From: Utricularia gibba
Lineage: Eukaryota; Streptophyta; Magnoliopsida; Lamiales; Lentibulariaceae
Reading direction: 5' to 3'
Assembly (NCBI GenBank): GCA_002189035.1
Contig: CM007990.1
Coordinates: 4,402,001-4,466,000 of the forward strand
DNA length: 64,000 nucleotides
The position numbers and the translations under genes were made by a program. Every line of letters starts with the position of its first letter. Within the stretch, counting starts at the first letter, position 1. Positions 1-64,000 of this stretch are shown here, piece after piece. The notes beneath the pieces are model-generated. The model saw only the letters and a program-made list of their open reading frames with translations. It searched no databases and had not been told where the DNA came from.

Positions 1-2437
1 TTGCACCAACGTGTAGTGGTCACAATTGTGGCCCATTTATCTCATTTATATAGCAACATGATACCTACTTTTCTCCAATTTATTTCAATTAAATCTATTT
101 TCAACATGTGCAAGAAGACTAGGGGAAGTAACGTTTTTCTAGCACGTGACAACTTAGTCTAATATGTAAGAACGTGTTTGGTGTATGAGATGAGTATTGA
201 ATGAGTTTATATTATTTAAATATAAATAATTTATTAGTGTTTTAAAATCATAACATATTTGTACATTATTTCATTATACAATATTGTCGATTTCGAACAT
301 CTAACTTTCATGATTTCATATTCTGTTTTTTCAGAGAAAAGTCTTCATTCAAAATTATAAAAGTTTCCTTTATAAAAATTGTTATTTTATTTTATCCATA
401 ACGATATATGATTTATCTAAAATTATTACACTATTCATTTGGTCGAATCTTTTCAACCCTTCTTAAAAACTAAATGTCTAGGGTTCATTCCACCACTGGT
501 TATATGTTTAGATTTAACTATGATATCAAACGTAATAACTCATATGTTATTTTTATAATATTTCATTATAGTGTCTTTTGAGTTTTTAATTTAGACTAAA
601 TAAAACGTAAATTATTTTTATAATGAATTGAATCAGATTTTATTCAATGTAAAAAATATTATGAAAATAAAAATAATTTTTTTAAAAAAATTCTAAATTC
701 AAATTGGTCCGTCCAAGTTTAGTTCTGTGCTCAATCTCAAATATTAAAACTATTATATACCGATCAGTCAAATACATTCTGAAAATATACATAGAAACTT
801 GTTTTTAGCTTACAAGAGATGACCATATTGTTTGGTTGGATCGCGAAATTTCACTAATATCGAAACAAAAAACGGAATCCGATCATAGACTAGACATAAT
901 ATTTTGTTTTTTAGATCAGATATGGCATCGCAAACGATGATTCTTTATCAAATATCATCTCTTGCTTTGCTTGTTTCTCCACAAGAAGCTCGTCCACAAG
1001 AAACGAAACACGTTGGCTCCAAAGTCTGGATGCCTAACTCCTGCTGATCGACTGTCAGCATCCCACTCCCAGCACTAGCACGTGCAGCAAAGGCAGACAT
1101 GGGGGAAAAACCAGAGAATGATAATTCATTCACCCTACTGATAATCATGCAATTAGCCCTCGTGCTTTAGGAGATAAACATCATTAGGGGATGGCTAATC
1201 AGGCTCTCAACGCCCACGCAATACTCTGGATGCTGAGGTAGACGGAGGGGAAATAGCCCTCGTGCTGTAATTCAAAAGCCAGGCCTAGGATGCCGACCAT
1301 TGCCAACGACACCTGAAATTCGCAACGCTCACACAAGCATGTTTAATGGCGAAGGAGACGTACGGGGATGGGCCTACGACTCGCGTTGACCAGGTATCGG
1401 ATCGGATCGTATCACAATTTTGAAATTAAGCATGCGAATAATTAGAGTTCCAAGAGTATGTGGAAATGGGGAGATACTAAGGCCCATGTTCATTAGGCCC
1501 ATGTCATTAGAAATTTAATGAGGTGTTTAGCGGGTGATTAAGTTTATTTTTAAAAGATGGTATAATTAAAATAAATATTTGATATGACATTTTATTTTAA
1601 AGTGAAGATTTGATAATAAATTGATTTTATAGAAAATAAGGGGAGAGGAGCATTTTATTTTAAATTTATTAGAATGTATTTAATAGACTTGTTAATGCTT
1701 TTAATTATGCGTAATTGAAAATTATGTTTATTTGATAAAGGTGTTATTCGAAACCCATACAAAACTTATTGAATTATATGAAAAAAAACTCTCATCCCAC
1801 TTGATTTTTCTTATTAAGCCAAAATTTGGGATTTTTTTTATTTATTATAAATTTACTATCAAATATAATATTATTTTAAATATTTGTTTCTTAAACTTAT
1901 ATATCAAGATATTTTCAATTTTAAGCACATGACATAATTATTTATAAATAAATAATTCAAAATCATATTCTAAACACTTAACGCATAATTAAATTTATCT
2001 ACAAAACACATTTTGAGTTTAAATCCACAAATTTTGTTTATAACTTACATTTTAAACAAGCTAGAAACCATGTAAAGTGTATTTGCATTTTGGTGGATTT
2101 CATATGTAATTACTAATGCACAATATTGTTCGTTTTGAATATTCAATTATTATGATATTTTATACATATTTTGTATACTTTTCTAGGTCACTTATATTCA
2201 TTTTACTCTAGTTTAAACACACTTTAACTTTGGAATTACTATTAAAAATATTTTGATGTGTTTAGGAAAAAGATTCATCCAAAATTTGTATAATTATTCT
2301 ATTCAATTTCATATTTTTCCCCTTCCTCGGTCCATCACATTCCCAAGTCATTGAACCGAGTCGAAGAGTTGTCGAGGCATGATATGGATTTTGGTTTTCT
2401 TGAAAATTTACATGAGAGTCGGCAGTGTAGAGATCTT
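1..2437. other. AT-rich intergenic region
   Basis: I find no gene here. The DNA is AT-rich with a more GC-balanced island at about 950-1,440 that contains only a short, unsupported reading frame. A 13-base direct repeat (TAGCCCTCGTGCT) occurs at 1,154 and again exactly 100 bases later at 1,254. The right-hand end is the downstream flank of the pectinesterase gene, which is read from the minus strand. Confidence 0.6.
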
Positions 2438-3924
2438 CTAAGAGTAATAAGATTGGAGCCACAGATCGGCATCTACGAAAGATGCGTTCAGAAAGGGCGA
2501 GGCCTGAGTTTCGTTGAGCTTCTGTGCATAGGGCACCCTGGTCGTCGTGTTGGATCCCTCGCCTGAGCAGTTGTATTCTCCATAAAACACGCTTCTGAAC
2601 AGCAATCTGTCAGCAGCAATATTCCATTTTAAATGAACAGCACGATGCAGGAATGCTAAAACACTGACTGATCTCGCGTAGGGTCATTGAAATCGCTCCA
2701 GCCCTCCGGCGCGATGACCTCAGACATCGCCGTGTAGGAGAAGACCACCGTGGAGAACGGCCTCCACGCCCGCCCCAGCCAGATTCGCCCCGACCCGCCG
2801 ATGCTGCAGTTGACGAACGCAAACCCGCTCTTCTCGTCCGCCGAGGCTCGCCCGTGGGCCGTCACCGCCCCGTCCACCACTCTGCTTCCGACAGCCAACG
2901 GGCTCGCTATGGAGACAATATGACAGTTCTGTAATGAACTGAGTTATTATATTAATTAAATAAATTAAATTTACATATCAAACATTTTTTTCTATCAATT
3001 TTAAATTAAAAAATATATATATTTTTTAATAATTACCTCATAAAATGACTTGGCGTTGCCAAAAATGAAGTCAATGGAGCCTTGTATGTAACATTCCTTG
3101 AAGTAATGGCGACCCCTGTCGTCATGTAGAGTGTCTTGTGCTCCAAAGAAGCCGCACCCCCAGAACGCCGCCCGGTCGCCGGCGATCCGCAGAGCCACCG
3201 CTTGCGCCCCGATCGCTCCGGGCTTCGGAGTCGGAGCCACATTCTATTCAAACGAGAGAATTTTGTTTTGTTTTTTCTGTACTCAAAAGTGCACATTCAG
3301 AGAGAAGAAGTTGTCGCGTCGCAGACCATAAAGCTTATGTTCTTGGCAACGAAATTTGGCGAGAAGACTTGAACGGAGCCGCTGTAAAATGTCCCGTGGG
3401 AGGAGTTCGCCGTGTCGTTCCAAACGATTGCTGTTGAAGTGTAGCCTTGTCCTTGGAATGTAATGTTAGGCTTCGTCTTCCTCACGATCACCTTCTCACT
3501 TTTTCAGGAAGATTTCGTTATTATGAGCTCACCGGCGGCAATATTCAGATAACTACACAACGAAAAAGCATGCTCACACATAAATCCCACTGTTGATCCA
3601 AATGACGAATTTTTTCAAGCTGGCGGTATCGTTGACGGCATCCACCGCAGCCTGAACGGTGGTGAAGTTGCAGCACCCGTTGGTATCAACGCACAAGACT
3701 GATGTAGTGTTCGTTTCTCCGGGAACGGAGCTCATCGGGAAATCATCGCAGACACTCTTCTCTGTTCCCTTCTCATGATGATGATGATGGCGGTGGTGGT
3801 GTCCAAAAGAAAACCATGGAATCGGGTGATCGCAGAGAATATTGTTGTGGAGGAAAAAGAGAACTGAGTTGGTGGAAGTTAAGGTTGCAAGAACAGAGAC
3901 CAAGATGGAGATAATAAGGTTCAT
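2438..3924 (-). CDS. Pectinesterase (pectin methylesterase, CE8), probable PME8/15 type, without a PMEI pro-domain
   Basis: Removes methyl esters from cell-wall homogalacturonan in the apoplast. Five exons join in phase: 3924-3580, 3494-3327, 3243-3037, 2928-2669 and 2594-2438, giving 378 residues. The family motifs are all present: GAQAV (Gln185), GAQDTLHD (Gln207, Asp208), GSIDFIFGN (Asp229) and LGRAWRPFS (Arg293, Trp295), so it should be active. The start is the ATG at 3924, which opens a hydrophobic signal-peptide-like stretch ([15 protein letters not shown]). The N-terminal segment is too short for a PMEI inhibitor domain, so this is a group-2 enzyme. A histidine cluster lies at residues 42-50. 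The intron 2 donor (GTCTGC) is weak but keeps the conserved NISFM-NVAP junction. The intron 1 acceptor, after GTGAG, is the least certain boundary. The gene is divergent from the TTC4 homologue. Confidence 0.9.
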
Positions 3925-4893
3925 GTTGATGCTCTCATGGCTGGGGAGATGGAGGATGTGATATAAATGGGGCACAGTGCTTTGAGTACAAGGATGCAGT
4001 TTTATTTCTTGGAAGACATCTTCCTGTCCGAATGAGAAAACGTGCAGATACAGACCATCACATAGCTTCCGACAACAACAGCATTATGCGTAGACAGACA
4101 AATCATGGCAATGATGCAACAGAATAGAGACAACATTTAGGAACCGATCGATTGGTTAATCCATGAACCGTCAAACAGCTTGATTTAGTTTGGATTAGAA
4201 CTGTTAGAACTCAAAAACCCTATTTACCATGCTCTCTTTGGACCATTTATACTCTCTCACATATACTATGTCCAAAAAAATATATCAAGAATGCATAAAT
4301 TTCTCACAATAGTGAGAGGCTGGCAATATTTCTAAATACCTCTGCTTTCATTGGATACTTTCATCTGCAACAACGCTGCAGTTTCCCCTTCTTGGCCTTG
4401 AGGCCCTTCACCATTTTCCCTTGCTGCCCACACAGCTCCTTGCACTGCATTCTCACCTCTCAAAACTCCCAAACCCGCATGCATTTTGTTGTATTAGAAC
4501 AAACAATTTCGTTTGGAGATTGAAAGTGAAATAATTAAGTATATAATAAATTATAAATTATTAATAATTAATTATATTTAATATTCTCTAATATGATTGA
4601 TGTTTCTTATATATTTAAATTTTACGTATACTCGATTAATCAAATTCTTAATTTCAATAATTGAGACAATTTACAACCTCTCACCTTTGACTTGCATTGA
4701 TTAAAATCGCTGGATATATTCATATGCATCCGTTAGATACCATGAAACACCAGAGTTTGAGGTCTTTTCGGGAAAGGTTTCAGAAACACTTAATAATCGT
4801 GTTGGACATTTTAGTAATTTAGCTTTATGGGTAGTTTGTTATTATTTAGGTAATAAAGAAAAAAAAGAGACACTTGTTTTTGAACTGAGAAAC
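3925..4893. promoter_or_regulatory. Shared upstream region between pectinesterase (-) and TTC4 homologue (+)
   Basis: This 969-base interval separates two divergently transcribed genes and should hold both promoters. A TATA-like TTTATAT lies on the minus strand about 35-45 bases before the pectinesterase ATG, which would imply a very short leader. The middle (about 4,500-4,700) is AT-rich and featureless. No other element could be assigned by eye. Confidence 0.35.
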
Positions 4894-7187
4894 ATGGCTT
4901 TGTTGATGGACGCCGGCGCAGAGCCAAAAACAGACGAAGAAATCTTTGACCTGGAGGCTATCGCTGCCCTCAAAGAATCTACGGCTATCGAACTCAAGGT
5001 CTCTAACTTCAAATTATTCTTCTTTTTCATTTTCTTGGTGTAATTACAGATTTGTTCACTGGTTGTGCGTGTGCATAATCTCGATTAGAACTTTTTGGGT
5101 TAAACTTTTGGATGTAAATTGATTCTTCTTGGGTTGGTAATCTTGAGGTGTCGGAACTAGCTTCCCGCTTCCTTTCCAATAAATCTCTTCTAGTGTGGTT
5201 GTTTCTCAAGATATTAAAATATTTGGGGGTGGTTAATCCATTTTTCAGATATAAATGAATAATATGCTTTATAAGGATAAGCGTAAAGCAGTAAACTTGA
5301 TCAAGGTGTCTTCTTTCCATCTGTCTTCTGAAATTGCAACAATGTTGTTTTAATATTTCATGACTGATTTTAGGAAAAGGGAAATGAATATGTGAAGAAA
5401 GGGAGCAAGCACTATCTTGATGCAATTGATTGCTACACCAGGGCTATTAATCAGAAGGCATTGAGTGATTCTGAGAACTCTGTATTGTATTCAAATAGGG
5501 CGCACGTGAATCTGCTCTTAGGAAATTTCAGGAGAGCCCTGGAAGATGTTGAGCAGGCAATTAGACTTTGTCCTACAAACATTAAGGTCTGCCTTTCACC
5601 ACTTTTGTTATAATGTACCATGTTGATCTGTCCGTCAGAATACCCATTTCTTTGATTACATGTAGGCTATTTACAGGGCCGCTAAAGCAACAGTATCACT
5701 TGATCTGTTGGATGAAGCTGAATCATATTGTGAAAAAGGCCTTCAGCTGTCTCCTGAAAATATAGAACTGAAGAAATTGGCTGGACTAGTGAATGCTAAA
5801 AAACTGGAGCACAGCAAGCACGAAATAGAAGTTGCTAATGCTGTCAAAGCAGCTGAGGTTCTAGGTCCTATTCACTGGTTGAAATTACATCTTTTCCCAT
5901 ATTTTTGAAGACTCATATTTGAAATGGTGCAGGCCCTTGTCTCTTCCTTTGAGAGTAGAAAGATAAAAATGGGAAAACCAATGTATCAAGAGCTCACAGG
6001 AATTAAGAAACCAATGCTCGATAAACACAATATCATTCATTGGCCTGTCCTATTCCTCTATGCAGAGGCTATGTCTAGCGACTTTATTGAGGATTTCTGT
6101 GAGACTGACATGTTCTCCGTTCACTTGGACACAATATCCTCGCATCGAATTGCTTTATTTTTTGCCGTTACATTATGATTCTTGTTACCTTGAATCCGTT
6201 GAGGGAATGTCTCACTGTGAAGTCTGTTACTGTCATGAGCCTTAGCTTTCTAACATGTTTTCAGAATCGGCTCTGCCTCTTCCCTGGGATAGAGAAAAGG
6301 CATACCTCCGGCATGCACTTGAGCTATACTATGAGGTAACAGCTATACACCACAGCAACTGTTTGCACTATGAACCCTTTTTAAGTGATTAACACCTACA
6401 TTTGTTTTCAAAAAAATTGTTAGTCCCTCCAAACCGTGATTTTCTCTGCATTAGCATATAGATCGTCCGCACTGAATGATGTTTATACCTGCCATTATTC
6501 TTTTCAATTCTATTAGATATTTTTTTGCTTTCTGAGTTAACAGGTCTACCCCGGGGTGACATTGTCTAGGAAAGAAATCCTCTGGTATCTGTTACAAGGG
6601 ACTGCTGCATCTAATCTAGAAAACATTTGTGGTGAAGAGACTGATGATGCTGGTCATCGTTCTCTTTCAAATGGTATGAGTTTATTGACTCCTTATAACT
6701 CCAGACAGTGAGTAAACTGTAAAATTACTGGATCAAATAGTGGAGGACCCATCTATTATAGCTTCTGTTTAAATTTGAAGTGCTATTTTCCCTTCCACAT
6801 TATGGGGTTTCCAACGTATTCCTCTGCACTGTCCATCAACTTTTATATTCCATGTTAATGTTTGTCTGTTGCCTGTATCAGATCATTTAAACTGCCTGGC
6901 AATGCCAACCTTTTTGGTCTTTTACGCAGGAGGTGGCCCAAAATGGGTGAGAGTAAATGAAAGGGCAACTCTTCACGATGTTCTCATGAAGCCTGATATG
7001 ATCATTCCGGGAATTCCTGGTTTGTCCATGCTACCTTGTACCAATATATAAATTATGCAGTTTATAAAGAATAAATACTTCAGTTCCAAATCTTTGCTTC
7101 TCCTTGTGTGCAGTGTTTTTCATTGTTTCAAGAATGTCAAGCTTCTATAAGGTTTTCAGGTCCGGGAATTGGGCTCCAAATCTTTGA
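4894..7187 (+). CDS. TTC4: TTC4/Cns1-type TPR co-chaperone
   Basis: Homologue of TTC4 (yeast Cns1), an Hsp90/Hsp70 co-chaperone. Eight exons join in phase: 4894-4998, 5374-5586, 5666-5857, 5933-6133, 6255-6335, 6544-6673, 6930-7019 and 7114-7187, giving 361 residues. The start opens the plant-specific MALLMDAGAEP. Three TPR motifs follow (KKGSKHYLDAIDCYTRAI, then SVLYSNRAHVNLLLGNFRRA, then the AIYRAAKATVSL repeat). The C-terminal half has the TTC4 wheel domain, including HWPVLFLYAEAMSSDFIEDF and LPLPWD, and ends in a SGNWAPNL tail. Intron 4 (6134-6254) has AT-AC ends and is described separately. It is needed to give HLDT-MFSESALPLPW, which matches relatives. The gene ends tail-to-tail with the glyoxal oxidase gene. 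It looks intact. Confidence 0.92.
6134..6254 (+). other. Candidate U12-type AT-AC intron in the TTC4 homologue
   Basis: This 121-base intron starts with ATATCCTC, one base off the U12 5' consensus ATATCCTT. It ends in AC, with a branch-site-like GCCTTAGC about 10-12 bases before the end. Removing it joins exon 4 (phase 0, ending in codon ACA) to exon 5 (starting ATG TTT TCA GAA) and restores the conserved protein. The nearest alternative, a GT donor at GCC|GTTACA with the following TTTTCAG acceptor, does not keep the reading phase. Confidence 0.75.
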
Positions 7188-7520
7188 ATTGCTCGTACAA
7201 AGCAATTTTCCATCAGTGTAACCAAAACTGATCACTAAATAGAGTAAGAACATCGAAGGTGAGATAAGAGATTGAAGATATGATTTCTACCTAATAGGGT
7301 AGAGCAAATGTAGTATGGGTCTGTTCCCCGGACTGCATGTTTTGTTATTATAGATGTTTTTAATATAGTATTTACTGGATCTTCTTTGTAAGACAAGGAC
7401 GCCTGCGTTCTCAAGACCTCATGTCTAGGTATTCATGATATGTGTGGTTCACATTGTATGAACCTGTTAGTTTGTTTTTTCTAGTTTTGTTTACTTCTAT
7501 GACATTTCACTGTTGTGATG
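7188..7520. other. Tail-to-tail intergenic spacer
   Basis: These 333 bases lie between the stop codons of the TTC4 homologue (+) and the glyoxal oxidase-like gene (-). They should contain both 3' untranslated regions. I see no coding signal. Confidence 0.6.
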
Positions 7521-9149
7521 TCACTGGATTTTGATCCACATACTAGTACTAGGGATCACGCCATGCACCACGAACAGCATATAATATCCAGGTGGAGCAA
7601 TCTCCACTGTTGATGGTGCTACAGCATCAGCATGGCAGCTATGGTTGAAGTCAAAGTTGCTGCACCTCACCGCTGCTACTTTCAGGACTACCATCCTCTG
7701 GTTCATGGAAAAAGAATGTGTGTTGAACGGTGGTGCAAGTATTCTGATGCTGATCATGCTCGCTCCGAGGAAGCTTTTCATCCTGAATTGAACGGTGAAA
7801 ATACTTGAGTAGCTCAGTATCTCGTCGATGAAGGTGATACTTGGCCTCAGGTAGTCGTTCTCAGGCGACAGGTAAGGCGGAGAAAAGGACTCCAAGCTCA
7901 AATCCGTGGGATACGCGACGTTGGTAAAGTTGTAATACACATGTGGGTTGCTGCCGCCGACCAGCACCCGCCCGTCGGTGAGCAGAATGGCGGTGGAATG
8001 ATAAAGCCTCGGTCTTGTAGATTCAGCCATGACAGAGAATCGGAAGTGGGCCTCTTCATTCATCTTGTATATCACCGGCCTTTTGACTGGATTTCTAGCC
8101 TTTTCCCACCCCGCTGTGCCGGCGCTGGCTCCATTTATGATGATCAAATCACCGTTAGGGAGAATCAGCATGTCTCCCATCACTCGCGGTATCGGCATCT
8201 GTTCGAGCTTCCAGTTGGGTTCTTCATCTGTTATTTTCAGGCGGCCACAGGTGTCAGAGGAGCGTGGAAAGATACCACGATCGGTCTCCCTGAAAGCAGT
8301 TGCTGGGGCGCCACCGCATATCATGATTTCTACCTCAATCTGGTCAGCGTTTTCATCTATAGGGAGCAGCACCGATGAGCCGGAGCTCGGATAGTTCCGA
8401 GCATCGCCGCCTCCGAATGTGGGGAACTCCTTGATGACGTGATCGTGCTTGTAATCGAATAAGATGGACCTCGTGTTCGCGAAGATGAACAGGTTTCCAT
8501 CGGGAAGAAGATGAACGAATGGATACAAATTGTTCTCTGAAGCGTCTCTGGTTTGTCTCAAGAAGTCCATGTTAACTGCTCCGTAACTCCTGGGCCAGAA
8601 TTCGTAGTTGAACTGCCGCCTCCCACCGACGACAATCGTGCTCCCGTCGGGCAGAATCTGTGCTGTGGCGTACCATCTTCGCTGTGCAAGAACACCTGGA
8701 AACTCGTTCCAGTCGCAGTCTCGGTCGGCGCAGGGTGCCAGTGTACGCACAGCGTGATCTCCATCGTTGAAACCTCCAGCTTGAAGAAGAGTTCCGTTGG
8801 GAAGCACAGCCCCTGAAGAACACCAGGTATCAGTCTGCACCATCAGTGCACGGAAGGTGTTCGACCCAATGTCGTAGAGAACAGAATGTGCTGTGCAGTC
8901 CGTTTTCAATGCCGTGTCGTTGGCGTCATGACGGCACTGCCCATCGGGAAGAGAGATATTCGAAGGGCCGAAGTCCGTCCGGTCGAAAATGACAACCTTG
9001 TTATTGCTGAGCAGCTGCATGTGCATGGCAGAAATACCAATGCTTTGCTGCAGGAGAGACCACTCCCCATTGAAGCTCGGAGATGAAGCAACGAGTATGG
9101 AGGTCGTTGCGGCTGCGATGACCAACAAAAACATCGTCATCAGCATCAT
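7521..9149 (-). CDS. Glyoxal oxidase-like copper radical oxidase (aldehyde oxidase GLOX type)
   Basis: Secreted copper radical oxidase of the glyoxal/galactose oxidase family. Relatives oxidise small aldehydes to acids with release of hydrogen peroxide, and some plant members act in pollen and tapetum. It is a single-exon frame of 542 residues, normal for the family. The ATG at 9149 is followed by a signal peptide (FLLVIAAATTSILVASS). Fungal glyoxal oxidase numbering maps onto Cys110 (WCSSG) and Tyr160 (RRWYATAQ) for the Cys-Tyr cofactor, and onto Tyr383-His384 (RLYHST) and His478 (THSFSMNQR) as copper ligands. All four positions are conserved, so it should be active. Kelch-like LPDG/LPNG repeats occur throughout. 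The ORF is richer in GC than the flanking DNA. It lies just downstream of the GH17 gene on the same strand. Confidence 0.93.
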   Translation of the reverse strand: MMLMTMFLLVIAAATTSILVASSPSFNGEWSLLQQSIGISAMHMQLLSNNKVVIFDRTDFGPSNISLPDGQCRHDANDTALKTDCTAHSVLYDIGSNTFRALMVQTDTWCSSGAVLPNGTLLQAGGFNDGDHAVRTLAPCADRDCDWNEFPGVLAQRRWYATAQILPDGSTIVVGGRRQFNYEFWPRSYGAVNMDFLRQTRDASENNLYPFVHLLPDGNLFIFANTRSILFDYKHDHVIKEFPTFGGGDARNYPSSGSSVLLPIDENADQIEVEIMICGGAPATAFRETDRGIFPRSSDTCGRLKITDEEPNWKLEQMPIPRVMGDMLILPNGDLIIINGASAGTAGWEKARNPVKRPVIYKMNEEAHFRFSVMAESTRPRLYHSTAILLTDGRVLVGGSNPHVYYNFTNVAYPTDLSLESFSPPYLSPENDYLRPSITFIDEILSYSSIFTVQFRMKSFLGASMISIRILAPPFNTHSFSMNQRMVVLKVAAVRCSNFDFNHSCHADAVAPSTVEIAPPGYYMLFVVHGVIPSTSMWIKIQ

Positions 9150-9793
9150 GATCCAGATGAATTTAAAGGGTTTTTCTTGGAATGGTAGATATGCCTTCTT
9201 TCTGGTAAGATTCTGGTGTGTTTCATGTTCCTTTATTCATCTGAGAGCTTTAGATTCGGACAACTTGCTAATGCACCAAGGTTTCTTGCACTGCAGAGCA
9301 GAACACAAAGAAGGTGATGCTAATATTTCTCTGTCATGGTTTCAGCAATGTCCGAAACTACAGTCCTTGCAAGACTTGCTTTATTCCAGAGCAGACAAGG
9401 AGAGGGTAAGACCGCCCACACATGCTCCAAGGTGCATCTAGGTATCTTTTCTATGAAAAGTTCCCAGTTCTTCATTTCCTTTTCAACCCATCTCCCTTAA
9501 AATTCTCAGCTTTTAATCTATTCCTCTGTACCCCTCTTCCATTTACATTGAACTTTATCTGAATTGAAGACGAAAAGTAGAATATTTTGGTGCCAACGTA
9601 GAGTTAGTAGTGGTGATATTCTTTCGTTAGTTTTTACTGCAGCAAGCAAAGCGTAAGCTTACTTCTGAGTTTTGTGTTAATTGCTTCACTGAAAACGTGA
9701 CTGCAACCAGCAACACAGAAAAAAGGCAACACCCCTGAGAGCTACTTCATTTTTCCTCTTTCTTATCAACAGGTTGGATCTCCCCTCAACATC
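9150..9793. promoter_or_regulatory. GLOX upstream region / GH17 3' flank
   Basis: These 644 bases lie between the GLOX start codon and the stop codon of the upstream GH17-X8 gene. Both are on the minus strand, so the interval must hold the GH17 3' end and the GLOX promoter. I could not place a convincing TATA box. The plus-strand open frame here has no family resemblance. Confidence 0.4.
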
Positions 9794-11408
9794 TCAAATG
9801 CCTAAACAAAACCAAGCAACAACCAGTAGCATCATCAGCAGATGGAGCGGTGGCCGGACTGCGGATGACACGCTTTTGGTCACCCCGCCCAGGTCTCTGA
9901 GATCGGCCCCTATAATTTCCAGCTGAAAGTCGCAGGTCCGGATGGAGGGATCGTCCGGCACCACCTCGCCCAGACCATCGAAATCGCACATCGTGCCGTC
10001 GGCGCTGTACTGCGCGTTGGTCTGAAACACAGAGTTGAAGGCGTAGGATACATTGTGCTCGAATGACAGGAAGCTGCATGAACCCCCTGGATAAAGAGGT
10101 GTGCAATCCGCCAGGGCGCACGCCAAGCCGAACTGCTGCTGCACTTTCGTCATGTTGGATGTGTCCCCATTGAACACACACCACCTACTCTTCCAGGTAC
10201 ACGTTATTCCCTGTAATCATACATGTACTTAACCTTATTTCCTCGTACCTCTTTGGCATGTAGACCGTCCCTTTTGCTACGGTGGGGTAGACGTCGCCGC
10301 CCCGGCCGGAAAGATCGATCCTGAACTTAGGTTCACCGTTGGACTTGTAGATCCCCCAGTGACGCGTATAGGGTTGCTCCTGGGTGACCCCCATCATGTT
10401 CTCATCAGCCAAGCTACTGATATAAATCTCTATGGAAGCTCCCGGTCGTAGATGCGTCCCCTTGTCGTTCCTGATATGAGGGAGCAGCCCCTTGTAGAAG
10501 CGCTCCGCATTCGCCGGACTCGCCGCCGGGTGGCCGTCCGTCGGCCACCCGATTTGCGCGATGACGATCTTGACATCCGGCCACCCGGCTTTGGTCAAGG
10601 CGACGATGAATGAATCGTAGATCAACTCGAAAGCGTTGGTGTACACATGGGAGCCGTCCTGGACGGAGAAGTTGGACTTGTTGTCCATGAAGGCGAACTC
10701 CAGCGGCAGCCCGTTCCGGATGACGAACTCGAACGGCACCAGTGCGACGGAGAACGGAGAGTTGGTGCCGTCCATGATGCGGAGATACTCCATCACATGC
10801 TCCTTGTAGAGTGGATTGAAATCCGCCTCCGACGGCTTCGTTATGGGGTTCAACACGTCGACGCTGTGCACGACGGTGGCGTGAAGGTAGTCGTGCAGGT
10901 TCACAACGATGGCCCTCTTCAACACCCTCATCGCTCCGATCGCCAGGACGTACCTCGTCGTGTTGCCTGGTAATGTTACGTCTGTTGCCACCTGCAGGTA
11001 CCTGCGACCGGAGAACACGATCCACATTCAAGAAATGCAGACACAGAGCACGTCTGCATGCTCGAATATTCACCTCACGTCGATGCCCATATTCTTGAAT
11101 GATCGAACGTGCTGGTTCAACCAGTATCTGGGTATCCCGACCTGGTCCTGGACGAACTTCAGGTTGGATGACGGTAACGTGAGCGTGACGACGATCCCGG
11201 TATTCGAAAATGCCTTCATCGCCTTCACTTCCACGCTGAAAGTCCTCAGATACTTGATCTCGTTTTGCAGCATTATGTCCGCCACCATAGACGGCAGCAG
11301 CCGGTGGGTCGTTTTGCGTCCCCAGTTGACGCCAATGTTACCGGATTCCGCTGCGAGTAGCATCGCCATCAACGTGAAGGCTGCGATCACCGGCGGTAGA
11401 TTCTCCAT
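9794..11408 (-). CDS. GH17 + X8 (CBM43) protein, glucan endo-1,3-beta-glucosidase 8-like, probably catalytically inactive
   Basis: Three exons join in phase: 11408-11074, 11001-10249 and 10184-9794, giving 492 residues. The start ATG at 11408 opens a signal peptide (MENLPPVIAAFTLMAMLLAA) followed by the mature GH17 start NIGVNWGR. The X8 domain begins at RWCVFNG and has the expected cysteines (LACALADC, PGGSCSFL, TMCDF). A hydrophobic C-terminal tail (LHLLMMLLVVAWFCLGI) suggests GPI anchoring, so the protein probably sits on the outer plasma membrane against callose. In relatives the acid/base lies in VAVGNEPF and the nucleophile in VGEVGWPT. Here these read LQVATDVT (Asp119) and VIAQIGWPT (Gln261), so both catalytic glutamates are replaced while the fold remains well conserved. 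It may bind callose rather than cut it. Splice phases and frame are intact. Confidence 0.9.
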
Positions 11409-13449
11409 GGAGATGATCTCTCCACTGCAGGACGGTCCACCGGAGATGTGGAAAACAACAAACGCAGAAAAAGTTTGTCGGGAAAACACATCCCTTAATC
11501 ACCCACGATAAGGAAATTATACTACAGGCCCTGCTTCCTCTGTCCGTCAATGCCTACTAAAAAGCTCCTCCTCACAAAAAAAAAAAAAAAAAAATCTGTG
11601 AATTTCGAGTGATTTCCCAAAATATAATATTTTATTGAACAATAATGCCCAATTCAGACAACCATATCCGGTAAAAGGCGACGTTGACCTTACTATTCAT
11701 TAAAAAATGCTTGCCTACGTCATCTGGAAAAAAATATTTCAACTCTCGGTAACGGATATCGATCGTCATGGGAAAAATAATTAAATACATTTGATAGATG
11801 ATTTTTTTATATTAAATATAATTAGGTATAAATGTTTGGACTATGATTTTAAATTCGTAGGAAATTCAGAACAAAACATTATATTTCTACAGTTTTAAAG
11901 AAAATAATTTAAAACTTAAGTTCGAGTATAAAATTTAAATGATATTTATCTTATACAATTATTCAAAATATTGGATGTTCTGAATATATTAATATATCTC
12001 GTAGTTCATAAATTGTATTTTATCTAATAATTTCGACGATTCAATGTTTAATTTATTTGAATAATTTGATATTTTTTCGATTCTAAATAGTCTATCGACT
12101 ATGAAGATTATTTCATACCTATTAACCTATTACAAAATGGATGCAAAAATATACTGTTCTTGATCCATTTTTTTTAGATTTATTTGGATTTTCTTTGGTT
12201 GGGGCACTAAAATCCAAAGGTGCAGGTTTGTTCGTTAGAGGCTTTTCCTGCTCGGTTGACAAAATGACAACCAATTATTTCACTGGAACAAGGAATTATT
12301 ACAACCACACATCATACAAGTCCACGCAATCCCTCTCGAGATTTTTGTTTTACAATGGATCCGACAATATTAAGTATTTGATAGATCGAATGAATACATG
12401 TAAAATTAAATATATAAAAAATATAAATTATATTAAAAAATATTAAAACTAACTAATTAATATTGATCTGTAATTTCTTAAATAATTATTGTTTTACTTT
12501 TAAATCCTCATATTGGATCTACGGGGTTGAACATGAACAAAGTTTGTGAAAAGACAAGCAATTTAATTATTTTCTATAATATTATTCTAAAAATATGGCA
12601 TTTCAATTTGTCCCATACTAAACGGACAAATCCAACGGCGAACGTAGCGTAAGATCGATCATAGTCGACGCTAGATGTTTCCGCCGCTGGAAACGAGATG
12701 CATGATTCGGGAAAAGCACGCGAGGCTTATCCGGGCATCGGCCCTGCAAATATTCAGACCGCATACGCCCCAATACGACAAAGTGTTTGATTTATTCCAC
12801 AATGTGGTCCACATGTCCTAATCGGATTAGTTTATTTCAGATAGGCACCGCTTGAATCAGCACGGTTGACATACTGTAAACATCCCGCCCTCTCCCCATC
12901 TGAAACTGTCTTTGGCCATATCCTACTGCTAAAAGCCACCACGGAAGGGGCTCCTGTTGACATCTTGTTCTCCTGTAATCGAAGATATGGAAGAGTGTTA
13001 TGGTGATTTGTGTGTTGGAATGAGTTTGGGGTTTAGGGTTTGGGATGAGTGTGCAACGTTTGGAGAGGACTAGAAGGTTGATTGACATGAGGGGGGAAGA
13101 GCCTTCCTGGTTGAGGAATGGCCCAGATGAATATTTTTCAGAAAGGCATTAGAATATTGCCCTATTCTCAACGCTATCTTCAACTTCCCATCTATTTATG
13201 CGTACACACCCCATGTTTCGAAAGCTTCACCCCATTTGGCTCTCTCTTGAAGAAGCTCTTGGCTTGAGAATTTCCTTCTTTCCATGCTGAATCCTTTTGC
13301 TCTCTGCGAAGGAATACAGCCATGATCAATACAGCAGTGCCCAGGTTGAGGTCCATGTTCGATTTAGCGTACGACAGAGGGTAGCTTCTCACAAGAAAGC
13401 ACAACAGAAACTGCTCTTTTTGTTGGTTTTTTTTGTTGTGTCACGGGAG
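11409..13449. promoter_or_regulatory. Divergent intergenic region, GH17-X8 (-) / SAUR (+)
   Basis: About 2 kb between two divergent genes. It contains a 19-base poly-A run at about 11,576-11,594, AT-rich DNA at 11,750-12,130, one copy of an AT-rich dispersed repeat (about 12,385-12,490), and a GC-richer stretch at 12,620-13,100 with telo-box-like GGTTTAGGGTTTGGG near 13,030. A TATA-like CTATTTATG at about 13,188 could serve the SAUR gene. No protein-coding gene is supported. Confidence 0.45.
12385..12490 (-). repeat. AT-rich dispersed repeat, copy 1
   Basis: Read on the minus strand, this stretch resembles 61,905-62,005 and, more weakly, 62,220-62,335. All contain AATTACA or ATTATAA, then ATCAATATTAATTAGTT or similar, then AATATTTTTTAATATAATT followed by TATATTTTT. 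This is best explained as a relic of a non-autonomous element. Target-site duplications were not found. Confidence 0.4.
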
Positions 13450-13872
13450 ATGGAAGTCTTGAAGAAGAAGAAAAGTTCATCGATTCTCAATAAGCTGGAA
13501 AGGTGCTTACGGAAGAGTGCGGGCAAGGCCGCCGCCGCCGGGAGAGTCGCGCCGGCGGGATGCTTCTCGGTGTACGTTGGCCCGGAGAGGCAGCGGTTTG
13601 TCATCCGGACTAAATCAGCCAACCACCCCTTGTTCAGGATGCTGCTGGAGGACGCGGAGATGGAGTACGGTTTCAAGAACGACGGCCCCCTGCTAATCCC
13701 CTGCGAGGTCGACTTCTTTTGCAAGGTCTTGGCCGAGATCGTCGCCGGCAGCGGCGATCATGAAGCCCCGGTTCACCCCAATTGCGGCTCCTGCTTCAGC
13801 CCGAGAACCTCGACGTCGACGACTCGGGCTTTTTCCGGATCCTACCAACTGCTCCCGGGTCACGTTTACTAA
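13450..13872 (+). CDS. SAUR family auxin-responsive protein
   Basis: Small auxin-up RNA protein of 140 residues, encoded without introns as is usual for the family. SAURs typically inhibit PP2C.D phosphatases at the plasma membrane and so promote acid growth. The conserved core is visible: APAGCFSVYVGPERQRFVI, then NHPLFRMLLEDAEMEYGF, then GPLLIPCEVDFFCKVL. The N-terminus is basic (LKKKKSSSILNKLERCLRK). The C-terminal tail is Ser/Thr-rich. I chose the ATG at 13450 because sequence upstream in the same frame does not resemble SAURs. The body is GC-rich compared with its AT-rich flanks. It cannot be assigned to a numbered SAUR from sequence alone. Confidence 0.9.
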   Translation: MEVLKKKKSSSILNKLERCLRKSAGKAAAAGRVAPAGCFSVYVGPERQRFVIRTKSANHPLFRMLLEDAEMEYGFKNDGPLLIPCEVDFFCKVLAEIVAGSGDHEAPVHPNCGSCFSPRTSTSTTRAFSGSYQLLPGHVY

Positions 13873-15871
13873 AAGGGATCACGGAGCTTGTTCTTTGTTT
13901 CAATAATCCATAATTATGTTCCACTAATCACCTCTCTTCTCCACTAATCACCCTTTCCTCCAAAAACATGTTACACATTATATTATACAAAAATAATAAA
14001 TCTCCATTTCCTATTTAATCCTGTTTGAATATATTCCTTCAAAATATTTCTTGATTTCTATTTTTTAAAATATAAAATAATTTATTTAATAACAAACATA
14101 TATATTTTTTCAAATAGGCTCTTAATATACATGGGCATGGTCAACTTGAGGGCATCCCTCCCTTGCTTTAATAATTCACATTTTTTTTAATCAAATGTAT
14201 ATTCCCAATTGAAATATTATCAATGAAAATAAAAATAGTTGTAATATCATATAGTATATCGCACTTTGGGCAGTTTAGAATCGAAGAAATGAAATTTTTT
14301 TCAAACAAACTGAATGATTTTCATTACAAAGTACAACTTACCAACTATCAATCGATACAAGTACGAAAAATCAATGTTTTTAGTTGGTTAAAATTAGCAT
14401 GAATATATAACTAATCCATTACATGTTTTAAAAAATTATACAAGATAAGTTTTTTGTCTCAAATTTTATGAGTATAATTAAATGTATCTAGCTTTATTTT
14501 TTTAAAAAAAATTTACTGATAAAAAACACAAATAAATAATTAAAATAATTAAAAGAAATTCGGATTGCCGTTTATAGTCATGAACAGTAGGTTGGATTTT
14601 ATAACTTAATACTAAAAAAAGAATCTGATTGGTTACGTCAGCTTGCAAATTATTTTAGTTCCATTATTTCAGATGCAGTTTCCCTGGATGGTTTTATATA
14701 GAATGTGATGGATAGTCATCACTATTTATCCAAATAATATAATTGATTTTTAAATATTTTTTTATTTATTTTTACAATGTTAAAATTATGCATATTCGAT
14801 TTTTAAAATCAAATAAAACCAATTTCTACTATTTCAATAAATATTTTGACACAAATATTTTTTATTATTTATATTATGAAAAAATATTGATCTCCATGTC
14901 GAATATTAATTTCTATCTCTAATTTTATTTATTTAGAATTTAGTATTTAGGGTTTAGAATTTTGAATTTATTGTTAATATCGCTGGTTGTCGTCCCTCCA
15001 CCGCCATAATTCGAGTTGTACCCTTTTTTTATACGCATTATTTGAAGTACCTATATCCACGTAGGCCCATTTAAAAAAAGACGAGAACTTGGATGGACCA
15101 AATGGTGTCATTCGCATGGGAATTTTGATAGTTTTGGTTTGAATAAATTGTATGTATTTTGAATTTATGCTTTAAATTATGTAAAACAGAATTAATTTTA
15201 AAAATATTATAGAATTGAATATATTATATTATATATTATAAATTAATATGATAATATAAATATTTTCGAAAATATAAACATAAATAGTATTTTTTAATTT
15301 ATTCTTATTTAATAACTAAAATAGATATTTAGTAAATTAATAATTTATATAAAAATCTAAATTTGTTATTTTACTCTAAAATTATTATAGATTAAAATTT
15401 ATAAATTAAGCACAATTACTTTAAGAAATTTTATAAATGGAATAGGTACAAAGTTTTTTTGGCAATGAATTTTATAAAAAAAATGTTTTTTTATATTTAA
15501 ACTTCATATTTAATTTTAATTAAATTTGATTTGAATAGTTACACCTGTAATTACTAATTATACGGCAAGATCGATTATCAACAACACACGGAAGCCCGAA
15601 ACCCGCGTGCCCGGACCCGTGGCCCAGTCAGAGTCCAGTGAAAGTTCTGCAACGTTCTCGGTTCTTCCCCCGAATGGGGGCGACACCGGAGACGAATTGT
15701 TGAAGAAGAGGTGATTTTTAGTTTTACTTTATCGTTATGGCTGTAGGGCATCTCTCATGCGCTTAGGGTTTTTCTTCCGACGCATTACGGCTAGTGGTGG
15801 TGATGACGAGAAGCGGTTAGTTATGAATCATCTGTTTAAATATTTTCATCTGGTGTAGCTGCTTCATTGTC
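13873..15871. other. AT-rich intergenic region with TEL2 promoter at its right end
   Basis: About 2 kb of very AT-rich DNA without a gene. The first 1.6 kb is low-complexity A/T. From about 15,560 to 15,870 the composition becomes balanced, and this is the likely promoter and 5' leader of the TEL2 homologue. No defined element can be named. Confidence 0.5.
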
Positions 15872-18800
15872 ATGGAGGCGGAGAGGGAGGATGTCGGGGA
15901 ACTTGAGCGGAGAGTACTGGATAAAGTGGGATGCGTCATTTCTCGTATTGACGATTCCAAGAACGTCGATGAAGTCATCGTAGCTTTACATTCTCTCGCG
16001 GTCTGCGTATTTCCTAGTCAACAGTGCTATGTGAATGAAAAATACAATGACAAGGTGCGTGTACATCATGTCTTTATGGGTTAAAAGAATGTCATCTCAC
16101 CGAAACTTACGGAACTTCATTTTCTTGCCTTAGTTAGGAGATGTAGAAGTTCTATCGGAAGATGAGAAAACTCGGTGGTGGAATGTCTTTTACAGAGGAA
16201 ACGCATTTCGAACGTTTTCTAAAGTTCTGCTATATGGTAACGTTTCATAGGATGTTTATTTTCAAGTTGAGGCAGTTTATGCCATTGTTTCCTTTTAACA
16301 GTCCTAAAGTTGTACGATCGGGTAGTTTTTGGGAAAAAAAAACCCAAAAGGTGAACTCAGAATCTTGTCCTTTAAAGTGTGAAGAAAATAAATTATAGAT
16401 TATTCTCATTGTTTGCAGATATTGCTAGTAATTGGCTAGCATCCTTTCCTGCTTCGGCTAGAAAACATGTTTATGATGTGTTCTTTTCAAGAGGAAGTGC
16501 GAGTGAGATAGTCCACGCCTTAGTTCCATGCCTACAGTGTAGTAGTAGTTCAGTTCATGATCCCTTTGCTGTATGCAAGAATGCTGAGAGGTATTTTTTT
16601 CATAATTTGAAATGCATAAAGCTTTCGTGGTTATTTATTTTGTTTATTTATGTTTCATTTTACATTTGGAGAAATTAGTGAGAATTGCTTTCTTGAACAG
16701 ATTAATTGAGCTGTGCTTTTTAAAGAATGAGATGTTGCGACAGATGGCTATAGAATTTGCCCACGGTGCTAAAGACCTTGACAGCGAACAATTAAAGAAT
16801 ACTATTTCCAGGGTTACACAGCTTGTTACATCTATTCCAGACAAAGCCTCACGAGGAGCTTCCTCCTGTCTCTCTGCACAGTATGTTCATCTGCTTCTCT
16901 ATGCATAGTTTGCCTTGTGTGTATGAGAATGTGGCTTCCATTATGAACCAGTATTTATTTATAATCGTACTCATCAGTTGAGGGTTGCTTTCCTTTAATT
17001 CTGTTAAAATGTCGTAGTGCACACTGTTTGTTCTGTTGTTTTCCGTTTTTATTGAACGAACATAAAAGGACGTGCCACTTAGTAGATCTGGCTTCCAAAG
17101 ACAAGAAACTAATGGAAGGGAACTGCTGTGGCCTATAAACTTAACCTTGGTCTCAAGATACAAGTGGAGCTTTTTTTATTTTAATTCCAATTTTATCAAC
17201 ACATAGCATGATTGTTTTCTGGTATTCTTGATCTTCCAGCATATTCTACAAAACGATCTGCAGTCAGCTTCTCCATGCTTTGGAGCAGTTGGATATGATG
17301 TCAGTGGGGTCATCTGTTAGCGATGGCAGCTACACATTTCATCCCACGTTTTTCTCTGGGCAAATGTTTGCTCGGATTTGTCGTCGAGGATCTGCTGGTA
17401 TTTTAAATTTATTTTGATTTCAAACTCTTTAATAGTGTTTCTCCACCAGATCTCATAATCTTGCAGATGTTTTGTTAAGCGAGGTGATTCCATGGGTCCT
17501 TAAGAAAATTAGAAGCATTGAAATATCATCGTCTGATGCTGATATTAAGGAAATATTTCAGTCACAACGTGGTTTGTGCATCTGGTTAAAGGTCATGGAA
17601 GCTGTAAATGATTCACATTCATTGCAGCGCATGGCTGAAGAGGCACTGCATCACTTGGTTATTCAGAATGTAAATGATGTTGAGGGCTACTGGGTTTTGT
17701 GGGTGCTTTTTGGTCGAATGTATGATCGCCATCTTTCAGTGAGGTGCAAAATTCTTTCTTTATTTTTTTTCTTTGTAGGATATTTAAATTTGCTGGTAGC
17801 ACTCAAGAATGTATTCATTATTTGGCACTGTTTAAACAAATTGATTATATATGATGTCTAAATTGATAATTTCTCGCATCATCTTGAACTCACACTTTTT
17901 GCATGGACACTTATTCATCGTATTTTCCTTGTCACAGTTCTACGAAATTTTTACATTTTTTGTTTCTGTGGCAGGTCTATCTTTCTAGAGAAATTTCTTC
18001 TCTGGAAAGTTTTTCCCATCTGTTGCCTGAGATGGATTCTTCACTTCGCTGTCTTTCAATGCTCACCTGAGTGTGTCACATTGGAACATTTAAAATACAG
18101 TTTTCTCCGTGAAACTGTGGAACGTCTTGTTGCTGTTTGGTCCAGAAAAGAATTTCTGCAGTCTTCTTCTACAGAGCAGCAAGCCTGTATCCTAAGTTAT
18201 TCACGTGTTGTGATTCTTTGTTTTTCGGTCGCTTGCAATAGCAGAATTGTAATCGAAATCCACTAAAAAAAAAGGAAAGAAAGCGTCATCATATGCGAAC
18301 ATGTGGTTTCTGCACACTAATACAGTGTTCCTTAATTTTGTCTAAAGATGTCACTGCTGCCTTAGGCCTTTGCCTGGAGAAGATGACCAAGGAAGATCTA
18401 GATGCAACAAAGAATGCTCTGCATTGTGTTCTACAAGGAATCAGTTGTAAGCATGATTATTTAGCTGGAGATATTCCGCACAGTTTTGTTTAGTAAGCTC
18501 ATCTCCCGTTTCAATCTCAAATTTTTCAGGTAGGTTGGAGAGCCCTACCTTTCTGATTCGGAAAATGGCCAGTACTATCGCCTTTGTATTCTCGAAAATA
18601 ATAACGCCTGAAAATCCTTTGTATCTCGATGACACATGTCAATATGAGACAGTTGACTGGGAATTTGGATTATCGACAAGCACAAAAGAACACCATCAAG
18701 CAGTCAAGAATCAATACAATGGACAGATTCATGAAAAAGAAACCTTGTCAGCTACAAATGCAAGAAAACTAGTTACAGCGAGGGAAGAAAAAAAGTCTTC

Positions 18801-20672
18801 TGGTACTGTGAAAGGTAAAAAGGAGTTGGCTTCAAAGATCATAGATCTTGATGAGATCACTGACCCAGTTGAACTGCATAAAAAAGCCAGTCTTGATGAA
18901 TACGAGGTGGAAAGTGATGGTGAGAATTCCGAGGCCTCAAGTGACGACTCATTACAGCCTTATGACTTGACAGATCATGGTGATGACCTGAAAAAAAAAT
19001 CTTTGAAGTTGGTTGATCTTGTCACAGCACTAAGAAAATCAGATGATTATGAAGCTGTAAGTTCATCACTACCTTGCTTCTGGTATGCAGCTGGTGTTGT
19101 ACATAGTTATTGTCTCTTTGTCTTATGACAAATACATGCAATAAAGCCTGAGGTTGATTGAGGGACGCCATCTTTTTTGTGTCGCTCATTGGTGCTTATC
19201 TTGTCTCATATAGAAATTTTGCTGGGCCACAAGGTCCATCATTGACCAATAAAATAGACATGCATCTTTGAACACTTCACATCATTGAGATTTGTCACTG
19301 ATAACAATGAACTTGATAAATATTTGATGCTGCCTCACTTTCAGGTTGAAGACGCCCTTGATGTTGCTGAGAAGCTTATAAGAGCATCACCAGATGAGCT
19401 GAGATATATAGCCAATGATCTGGTGAGAAGCCTTGTGTATGCTCGATGCTCTGAACTTGCTGCTGATGGAGAAGAAGAATCAGCAGAAGAAAAGCGGCAA
19501 AAGGCCCTGGTTGCACTGATTGTCACTTGCCCTCTCGAATCCTTGGATTGTCTTAATAAAGTCCTTTATTCGTCTACTCTGGACATCAGCCAGCGGATAC
19601 TGATCATAGATGTCATGACTAATGCAGCTCAGGAGCTTTCAAGTTTAAGAATCTTGACATCTGAGCAATGCCCAAAGCCCTTATATCATCATATTCCTCT
19701 GTAAATCCATGGTTCATCCCAAGTGACTCTGGCCCTGCTGGAGCAGGACAGTGGAAGGAAATTTCTTCAGGAAATTTGGTGAACTGGACTCACTCTTATG
19801 AAAGAGAACTTCCACTAAAAGCAAGTCATTCTACTACATCCAAGACCCTGCGGCAGAGCCTTGGATCAAAAACTTGGAGTAATTCTATGAAGTCTCGAAA
19901 CTGTTTTGTGGGATATGCTGCTGCATTTATGCTCCCAAGCATGCAAGGATTCGATAAAAAGAGACATGGAGTTGATTTACTTGGTCGAGATTTCATCGTC
20001 TTAGGAAAGCTCATCTACATGCTTGGTGTATGTATACAATGTGCAGCAATGCACCCTGAGGCTTGGGTTTTGGCATCACCGCTTCTTAATATGTTGCAAC
20101 GCAGGCATGATCCTTGTTTTTTGCTTTGTTACTGTTGACCGATATTCACTGTGCAACATGATGAATCCTTTTCTATTATTCCAGGGAGATATGTCGTCAT
20201 GCTGAAGCATGCGTCAGGAAGGCCGTCTTGTTTGCAGCTTCATCTATCTTATCAGCTCTTCATCCATCATATGTGGCTTCAGCGCTAGCTGAAGGGAACG
20301 TCGAAATTTCTCAAGGCCTAGCTTGGGTCCGTACATATGCTCTGCAGATAGCTGATTCAGATATTGACAGAGAATGCCACACGGTTAGGAACTAGTACTT
20401 TTAGACTCTTTTCCATGATTTGTCGCATTGCGAAACAGAACTCCGTCACGTAATTTGGCGAGTGTCATGGAACGGAACTTGTCCAAGTTTTCATGCTTGA
20501 ACTTGTCATGCAGCTAGCCATGGTGTGCCTCCAAGCACATTCCGAGATGGCTCTTCAGGCTTCTCGCAAGCTCCAATCCTCCTCCGAAGATGCATCCCTC
20601 ACCAAAACCATCACTCTGTCTCCAAGCATCAACTCCAACAGATCAATCAAGATCCCCCATTTAAATTCTTAG
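15872..20672 (+). CDS. TEL2: Telomere length regulation protein TEL2/TELO2 homologue (one apparent frameshift)
   Basis: TELO2 is the core of the TTT complex (TELO2-TTI1-TTI2), which helps Hsp90 fold PIKK kinases such as ATM, ATR and TOR. Twelve exons join in phase: 15872-16054, 16134-16236, 16419-16590, 16701-16880, 17240-17397, 17467-17743, 17975-18186, 18348-18446, 18530-19056, 19345-20104, 20185-20383 and 20514-20672, about 1,009 residues. It has the helical N-terminal repeats and an acidic linker (DEYEVESDGENSEASSDD). The plant TELO2 C-terminal domain is clear (EEESAEEKRQKALVALIVTC, PWFIPSDSGPAGAG, GFDKKRHGVDLLGRDF). In exon 10 the frame breaks at the CCC at 19671-19673: one base is missing, yet both sides are well conserved. 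Intron 10 appears to use a GC donor (CGCAG|GCATGA). Confidence 0.88.
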
Positions 20673-23360
20673 GTCATCATCCATCTCTCAGCTTCTTTTC
20701 TTGTTTCTTTTTTCTGCAGTCTGTCACGGAATTACCAAACATGGAAGATTCACTGTACCATGTGATGTTAAACTGCAGATATACAGTGACTTTCGGTTTC
20801 CCCATGATATGCCGACCATCTGAACAATCTTGTCACCATGTGGTGCTGGAGTCATGGAAACGACAACTCTTCATGATAGTATCTGGAGTTAATCACAAAC
20901 AAACACTGAAACTTAGGCTTTTCATAACTTAATGAAGGGCGTTGCACTCTTTTTTTGCCCTTTACATGTTCATAGTGTAGCGCAGTTGATGTTATCCCAT
21001 CCATACCTGTCCATGTTCAAGGTGTTGTTTTCTCTTGGTAATTCGGATTGGGTACAAAATTCCGATAATATGATGATGTTGTATGTGTTCTACTTACAGA
21101 AATGATATTGGTCATTCTATGCTGAGATCTTACTCATATTAAGAGGGAGATTGATCCTTTTCCATAGGCCAATTTCAAGCATGAAATAGAAACAGAAAGT
21201 CTTCAATTGAGAATCAAGTTAACACTTTTATAGAAACATAGGATTGTGCAGTAGTGAGACTACCTCATTATTTCAAATTACCATCAACTGTGATCAACCC
21301 CTCTCTGTGATTCAGGTGAATTTGGTGCCATGATGCAGAAGACAAGAATTCTCTGAAGATCGAAAATGCCAAGATGCCATCCATCATATGCAAGGGCGAG
21401 CCTGACAGGATTCAAGGAGCGCAAGCGATGCAAGCCAGGAAGAGAAGAGCTGAAGAAACAGCCTCCTCTTCTGAATCAAAGGTGCTTCTCTTGAACTTCG
21501 TAGCTCTGCTTTTGTTGCATTGAACAACCTGCTGTGGATATGGATGGCTTCCTTTCCTCGTTGCACCTTCCTTTTTCACCTCCTTCGGCGGTGCTTCTGC
21601 TCTGGAAACCATTCCTTTCACCAACGCAAACCCCACTGTATATTTGGCCTGGAAAACTGTGGCATGGATCCTGTTTTATAGGCCTCCAGCAGCCACTCAA
21701 CTCTGAAATGAATTTGGCTGCAGGGGCCACACGGTAAATTTGTTTCACCTAGGGGTAAAAAAAAATTGTTTTTTTTTTGTTCCACCCCATTCGACAAGCA
21801 TTGCACAAGAAAGCCATGGACATTACTCACCTGTCACATTTAGTAGTGCTTTTTGTTCCAAACCTCGATGTCGGGTGCATTTCATCTCGTTTAGTTCTAA
21901 AGAAGACACAAGACTAGAAAAGCGCCTGGTGTTTGTTTCTATACCTGGTGCTAGAACTTAACTTAGTTACCAGTATAATATTTTGTATATGATATCCATG
22001 TTTAACACTGTTGGATTCATAAGATTACAATTTTGTTCCCATGATTTCCAAAAGAATCAAATTAAAGGGATACTAGAGAATCTGAAACTAGGACACATCT
22101 AGAGAATGAGAAAATAAAAAAATATATCTTTTTTAAATATAGGTATAAAAAACTATTGGATTCATAAGACATTACTCCTGCATGTCTTGAGCCTCTCAAG
22201 ATACCAAGTCCATTTACTGCTGGAGGCATGCATAACTATAAAAGCTACTGGAGACTACTACATCATGGCATTCACATGTACATCATGATGCTCCTCTCAC
22301 CAAGCTAGCTTTTTTACTTGTGAAGGATAAAGTTGGATGGGGTGTTTTTCTTGTATTTTAAAATTAGAATTTATCAATCCAATCACTTGTGACATGTGTC
22401 GTGTTAACCAATGGATTGGGGGATGAGATATATTTAAATAGATGAATTCCATTAATTTTGTATGAGATTCTGTATACTGAAAAAAAAAAAAGTAAAACTA
22501 TACATATAAAATGTTTAAAATAAACAATATCATATAAAAAGAAACGTGGATCATAACATTTGGTATCGTAAGTAAACTTGAGTACATGCCAATGATGGGA
22601 CAATGAACATTCAATGAAAATGATGAAGGTTTAAGTAGGAGAAAATTTGAGATTCATGATTTGAACAATATTCAACATTAATTACGTACAAGAAAAAAGA
22701 TATGCTTAAATAGAAAAATTATTCTAATTTTGTACAAGAGACAAAAGATATATTTAAAGCGTATAATATCATATAAGGATAGACATGATTTATGATATCT
22801 AAACTTATTTTTACCTACATAAATATTTTAGAAATATTGTTTATTAAATTGCCGGTAGATGTCACGTTTAGATGATGTTACAAGTCCAAGGCGTAACCAT
22901 TTGTTGTTGTATCCCGATCAATTATGCAGCTCTTGCATCCCCTAAAAGAGAACAAGATGGTTGTATTGATGTATTACAGTTTGCTATTTTTGGAAACAAG
23001 GTTACATCATTTCCAGGTTTGAATTGTTGATGTGCTCTCCCCGTGCCACGTGGATTCAAGGTGCTTATTTTTTATTTTTTGGGAAAAAAAAATTACTTGA
23101 ATTTTGTTTCGTCACAGACGAGGATTGAACTCGGGTACTGCAGCATAATAGTGTTCGTGAACTCGTTTTCTTTGACGCTTTTACCCTGACGGTTCGGTTT
23201 CTGTTTGCGATTCCCATGGCGATTTCTCGGTCGTCGAAGCGATTCCGGTCAGCGTCTCCTCTCAATCTCGCGTGCGCTGTTCTATTGTTGTAGATAGATA
23301 GTTCAAAGTCCCGTCCTCGGGATCGCAAGGATTTAGCGGGCGTCAAACGTGGACTTACAG
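20673..23360. other. Intergenic region between TEL2 homologue and SCD2
   Basis: About 2.7 kb. The first part, to about 21,960, is composition-balanced and probably includes the TEL2 3' UTR. I could not assemble any conserved protein from its short frames. From about 22,000 to 22,870 it is AT-rich and carries repeat-like DNA. The last few hundred bases, 22,920-23,360, are probably the SCD2 promoter and leader. Confidence 0.45.
22395..22795. repeat. Diverged AT-rich dispersed repeat, related to 40.56-40.80 kb
   Basis: Two adjacent stretches (22,430-22,560 and 22,685-22,790) share a word order with 40,610-40,760: CTAATTTTGTA or TTAATTTTGTATGA, an A-rich link, then AATATCATATAA or AATATTATACAA, followed by an A/G-rich stretch and (in two copies) ACGTGG. 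The alignment is gapped and made by eye. This is probably an old non-autonomous transposon relic. Confidence 0.35.
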
Positions 23361-27962
<4,602 letters not shown>

Positions 27963-28574
27963 TTCATTCCTCCCTGCATCCGCTCCGGAGTGTCGCAGGC
28001 TCTATTCTCGTATACAGCAGGTCATATACTCTTCCCTTTCATTCGTTGTTGGGTTGAATCAGCAATCAGCTGCAGCAGCATGTATGCCATGTGTGTTTCC
28101 CCTTTCGTTTTTCTAAATGGTTCTTGTTGGACTGTATTTTATTTGTCTTGTCACGCCCACATGCTACTTTACAAATGTTATTTTACAGAATTCATGGTGA
28201 AAGTTAGAATTCAGGGGATTTTGGGCATGCATTTTTTAAATTCTCAAAAAATGGGAATATAAAATATATTTTTATTTTATAATTAAAATGAGAATGTGAA
28301 TATGTTACTTAAAAAAAGAATGTGAATGATCATTAAAATGAATTGATGTCTTGTAATTAAAAAAAAATTGTAAATGATATATATAAAATATATTTGATTT
28401 CAAATTTATTGAAACCTTAAAAATAGAAGCCTGAACTAACGAGGGGTTGAATGATTAACCCTGCAGGCGTGTCTGTCTATTAATGGATAATTATAATCGT
28501 CAGAAAATAACTTCCGTCATCTTCTTCTTCCTTCTGTTCCCGCGAGTGCAGCAATCGGCGCGAAGGGGGCGCCA
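27963..28574 (+). promoter_or_regulatory. SCD2 3' flank and PHS1 promoter region
   Basis: These 612 bases separate the SCD2 stop from the PHS1 start, both on the plus strand. The middle (about 28,250-28,420) is AT-rich. The last 75 bases are GC-richer and are probably the PHS1 leader. No specific element was identified. Confidence 0.4.
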
Positions 28575-31500
28575 ATGGCCGCTGATGAAGTGACCGAATA
28601 TGGGCCGCACTTTACTCTTCAAGTACATTTCTCCTCCTCTGTTTCTTTCCACGTCATTCCTGATCACGCGCGCACACATACTAAATTCTCCTGAAAAGCA
28701 ATATTTAACTGCTCAAGGAAGATTGTTGTTGGAGTTTGCTATGGTTCTAGATCTGGGATCTTCCTGTTGTCGTAATTTGTGTTTCTTTTTTTTTTTGAAA
28801 GGTGAAGTTTTTACTGGAAGGGATATCTGTTGCTCAACCGGTTTTTTCTTTTCTTTTGGGAAAAAATGTATATGCAGAAGGAGGATGACAGAGATTTTGA
28901 TCTCGAAAATGCTGAGGCAGATGCCCCATTGCCTCTCACTGTTACATCACGGGTACATCTCCTCATTGGATTTTGTGCATCTCTTCCTTAGATATCCTCT
29001 TAGCGTCACTTTAGATATGGAATTTGGTTATTTGAATGGAATGTACAGGTGTTGTATATGTTGGGGGACATTACTGCAGGCCCTGCTTTCCGATTTGCTC
29101 AGTGGCTTGAGTTGGTACGAAAGCGCAGCAGTAAATCGAGAGCCTCTGGATTCCCACACCGGCCTCAACACCCGGAGAATGTGCCCCTGAGGTTTGTCTA
29201 TTTGACGAACATGCTTGTATTTAAACTCAGAGTTGATATTTTCTTCTGTTGGGATGTAAAAGCCTCGAATGTGGTTACTACTGTAGTCTCATATATGTGA
29301 TGGATATTTCTTTTTATTGACATGATGTCATGATTTCTTTGGCAGTACAGAAGAACAAAATTTAGAAGTAGAAGCTTCACCATCTGAGCATGGTACAGAA
29401 ATTAGTTTGTGGGAAAGACTTGGAAAGGCCGAAATAGTCGACATTGAATCAAGCTCCTTTTCTTGGAGTGCGCTTTCCTCTCTTCACCATACAGAGCATA
29501 GCAGCAGCACTGATCAATCTGAAGATGATATGAGTAAACCTCTAGAGGTATGCAGGATCATTTTTTGCTTAGAGTGGTAGCTTTGCCTTTCTATTTTTAT
29601 TACATGGGGAGGTGGCATCTCTTGCTCTTGGTGTACATGCGTTTAAAATAATTTTCCTTAAATTTTGGCATTTGTCACATGTTTTATCTTTATGCTTGAA
29701 CAGGTCACAGTGAATTCAGGGGGTGTTGTCTTTTTTGCACTATTTAATCGAACAGAAAGTGATGGGTCCTCCAAGGAAGCGGCAGCTGTAATAAAGTTTT
29801 CATCTTCAAGGATAGCCACCCAATCGGAACGACTTGGCTATGAATTTGCAAAGTGGCTTGGTGTCCATACCCCTCAAGTTGTGCCCTCTTGCATCAGCTA
29901 CCACATCTGAGACTGCAAAGTTTGTATTCCTAAAACATCTGATGATGAAATTTTCAGGCTAGAGTCATTCACAATGCAAGTTCTGAGTGGTTGCAAATCA
30001 AGGAAGCTGCGGAAAAAGCAAGGGATGCTTTTGTGGCTGAACAGGATGAAATTGGTGAAATGACATGCTCTGAACTTCTGGAAGCTCTTGAGCTTAGCCG
30101 CTGCCTTCTGGTCATGAAGTAAGCATACAGCTAATGCTTCTTACCTAGTTGATTGCACTGTATTTTGTGCATTTATTTTTCAGTTCTAACACCTCTTTTA
30201 GTTGAGTGGAAGTCTATTGTACCTTCTCAGTTATGTGCATGGATCTCCCCTACTGGAAAGCTCAAATGCATTCGAGTCACGGGAAAATGCTGAAAGGGCA
30301 GCAGCAGCACTTGGGAGGATCTTGATGTTAGACCTTGTCATAAGAAATGAGGATCGCCTCCCTTGTCGCCAACTCCGGTGGCGCGGCAACTCTGCAAATT
30401 TAATCTTGACAGATAAGGCATCGACTGTAAATGTTGATCCTCTTGAGGTGGCTTTTGACTCTGCTATCCAGAGATATAGACCAAAAGTTATTCGAGCCCT
30501 TCAGAAGGAGAGAAGGGCAACTTCTATTGACTGTAGACTGGCTCCTACTCAGTCAGCATTACTTTCACAGAATTCTGATCTGTCTGACTTATCAGAATCT
30601 CCACTCTCTAGTAATCTGAGTGTAAAAAGTTTATCCTTGAGCGAGCAACTTGGTTCAGATTTGCGCTTTGTGGCAATAGATTCTGGTGTGCCCCGTAGAC
30701 CTCCAGCTGGTAAGCGCACAAATGACCAGGCGACTTATCCTAAACTAGTTGAGCTCCTAATCAACAGTCCAGACTATGCATCTGAGCTCTTGTTTGAGAT
30801 AACAGGTGGAAAACTTGGGACTTCAACAGAAAATGCTAATGCTAGAAGTGATTTCTCTGAGAAGGAGATGAGTTCTATTGTGCATGAATTCAGAAGCGGC
30901 TTTCGAGCAGCTCTTAGGGACTTGCAGGGATTTCATATCTTCCTGATTACACTTTACCAAAAGTTAGAATGTAATTTGCGAGCATTGCTTGGCATTATCA
31001 ACAGATGTTCTTCTGGGGATCTGGAAAAGGAGGAGCTATTTGTCACTGATTCTCCATTGCCACCAAGAGGAACATACATGCATTGCCCATCATCACCTAC
31101 CAGGGATCTCGTTGGTGATAACATCTCTGATGTAAATGACTCAGAAACACACAGAACAGCTACAAGGGCATCAAGAGAAAGTTCAGATAATTACTCCCCA
31201 TTGACACGTGAAAATTGGCATGGGAAGTTCAACAAAGGCAGTGGTGAGCATATACGTAGCTTGAGGTTGACTACCAAGCTACGGGACTTCCACAAATACG
31301 CAAAGGTTTGCAAGGAATTAGTGGCTTGAGTTATGCTTCCTGTCAAGTGTCAACAACAGTTTGTTTACATAAGAATTTTCCATTAAGATGCACATATTTG
31401 TGGTTCTTCCTGAATCTTACTGTAAAGTGATTGGCTGGTAGCATCTATATCTCTGTTGTTGAACTCTGCTTTCTCTCAGGTTGATGCAGAAGTCCAAAGG

Positions 31501-32621
31501 GAGATAGATCAATGGAATAGTACACTAAAAAATGATGCCATCAAACTGTGCCAGGAGAACAACTTCATTACCGGATTCTTTAATGGTAGTGATAGCAATT
31601 ATGTGGTTGATGCTTATGAGCTGAAGGTAAGAAAGTATTACAGTGTTGCTCTCAAAAGTAAAATATTCTTGAACATGAACTATTCTATTACCAGGTGAGG
31701 CTAGAGCACATTCTTGAGAGGATAGCATTGATTTCTGATGCAGCAAACACCGAAAAGCCATCACCAATCTCTGAGAACCTGTTCATTGGTGGAGCACTTG
31801 CAGCCAGGTCTGTATACACTCTGCAGCTTCTGGGAATCAGCCATATATTATGTTTGTGCTCCAATGAAATCGGGCAGGCAGACTCCCAGTTTCCTGATTT
31901 GTTCGAATACAAGAACTTTTCGGTAACATGCCTACTTTTTATCTTCATCTGGCTTAGTAAAAATTCATTGCTACGTTCCTGATTTGGTTTACACCATCAG
32001 ATATGTGACAATGAAGATGCCAACATCAGTGATATTTTCCAAGAAGCACATGATTTTATTCAACACGTCGAGCAAATACAGGGGAAGGTCTTGGTTCATT
32101 GCTTTGAAGGCAAGAGTAGGAGTGCTACCGTGGTTCTGGCCTACCTAATGCTCAGAAAGTAAGCACTACATTTTTTAGTGGAATGACTTCTTCCTTGAGC
32201 TCAGAGCGCACAAGTCAAGGCAGTGAAGAGTTACCATGCACTGTGATGCAGAAAGATGACTCTTTTGGAAGCATGGAGTTCACTGAGAAAGGCCCATCGC
32301 AGAGCTCAGCCGAACGACGGCTTCGCAAGGATTCTGGTGGAGTTGGATGAGGAGCTACACGGCAAAGCGTCGATGCAATGGCAGCACCGAAAGCCAGTGA
32401 TGAAGGTGTGCCCAATCTGTGGGAAAAATGCTGGCCTCAGCAGCAGCTCCTTGAAAATCCACCTGCAAAAAGCACACAAGAAGCTATCTTCCGGCAGCGT
32501 GGACAGTGCCATGACTTTGGAGATTCAGAAAGCCGTCGATGCTCTCCGAATGAGCCGCGGTGGCAGCGTCAGCCCGACGCAACAGAGACAACATACCACA
32601 GACGCCGCATTCCATGACTGA
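28575..32621 (+). CDS. PHS1: Dual-specificity phosphatase PHS1 (PROPYZAMIDE-HYPERSENSITIVE 1)
   Basis: Homologue of Arabidopsis PHS1, which controls cortical microtubules: its actin-fragmin-kinase-like domain phosphorylates alpha-tubulin and its phosphatase domain restrains this. Eleven exons join in phase: 28575-28622, 28878-28952, 29049-29191, 29346-29547, 29704-29877, 29958-30118, 30231-31305, 31480-31626, 31695-31922, 32001-32158 and 32252-32621, for 926 residues. The kinase-like region includes [28 protein letters not shown] and [20 protein letters not shown]. The MAP-kinase-phosphatase domain starts at [15 protein letters not shown] and has the HCxxxxxR loop [11 protein letters not shown] (Cys785, Arg791). 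A C2H2-like zinc motif follows ([20 protein letters not shown]). It looks intact. Confidence 0.94.
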
Positions 32622-32900
32622 GGCCCATGCCGCCGGACCTCTTTCCGGCGCATATCTTATCGTTCCGTGGCCATGGGGGATGAATGCCGTGTGTTGTTTC
32701 AAAATGGTTCTAAATTTGAATTTATGATTTTTTAGGGGTGATTGAATAATTTTAAGAAATACTAAATTTAGTTAATTATTTTTGTTTTTATAATGTTTAT
32801 ACAATATTTGAATTTAATTTAATTTATTATTTAATCTTTAATGATTAATAAATCTAGACCACCACCGTACCAGCGTGCAGGAAACGCGGCATAGGAGGCG

Positions 32901-33731
32901 ATGCTCAAAATTCCAGAGCATCAAGTCGCCGGCCACAAAGCTGGCGGCGGAAAGCTCGGACCGTTAGTCGACGATTCAGGTCTTTTCTACAAGCCAATAC
33001 AGGGAGGTGATCGTGGTTCTAACGAGCTTGCGTTCTATTCATCGTTCTCCTCCAACAGTCAGATTCCCGAGCGCATCAACCGATTTTTCCCCAGATTTTA
33101 CGGTACTCAACTTCAGGACGCCTCCGATGGCTCTGGTGTCCTGTCTCATCTCGTTTTACAAGATCTCACATTTGGTAAATTGAATCCATCGGTAATCGAC
33201 ATCAAGATCGGTGCCAGAACGTGGCCTCCGCAATCGCCTGAAGATTATATCAGCAAGTGCTTGACGAAGGATAGATCGACGTCAAGCATTTCGTTAGGGT
33301 TCCGATTGTCCGGCTTGCAAATGTACGAAGGCGAAGAGTTGGGAATCTGGAAGCCGGAGGACAGGACCTCGGTTCAGTCCCTTTCCGCTGAAGAAGTTAA
33401 AACATTCCTGAAGAAATTTGTGTCCACGAGCAGCTCCAAACCCGACGCCGCTTTTGCTTCATCTGTTTACGGTGGACCAAATGGTATTTTATCGCAGCTG
33501 CTGGAACTGAAGTCATGGTTCGAGACTCAAACAGCGTATCATTTCTATTCCTGCTCAGTTCTCATGATGTTTGAGAAGGAGCATGCATTTAAGGGAAAGA
33601 GCCCTCTACCTGAAATCAAGCTTGTTGATTTTGCTCATGTTGTGGAAGGTGAAGGTGTAATTGATCACAACTTCTTAGGTGGGCTGTGCTCTTTGATCAA
33701 CTTCATTTCCCAGATCCTTGCATCTCCATGA
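32901..33731 (+). CDS. IPK2: Inositol polyphosphate multikinase (IPK2/IPMK)
   Basis: Intronless gene for a 276-residue IPMK, the usual length of the plant enzyme. It phosphorylates inositol tris- and tetrakisphosphates on the 6/3 positions, on the route to InsP5 and InsP6, and has roles in nucleus and cytosol. The signature PxxxDxKxG is present as PSVIDIKIG (Pro96, Asp100, Lys102, Gly104). Other blocks are LVLQDLTFGKLN, GFRLSGLQMY, a YSCSVLMMFE strand and a metal-binding LVDFAHV with Asp near 243. The start ATG gives MLKIPEHQVAGHKAG, matching other plant proteins. It lies only 279 bases after the PHS1 stop on the same strand and is tail-to-tail with the ARF gene. Confidence 0.95.
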   Translation: MLKIPEHQVAGHKAGGGKLGPLVDDSGLFYKPIQGGDRGSNELAFYSSFSSNSQIPERINRFFPRFYGTQLQDASDGSGVLSHLVLQDLTFGKLNPSVIDIKIGARTWPPQSPEDYISKCLTKDRSTSSISLGFRLSGLQMYEGEELGIWKPEDRTSVQSLSAEEVKTFLKKFVSTSSSKPDAAFASSVYGGPNGILSQLLELKSWFETQTAYHFYSCSVLMMFEKEHAFKGKSPLPEIKLVDFAHVVEGEGVIDHNFLGGLCSLINFISQILASP

Positions 33732-34318
33732 AAATCCTGCTGCAAATGGAGAACCAGTTCCCACTAAAAGGAGCTCACTGGTAAGAGCTTTCATCTAGGC
33801 CATTCTCTTGGATTTTTTACTACATTATGAATTGAAGCATGTACGTCTGCTTGTAAGGGATTATTGCTTAGTTTCTTAAGCTAGTTGCTAGCTAGCCCCA
33901 AGCAATGGAACAATGAAGGGTAACGAGAGAGATGCATACCCTGAAATGTAAACTGATTAAATGCTGGGGAATTACATTGCAATAGTTATTTACAAAAGCT
34001 TGCTCACACTTGCGGCATCAGCCTGAGAGCTGTTGTCCGAATATTCAAAATTGTAAAGCCAACAGCAAACGCACCTCTATGTAGCCTGTAGACATATCCG
34101 TCGGTAACATGTCTATGAGGGAGCCTGCAGGAAACGCACCCCTTATTTGATTTAGTTCCGGATTGCTCTGCCCTGAAAAGGAATCATCTCAGGGTCACTA
34201 TGGTTCAAATTGCCTTTTGAAAGGCTGTTTTGGACGGTTTTCGCCCAAGGTTCGAGTCATTGGATCAATGAAATGGAGCTGGTTTTCCATAGGATGGATT
34301 GGTTACCTAGGCATGTGA
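33732..34318. other. Tail-to-tail spacer between IPMK and ARF2-like gene
   Basis: These 587 bases should hold both 3' untranslated regions. No coding signal was found. In the literal reading the ARF frame extends to 34,303 because of a frameshift, while the conserved frame stops at 34,319. Confidence 0.5.
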
Positions 34319-37300
34319 TCAGGGAGTGGAAGAGGAAGTTGCAGGCATGTTCTTGGCTTCTTTGGGATCGACACCTTCTCCAACTGAAGAGTTGTCTTCC
34401 CCTTTGAATTGAAGCTCCCGAGATTCATGCGTTGGACCTCCTCCTTTGTGAGGATCAGGATCTTCCGAACCATGCGAACGAATTCTCTGTTTGTGGGCAA
34501 GGAGATTAGTATGGAAATCGGGGATGAAGCAAGAGAGCAGCAGATGATGTCTTACTCCCAGGGGTCATCTCCGACGAGCATCATATCATCCTCATCGTCG
34601 GTATACACAACCAGCCAATTCTTGCTTCGAACCTTGAGTTCGCCATTGAACTCGAACAGATTATCCAGTTCGGCTATCAATTCTTGGTAGCCGCAAAATT
34701 TCGTGAGATCCACAGATCGACCAAGGGCAGTTCCCTGCTTCAAGACCTGGAATAAGAACAGTTTCATGGACTATAAGATGATGAGAACCACTGATGCTGG
34801 ATGATTCAATGCCATAACATGTATAACCTTGGTGCAGCTCCTTGTTGAACTGCAAATGCCTCTGCCTTCTCTTTCTGCAGCTCCGGACACGGGGTGGGAG
34901 CTCGTGATTGACGAAGTAACAGCTGCTTTCGCTCCTTTTGATTGATCATATTCCAATATTGGGGCTTGATTCGCAAGGATTTCATGACGCAGGGAACTTG
35001 ACGGCTCAACCACACTAGTTTTGGGAAATGAAACTGGCTCCAGTGGAGCTGAGTCCCTGGTGAAAGATATGCCAAAAATCTTGCAGATCCCGTCTTTGGG
35101 CTTGCCGAAGTCCTGAGGTTGCCCCGGAATCATCTCTCGGGATTCAACTGGCGGCACATGAAGGAATGCTGGAGAAATCAACCAGTTTGGTTGCTCACAA
35201 CGACGATTCGGAAATGAGGAGAAATCTCTGAAAGCACCATATCTTTCATCATGCTGCGCTTGATATGAAGAATCAGCAGAATGATCTTGAGTTGTCATAC
35301 AAGACTCCATCAGATTCAATGAGAGCCTAGGAGATATTGTAGGCCAAAGATTCCCGCCTGCTAAGCTGTGTTTCCTCTCAACCTCTTGATGATATCGGCT
35401 TGAAGCAGTTACATTACTTGTTGGCCTGGAGTGCTCTCGGGATGCACTGTTCATCTGTGTTCCACCACCCGACAGCATATCAACGAATGATGACTCTGTT
35501 TGCCCCAGAGCTGACCTCTTATCTGAATGGTATATTCTTGAAACAGAAATGGCATCCTTCTCATCCATTGAGGAATTCCATAGTTGTGGCTTATTGGATG
35601 ACTCCGATTCATGACTCTCTCCCAAGGCTGCTCTCAAGGTCGATGTTTCTTGACCTTGAAAGACCCTTGGAAGCCCATTGGCAGGTGAAGGGTCTACTGC
35701 TATCTTCGTGTGGCCTGAGTTACAACATAAACAACTCGTCAGTTAAGAAAAGTAGAAGAGGCTTTGGGAAGAGAATGGCCTGGATCAGTGCAGTGATGAA
35801 ATTGTGGCTGAAACTTCATGAATACCATTTCGAAATCACTTGTGAATTGTGCATGGAACAAGGGCAGGATTAAGCTAAAAGAATCGACATAAAGAAATAA
35901 CAACCTTCTCGAGCAAGAACCGAAGGATCAGGCGATGAGGGATCCATGCACGAACGAGGTCTCTTCTGTCTAGAAACTGGAGGCAGATTAAGAGCAGGGG
36001 CGAGGGCAGGTTCTATTTTCCATGGTGAAACTCTATCTGGCCGAGGAATTGTTGAATTTTCGTCCCACCGTACCTGAGAAGAGTCAACCGATTTCCAGAG
36101 CATGAAAACCACAAAAGAGCTTATCAGAAATCATGGCTTCCATTTAAACCAGAGGTAATACCTTCAGGCATCTCCATTTCGAATCTGGCCATTTCTTTGG
36201 GTCTGCATCTTCAATGCCAACAACAGTTCCAGTGAACCTGGAGGGAAATAAGTCGTTAAAAATTTCACAGAGTAGTCTTCAGAAAGGTCCTGTGATGCAT
36301 TCATTATACCTTTGTTCAGGAGACTCATCACCTTCAAATCTCATCTTGAATCGCATTCCGATGGTATAATTGTTCTTGATGGACTCCATATATTGATGGT
36401 AAGGGACAATAAACTCAGCAGGGCTTGTCCTGTGAACAAATACAGCAAAGCCGCGCCCCATCACACAAACTGCCAGATTAAGCTTGCATTATGACCAGAA
36501 GAGCAAAAGCCACATACCTAGGCTTGTAAAATACGGTGAACATGCTCTTGGTCTGAATGGCATGCCAAGCTGTTGCAAGAACACCAAGTTGCATGCTGTG
36601 GCTGGATATGACCGGCGAAGGAGAATTTCCCTGTTGTCTCATCGCACGCCTGACACCAACCCGGAGCTCTCCATTCTCCCCTCTGTAAATCAGCTCTCAT
36701 TATTGAAAACTCACCAGAGGGAGACTCATTGACAAGCAAGGTTGAGATTTAACCTCAAGAATATGAAGGCATCCCCTGCAACAAGCCTCTTGGAGCTAAC
36801 AAAGACACTCCAGCCACTTTGGAGGAGATGCCGCCGTGGTTGACCTGTAAGTAATTTACAGGGTCATTAACAACCAGACTCTCTGAAAATAGAGGTTCTA
36901 ATTTCTTCCTTAGGTTTCATATTATCACTTCACATAAGGTACTTTTGAGCAATGAAATCTGTGACCACATCCACAGAATACAAAATTTTCTGCTTGAGCA
37001 TGGCATTCTACTCCTTAGCAGAGAAAACACATACGGTTCAGTGAAAATTTTCATGCAAAATCTTCAGAAGAAGACACTCTGCCTCTTGAAACAGAAACAC
37101 CGTAAGACTTTAGTTTTTACCACGAAATATGTGTCTGAATCTCCACTCATTCCCCAGGAGATCTCTGGCAACTAGTTCTTGAGTTGGGGCTGCTTCGACA
37201 TATCCTATATTGAAGGAAACAGTAAGAAAAGGAAAAAAAAGACACCCCAGAAACTTGCAGGTGCAGAAACTCATTCAAACCAGTGGAGGTAGGCATTCAT

Positions 37301-38164
37301 CAGCATGTCGTCTCAGCACTGAAAACCCACCATGTGTGCTTGTATCTGATGCTGTAAGAGTCTTGCAGAAGGAATGAACGTGGAACCGGGGAGGCGCCAC
37401 CACTGGATTAGAGTCCTTCTGCACTGCAGTCTCGTCTTGCTGTTAAACCACAGACACCATGAGAATCATCCAGATAAGAGAAGGTGAACAGTGACTGATA
37501 TGAATAGCTCACATTAGGTTCAGGCATCAGTGTAATTTGAGCAAAAACCTCATCCGTATCAGGCTCAGCCTACAACAAATCCAGAGAAAACCATCAAGAG
37601 AACTGCAAAACCCAGTGTCTGATGTTCAACCAGACAGCACTGCACCTTCAGACTAACGTTGACCACACGACAAAGGATCTTGGGGGGAGATTATACACAG
37701 GCATCTGCTGGTCTCCACTTTGATTGGTAGATGCCTCCACCTGTTGGACGAGAATCCCAACAGAAAATGAGGGAGAGACAGGGAGAAACCCTAGTTGCAG
37801 AACCGGGGCTAATCGAAAAGGAAAAGGCGTAGTTACTGAGTTCTGATCCTCAGAATTCAGGAACGCGACGCAGAACAAAGAGAGCACCTGCTCTATGTGG
37901 CCTTGAGGAAAATAGAAAGCAAGTTCGTTTTCGCGGGGAACAGAGACCAAGGGACCAGCGCAAGCCTTCCACAGCTCCGTGTACAACGCCGTTTCAGCAT
38001 CATCTGAAGAAGAACAACGCTTAATTACACCCGAAAAGCACTGACCCACAACATCATTAACCACGAAAATTACCCTTCCCGGCGGCGGAGCTCCCCTTCC
38101 CCGGCGAAGAGTTACAGACTCTGTTATCACTGTAACCCCTGATCGACACCTCCGATGCAGCCAT
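34319..38164 (-). CDS. ARF2: Auxin response factor, ARF2 type (three apparent single-base deletions)
   Basis: Nuclear transcription factor that binds auxin response elements; ARF2 relatives are repressors. Fourteen exons: 38164-38074, 38003-37888, 37740-37646, 37569-37513, 37439-37281, 37204-37121, 36844-36754, 36682-36518, 36429-36310, 36237-36162, 36073-35905, 35696-34828, 34746-34556 and 34486-34319. If frameshifts are ignored this is about 817 residues. The B3 region ([40 protein letters not shown]), the ARF domain ([20 protein letters not shown]), the ARF2-like [14 protein letters not shown] and the PB1 domain ([32 protein letters not shown]) are all clear. Frame breaks occur in the GGGGGG at 37682-37687, the GGGG at 37186-37189 and the CCCC at 34399-34402 (plus-strand bases). 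Each needs one extra base to restore the conserved frame. Confidence 0.88.
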
Positions 38165-39984
38165 TTCTCCACGAGTAACCAAATTTCACCTCAGATCTCC
38201 CATCTCCGAGCTCCACGAATCAAAAAAGCAACCAAAAGTAACTCCACTCCCTCTGCCGGCTAGGAACACGCAAAAGACCCAGCGGATTCGGACCGAACCA
38301 GTCGCACCCCTGTCGCAGGATTTCAGCTCTGGAGCAAATCTCGCGCGATTCCGGGAGGATTCTGCTCCGTCGACTCTCCGGGTAACACCTCCGACCGGGC
38401 TCTCCCCCTAGCGGAGAAGAGAAGCAAACGGCTCGAAAGATTCAGCAGGCGTTGAGGAGATAGCGGTAAGTCGGAAAATGGTAATGGAGACTATAAATGG
38501 ATCAATTCCGCCCGTCGCAGTGAAATTGTCTGCGACTCCACGAAATTGTTACACGAGCAACACGTTTCATCCCGCTTCACAGGTCGCCACCTACAGTTTG
38601 CCCCATCCTTTTTTACCCTCACCTTAATTACCATAAATATCATGATATACCTCAATACTTTTTTATCTATTTATAAACTTACCCCTTTAGTAATTACTTT
38701 ATTTTTTTATATATTTTTACAATAAATAAATTGAAAAATAGAATAAATCTCATTTTAAAACATTGATGTTACTTAGATATGTTTGTGGATCGGGTTTGAT
38801 CTAATACCTGTAAGAATTGGAATCGAATTTGATGAAATATTCGGTTAATCGATTCTTATTCAGACTATCAATTTTATTTCTTAATCGATTTTGATCTGGT
38901 TCTTAATCAATTTTGATTCGATTCTAAACAAGAATCGATTATAATTTTTTATTGATATTTTAGATTTTAAATATTAATCATATCAAATCTATATTGTGTT
39001 TTATTTTATTGATATATAAATGATAAATTTTATATTGTAAATTTAAATAATGTATGCATTTGTTCATAAAAATATAATATATTATATAATTAGTATTAGA
39101 AAATAATATTTGTATAAAAATAAAAATAATCGATTCGAATTTCAATAAATGGTTCGTAAGAATTAAAATCCAAATCAGGATTATTTAAATTGATTTTTAT
39201 AACTTTTTATTCATGCACAAACGATTTATTATTAATTCTTAAACTGTTTTGGTTCTATTCGTTTTCAAATAATATCCAACCCATGAACATCTCTACTATT
39301 ACTATCGTTTTTAAAAATAATTTAATCTATTTACCAAAATTAAAAACTTTGGATAGTCGACCAATAGAAGCAGAAATGGAGGGGGCATACCTAAGGCTAG
39401 GAGGCAAAAATATCTGCATTTCTTTAATAGAGCATAATATTTAAAATTAATTAAACCAATGGAAAAATCGGCCAAGTTCAATGCACTAGAAAAATTACCA
39501 CCTATCCTCTTTAACTGTGGAAATTTGGGTAAGGGTCAAAGGGACATGCGGCGTTTTTACTTTTTACCTTTGCCTTTTTTTACCATTTACCTAACCACTT
39601 GGGGTGAATGGAGGAAGGTCAAGGCACATTTACTGATTTTACTTTTACTTTTTTTTTGTTTATTTACGGATTAACCCCCAGTTGAAATTTTGAACCAATC
39701 AGTGATTAGCACGACTCCGGGATTCAACGCGGGAGAGGACATGGTTGGTAAGAGTGGACTTTCTACCTTGAACCATTCCCAGGGAACAGGCAGTCCCTTG
39801 GGGGTCGATGTTGAAATTCACGAGAGTGGAGGAGGGGTTGGTTTGCAATTTTGGAAAAAAAGGAATATGCCCCCCACGCACTGTCCAAACTTTAGCGGGG
39901 CCCAGTTGTAAATAATTATATTTGTAGTGTAAACTTTCTCTCTTTAGGAATTCCCTTTGCTTCCACCTAATAAAATAAAATTAA

Positions 39985-40002
39985 ATAATAATAATAATAA
40001 TA
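39985..40002. repeat. (AAT)n microsatellite
   Basis: A short run of about six AAT units in intergenic DNA. Confidence 0.8.
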
Positions 40003-40559
40003 AAGAGATGTCTTTATTAATTAAATGTTGAAAATTAATGGTTTTATTTTCCATGTTATCATTTATTAATTTCAGTATAGCCCATGTGTAGCAAGCGCCA
40101 TGCTCCCCCCATCAAGTGTGACAACTAAGGAACAAGTCAACTTCCACAATATCCACAAATTGATTTTTGTCTCTTTTTTTTTTAAAAAAAAGTGATTTCT
40201 TGTATTTTTTTTACTATTTTTTTTAAAATTATGGATTCAATGTGAGGTTAAATTCGATTCATTTAAATAATGATGTTTTTTTTCAAATATTTCAAAAAAC
40301 TATTAAATCGATTCAATTTTGTTACGTTGGTATTGTCAATGGTAAGATACTAGAGGGCAGAAAATAATGGCTACCAAGAATGAAATAGGGCACCTTTCCT
40401 TGCTCGTCAAACTCCTAACCCTAGAGTAAAATCACCAAGTGGTTAAATGGATCATAATAGCAGATCCCACTTATTTTCCATTAATATAATTGAAAATATT
40501 TAAATATATCATAATTCATGAATTACACACTAGGTAACATAATTTTATAACACCATAAT

Positions 40560-40800
40560 GTGACTCGTATGAAAGACATCGGCCGGGAGTCTAATAATAG
40601 TATTTCAAATTGATTACGAACAAGAAAGGAAACGTGTTAAAATAAACGAATACTCCTAATTTTGTATGAAATATTTTTATCGAAAGAAAAGAATCTAAAA
40701 ATATAAAATGTCATATACTTGAAGCAAATAATATTATACAAAAAAGAACGTGGGTCCGACACACCATTTCTCCAAGAGAATCACACTCAAAGATCCTAAC
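40560..40800. repeat. Diverged dispersed repeat, related to 22.4-22.8 kb
   Basis: Contains CTAATTTTGTATGAAATA, then AAATATAAAATGTCATATAC, then AATATTATACAA and AACGTGGGTCC, in the same order as the 22.4 kb copy. The alignment is by eye and gapped, so the boundaries are approximate. Confidence 0.35.
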
Positions 40801-41229
40801 TCGATACTCATCAAACCTTGTTGAATAATTTTTTTGTATAAATAATAGGTTTTTATTAATTTTGAAATACAAATTGTACTGCATAACAAAAGTATTTCAA
40901 ATATAACATAATTTTACATCTAAGACATTCAATGTCCATGTAGCATCATTACTCAAACGTGAGATATATACCAAGGGAGACGTTGGATTCTAGTGACAAT
41001 AATCAATGCAAAGGAATCAATGAGGAATCTCGATATTCAAGTGATTTCTTCCATATTCCTCTCCATTTCACATTAAAAAAAATATTATTATTTATTTTGT
41101 CACTCAACGTTTCCACATAAAAATGAATTACTTCTAATTATATGTCAAAATGCCCAATGAGAATCATTAAAATAGAGAAGACGGCATGGAATTTTAGGGA
41201 CTATTCATTGCATGTATTACATCATATTT

Positions 41230-41450
41230 GTAAGCCCCCTTCCAAGGAAGCGTGATAGAACTAATTTAAGTTAATCCCTACATTGGTTACAGATAAGAAA
41301 AGAATAAGATTCAGTAGAAATTTTAAAGTTAAGTAGGAATTTTAAAGTTAAGTGTGTTTAATCCAACGTAATTTTAGGATGGGTGACTTCGGAAGCTACT
41401 GGCCAAAAATGTAAAAAACGTAAAAGGGAGGCGTGGTTTGTAACAATATT
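41230..41450 (+). mobile_element. 5S-rRNA-derived relic (Cassandra-type LTR or 5S pseudogene candidate)
   Basis: The 42 bases at 41,346-41,387 align without gaps to the internal control region of plant 5S rRNA, recalled from general knowledge, with about 31 identities. AGTTAAG corresponds to the A-box start and TAGGATGGGTGAC to the C box. Immediately upstream, ATTTTAAAGTTAAGT is repeated in tandem (41,320 and 41,339), and CCTACATTGGTTAC lies further left, like flanks of LTRs that carry 5S sequence. The RNA polymerase III signals are degraded, so it is unlikely to be a working 5S gene. Whether it is a Cassandra TRIM remnant or a simple pseudogene is inference. Confidence 0.5.
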
Positions 41451-44400
41451 GAAAAATCAAAATTCAATAAACATAATCTCCATCCATATTAAAAAAAAAA
41501 ATCAAATTTGTGTGGGGATGGATCCTGGCCGTTGAAAGGAAGGGGCAGGCACGTGGCGGAGATGTTTTGTTACCACAAAACCGCGACAGATTTCCGTGGA
41601 TTTCGTCAAAGTGGCACCACAACAACAATCAAGTTTCGCATCCACAGGCAGCTCGCTCATGCACATGCTCCCTCCACAAGTACACACATTTACTCCACCC
41701 CCATTCCACGCCAAACGCCCCACGCCAAAATACCAACAATACTATATGATTCTATTTGGTATATAGATAAATTATATCTGGAATAAAAAAGATTATATAA
41801 AAAAGGAGCATATAACAATATAATTTTATTCAAACACTTCTATTTTTATTGTTTTATTTCATATTCATGATATAAATTATTTGAAATATAATTTATCTCA
41901 TCTACCAAACATCATGTTTTACTTTTCTCATTTAATTATACTCTTTTATAATTTCGACTAAATACACTCTATCGTCTCCAATACATACACGTCCTCTCTC
42001 CCACCCATTCCTTCATGTTGCATTAATTTGAAGGGCTCATTTGATATGATATGTAATACTTTGATTAATATTTATGTTTATGTAAAATTAATTTTATTAA
42101 TATTAAATAAATTAAACATATGCGGTTAACCATAGATGGTAAGAGCAGATGTGATGGATGTGGATCCTAAAGGGTGTGTCTGAGACTGAGGGGAATAGTG
42201 AGGGCACGCGTGAAGGGGGACTGCCGCACGTGCGCCACAGAAAAAGGGACGCCATCCTGTGCGCATGGGGTCGACGTCCCTTCTTGTTGGTCCAGCACCC
42301 CACGTTCCACTACACTACTATTCCACCATATTTACACTTTCCTCCCTCCCACTTTCTTATATTTACATTCAGGGTACAAATGCAACTTGGATGAATAAGA
42401 ATATGTGATTTAGAGTGTGTTTTATAATATAATATATTAATTTTATATTTAAGTTTACACATAAAGTTTTATTTGATTAATTATAATATGTATATTAATT
42501 TTGTATGTTTGTGTTATTCACATACTTATTTTTTTAAAATATGAGTGATATATAAAAATGTAGAGGGAGAGTGTAGCTTAATTATATCTAAATCACTCAT
42601 ATATTCAGATTTTTATTTTCGGATATCAAATATTATAATTATGCTTAATTGTAATATATTTAAATATATTAATACTTTCATATCAAGCTAACTATTATGT
42701 AAATTCATGTGCCTAACAACTCAATCATACAAAGATTTTACATTTAGTTTTTAATAACATTAAAAATAGTGTGAGTTTTTCCTCTCCAACCAAACTTGGC
42801 CTTCAAGTTTAATTACTAGGTAAATTGTGGGGGTAAAACCACGTGTGAAAAGAAGTAGGTCAAGATTTACCGGCCACAGTAAAAAGTATCCGATTAATGG
42901 AGTTTAATATATAATTAAAATGAGTAATTATTTAGAATAAGATGGAGTTCCTAATTTTCCAAATACTAGCGGTGGTAGTATCCAACGTCTAGATTTTCTT
43001 ATCCATCTCTCGACCAATCAGGACAACCGGTGTTTCTTTTCTTTTCTTTTTTTTACTTTTTTATTTTCCGGTGTCCGGACTCCACTCGCTTCATTAAATC
43101 CGATTTTTTTTATTTTTTTAATGTCCTTTCGGAATAATAGTACCCCCCGGTGGACCAATGGCAACGCAAAACCTGTAAAGCTGCCCGGTCGTGTTATGGA
43201 GACGTGGCGCTGTTTCATTGGTCCAGACTCCCGGTCTATAATATAATATCTTTTTTCCCTCAGTACCATGATTCAGATTCTTCTGTTTCCCTTTTTTTAA
43301 ATAAATAATTAAATGCGTTGTTGGCAGTGAAACAAGTTCCAACTGCAAGTTTCTCTATTTGCCGTACATCCCTCAGCAATAATTTCTTCGAATAGTTATT
43401 TTCTACAGAAATTCAAATAAAATAATTTAAAAATTCGTTCAAAAAGGGAATAAAAAGATGCACGAGATGCATTATTTGGGGGTGTTTTTTCGTAAATGGA
43501 AAAAAAAGTTAAGTTGAATTGTGTACAGTAGAAGGCGAGACATGGATGGTTTGTTTGTCTCCACGATCGCTCCCAAGGTAAAAAAAAAGATTATTTTTTT
43601 AGTATAAATATCACAAATTATTGAAATTTCTAAATAGGGGACACCTTCTTGCAATGACAAGACACTACATGAGCAGAGAGAAGAGAAATTATTACAATAA
43701 AAACTATATTTTATTGATTTTATTTTTAAATCAATAAAATTTATTTTATTTATCCTTCGATGGTCGTGGCAAGATTCCATTTTGTATGTATCAATATATA
43801 AAATAATGACGTTTCTTATTTAAAAAATAAAATTTTTCATTATCATATAAAAGAAAATTCATAAAAATGAACGTGTAATTAAATTTCAAGTTAATTTTAA
43901 AAAACTCTTAATGAAATAAAATAAAATAAAATAACTAAATCTTCTTTCTGGGCTAGCTAGTTTTGCGAGTTGAAGCCCAGCCCAAGAAAGGGCCCAGCAT
44001 GCGAGACCGTACCAAACTGATTCAATCCTCATGTGCAAGAAGAATAAAGTTACCAATGAAATGAATAAATAATTACAAAAGAAAAAGAAGCTACGATGGA
44101 TCATTCAGAAACTCCAAAACAGCGGATAAATTATAAATGTGAGAAAATCGAGTATTCATAATATAAATTTTTTAGCTTAATGTAGAAAAAAGTCCATTTT
44201 TGTAAATGACCCCAAAAACCGTTGCAGAATTGAAAAATGGATTTTACAGGAGGGTGGGTGGAAGTTGGTCGGAGGAGCGGGGCGATTCCTGTGGTGGTGG
44301 ATGAGCCCGAGGCTTCGAGTTTACGGCAGCAAGCGAATATTCGATCTGGATATGGCTAGACTCGTACTGTCACATGGCGACCGACCGTGCATTCGACTAG

Positions 44401-44564
44401 TAAAAGACCCACAGCGCAGAGCTGAGCCAGAGAGAGTCCAAATCACGCCATCGGTGGGTCTGGCTTGATCTCCCGACTCCCGATCTCTTGGGTGTCTCCG
44501 CCCAGCTCCCCTCAAGAATCCCTCGGTTCTTCAACTTTTTCTGGGCCAGTTTTTGGGGTCTCCT

Positions 44565-45550
44565 ATGGTGGGAATTGGAGAAGAACTCAAATCCAATGGG
44601 TTCTCTGCGGCCGCAGGAGCACCCCCTCGTGTGTTCAGGAAGTTTAGGATAAGTAAGATCAGGTTTCTATTCTCTGGGTCTTTGTTCGTTGGTTTTTGCT
44701 TGTTCCAATTAGTGATCATTTGGGCCGTTTTTGCTTGTTCTGAAATGTGATTGATTGCTCGCTGCTTCGCAAAAGCAGGGTTGTTCAAAAAATAAGACGA
44801 ATCTTATCTTTTCTTCCTTGAAACTTCAACAGGTTGATGAATCTTACTCGTAACCAGGAGTTCAATTAAGCTAATTCTCAAATCTGGTTACTGGATCTTT
44901 TATCTGAGGTTTTGTGTTCCTCATGGTTATTTTCCATGGTAGGAACCACGCAACAGGGTAATGGAGGGGTGAAGTCCATTGAGAAGGAGCAATCAGCAGC
45001 AGTAGAAGAAGAAGAAGGAGGCCCTGCAAAGGATATGCAACTGGACTCAGACACCCTTCCCATCTTATCAGAGAAGCGCAAGGCGCTATTTGAACCCTTG
45101 GAGCCTGTGGCTAACATTATCAAACGCCCTTCTGCAGAATCCCTCTCCCGCCACCTGATTTCGACTCCGCTAGCTACCCGAAAGGTTGGCTGATTGGAAA
45201 GAAGCGAAAGCTCGTCAATGTCGATGTTGTTGAGAGCATGAGGAGGATTGCCATTCAAGAAATGAACAGAAAGGTTTCAAATTTACATTCACTTTGCTGT
45301 CTCAGAGCAGCAATGGTGTTATTCAGAGAGTTCTTACTTGCAGGACAGAGAAATTGATGGGCTAAACGAGCAGCTCGAAGAAGATGCTCGTTGTCTCGAG
45401 CACCTGCAACTCCAACTGCTGGAAGAAAGGAGCAAGCGATCTGAAGCAGAGAGACAGAATGCTATGCTACAGAGCCAGATAGCGGTGCTCATGGAAATGC
45501 TACAAGAGGATGAAGCTGTGGAAGATGAAGGAAATGATCATGGGATGTAA
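44565..45550 (+). CDS. HDR1: Protein HEADING DATE REPRESSOR 1-like (one apparent frameshift)
   Basis: Resembles the plant nuclear protein HDR1, which in rice delays flowering with the kinase OsK4. Three exons: 44565-44652, 44943-45273 and 45344-45550, about 208 residues. The start gives [16 protein letters not shown] and PPRVF, the usual beginning. The core has [23 protein letters not shown], then [18 protein letters not shown] and [20 protein letters not shown]-terminal coiled coil follows ([20 protein letters not shown]). Exon 2 is one base short: reading SAESL onward, the C-rich tract at 45,141-45,149 shifts out of the conserved LPPPDFD frame, which then continues to the end. This probably reflects a lost C. 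The family name comes from memory and the function is inferred from rice. Confidence 0.8.
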
Positions 45551-45920
45551 GATTCCACTCCCTACTCCATCGTTCAAATCTTTATATATTTCTTATTCTT
45601 TTCTGGATGTAGATAGTACACAAATGTTTGGAGGTATTGGTTCAAGCTGTAATGTCAAGAAAGCATATCCTGCATATGCTGCTTGTGAGTGTCAGTTTCA
45701 TGGTTCATAAGATAGATAAGTCGCAAGGGTGACTCGGGTGTTCTTGATGTACATACCTGTTATATTCATATGTGTGACAGTTTATTCAAAATTTGGCATC
45801 TTTCACTTCATGTGGAGACTATGAGAGAGCAAACACTTCATCTCAAAAACACACAGTTTTGAAGTTAATAAAATGGACGAAAGGTGATGATGCAACAAAC
45901 CAAGTATACAGGCATCAAAG
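45551..45920. other. Tail-to-tail spacer
   Basis: These 370 bases lie between the HDR1-like stop (+) and the stop of the small membrane protein gene (-). They should hold both 3' ends. No coding signal was found. Confidence 0.5.
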
Positions 45921-46232
45921 CTAGAAAAGCTTTAATTTTCCCATGGCCATGGAAGCTTTGGCATGCTGCAGTTGGCAGGATACCTTCTGAGCACCACCCA
46001 AACCAGAACATGAATTTGTTGATCCAAGAGTCACGGCGAAGTACAAATAAATAGTGCACAGGCACGCAAGAATGGCAAGAGCTGTTAGAAGAAAAGAGTG
46101 TCTCCTGAGTAGTGTTGCGCAGTCTCCGAATTCGTCGGCTCGAGAAAATGGCCTCTTGAGCGACGCTGTAGAAAATGCAGTCTGCGATTGAGATCTCCGG
46201 TGGGGCGAAGTTATCACGCTGTCAAGAGTCAT
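45921..46232 (-). CDS. Small single-pass membrane protein of unknown function (conserved in plants)
   Basis: A 103-residue protein in one coding exon. The start is the ATG at 46232 (MTLDSVITSPHRRSQSQ); sequence upstream in the same frame lies in a leader intron. One strong hydrophobic segment spans about residues 46-67 (LLTALAILACLCTIYLYFAV), preceded by basic residues (LLRRH), so the N-terminus may face the cytosol. The C-terminal part has CSGL and a second Cys (VSCQLQHAKAS), and the last residues are basic. I recognise the sequence type as a conserved uncharacterised plant protein but cannot assign a function. A leader intron at about 46,241-46,607 ends TTTTTCAG eight bases before the ATG. 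It shares its upstream region with the STE20-type kinase gene. Confidence 0.8.
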   Translation of the reverse strand: MTLDSVITSPHRRSQSQTAFSTASLKRPFSRADEFGDCATLLRRHSFLLTALAILACLCTIYLYFAVTLGSTNSCSGLGGAQKVSCQLQHAKASMAMGKLKLF

Positions 46233-47474
46233 GGTCTTGTCTGAAAAATGAACACCAAATGAGTCCAAAAAAACACCAAAACGTCACAGTTTGCAAATCA
46301 AAAGGAACGCAATCCCCAGACGGGATCAGACCCAAAAGCATGACCTAGTTCATGAGCTCGCTAAAATCATGTTGTTTCTGAGAAAAAAGGAGGTGTCACA
46401 CCCACAACTCAACAATACCCAATCACGTAATCAACATGCCAGCTTCAATTTCGAAAACCTAATCGGCACCAGCTTCAAAAAATAGAAAACCATATTCCAA
46501 CCAGCTTCATCCAAAACAGCACCACCAACACAGCATAAATCTGAATTCAGATCACCAAACAAATCTGGGCAAACAGGGAAACACACGCCCAGAAATCAAA
46601 CGCTCACCTACGAAAACGCGGCTCCGAATCCAATGGATTCCCTTGAACTGCAATTGACGAAGAAAGAAATGGGAACATTGCCCACGAACCAAAAGGCTGC
46701 CCTTGAAATATAAGGCATTGATTCCACAAGGCACCGCACGAGGCGTTGAAGAACGCGGACAAAATACGTCATATTTTAAAACAAATATTAAAAAATAAAT
46801 TGTTTTTAATCGAATCTACGGTTCGATGCATCGCACGTTTCAATATTAAATAAATGCAAATATTAATTAATATTCATATTATTAAGAAATCCATTATATT
46901 ATAATATCTAGAAGATGATCTGAGGCCAAAAAGATGGCCAACGGCGGGATCTTGTAGACACAAATCCAGAAAGAAAAGCTCGTTCAGTTCTACTCTCAAC
47001 GGGGATCCGCTTATGCCGGCCGCGCTCTCTCTCTGCATCGACATTTGCTCTCATTTTGTTGATTCTGTTGCAGATTTCTCTAGGATCATCTACGTGAATT
47101 TAACTGGGGTTGATTTGATACAAGGTTGTTTGTATCTCTAATTTCGTGGATGTGTTTAATGCTTTGAAGTATTGTCGATGTAAGCTGGTTTCTCGTGGTT
47201 CTTCTTCGAGCCTATTGGCGTAGTGCATTTACGCATGGCGTTGAAATCACGTGCATGTGGATTGAACTGGATGGAATAAAGTCGACGTGGGTGTGCTTTT
47301 GTTTTTCTAGACTATGAGTATTGATTTGGATGGGGTTTGAGTAACTGTGACTGGAGCTGTAACGCGTGGTTCTTGGCGTTGAGCGATAGTACTTGTTTAT
47401 ATGTATTGAGATCTGAGATCAGATGGACGGTTTGTTGCAGGTGTGATATATTGATGTCTTGAGGCTTGGATTCA
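46233..47474. promoter_or_regulatory. Divergent upstream region of membrane protein (-) and STE20-type kinase (+)
   Basis: Contains the 5' leader of the minus-strand gene, with a leader intron (GTGAGC donor at 46,607, TTTTTCAG acceptor at 46,241). An AT-rich core follows at about 46,770-46,910, and then the kinase leader. From 46,980 on, a CT-rich stretch (GCTCTCTCTCTGC) precedes the probable kinase start site. A leader intron for the kinase is possible, given the TTGTTGCAG at about 47,432-47,440. Confidence 0.45.
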
Positions 47475-50400
47475 ATGGAGGAGAGGAAGAAGTACCCGAT
47501 TGGCCCGGAGCACTATACTACGTTCGAGGAGGTGGGAATGGAGGCAGTGCTTCAGTTTATCGCGCACAATGCAACTCGCTCAATGAGATTGTGGCGATCA
47601 AGATTCTCGATTTCGAACGGCATAATTGTGATGTGGTAGGGTTATCTTTCGGTTCAATTCGAGTTTTCTTTTTGTAGTGCTATCTGACTGTTTGATTTGA
47701 GCGTGAAGGTAGCTTTCCTACTTCTCTTGTTATGGAAGGACCATGAATGCTAACTGTTTTGTGCACTAGTGTGCTTCCACTGTGGTTTCTGCTATTTCAG
47801 GATTCATATTTTTTTTCTGCTGTAATGTAAATCCGATGAGTGTGTTGTTACAGCATTTGCTTTTTATCATTGTTTGTGTAGCTCAACACACTCTCTATTG
47901 TATATTGATGGGAAGAAAAATCAAAAAACCTGATTCAGTTATGACATGTTGCATCTAGAATAATGTCTCACGGGAAGCTCAGACAATGGTCCTTGTTGAC
48001 CACCCAAATATTCTAAAATCGCACTGCTCATTCGTCAGTGACCACAATTTGTGGGTTGTGATGCCCTACATGGCTGGAGGCTCTTGCTCACATATTTTAA
48101 AGGCTGCACACCCTGATGGTTTTGAGGAGGTTGTCATTGCTACAATCTTGCGTGAGGCGTTAAAGGGCTTGGATTATCTTCATCAGCATGGCCATATTCA
48201 CCGTGATGTCAAGGTAAGTAGTCAGAATTTCGAACAATTGGAGAGTGTTTTCCTTGCCTTAAGACTTACTGTCTCTTTCCACATGTTTCAGTTTCATTTA
48301 AAACTCACACGTCTTCATACTAAATACTTTGTGCCTAAATTTTCCTGTCTACTCATCTTCTCAATTCTCGCTAACTTTCAGGCTGGAAATATCTTAATTG
48401 ATTCTCGCGGTGGAATCAAGCTGGGCGATTTTGGTGTTTCTGCCTACTTGTTTGATTCGGGTGACAGGCAGCGTATTAGAAATACATTTGTAGGCACGCC
48501 CTGCTGGTATGGAAAGAGGCCTTTCTTTTTCTCTTTTTGTTAGTGAACAGATCTCAACATTGCTGGAGATATTGCTTAACCTGTCACTTCTTCAGTTTTG
48601 GTGATCCTACGTGATACTTTCATCTTCTCTGTAGGATGGCACCGGAGGTCATGGAGCAACTGCATGGCTATGACTTCAAGTATTTTCTTCATTTTATGGA
48701 TATTTCTGATCTAGCTCTGGCCATCACCTCCTCGTTTTCCTATTTTGAGGATTTTCATTTCGTTTCAGAGCTGATATTTGGTCCTTTGGCATAACTGCTT
48801 TGGAACTTGCTCATGGTCATGCTCCTTTCTCAAAGTATCCTCCAATGAAGGTGTTAAACAATAGTTTTAAGACTCCTTTTCTTTAACAAGCCTTTTTAGA
48901 ATAGAGCCATGATCTTTACGATTTGAATTTTGCCGTAGGTGTTGCTCATGACATTGCAAAACGCACCACCAGGTTTGGATTATGAAAGAGACCAGAAGTT
49001 TTCGAAGGTATCCTTTTCAAAACCGTACATAGCTATTGACTAAAATTTGATTTACATGGCATTAATTTGTTTGTTTGTGTCATCCAGTCATTCAGACATA
49101 TGATCGCTAGTTGTTTGGTGAAGGATCCTTCTAAAAGGCCTTCAGCAAAAAAGTTGTTAAAACATTCTTTCTTCAAGCAAGCTCGGTCAAATGATTATAT
49201 CGCTAGAACGCTTCTCAAAGGGCTGCCACCACTTGGGGATCTTCTTCAGGAATTGAAGGTCTGTGCTTTCATGAAGATTGATCCGTATTTGGTGCCTGGA
49301 TATGGATATCCTGTATTTTGTCTCTATGCTAATAATTGATTTTAATTGATGATAGAGGAGGGAGGAAGATATGGTTGCTCAAAAGAAAATGCCAGATGGA
49401 GAAAAGGAGGAGATATCTCAGGTATCATCTGAACCACAGCATAACAGCCATGCTGATTTTACTCATGCACGTTGACTAATTTCACAAGGTGGGGATAGTT
49501 GATCCAAATGTTCCAAACATCCCAAAAGAGATGTGAACGCTGATCTGCATCTTTGCAAGCATGCTTAACCTTTCTCTTCATTCAGCATTCCAGTTTTCCA
49601 GATGGCATCTCACTTTTTCCTCAGTTTCCCTTCCTACAAATTTCATCAGCCGTATCTAGTCATGAGGCTTTCCCTAGCTTTCACCCTGTTGTGATTGGGA
49701 GTGAAACTTGAAGAATGTTTTCGTATGCTATTCTCATCAATATGGGTTCTGTGCAGTATGGATGAATAGTTCTTTCAGTTGGATGCTTTTTCAGCTGATG
49801 AAAGATACCTACGATCCTCCTAGGGAATAAGCTATAATGTTTATGAATTGTTCGCAGAATGAATATAAACGTGGTATCAGTGGTTGGCACTTCAACCTTG
49901 ATGACATGAAGGCCCAAGCTTCCCTAGTATGTGCTGTCCTTTCAGTTATATCATCTCGTAAATATGAGTCTGACTGTTTATTTTCTTTCTGCTTGATTTT
50001 AGATTCAGGATGATGATCTTACTAGTGAGAAAGATGAAGGTATTCAAACCAAACAAGCTGAACTCGGGACATCTTCATCCAGACATAATGAAAATTTCCA
50101 ACACCAGTTATCTTTTGCAAGCCGAAATTCTGATAATGCAGATTCTGTAAGTTGATATTAATTCTGCTTTGAAGGTAAGAAAAAATTTATACTTGCTTAG
50201 ACACCATGGCTCTTTGCACTTTGCAGGACGAAAATGGTCCTTCTGTCGCATCGGCGGACTCTCTGTTTATTGTGTACAGCTTATGTCTTTTCTTTTGTTA
50301 TCGGCTTCTTTATTTTGTGCCACCCTAATTGTGTTCATTTGTGGTTCAATTTTTCAAAAACAACAGCAATTTCAGTTGTGTAATTTTCAGTGATTCTTGC

Positions 50401-52240
50401 CTTATTGAACTATGAAATCCTTTTGGTGCTTGCGTGTGATTTTTTTCTACATGTTGATTGAGCTTTCTTCTACGCATAGACCTAGATGTTCGAGGGGTGA
50501 TGATAATGCTGGCCTTCCTGACGCAATTCCAGAACATGCGATTTTGTCTCCTGTTAACGAGAATCGGGTAGACATTGTGAGGAAAAAACCACAGGAATTA
50601 ACCGTAATGTCTTCTAACCAAAGGTGTGGCTTTCTATCTTGGCTACTGTAGCCCATCACAGATTTTGTTTGGTTGGTGCTCAATTGGTTCTTGCACTTCA
50701 TATCCTGGCTTGACAGATATTATCAAGTTTATAGTTAGTGCTCAACAGTAACCTAATATATTTGTATCTACTAGCAAATACAACGACAGGGGCAATCCAG
50801 GAATGGAGAACAGCAAATCTCAAAATCAATCAGAAATTTTTTCCGGTGCAGGTCTTGCCAATCCCCAGTCCCCAGATATTGTACAGCCCGAAGTAGTACA
50901 GTCCAAAAGCACAAAATCATCAGGCAATGAATATGTTGCAGTGAATTTTGGTAGTGCAGCGCATTTTGGTGCCATTTTTATCCTTATTAAACCCCTTTAT
51001 TTTGTTGCAGTTAATGGTGATGATGGTGAGGATAAAAATAAGAGTCCAGCTGTTCAGCGGAGAGGCCGATTCAAGGTTACATCAGAGAGCGTTGACATGG
51101 TAAATTATCGTTCTGACTTTTAGGGATTATTTTCAGCTTGCCTTTTCTTGATGGATGAGCTCTATTTTTGACAAGGTCGATCCGGCTTTGATATTAAGAA
51201 GCAGTACTTTGCAATTGTCTGAAAATCTTGTTTCGAAGGTAAATGTAACATTTTTCTTTTTACTTTCTTTTGAGCTCAGCAATACGGGAATCCTAAAACA
51301 TGAATACATTGCCTTTTGTTAGTTATTACATGCTTCTTTAACATAAAAAATTGTCCAAAGCGCCATGAATGTTCTGTTTTTCAAGTGGCTTATTTGATAC
51401 CAAATTTCAATTATCGCTCCTTGTGACAAGTCATTTGGACCACAAGATATGTTTATGATATGTTGATCCATGATTTTGAATATTATTATTCTGGCTCAGG
51501 TGATTGCGCAGCTTCCTGCTAGTGTTGCCCCCTTGTCTGAGGATGCTACTTCATCCGATAATTCTGGACTGGGGTCTTTCCTCAATCTGCAGCTTATGCT
51601 GTATGCAAATATAATTCAACGGGTAATGCTGTTCACCTTTTCCTATTGCTAACTCACTGGATTCCGAGGTGCTAACACTGGCTTGACAGGATTTTCTTAT
51701 TGCTCTGATGAAGCAGACGTCATCTAATGATCCCTCTGGTATCAATACGGATGCAAGGCTTTTTATCCTTTTCATATCTTTGTTCTCGTTGTCAATCACT
51801 CTGTTGTTACAATTTTATACAGACTGGACTCATGCTAGCATGGAAAGAGTAGAGAAAACACTGGTATGGTTCCCTTTGTGCCATTTCTCCGCTCTATTTA
51901 TTTCTGTCGTTTGCAAGCGAAATTGTGCCTGCTGTATTTAAACTCTCAAACCCAAACCATAAGGATTTGTGAAGTTGTTCCAACCTTCTCATGTTTTAGC
52001 ATCAATTTTTTTTCCTCTTTGAAGTTGGAAGCTGCCAATGAGAGGGAAAAGGACCTGCTACGGGAGGTCTCAGATTTGCAGTTAAGGTCTGAACATAACG
52101 TGAACCGATATTAGCAATAGTTTCTAGAGTGGAGTTAGGTTACTCATACTTGATCCAGAAATATGCTCCCCTGCAGGCTCATATGTGCTCAAGAAGAGAT
52201 CAAAAAGTACAAAACCGACAATGGCCGGGCAAACTCTTGA
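47475..52240 (+). CDS. STE20/SPS1-type Ser/Thr kinase (BLUS1/FRAY2-like)
   Basis: GCK-class kinase related to plant BLUS1 and OSR1/SPAK-like kinases. About 20 exons. The kinase-domain exons join in phase: 47475-47635, 47959-48213, 48382-48506, 48635-48679, 48769-48850, 48939-49007 and 49088-49258. All motifs are present: VAIKIL (Lys), [48 protein letters not shown] and [18 protein letters not shown]. Then come [50 protein letters not shown] and a final coiled coil [17 protein letters not shown] ending at 52177-52240. The frame breaks at the GGG at 47534-47536, inside the glycine loop ([14 protein letters not shown] needs one more G). Exons between 50,227 and 51,011 are uncertain: the donor near 50,240-50,275 is unclear and a further missing G at the GGGG near 50,496 is possible. 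Confidence 0.85.
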
Positions 52241-52543
52241 TCCTTGGAACATATGTTCACCTATTTGGCTAGCTTTTGGTGGTACCTTACCCCATTACGG
52301 TTCCTTCTACTTCAGCCCTGTGCAGCTAGCGCCAACCATAAGAAAAGCATGGCATCACACTGCACTGTACAGTAATTATGCACTCATTTGGAGGACTTGC
52401 GTGAAGAAAAGCTGCCGGGGTTTCATTTTGTTGCTGTCTCTTACCTAGAAATAAGAATTGTTCTGGTTTTCCAAGGAACAAACGGGATGGATGATAATGA
52501 TAAGAAATTCAAGCTTCCTGGAGCAAGCAAAAGAAGAAATAAC
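52241..52543. other. Tail-to-tail spacer
   Basis: These 303 bases lie between the kinase stop (+) and the conserved-frame stop of the ABC ATPase gene (-). They should hold both 3' UTRs. No gene is visible. Confidence 0.5.
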
Positions 52544-53542
52544 TCAAGAGCTGAGCTGAAGAAACGTCTGCGCCATGGATGTTTGGCCAGCGAGAGGAGC
52601 TGCGGCGGCAGGATCTCGACAATCTCGCCGTTGACGAGAAGGCAAACGACGTCCGCGATTCTCTGTATCTGTTTGATGCTGTGTGAAACCATTACGATCG
52701 TCATCCCCTGCTCCTTCTTCAGCTTCACCAGCACATCCTCCACATTCTGCGTCGACAGCGGATCCAGGGCGCTGGTGGGCTCATCCAGCAGCAAAACCTG
52801 CAAGACATGGCGGAGCTCAAATCCTCAGTGATGCCCACAGAAAGGAGGAGGACATGTCTGTTTTCCCTTCTCACCTCTGGTTCATTAGCCAGAGTTCTTG
52901 CAAGTGCAACTCTCTGAGCTTGCCCCACTGAAACACTCTCTTTCCCATAGAAGGATGAGTCCAGATCCGCCAACGCCAGCAGCTTATATACCTCTTCATC
53001 ACTCAGCTTCTTCCCTGTCAAACGAGGGCCGTACCTGACGTTCTCAGCCACCGTCCCTGCAACACAACAAACGGAAACAGTGAGGCCAGCCATAGTCTCT
53101 GGGTCACACACACACCAGCGCTACTCACCTGGAAACAGGGCCGGAAGCTGGAAAAGCATTCCGACCTTGCGGCGGAGGCCGAGGACATCGACGGTGGAGA
53201 TGTCGACACCGTCCAGGAAAACGGAGCCCGGAGCAGGCTCCCAGAGGCGGTTAAGTGCCCGGAGGAAGGTTGACTTGCCGCTTCCACTAGGGCCGATGAC
53301 TCCCATTATCACGCCTCTGGGAATATCCACATTGATTCTGTTCAAAATCAGGGAACCCTCAATCGACACCTTGCTCAGATCCCTGACCTCCATCTTCGGC
53401 ACCGCCGGTACCAACAATGCCTCCCGCGCCTCGCCTTCCATCCAGACCAGAGAAGGAGACACAAACAACATAAGAAGAAGGCCGTTTTTTTCAGCACACG
53501 TGTTCAGACATCATTATCATGCGTACCTGGGAAATCGGCCAT
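52544..53542 (-). CDS. ABCI17: ABC transporter I family ATPase, ABCI17/STAR1 type (frameshift near the C-terminus)
   Basis: Stand-alone nucleotide-binding subunit related to Arabidopsis ABCI17 and rice STAR1. STAR1 pairs with the membrane protein STAR2 in aluminium tolerance, probably by exporting UDP-glucose. Four exons: 53542-53527, 53434-53129, 53056-52875 and 52797-52544, about 252 residues. The first exon is only 16 bases (MADFP). Walker A is GPSGSGKST, the Q-loop FQLPALFPG, the signature [13 protein letters not shown], Walker [13 protein letters not shown] and the switch His [12 protein letters not shown]. These are intact and in order. After LLSLAKHP the frame breaks at the GG at 52,577-52,578 (plus strand). 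One more base there gives the family C-terminus [10 protein letters not shown] and a stop at 52,544. Read literally, it runs on into unrelated residues to about 52,441. Confidence 0.9.
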
Positions 53543-56325
53543 GGCTGGTAACGAAAATGAAAATGAGGTGGCTCTCTCTCTTGCTTGCTCTGGAGGGGGT
53601 TGACGGCGAAGCGTAAAGCTGACAAATGATTTATAGAAATAAAGAAAGCAACAAGATGCGATGCGAGCGCATGCTGCAGATGAAGCCTCCCCGCGATACG
53701 ACAAAGCGGGTATTTGTAGCATGCATCTGGGGAGCCCTCTTCTGGGGTTGAAATGGATCCTTTGTCCCAAGCACCCACTCCCACCCCCCCTTGGTGTCAC
53801 CAGGAACAACACACCAAATAAGCAAGAAAATGTCAAATCCTACACCCCATTCTCTTTTTATTTCATTGGTAAGTTAGCAGAGATGAGGAGTTGGAAAGCA
53901 ATCGCTTCGGGCATCTGAAATAATTGGCCTTTTCTTGTGTTTTGCATCCCTCGTCTGAAAACTACCCTTTTTTTAAAACCAACAGTACGACTACGGCTCT
54001 CGTACGATACCCATAATTGGGAATTTGTGTTTGGTCACAAATAACATTTAATAACTAGGGTTTGATGAAATTTGAAAACAAAAAAATGATTTCAAATCCT
54101 TGCAAAATGATATTAGCATATTTAATTTAAGAATAAATATGTAATTTCTTAACAACGGTATCGAATAATTTTGCATTTTTTATTCACCAATCAAAAATTA
54201 ATCTTTATTGGCATAGCAGTGTACTTGAAATGCACTCCAATTGTGTTCATATGTTACCATACCATACTATTAAGACATTTCACAACGAGAATGATAACAA
54301 AACAACCTTATCAATCGGGTTTTCGTGACGTGGTACTACTCGAATGATCCACATCACACGTTGAGTAACAAATCTCTTTGTTAGCAAAATTCATTGAGTT
54401 GAGTTGCAGGGGTACGAGGTGGTTTATACGAGATTTAAGGGTTAAATATTAATCATGATATATAACAATATAAAATACGTATTCTATCATTTTTTCTATT
54501 TAATATTTTATTTATAATAAAATAAAAATGTATGTACGAGATTAGTTTAGTTAACCCAAAGATTCTTTTTTTTTTCAATTATATGAAAAGTAATTAATTA
54601 CGAATATTTTAATAATTTAAATGTAAATTCAATTATAAATATACCAAATACACGATAATTATTACTTTATTAAGTAATATTTCTTATAAAATATGTTAAT
54701 TTTGTTTATTTCAAATCATTTATTATAATATAAATTAATCTCATCTGGTATCGTCTAAAATAAAACACAACAGTGACATCGAAGGTCCATTGGGCCATCG
54801 AACAATTTCCACTTCGGGACAGTGATCCGAAGAAGGCCCAATACTGCAAACCCGGTAAGCGTTCCTAGGATCTTGTATTATGATATATATATAATAATAT
54901 TTCAATATTTCTAAACGAATATGATAATTAATTTAAATTCTTGAAAATGTTTTAAAATAATGTATCAATTGGTAGTTGGATTTGATTCAATCTTATTAAA
55001 ACAGAAAATGATTTTAATTCGTATAAATAATAACTTTATTTTTATAAATATTTTAAAATATAATTAAAATTTTTTGAATTTGATTCATATTATGATAAAA
55101 ATTATTAAATCAAATAACCCATATTCGTTTTATACAATATTATTTGATTTAAACATTCAACTTTTATGATTTTATATTATTATCTTTAAGAAACAAATAT
55201 TCATAAAATATTAAAAGGATCATTCTATATGATTTATTTTTTTAATTTGATGAAGTATTTTGATGGCATGACTGCAGTCTGCAAATCTTGAATTGGAACC
55301 GGAGCTCGGGTGTGGGAAGCTCATCAGCTCGTCTTTTGTTTAATGGATCAATAGGAATGAGGTTAGGGAAAATGAAGACGCCACAAATTCCTTATGCCAG
55401 GACGGGTTAGCTAGTGCCAGGTTAAATTAGGTTCTGTTGTACAGCGCGCATGCGAAGGTGTACGTGGGTGCGACGGAATTAGGCGATGTAATGCGGGAGT
55501 AGAGAGAAGGGAGCATCGGGGAGGGGAGAGCGATCAGAGAAGGAGAACGAAAGGGGGTATTCAAATTTTGATTGCAATTTTGTTTATCAGGTTTCGGGTT
55601 CTGGGAGATTAAGGAAACTGTGAATTGGTAAGGGATGAAGACGCAAATGTCTGAAGAAGGGTGCTTGTGTTGGAGAAGTTAAGCAGCATTGAATAGAGAA
55701 CAAGGCTTAGATTTGTGATTCTTATGCGATAGGTTTTCGCCCGAATCTCGCTCATTTACTGGAGCTCCAATAACGTACGCTCATCGCATCTTTCTTGTCT
55801 GTGAGTTCGCACTTGAATGATTGGATATGAATTCTGAAGTTGGAAGTGGAGAATTCAAGCTTGATTTTTTTTTTTTTTAAGTCTCGGTGTGGCATTTGGG
55901 TGCTCTGAGTGAATTCTCTGGACACTGATGGAGGGTGGGTATTTTCTTTTTGTTTCAAGGAGAGCCTTTTGCTGCTGGGATATCGAAATCTGGTTCACCT
56001 TGAGTTGTAGCTTCATGTTTTGCATTTATTGTTCGATGTGCTTGGAAATTTTATGAATCGGGTTTGTTGTTGATTTGAAAGACATGAGTACCCAATGATT
56101 AAAAGCATTCACCTTTCAATCATTGGATTAAAGAAAAGCTGAGATGATTACTTGTTTGGCATTGTTAAGATTGCTACTGGAGATGCCAAATGTTGTTTAG
56201 AGAGTGAGCTGTTGGAATCAGCTCTATGCAAAACGTAGTTTTAGCTTGAAGTTTCTGCATCATAGATTCCTGGTTGCGTTTTTGTCGTGTAGATGTTTAG
56301 TTTGGAGAAGAGAAGGCTATAGGAG
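53543..56325. promoter_or_regulatory. Divergent upstream region, ABCI17 (-) / TADA1 (+)
   Basis: About 2.8 kb. The left part to about 53,950 is the ABCI17 promoter. The interval 53,950-55,250 is AT-rich with no gene. A purine-rich patch (GAGAGAAGGGAGCATCGGGG) begins at about 55,502 and probably marks the start of the TADA1 leader. The leader would be long (about 800 bases) or contain an intron, since stops and short upstream ATGs occur before the main start. Confidence 0.4.
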
Positions 56326-57576
56326 ATGCAATCACCTGATCAGTGTTCTCGGATCAATCTCGTGGAGTTGAAAGCTCATATGGTGAAGAAGTTGGGACTG
56401 GAAAGATCGAATCAGTACTTCTTTTACTTGCAGAAGTTTTTGGGTGCAAAGCTGAGCAAGGATGATTTCAATAAACTTTGCTTGACAATTCTAGGACGAG
56501 AAAATATCACTCTTCACAATTATTTTATTCGTTCGATACTGAGGAATGCCTGTAGTGCAAAGTTCCCATCACGAACATTAGAGGCAGATGTTGCATTAAA
56601 ACATGGTGGCAAGGAGATTCCAGCTGATGTTCACCATAAAAATGGGCTTCATGTAAGTGCTAATCAGGCTTTTGGTTCATCAGGTGTGTTAAATGGAGGT
56701 GATATCCTCCCAGTTTCACCCCAGAAGGCTGGAGCTGGTCGTCGGGATCGGAGAAATTGTGACCAACGCACTGCTATGGGGCCTAACGGAAACAGTAGCT
56801 TTGATTCTCATCTTATCAGCGTCCCTCAGTTCACTGATGGCGGCAGGTCTATGGAAAATGGAGATTTGACTGCGAAGAATGCCTCAATGTCAACGATACA
56901 TGGAAGCCGCATTATGCAAAAAGCTGATAGTGAAAACGGCAACCTGAGTAGTTCATACACATCAAAGCATTCTGTAGTAAGAACCCCAACTGATGATCCA
57001 GCTTCTATCCATTGTAGGCGTCAGCATGAGCTATCATTCAAAAATGTGAGTAAGCAGGGTTCTGCTAGAAGTCCACTTCGAGCTCCTCTTGGACTTCCAC
57101 TGTGTCCTTCCAGCACAGGAGCAGCCCGGAAAGCTCTCCCTCCTTCTGGAAGTTGTAGATTAACCAGCACCACTAGTGACGGTGCTTTGCTAGACAGCCT
57201 TGCGTTAAGGGAAAGAATGGAGCGTACTGCCCTGGAGCAGGGTCTTGATGGGGTGTCATTGGAATGTGCCGAAGCCTTGAACCTCGGATTGGATGTGTAT
57301 CTGAGAGGGTTAATTCGATCTTGTTGCAGCGTTGTGGGTAGAAAGCCAGTGAATGAGGCTAAATGTCAAGCGCAGCAGACCGATAGGAAGCTAATCAATG
57401 GAGTTAAACCTGACCATCAGTTACAGATTGCTGATAATAGCCAGCATTTGCGAAATGCAGTGTTACCGATCACCTTGCAGGATTTCAGAGTTGCCATGGA
57501 GCTGAGACCGTGCCAACTCGGTGAAGATTGGCCTCTGCTGCTTGAGAAAATATGTACACACTCATTTGAAGAATAA
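56326..57576 (+). CDS. TADA1: SAGA complex subunit TADA1/Hfi1-like (transcriptional adapter 1)
   Basis: Homologue of yeast Hfi1/Ada1, a core structural subunit of the SAGA histone-modifying co-activator. The whole protein, 416 residues, is in one exon. The start gives MQSPDQCSRINLVELKAHMV, the usual plant N-terminus. The SAGA-Tad1 region is at the N-terminus (KKLGLERSNQYFFYLQKFL, KLSKDDFNKLCLTILGRENI, LHNYFIRSILRNAC). A middle Ser/Asn-rich disordered part follows. The histone-fold-like part is at about residues 285-335 (LRERMERTALEQGLDGVSLE, ALNLGLDVYLRGLIRSC). The C-terminus has ITLQDFRVAMELRPCQLGED. The ORF is intact. Paralogues exist in plants, so orthology to one specific gene is not claimed. 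Confidence 0.92.
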   Translation: MQSPDQCSRINLVELKAHMVKKLGLERSNQYFFYLQKFLGAKLSKDDFNKLCLTILGRENITLHNYFIRSILRNACSAKFPSRTLEADVALKHGGKEIPADVHHKNGLHVSANQAFGSSGVLNGGDILPVSPQKAGAGRRDRRNCDQRTAMGPNGNSSFDSHLISVPQFTDGGRSMENGDLTAKNASMSTIHGSRIMQKADSENGNLSSSYTSKHSVVRTPTDDPASIHCRRQHELSFKNVSKQGSARSPLRAPLGLPLCPSSTGAARKALPPSGSCRLTSTTSDGALLDSLALRERMERTALEQGLDGVSLECAEALNLGLDVYLRGLIRSCCSVVGRKPVNEAKCQAQQTDRKLINGVKPDHQLQIADNSQHLRNAVLPITLQDFRVAMELRPCQLGEDWPLLLEKICTHSFEE

Positions 57577-58318
57577 ACCGTGATCCGGCCATCCCTGATG
57601 GATGCATATCCCATTCCATGACCTCCAAATGAGTGCAGTTCCTCACAACTGCCCGCTTCCTGAATACCAGAACCAAAGCATGGATTGCACCTCCACTGAT
57701 CCTGCTGACAGCACACCTTAAATGGGAAGAATCATATTCCTGGAGAATCACAGGAGCGCAGGAATGTGGCTGTGGCTGTGGCTGTGACTGTTGTATGACT
57801 AGCATTTTCTCCTCTCCACTTCTAGATGTTCATTTCCTTTATGCTTCTCTCCTGTAATTTATAACCAGTGAAGGATTCTAGATCAGTTTTGTAGGATTTG
57901 GCTTAGTTTTAGTACCTCAGTACAAGGGGGGCATGATGTGTATGTATGGGCTTGTTCTGTAACAGGTTTTCCATCCAAATTTATACATCCCTCATTTGAA
58001 TGGCACAAAATCTCAATGCACTGTGTTTGGACAGGAGAAAGAAAAGCGGCTATTTTTGTTCTCTTGCTGTGACAAGGGAGCGGTTTTTTGGATGAACAAA
58101 ACTGAGGAAAAGGTAGCGGCATGCTTTACTTACAGACAGACTTCAAGACACTCGAAGTCACTACCATGTAACCTCAAACTCCACGAACAGACAAACAGCT
58201 CCGGGACACAACCATGAACAAAAGACACTCATGTCTTGTATAGATAATATCTACATAGGATCAGCAACAACCACAACTGCTGCAAATCCATGTCAGCTGC
58301 GAAGGAAATTGCTGACTT
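57577..58318. other. Tail-to-tail spacer
   Basis: 742 bases containing the TADA1 3' UTR and the 3' end of the following minus-strand gene. A short GTGGCT run (GTGGCTGTGGCTGTGGCTGT) lies at about 57,766-57,785. No conserved frame was found. Confidence 0.5.
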
Positions 58319-58987
58319 TTATTTACCGCAGGCGGCGGACTCCGGCGGTGGCTTGGCGGCGTCGGTCCAACCGAAGCTCTTCCAAAACCACTTGTTACTA
58401 CCACGCTTACCGGCACGAGTAATCTCGTCGCCCCTTACGAGGATTTCCCACATGATCTGGACATCCTCGTACCCGCAGGCTTGTATGTCTTGGTGAAGCT
58501 TTAGAAGCCCACTTCCTAACAAAATAAACATTCAGAATCAACAAGGTGATTTATATGCTTTTTTCTTTTCGCCTGAAAAATGAAGTCATTAAGCAAGGAG
58601 ATTATCAGGGGATAGAAGAAGAAGAAGAGACATGAAATTGCAGCGCTTTCGATGAATATCATATCCAAAATTCCCAAAGAAGTGACTGGTAGTTTACTGG
58701 GAAGACAAGGAAACGGAAAACAGGGGCTGTGTCACCCACTCAGGGATACAACGACTTTATTCTTCTGCACTAAACAGGCAGATAACCAGAGATTCGTATT
58801 CTGAGAAGAAACAGAGTGGATAAACCCACTGAATCCCAGAAACTCATATGATAATACGGAAACTAGCAAGGATTAGGAGATGAGAAGGGGTCAAGATTAA
58901 CTAACCATTTTTACGAGGCTTAAAGCGAGTTGAAACGGAGCACCAAGCTCTCTTAACAGGGAAAGCAAGCTTGCGCCACCACTCCAT
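58319..58987 (-). CDS. Small conserved plant protein of unknown function
   Basis: Two exons join in phase: 58987-58906 and 58515-58319, giving 92 residues. The start gives a Trp- and Lys/Arg-rich N-terminus (MEWWRKLAFPVKRAWCSV), which could associate with membranes or form an amphipathic helix. The second exon encodes GSGLLKLHQDIQACGYEDVQ and IMWEILVRGDE, then a basic Trp-rich stretch and a loose C-terminal tail (AAKPPPESAACGK). The GLLKLxxDxxxCGYxDVxxMWE pattern is typical of a small uncharacterised plant family. I cannot assign a function. The splice junction (AAATG|GTTAGT, then TTGTTAG|GAAGT) restores GSGLLKL in frame, which supports the model. Confidence 0.75.
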
Positions 58988-60496
58988 GGTGACCTTGTTC
59001 CTCCGGCGTCCTCCGCCGCCTAGACGACTCAGAACCACCCGGACTCCGGCCAGAGCTGGTCACCCCAATTCACAAAAAGGAAAAACCGCACTTATACATG
59101 GAAGCGAATCGAAAGATTGAGGCTTCAAAAGACAACCCAACACAACACAATCCAATCCAATCTTGTGAAAAAAACTGAATCTTTCTGCAACTCTTACCCA
59201 CAATATAAAGAGCATTAATCGGAACCGTCACAGACACTTGGGGAAGAATCACCAACACGTGTGGGATATTGGAGATTTTAATGAAATGGGGCTATCCCTT
59301 CTGACACGTTGTCCATGCGGAGCTCGTCAGATACCCGATTCAACAATTTAAACTCGAAAGAAAGACTAGATTTTTCTGGTGGGAATCGGGAGAGATTTAC
59401 AGTGAGCACATGAATTGGAATATTCGAGCAGTGATTGAGAATAGGCTCCTCTCAACAGTTGAACACCTAACTGTCACCGTCTTTCTTCTTCACCCCACAA
59501 ATTAAAACGGCAGAGAAAGAGAAAGAGCTTGGTGTCTTGTTGCAGTCACCCAGGACCTTTCTCACCAATGGAGTCATATATACAACTCCACCCACGAGTG
59601 TCCATCACTTGCAATACCAGAAACCTTTCCTTTTTTTTCCCTTTCTTATTTCCAAACTATTCACCATACACTGACTGATACTGAACCTTGAAGCGGTTTA
59701 CCAAAAATCTGAACTGAAACCCAGCTCTGGACTCTGGAGGGAGGCATCAAATCACCACGTGAGAGCAAATACCACCTTCATTATTACAGTTTCGTCGGTT
59801 AATCCATTGAATTGCTATTTTTTTAAAAAAAATTCCGATCAATGTGAATGGTGTGCTTGGAAAAATAGCGGTTGCAGTGCAACGTTGATGTCTCAACAAT
59901 CCATCCGTGGGGAGCTCCCGTTGTCCGCTTCTAACATGACGCATATTTGGTCCTCCACCGCATGTTAATATTAATATTCTTTTTATAAACAATATATATT
60001 ATATTTTATGATAAAAATCCATCTTATATAATTATTGATAAATAAAATATCAATTCGTATCCATTTAAATCATCAAATACATTGATATCTCATAAATTAT
60101 ACATTCTTTAGGTTATTATAATAATAAATATTCAATTTATTTGAACGTATGTACGTCATTATCAACTACTAATTATGGGGTTAATGACATAGGAAAATAA
60201 TTCAAGGTGCATATGGAAGCATTCGTTCCAGTGTCAAGATCGTTTCTGGACTTGGGAGGTGATGGTGGTTCGAATTCCCCATCACCATTTTTTCCTCATT
60301 TTTTTATTGTGTTTTCTTTTCTCCCACTTCAGCTACAAATCCACCGGCACGGCACATCTTCTGGAAAAAAGGCAACAACCGATGTGAGTTTTGTCGGCTT
60401 TGGAATTTTTTAATATTTAAATAACATTTTATTAATTATAAATTTGATGAGGGTAAAAAAATATCTATTAATGAAATGTATTATTTAATGTACACA

Positions 60497-61300
60497 TGAT
60501 AGTAAAAAAATAAGCACACATTTTTTGAATGGGTTTTATTAATTTCCTTGTTTGAAAATATATTATTATTAATATTCTGAAAAAAATAATTTTAATTCAA
60601 AAATATTACAATTTGATATCAACATTTTGATAATTTTCTATATAAGTTAAACATTTAAAGCACATGATAACCATTAACATTTTTTAAATAATATACTCAA
60701 TCAATCAATTCATCTGTACACATTTTCGAGAATTAATTCTTATAGAATAGAATCAATTTGTCTCTACAGCATTTTAAATGTAATAAGTCTTTTTAAAGCT
60801 TTATTCTTTTGATTAAAAATTTCTCGTATTAAGTAAAAACTATTTCAAACAGACAAATTTGTAATTGCAACATCTTAAAAGTAAAAAAAAAAGAAATGTT
60901 TCTAAATTCATATTATTTTTAAAAACCGATCGTATTTAATAATAAAATTATTTTTAAAAAGTAAAATGCATACCAAATTTGTAATTAATATACAAATTAT
61001 GATAAAAAGATAATCACATATTTTTAAATGAGTTTTATTACTTTCTTGTTCGAAAGATATTTTTTATTCTAACAATTTAATATCAACATTTTCATAATTT
61101 TCCATTTAATTTAAACAATTAAACACACGATAACTATTACTCATGTTTTAAATAACATTCTCAATCAATCAATTTATCTTTATAAATTTTCAAGAATTAA
61201 TCCTCCTAAAATGGACTGAATTTGTCTCTACAGTTTTTTAAACATGAGAAGTATTTTTAAATATTTTTTATTTTCAGATTAAAAAAATGATACGTAATCA
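60497..61300. repeat. Diverged direct duplication (units about 60,497-60,850 and 61,010-61,300)
   Basis: Shared words in the same order: TCACATA/CACACA, GGGTTTTATTAATTTCCTTG vs GAGTTTTATTACTTTCTTG, AATTTAATATCAACATTTT-type text, TCAATCAATCAATT, GAGAATTAATTC vs AAGAATTAATCC, and GAATCAATTTGTCTCTACAG vs GACTGAATTTGTCTCTACAG. The copies are about 460-510 bases apart and have diverged with small gaps. This suggests an old tandem duplication or two insertions of one element. Confidence 0.6.
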
Positions 61301-61904
61301 CCGGCTTTAAAATATATTAAATTTAATCCCGGGCACGCACATTATTATTTATATGTGTGAGTGCTTGGAGGAGTGACGTGCACAATGTTGACGTGGGGAT
61401 TTAAATAACATAAGGAGCGCCATGTAGCAACGAGGCCTCCCATTAGTCTCCCAAACCTAAGTCATTAAGGGCCCCTACGCTCTGTTTACCTGTCGGCAGC
61501 CCGTAGGATAGCGTATTTTTAATCCACGCACCCAACCGACAATAAAATCATATATTAAATGTTAATGTGTCACGTTTATACCACGAAATCTTATCCATCT
61601 GCTCAAATGCTTAATTTTTTACCCCACAAAAAAATAAATAAATACTGAATGTCTCTGTTTTTTTTTTTTTTTATTGCGTAGTGTAATTAATGGAGGAGAG
61701 GGGACTGACGAACTACCACGTTTGAATGAGCCAAAAGGAGTGAAGGGACGCCCAAAGTCGACTTTATCAGCAGCGAATACGATTTGTCATCACCCGCAAA
61801 AGCGCCCCTAAACGTAGACTCCATTCTTTTAATAAATTGGGTTACATTAACCATAGAGTAAGTCACTACTATTGCAATAAACAGTTTTATATTTTGATTT
61901 GAAA

Positions 61905-62335
61905 TTAAAATAATTAAATATATAAAAAATTACAAATCGTTATTAATTAGTTTCAATATTTTTTAATATAATTTATATTTTTTAATATAATTAAATTTCA
62001 AATGTAGTTGTTCTACTCATTTTTAATTTCAAGATAATATCAAAACTTTTGACTTGTAATCATGATCAAGATGAATTTCATATTGATTTGAATTTAAATA
62101 AAAAAAATAAGAAAATGTATTAGACTTACATGATAAAAATTCGATGTACTTATTATTTAAGTACCATCTATAATCACAAAAAAAAAATTTATTCGTAAGT
62201 ATTAGAATAAAAAAATTTATATGGAACTTAAAATTAAAATAATTAAATATAAAAAATTATAAATCAATACTAGTTGATTCAACCTTATGTTTTTTTAATG
62301 TAATTCATATTTTTACGTACTTGAACTTCACTTAT
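61905..62335 (+). repeat. AT-rich dispersed repeat, copies 2 and 3
   Basis: 61,905-62,005 and 62,220-62,335 both contain AAATTAAAATAATTAAATAT, then AAAAAATTA(C/T)AAATC, then a (A/G)TT(A/G)ATT-type link and TTTTTTAAT(A/G)TAATT(T/C)ATATTTTT, ending in (A)ACTTCA or ATTTCA. A third copy lies at 12.4 kb on the other strand. Confidence 0.45.
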
Positions 62336-62429
62336 TAATGCCATACCTCATCTTATCCTTCATTTCAATAATTACAAGTTAAAAAAAGGGCAAATCGTCA
62401 AAGTCTAAGGTGAAACAAAATCGTATTTT

Positions 62430-62695
62430 GGCAGCCTCGAGTGTCCACCTACACTTAACATACGATAAAGAGGCCCTAGCAGTTGAGTTAGCACCACCCA
62501 CTTCCTTGGAGTCAAGGGTTCGAGGCTAAACCCGGCCCGATCTCCAAGGAATCGGGATTTAGTGCCTGCATCCAGAATCTCGGACCGGGCCGGCCACCAT
62601 GGTCTTGGGCGGGTCCGGGGACATGAACTGGGCGGAGTGTCTCGGGTGGGCCGCCCCAATTCTCTCTTCCGGGGATTAGCCAACTATTCGGATTT
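62430..62695 (+). mobile_element. tRNA-derived SINE candidate
   Basis: A GC-rich island in AT-rich DNA. TAGCAGTTGAGTTAGCACC (62,477) resembles a polymerase III A box, and GGTTCGAGGC (62,518) fits the B-box consensus GGTTCGANNC, at a spacing near that in tRNA-derived SINEs. The right end passes into GGGGATTAGCC and then T/A-rich sequence. The protein-like open frame on the minus strand here is low-complexity Arg/Pro and not credible. Target-site duplications and other copies were not found in this window. Confidence 0.4.
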
Positions 62696-63360
62696 ATGTA
62701 ATAAAATTTAAGAATATAAAACTCTAATATAAATATTACCCCACCTGATATACTAATTAGTATTTTCTTTCGAATATTAAATTTAATTCTATAATATTTT
62801 TTATATAAATTAATTTATTAAATGACTATAATTTATTTTCCTTTTTTTTACAATAAGTAAAAGGGGGGCTGGAGGGCATTCACACATTTATCCTTATCTT
62901 TAAAACAAAGAATGATGCATGACATCATGACACCATCACCATGCCGTGCTTATCTTCCCCGGTTCCTTTAATTAATCACGCGACAGGTGGCGAAGCATGA
63001 TTGGACAGCGCGTTAGGTATGGATTTGTAGCATTGCGCCAACACACCCCACTACCCATTAAACAATGAGCCCTTGTTTGACTCTCAAGACTCATGCAAAA
63101 TGATTGTGAGGGAAAGAAAATCTCCCTCTACATTGAGATTCAAATTTTGAAATTATTTTTATTTCTAGAAAATTAGTCCATTTCTTTGGTGTTAAGGTGC
63201 AGCAGCTAAGCACGAGAGTTCGATAATTGGAGCAAGATTAGGTATCTTTTTAGTGCATAGTGGCTCAATTATGTGACATGGGGGGAAATGAGGCCTCCCG
63301 TTCTTGAATTTAATTTAAACCCATTATTGTTGCTATTTCATTATAGCATGTAAAATAATG

Positions 63361-63382
63361 CCCCCCCCCCCCCCCCCGCCCC
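63361..63382. repeat. Poly-C run
   Basis: Seventeen consecutive C, one G, then four C, in otherwise AT-rich DNA. The true length is uncertain because C/G runs elsewhere in the window appear to lose bases. Confidence 0.8.
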
Positions 63383-64000
63383 TTTTTTGCGGCATGTTTA
63401 GGTTTTGAGGTTGAAATATGAACAATTTTTTATAAATGGTTTTTTTTTTCAATTTCAAAATATTTTTTTTATTTTTGAAATTATTTTATCTAATTTATAA
63501 TTTATTTTTTCTTACTTTTTATTAATTTGATATTTTAAAAAATAAATTATATTTAATGAGTTTTTAATATATATATTTAAATCATTTTAAAAAGAAATCA
63601 AAATTCAACAATTTATGAATTTCAATGAGTATGAATTTATGAAGAAGAGGAGGTTTATGAATAAAGATTTAGTTCAAAATTCGAAGTTTAGATAAAAATT
63701 TAAAGATAATCATATAAGATTTATATAAAAAATTTTGATAGAAAATTTTATCGATATATATCACACAAATCCAATAAAATTTAAATCTTATTTTATATAA
63801 ATATCTTCTTTTCTCAATCATCTAGTATGATTTGAGTTCATAATAACGAGAATCATCAAATAATCGAATTGCATAAAACATTCATTGTTCGGAGTCCAAC
63901 TTGAGTGACAAAATCGAGCAATATTCTAAATTTCATTATGATGTAGATATATCATTGTAATAATTAGTTTTCGACGAGGAATTTCTAAGCACGAGTCGTC

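What the first reader, a model, noticed from the sequence alone, without database searches (positions are those of the whole stretch)
19671..52578. Seven single-base deletions, all in C/G runs or C-rich tracts, in five conserved genes
Each break needs exactly one added base to restore a long conserved frame. Sites: TEL2 (19671-19673), ARF2 three times (37682-37687, 37186-37189, 34399-34402), HDR1-like (45141-45149), STE20-type kinase (47534-47536) and ABCI17 (52577-52578). Exon lengths computed from splice sites independently come out one base short in each affected exon. Same sign, same base class and intact splice sites point to consensus errors in C/G runs. Seven chance deletions in five unlinked families, most of them probably essential, would be surprising. 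Other genes in the window (PHS1, SCD2, TADA1, GLOX) show no break.
Basis: partly seen in the sequence, partly recalled or inferred. Interest (0 to 1): 0.7.

Follow-up and report, generated by a model that had tools for sequence, protein, structure and literature searches.

The report
Assembly errors mimic broken plant genes
Seven places in this bladderwort DNA where a gene seems to be missing one letter are almost certainly mistakes in the long-read genome assembly rather than broken genes, and the same kind of mistake turns up across the whole assembly, so gene-loss claims based on it need checking.

Summary
All seven frame breaks exist and each is one base short. The window lies in a 100 Mb, 516-contig genome that matches the PacBio-only (HGAP/Quiver) Utricularia gibba assembly. 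Paralogous copies in the same genome are intact at the five sites where a copy exists (ARF2 x3, STE20-type kinase, ABCI17). dN/dS of the affected genes is 0.06-0.10, against 0.49 for a real ABCI17-like pseudogene. The same defect occurs genome-wide: an ARF2 paralogue and GRAS, Exo70 and KCS genes give 20 more resolved breaks. All 27 resolved breaks are losses of one base; the lost base is certainly C or G in 13, and none requires A or T. Decisively, one GRAS locus was assembled in three contigs that show no base substitution over about 890 bases and differ only by missing bases: one lacks a G and is frame-broken, another is intact. Two corrections: at TEL2, ARF2 site 1 and HDR1-like the missing base could be A or T, and "conserved" was not shown for HDR1-like. 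Reads were not available, so direct proof at the seven sites is missing. Known kind of artefact; no new biology.

The parts
18531..20386 (+). TEL2 (TELO2-like) 3' exons spanning the break
   Evidence: Telomere_reg-2 Pfam on the upstream piece, E=1.1e-18; joined protein aligns colinearly to human TELO2 (7f4u), E=4.4e-25; single copy in the genome
19671..19680 (+). TEL2 frame break, one base short in CCCAAAGCCC
34319..38164 (-). ARF2-type auxin response factor, 14 exons
   Evidence: GT-AG exons; AtARF1 4ldv E=4.2e-159, colinear over sites 1 and 2; ARF_AD, B3 and AUX_IAA
37682..37687 (-). ARF2 break 1, one base short at CCCCCC|AA
   Evidence: both paralogues intact here
37186..37189 (-). ARF2 break 2, one C short at CCCC
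   Evidence: both paralogues read QPPTQ
34399..34402 (-). ARF2 break 3, one G short at GGGG (coding strand)
   Evidence: both paralogues intact here
44944..45550 (+). HDR1-like coiled-coil gene, two exons
45141..45149 (+). HDR1-like break, one base short in CCCTCTCCC
47476..52240 (+). STE20-type kinase gene
   Evidence: Pkinase E=1.7e-62; homoeolog on C451 with dN/dS 0.058
47534..47536 (+). STE20-type kinase break, one G short at GGG
   Evidence: homoeolog reads GGGG; only 1-nt exonic gap in the alignment
52540..53440 (-). ABCI17-type ABC ATPase
   Evidence: ABC_tran E=1.4e-30; paralogue on C321
52577..52578 (-). ABCI17 break, one C short at CC (coding strand)
   Evidence: paralogue and even the C402 pseudogene read CCC here

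Best explanation
The seven breaks are base-level consensus errors of a PacBio-only, Quiver-polished assembly of Utricularia gibba. In short C or G runs, and sometimes at CC or GG pairs, the consensus called one base too few. The genes themselves are intact in the plant. Shown here: the breaks, their sign, their recurrence across the genome, intact copies at five sites, purifying selection, and contig-specific losses at one triply assembled locus. Inferred: that the seven sites follow the same cause, and that the polisher's weakness at C/G runs is the reason.
For: (1) Two ARF2 paralogues, a STE20 homoeolog and an ABCI17 paralogue are intact at the broken sites. (2) dN/dS is 0.089 and 0.097 (ARF2), 0.058 (STE20), 0.078 (ABCI17), against 0.49 for a true pseudogene pair. 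(3) The same lesion lies elsewhere: the C1 ARF2 paralogue at CCCC, 13 breaks in 11 GRAS genes plus C416, two in one Exo70 gene, three in KCS genes. All 27 resolved breaks are -1; 13 are certainly C/G. In 44 kb of coding sequence only 38% of runs of 3 or more are C/G, so 13/13 has a chance near 4e-6. (4) Contigs C416, C422 and C414 hold the same GRAS locus with no true substitution and differ only by losses; C416 lacks one G that both others have and loses its frame, while C422 is intact. (5) The literature describes this genome as PacBio-only, HGAP plus Quiver, 88x (PMC5793159), and the azuki bean assembly had the same fault, Sanger-confirmed at 91 of 91 sites (PMC4663752).
Against: No raw, short or RNA reads could be examined. 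The missing base is ambiguous at TEL2, ARF2 site 1 and HDR1-like. Most Exo70 genes and most GRAS genes are intact, so the defect is not everywhere. Three divergent loci (KCS C244:2620k, GRAS C3:261k, GRAS C244:2105k) carry steps compatible with either a gain or two losses and were not resolved.
Confidence: 0.96

Rival explanations
1. Real pseudogenisation: the window copies lost function after genome duplication in a lineage known for gene loss.
For: U. gibba has duplicated and lost many genes; ARF2, the STE20-type kinase and ABCI17 have intact copies elsewhere.
Against: TEL2 and HDR1-like are single copy. No in-frame stops other than those caused by the shifts, and canonical splice sites. dN/dS 0.06-0.10 against 0.49 in the real pseudogene on C402, whose steps are +1 rather than -1. 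Natural indels would occur in both directions and in the more numerous A/T runs.
Confidence: 0.02
2. Allelic or somatic variants: one haplotype carries the shorter run and was chosen for the assembly.
For: Contigs holding the same locus differ.
Against: Those contigs differ by losses only, with no substitution in about 890 bases, which heterozygous alleles would not do so consistently. The pattern is one-directional across unrelated genes.
Confidence: 0.015
3. Programmed ribosomal frameshifting or RNA editing restores the frame.
For: Five GRAS genes break at the same PGGPP motif.
Against: Paralogues are intact at the same codons; the motif simply encodes C/G runs; no shared slippery site among the seven; one gene breaks three times.
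Confidence: 0.005

Closest known systems
Homopolymer indel errors of PacBio-only, Quiver-polished assemblies (azuki bean, PMC4663752)
   Same: Single-base indels concentrated in homopolymers, thousands per genome, breaking reading frames; the azuki authors estimate more than 1,000 genes would be broken.
   Different: Here the resolved cases are all losses and mostly in C/G runs; azuki bean had both signs, and the main text does not give the base class or say clearly which sequence carried the deletion.
ABCI17-like pseudogene on C402:2068.5-2069.1k of the same genome
   Same: Frame breaks in an ABCI17-type coding sequence.
   Different: It has in-frame stops, many amino-acid changes and relaxed dN/dS, which the window gene lacks.

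Membership tests
Long-read consensus (homopolymer indel) error | Single-base indels at homopolymers, with the rest of the frame intact | tested here: met
   a few of the 27 breaks are at short runs only (CC in ABCI17, CAG|CG in GRAS C244, GG in C416)
Long-read consensus (homopolymer indel) error | Consistent sign | tested here: met
   27 of 27 resolved breaks are -1; three divergent loci unresolved
Long-read consensus (homopolymer indel) error | Found in unrelated genes across the assembly | tested here: met
   GRAS, Exo70, KCS and ARF2 genes on many contigs
Long-read consensus (homopolymer indel) error | Differs between independent contigs of one locus without substitutions | tested here: met
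   C416/C422/C414, a GRAS locus, not one of the seven sites
Long-read consensus (homopolymer indel) error | Absent from accurate reads or Sanger sequence | not testable with these tools
   no reads or second assembly held
Pseudogene | Relaxed selection | tested here: not met
   dN/dS 0.058-0.097 for ARF2, STE20 and ABCI17; TEL2 and HDR1-like could not be tested, no paralogue
Pseudogene | Additional lesions (in-frame stops, damaged splice sites, frame-breaking indels of mixed size) | tested here: not met
Programmed frameshifting | Conserved shift site in relatives | tested here: not met
   paralogues read straight through

The most novel reading that the evidence does not exclude
At least one of the seven breaks (most likely in the triply broken ARF2, which has two paralogues intact at those sites) is real and the gene is being lost in this plant.
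Probability: 0.03. Interest if true: 0.4.

Novelty: not a real feature. Interest (0 to 1): 0.2.

Why it matters
The assembly appears to be the reference for a plant used to study genome shrinkage and gene loss. In the coding sequence surveyed there is roughly one lost base per 4 to 5 kb (about 26 per 115-120 kb, a rough figure), so many gene models will be truncated or split, and absence or pseudogene calls from it need short-read or transcript support. The kind of error is already known, so the value is practical rather than conceptual.

Tried and rejected
Looked for a second assembly or reads of the species: none held. The genome paper (10.1073/pnas.1702072114) is not in the library, so I could not read whether a short-read polishing step was applied. 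Searched TEL2 and HDR1-like for paralogues as controls: single copy. Considered C4:1155450-1155610 (GRAS) as a break: it is a true intron with GT-AG. Suspected that the published truncated DCL3 might be such an error: that paper confirmed it with transcripts and 5' RACE (PMC8333044), and the genome does show an RNase III pair on C213 with no Dicer dimerisation domain near it, so I drop that idea. I first read the C414 GRAS break as a single loss; coordinates showed a net +1 step, and the redundant contigs then showed several separate losses near the contig end. Whether the window is richer in errors than elsewhere (7 in about 14 kb against about 0.18 per kb) is not claimed, since the window was chosen for them.

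Full report
What the window is. The window is G000:C2:4402001-4466000 of a 100.09 Mb, 516-contig genome. A 6,822,880-base contig (C451) matches the 6.8 Mb 'Unitig_8' of the Utricularia gibba PacBio assembly (PMC8333044); total size and contig number fit what I recall of that assembly. A review lists it as PacBio, 88x, HGAP, a pipeline it describes as using PacBio reads only with Quiver polishing (PMC5793159). The species is therefore very likely but not proven by a named record.

The observation. All seven frame breaks are present, and each needs one extra base (sign of TEL2 also by coordinates). ARF2 can be laid out as 14 GT-AG exons totalling 2469 nt; three more bases give 824 codons including the stop. 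The joined proteins are normal: ARF2 aligns to the Arabidopsis ARF1 crystal structure across the first two sites at E=4.2e-159, TEL2 aligns to human TELO2 across its site at E=4.4e-25, and the kinase and ABC protein match Pkinase (1.7e-62) and ABC_tran (1.4e-30). HDR1-like has no Pfam match and no paralogue, so 'conserved' was not shown for it. The missing base is proven C/G at four sites (ARF2 2 and 3, STE20, ABCI17). At TEL2 it could be C, G or A, at ARF2 site 1 C or A, and at HDR1-like C or T. So 'all in C/G runs' is likely rather than proven.

Intact copies. Two ARF2 paralogues (C1 and C321) are in frame at all three ARF2 sites; a STE20 homoeolog on C451 reads GTGGGGAAT where the window reads GTGGGAAT; an ABCI17 paralogue on C321 reads CATCCCATGG where the window reads CATCCATGG. 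In the STE20 alignment the other clear exonic gaps are multiples of three.

Selection. dN/dS is 0.089 and 0.097 for ARF2, 0.058 for STE20 and 0.078 for ABCI17 (Nei-Gojobori by script, on locally conserved codons only; synonymous sites are near saturation for ARF2 and ABCI17, so those values are rough). A real pseudogene related to ABCI17, on C402, gives 0.49 against its closest intact relative and carries in-frame stops. dN/dS alone would not exclude a very recent break.

Genome-wide test. I surveyed mostly intronless families, where a frame break shows as two abutting matches in different frames. GRAS: 13 breaks in 11 genes read at the sequence level, five of the genes at the PGGPP motif whose codons form C/G runs, plus one on C416. 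Exo70: one gene of about 17 broken twice. KCS: three. With the window's seven and the C1 ARF2 copy this makes 27 resolved breaks, all one base short, none one base long. Thirteen can only be C or G losses and none requires A or T, although only 38% of runs of three or more in 44 kb of coding sequence are C/G. Unresolved: KCS C244:2620k, GRAS C3:261k and GRAS C244:2105k, where a step could be a gain or two losses.

The decisive case. A GRAS locus is present in three contigs. Aligned, C416 (900 bases), C422 (901) and C414 (893) show no true substitution; they differ only by missing bases. C416 lacks a G of a GG pair that both others have, and its frame breaks there. C422 has one open frame through the match. 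C414, near its contig end, lacks a C of CCC, a stretch of five bases, a T and another C. Allelic variants would also bring substitutions; independent consensus errors would not.

Mechanism. PacBio single-pass reads carry random indels, and the consensus step decides run lengths; residual errors concentrate in homopolymers. In azuki bean a Quiver-polished assembly conflicted with short reads at 8,611 insertions and 38,889 deletions, mostly homopolymer sites, all 91 Sanger-tested sites favoured the short reads, and more than 1,000 genes would have been broken (PMC4663752). That C/G runs are the worst affected here is shown by the counts; why they are is inferred.

Verdict. The breaks are assembly artefacts of a known kind. 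What is missing is read-level proof at the seven positions.

Noticed in passing
G000 C1:2798500-2805000 (L046), end of exon 5: An ARF2 paralogue outside the window has its own one-base loss at a C run (CTGCCCCTCTG|GT).
   Followed up: yes
G000 C416:1-900, C422:17771-18671, C414:3444157-3445049 (L099-L101): One GRAS locus assembled three times; contigs differ only by missing bases. The assembly therefore holds redundant contigs that could serve as an internal error check.
   Followed up: yes
G000 C402:2068500-2069110 (L050): A real ABCI17-like pseudogene with in-frame stops and relaxed selection.
   Followed up: partly
GRAS PGGPP motif on C244, C375, C142, C2 and C1 (L081-L084, L086): The same conserved motif is hit in five genes because it encodes C/G runs, so systematic errors can look like a shared family feature.
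   Followed up: yes
G000 C213:2761967-2762970: RNase III pair with no Dicer dimerisation domain nearby, consistent with the published truncated DCL3; not explained by consensus errors.
   Followed up: partly
G000 C413:4947k-4997k: Cluster of KCS genes on one contig, some partial or frame-broken.
   Followed up: no
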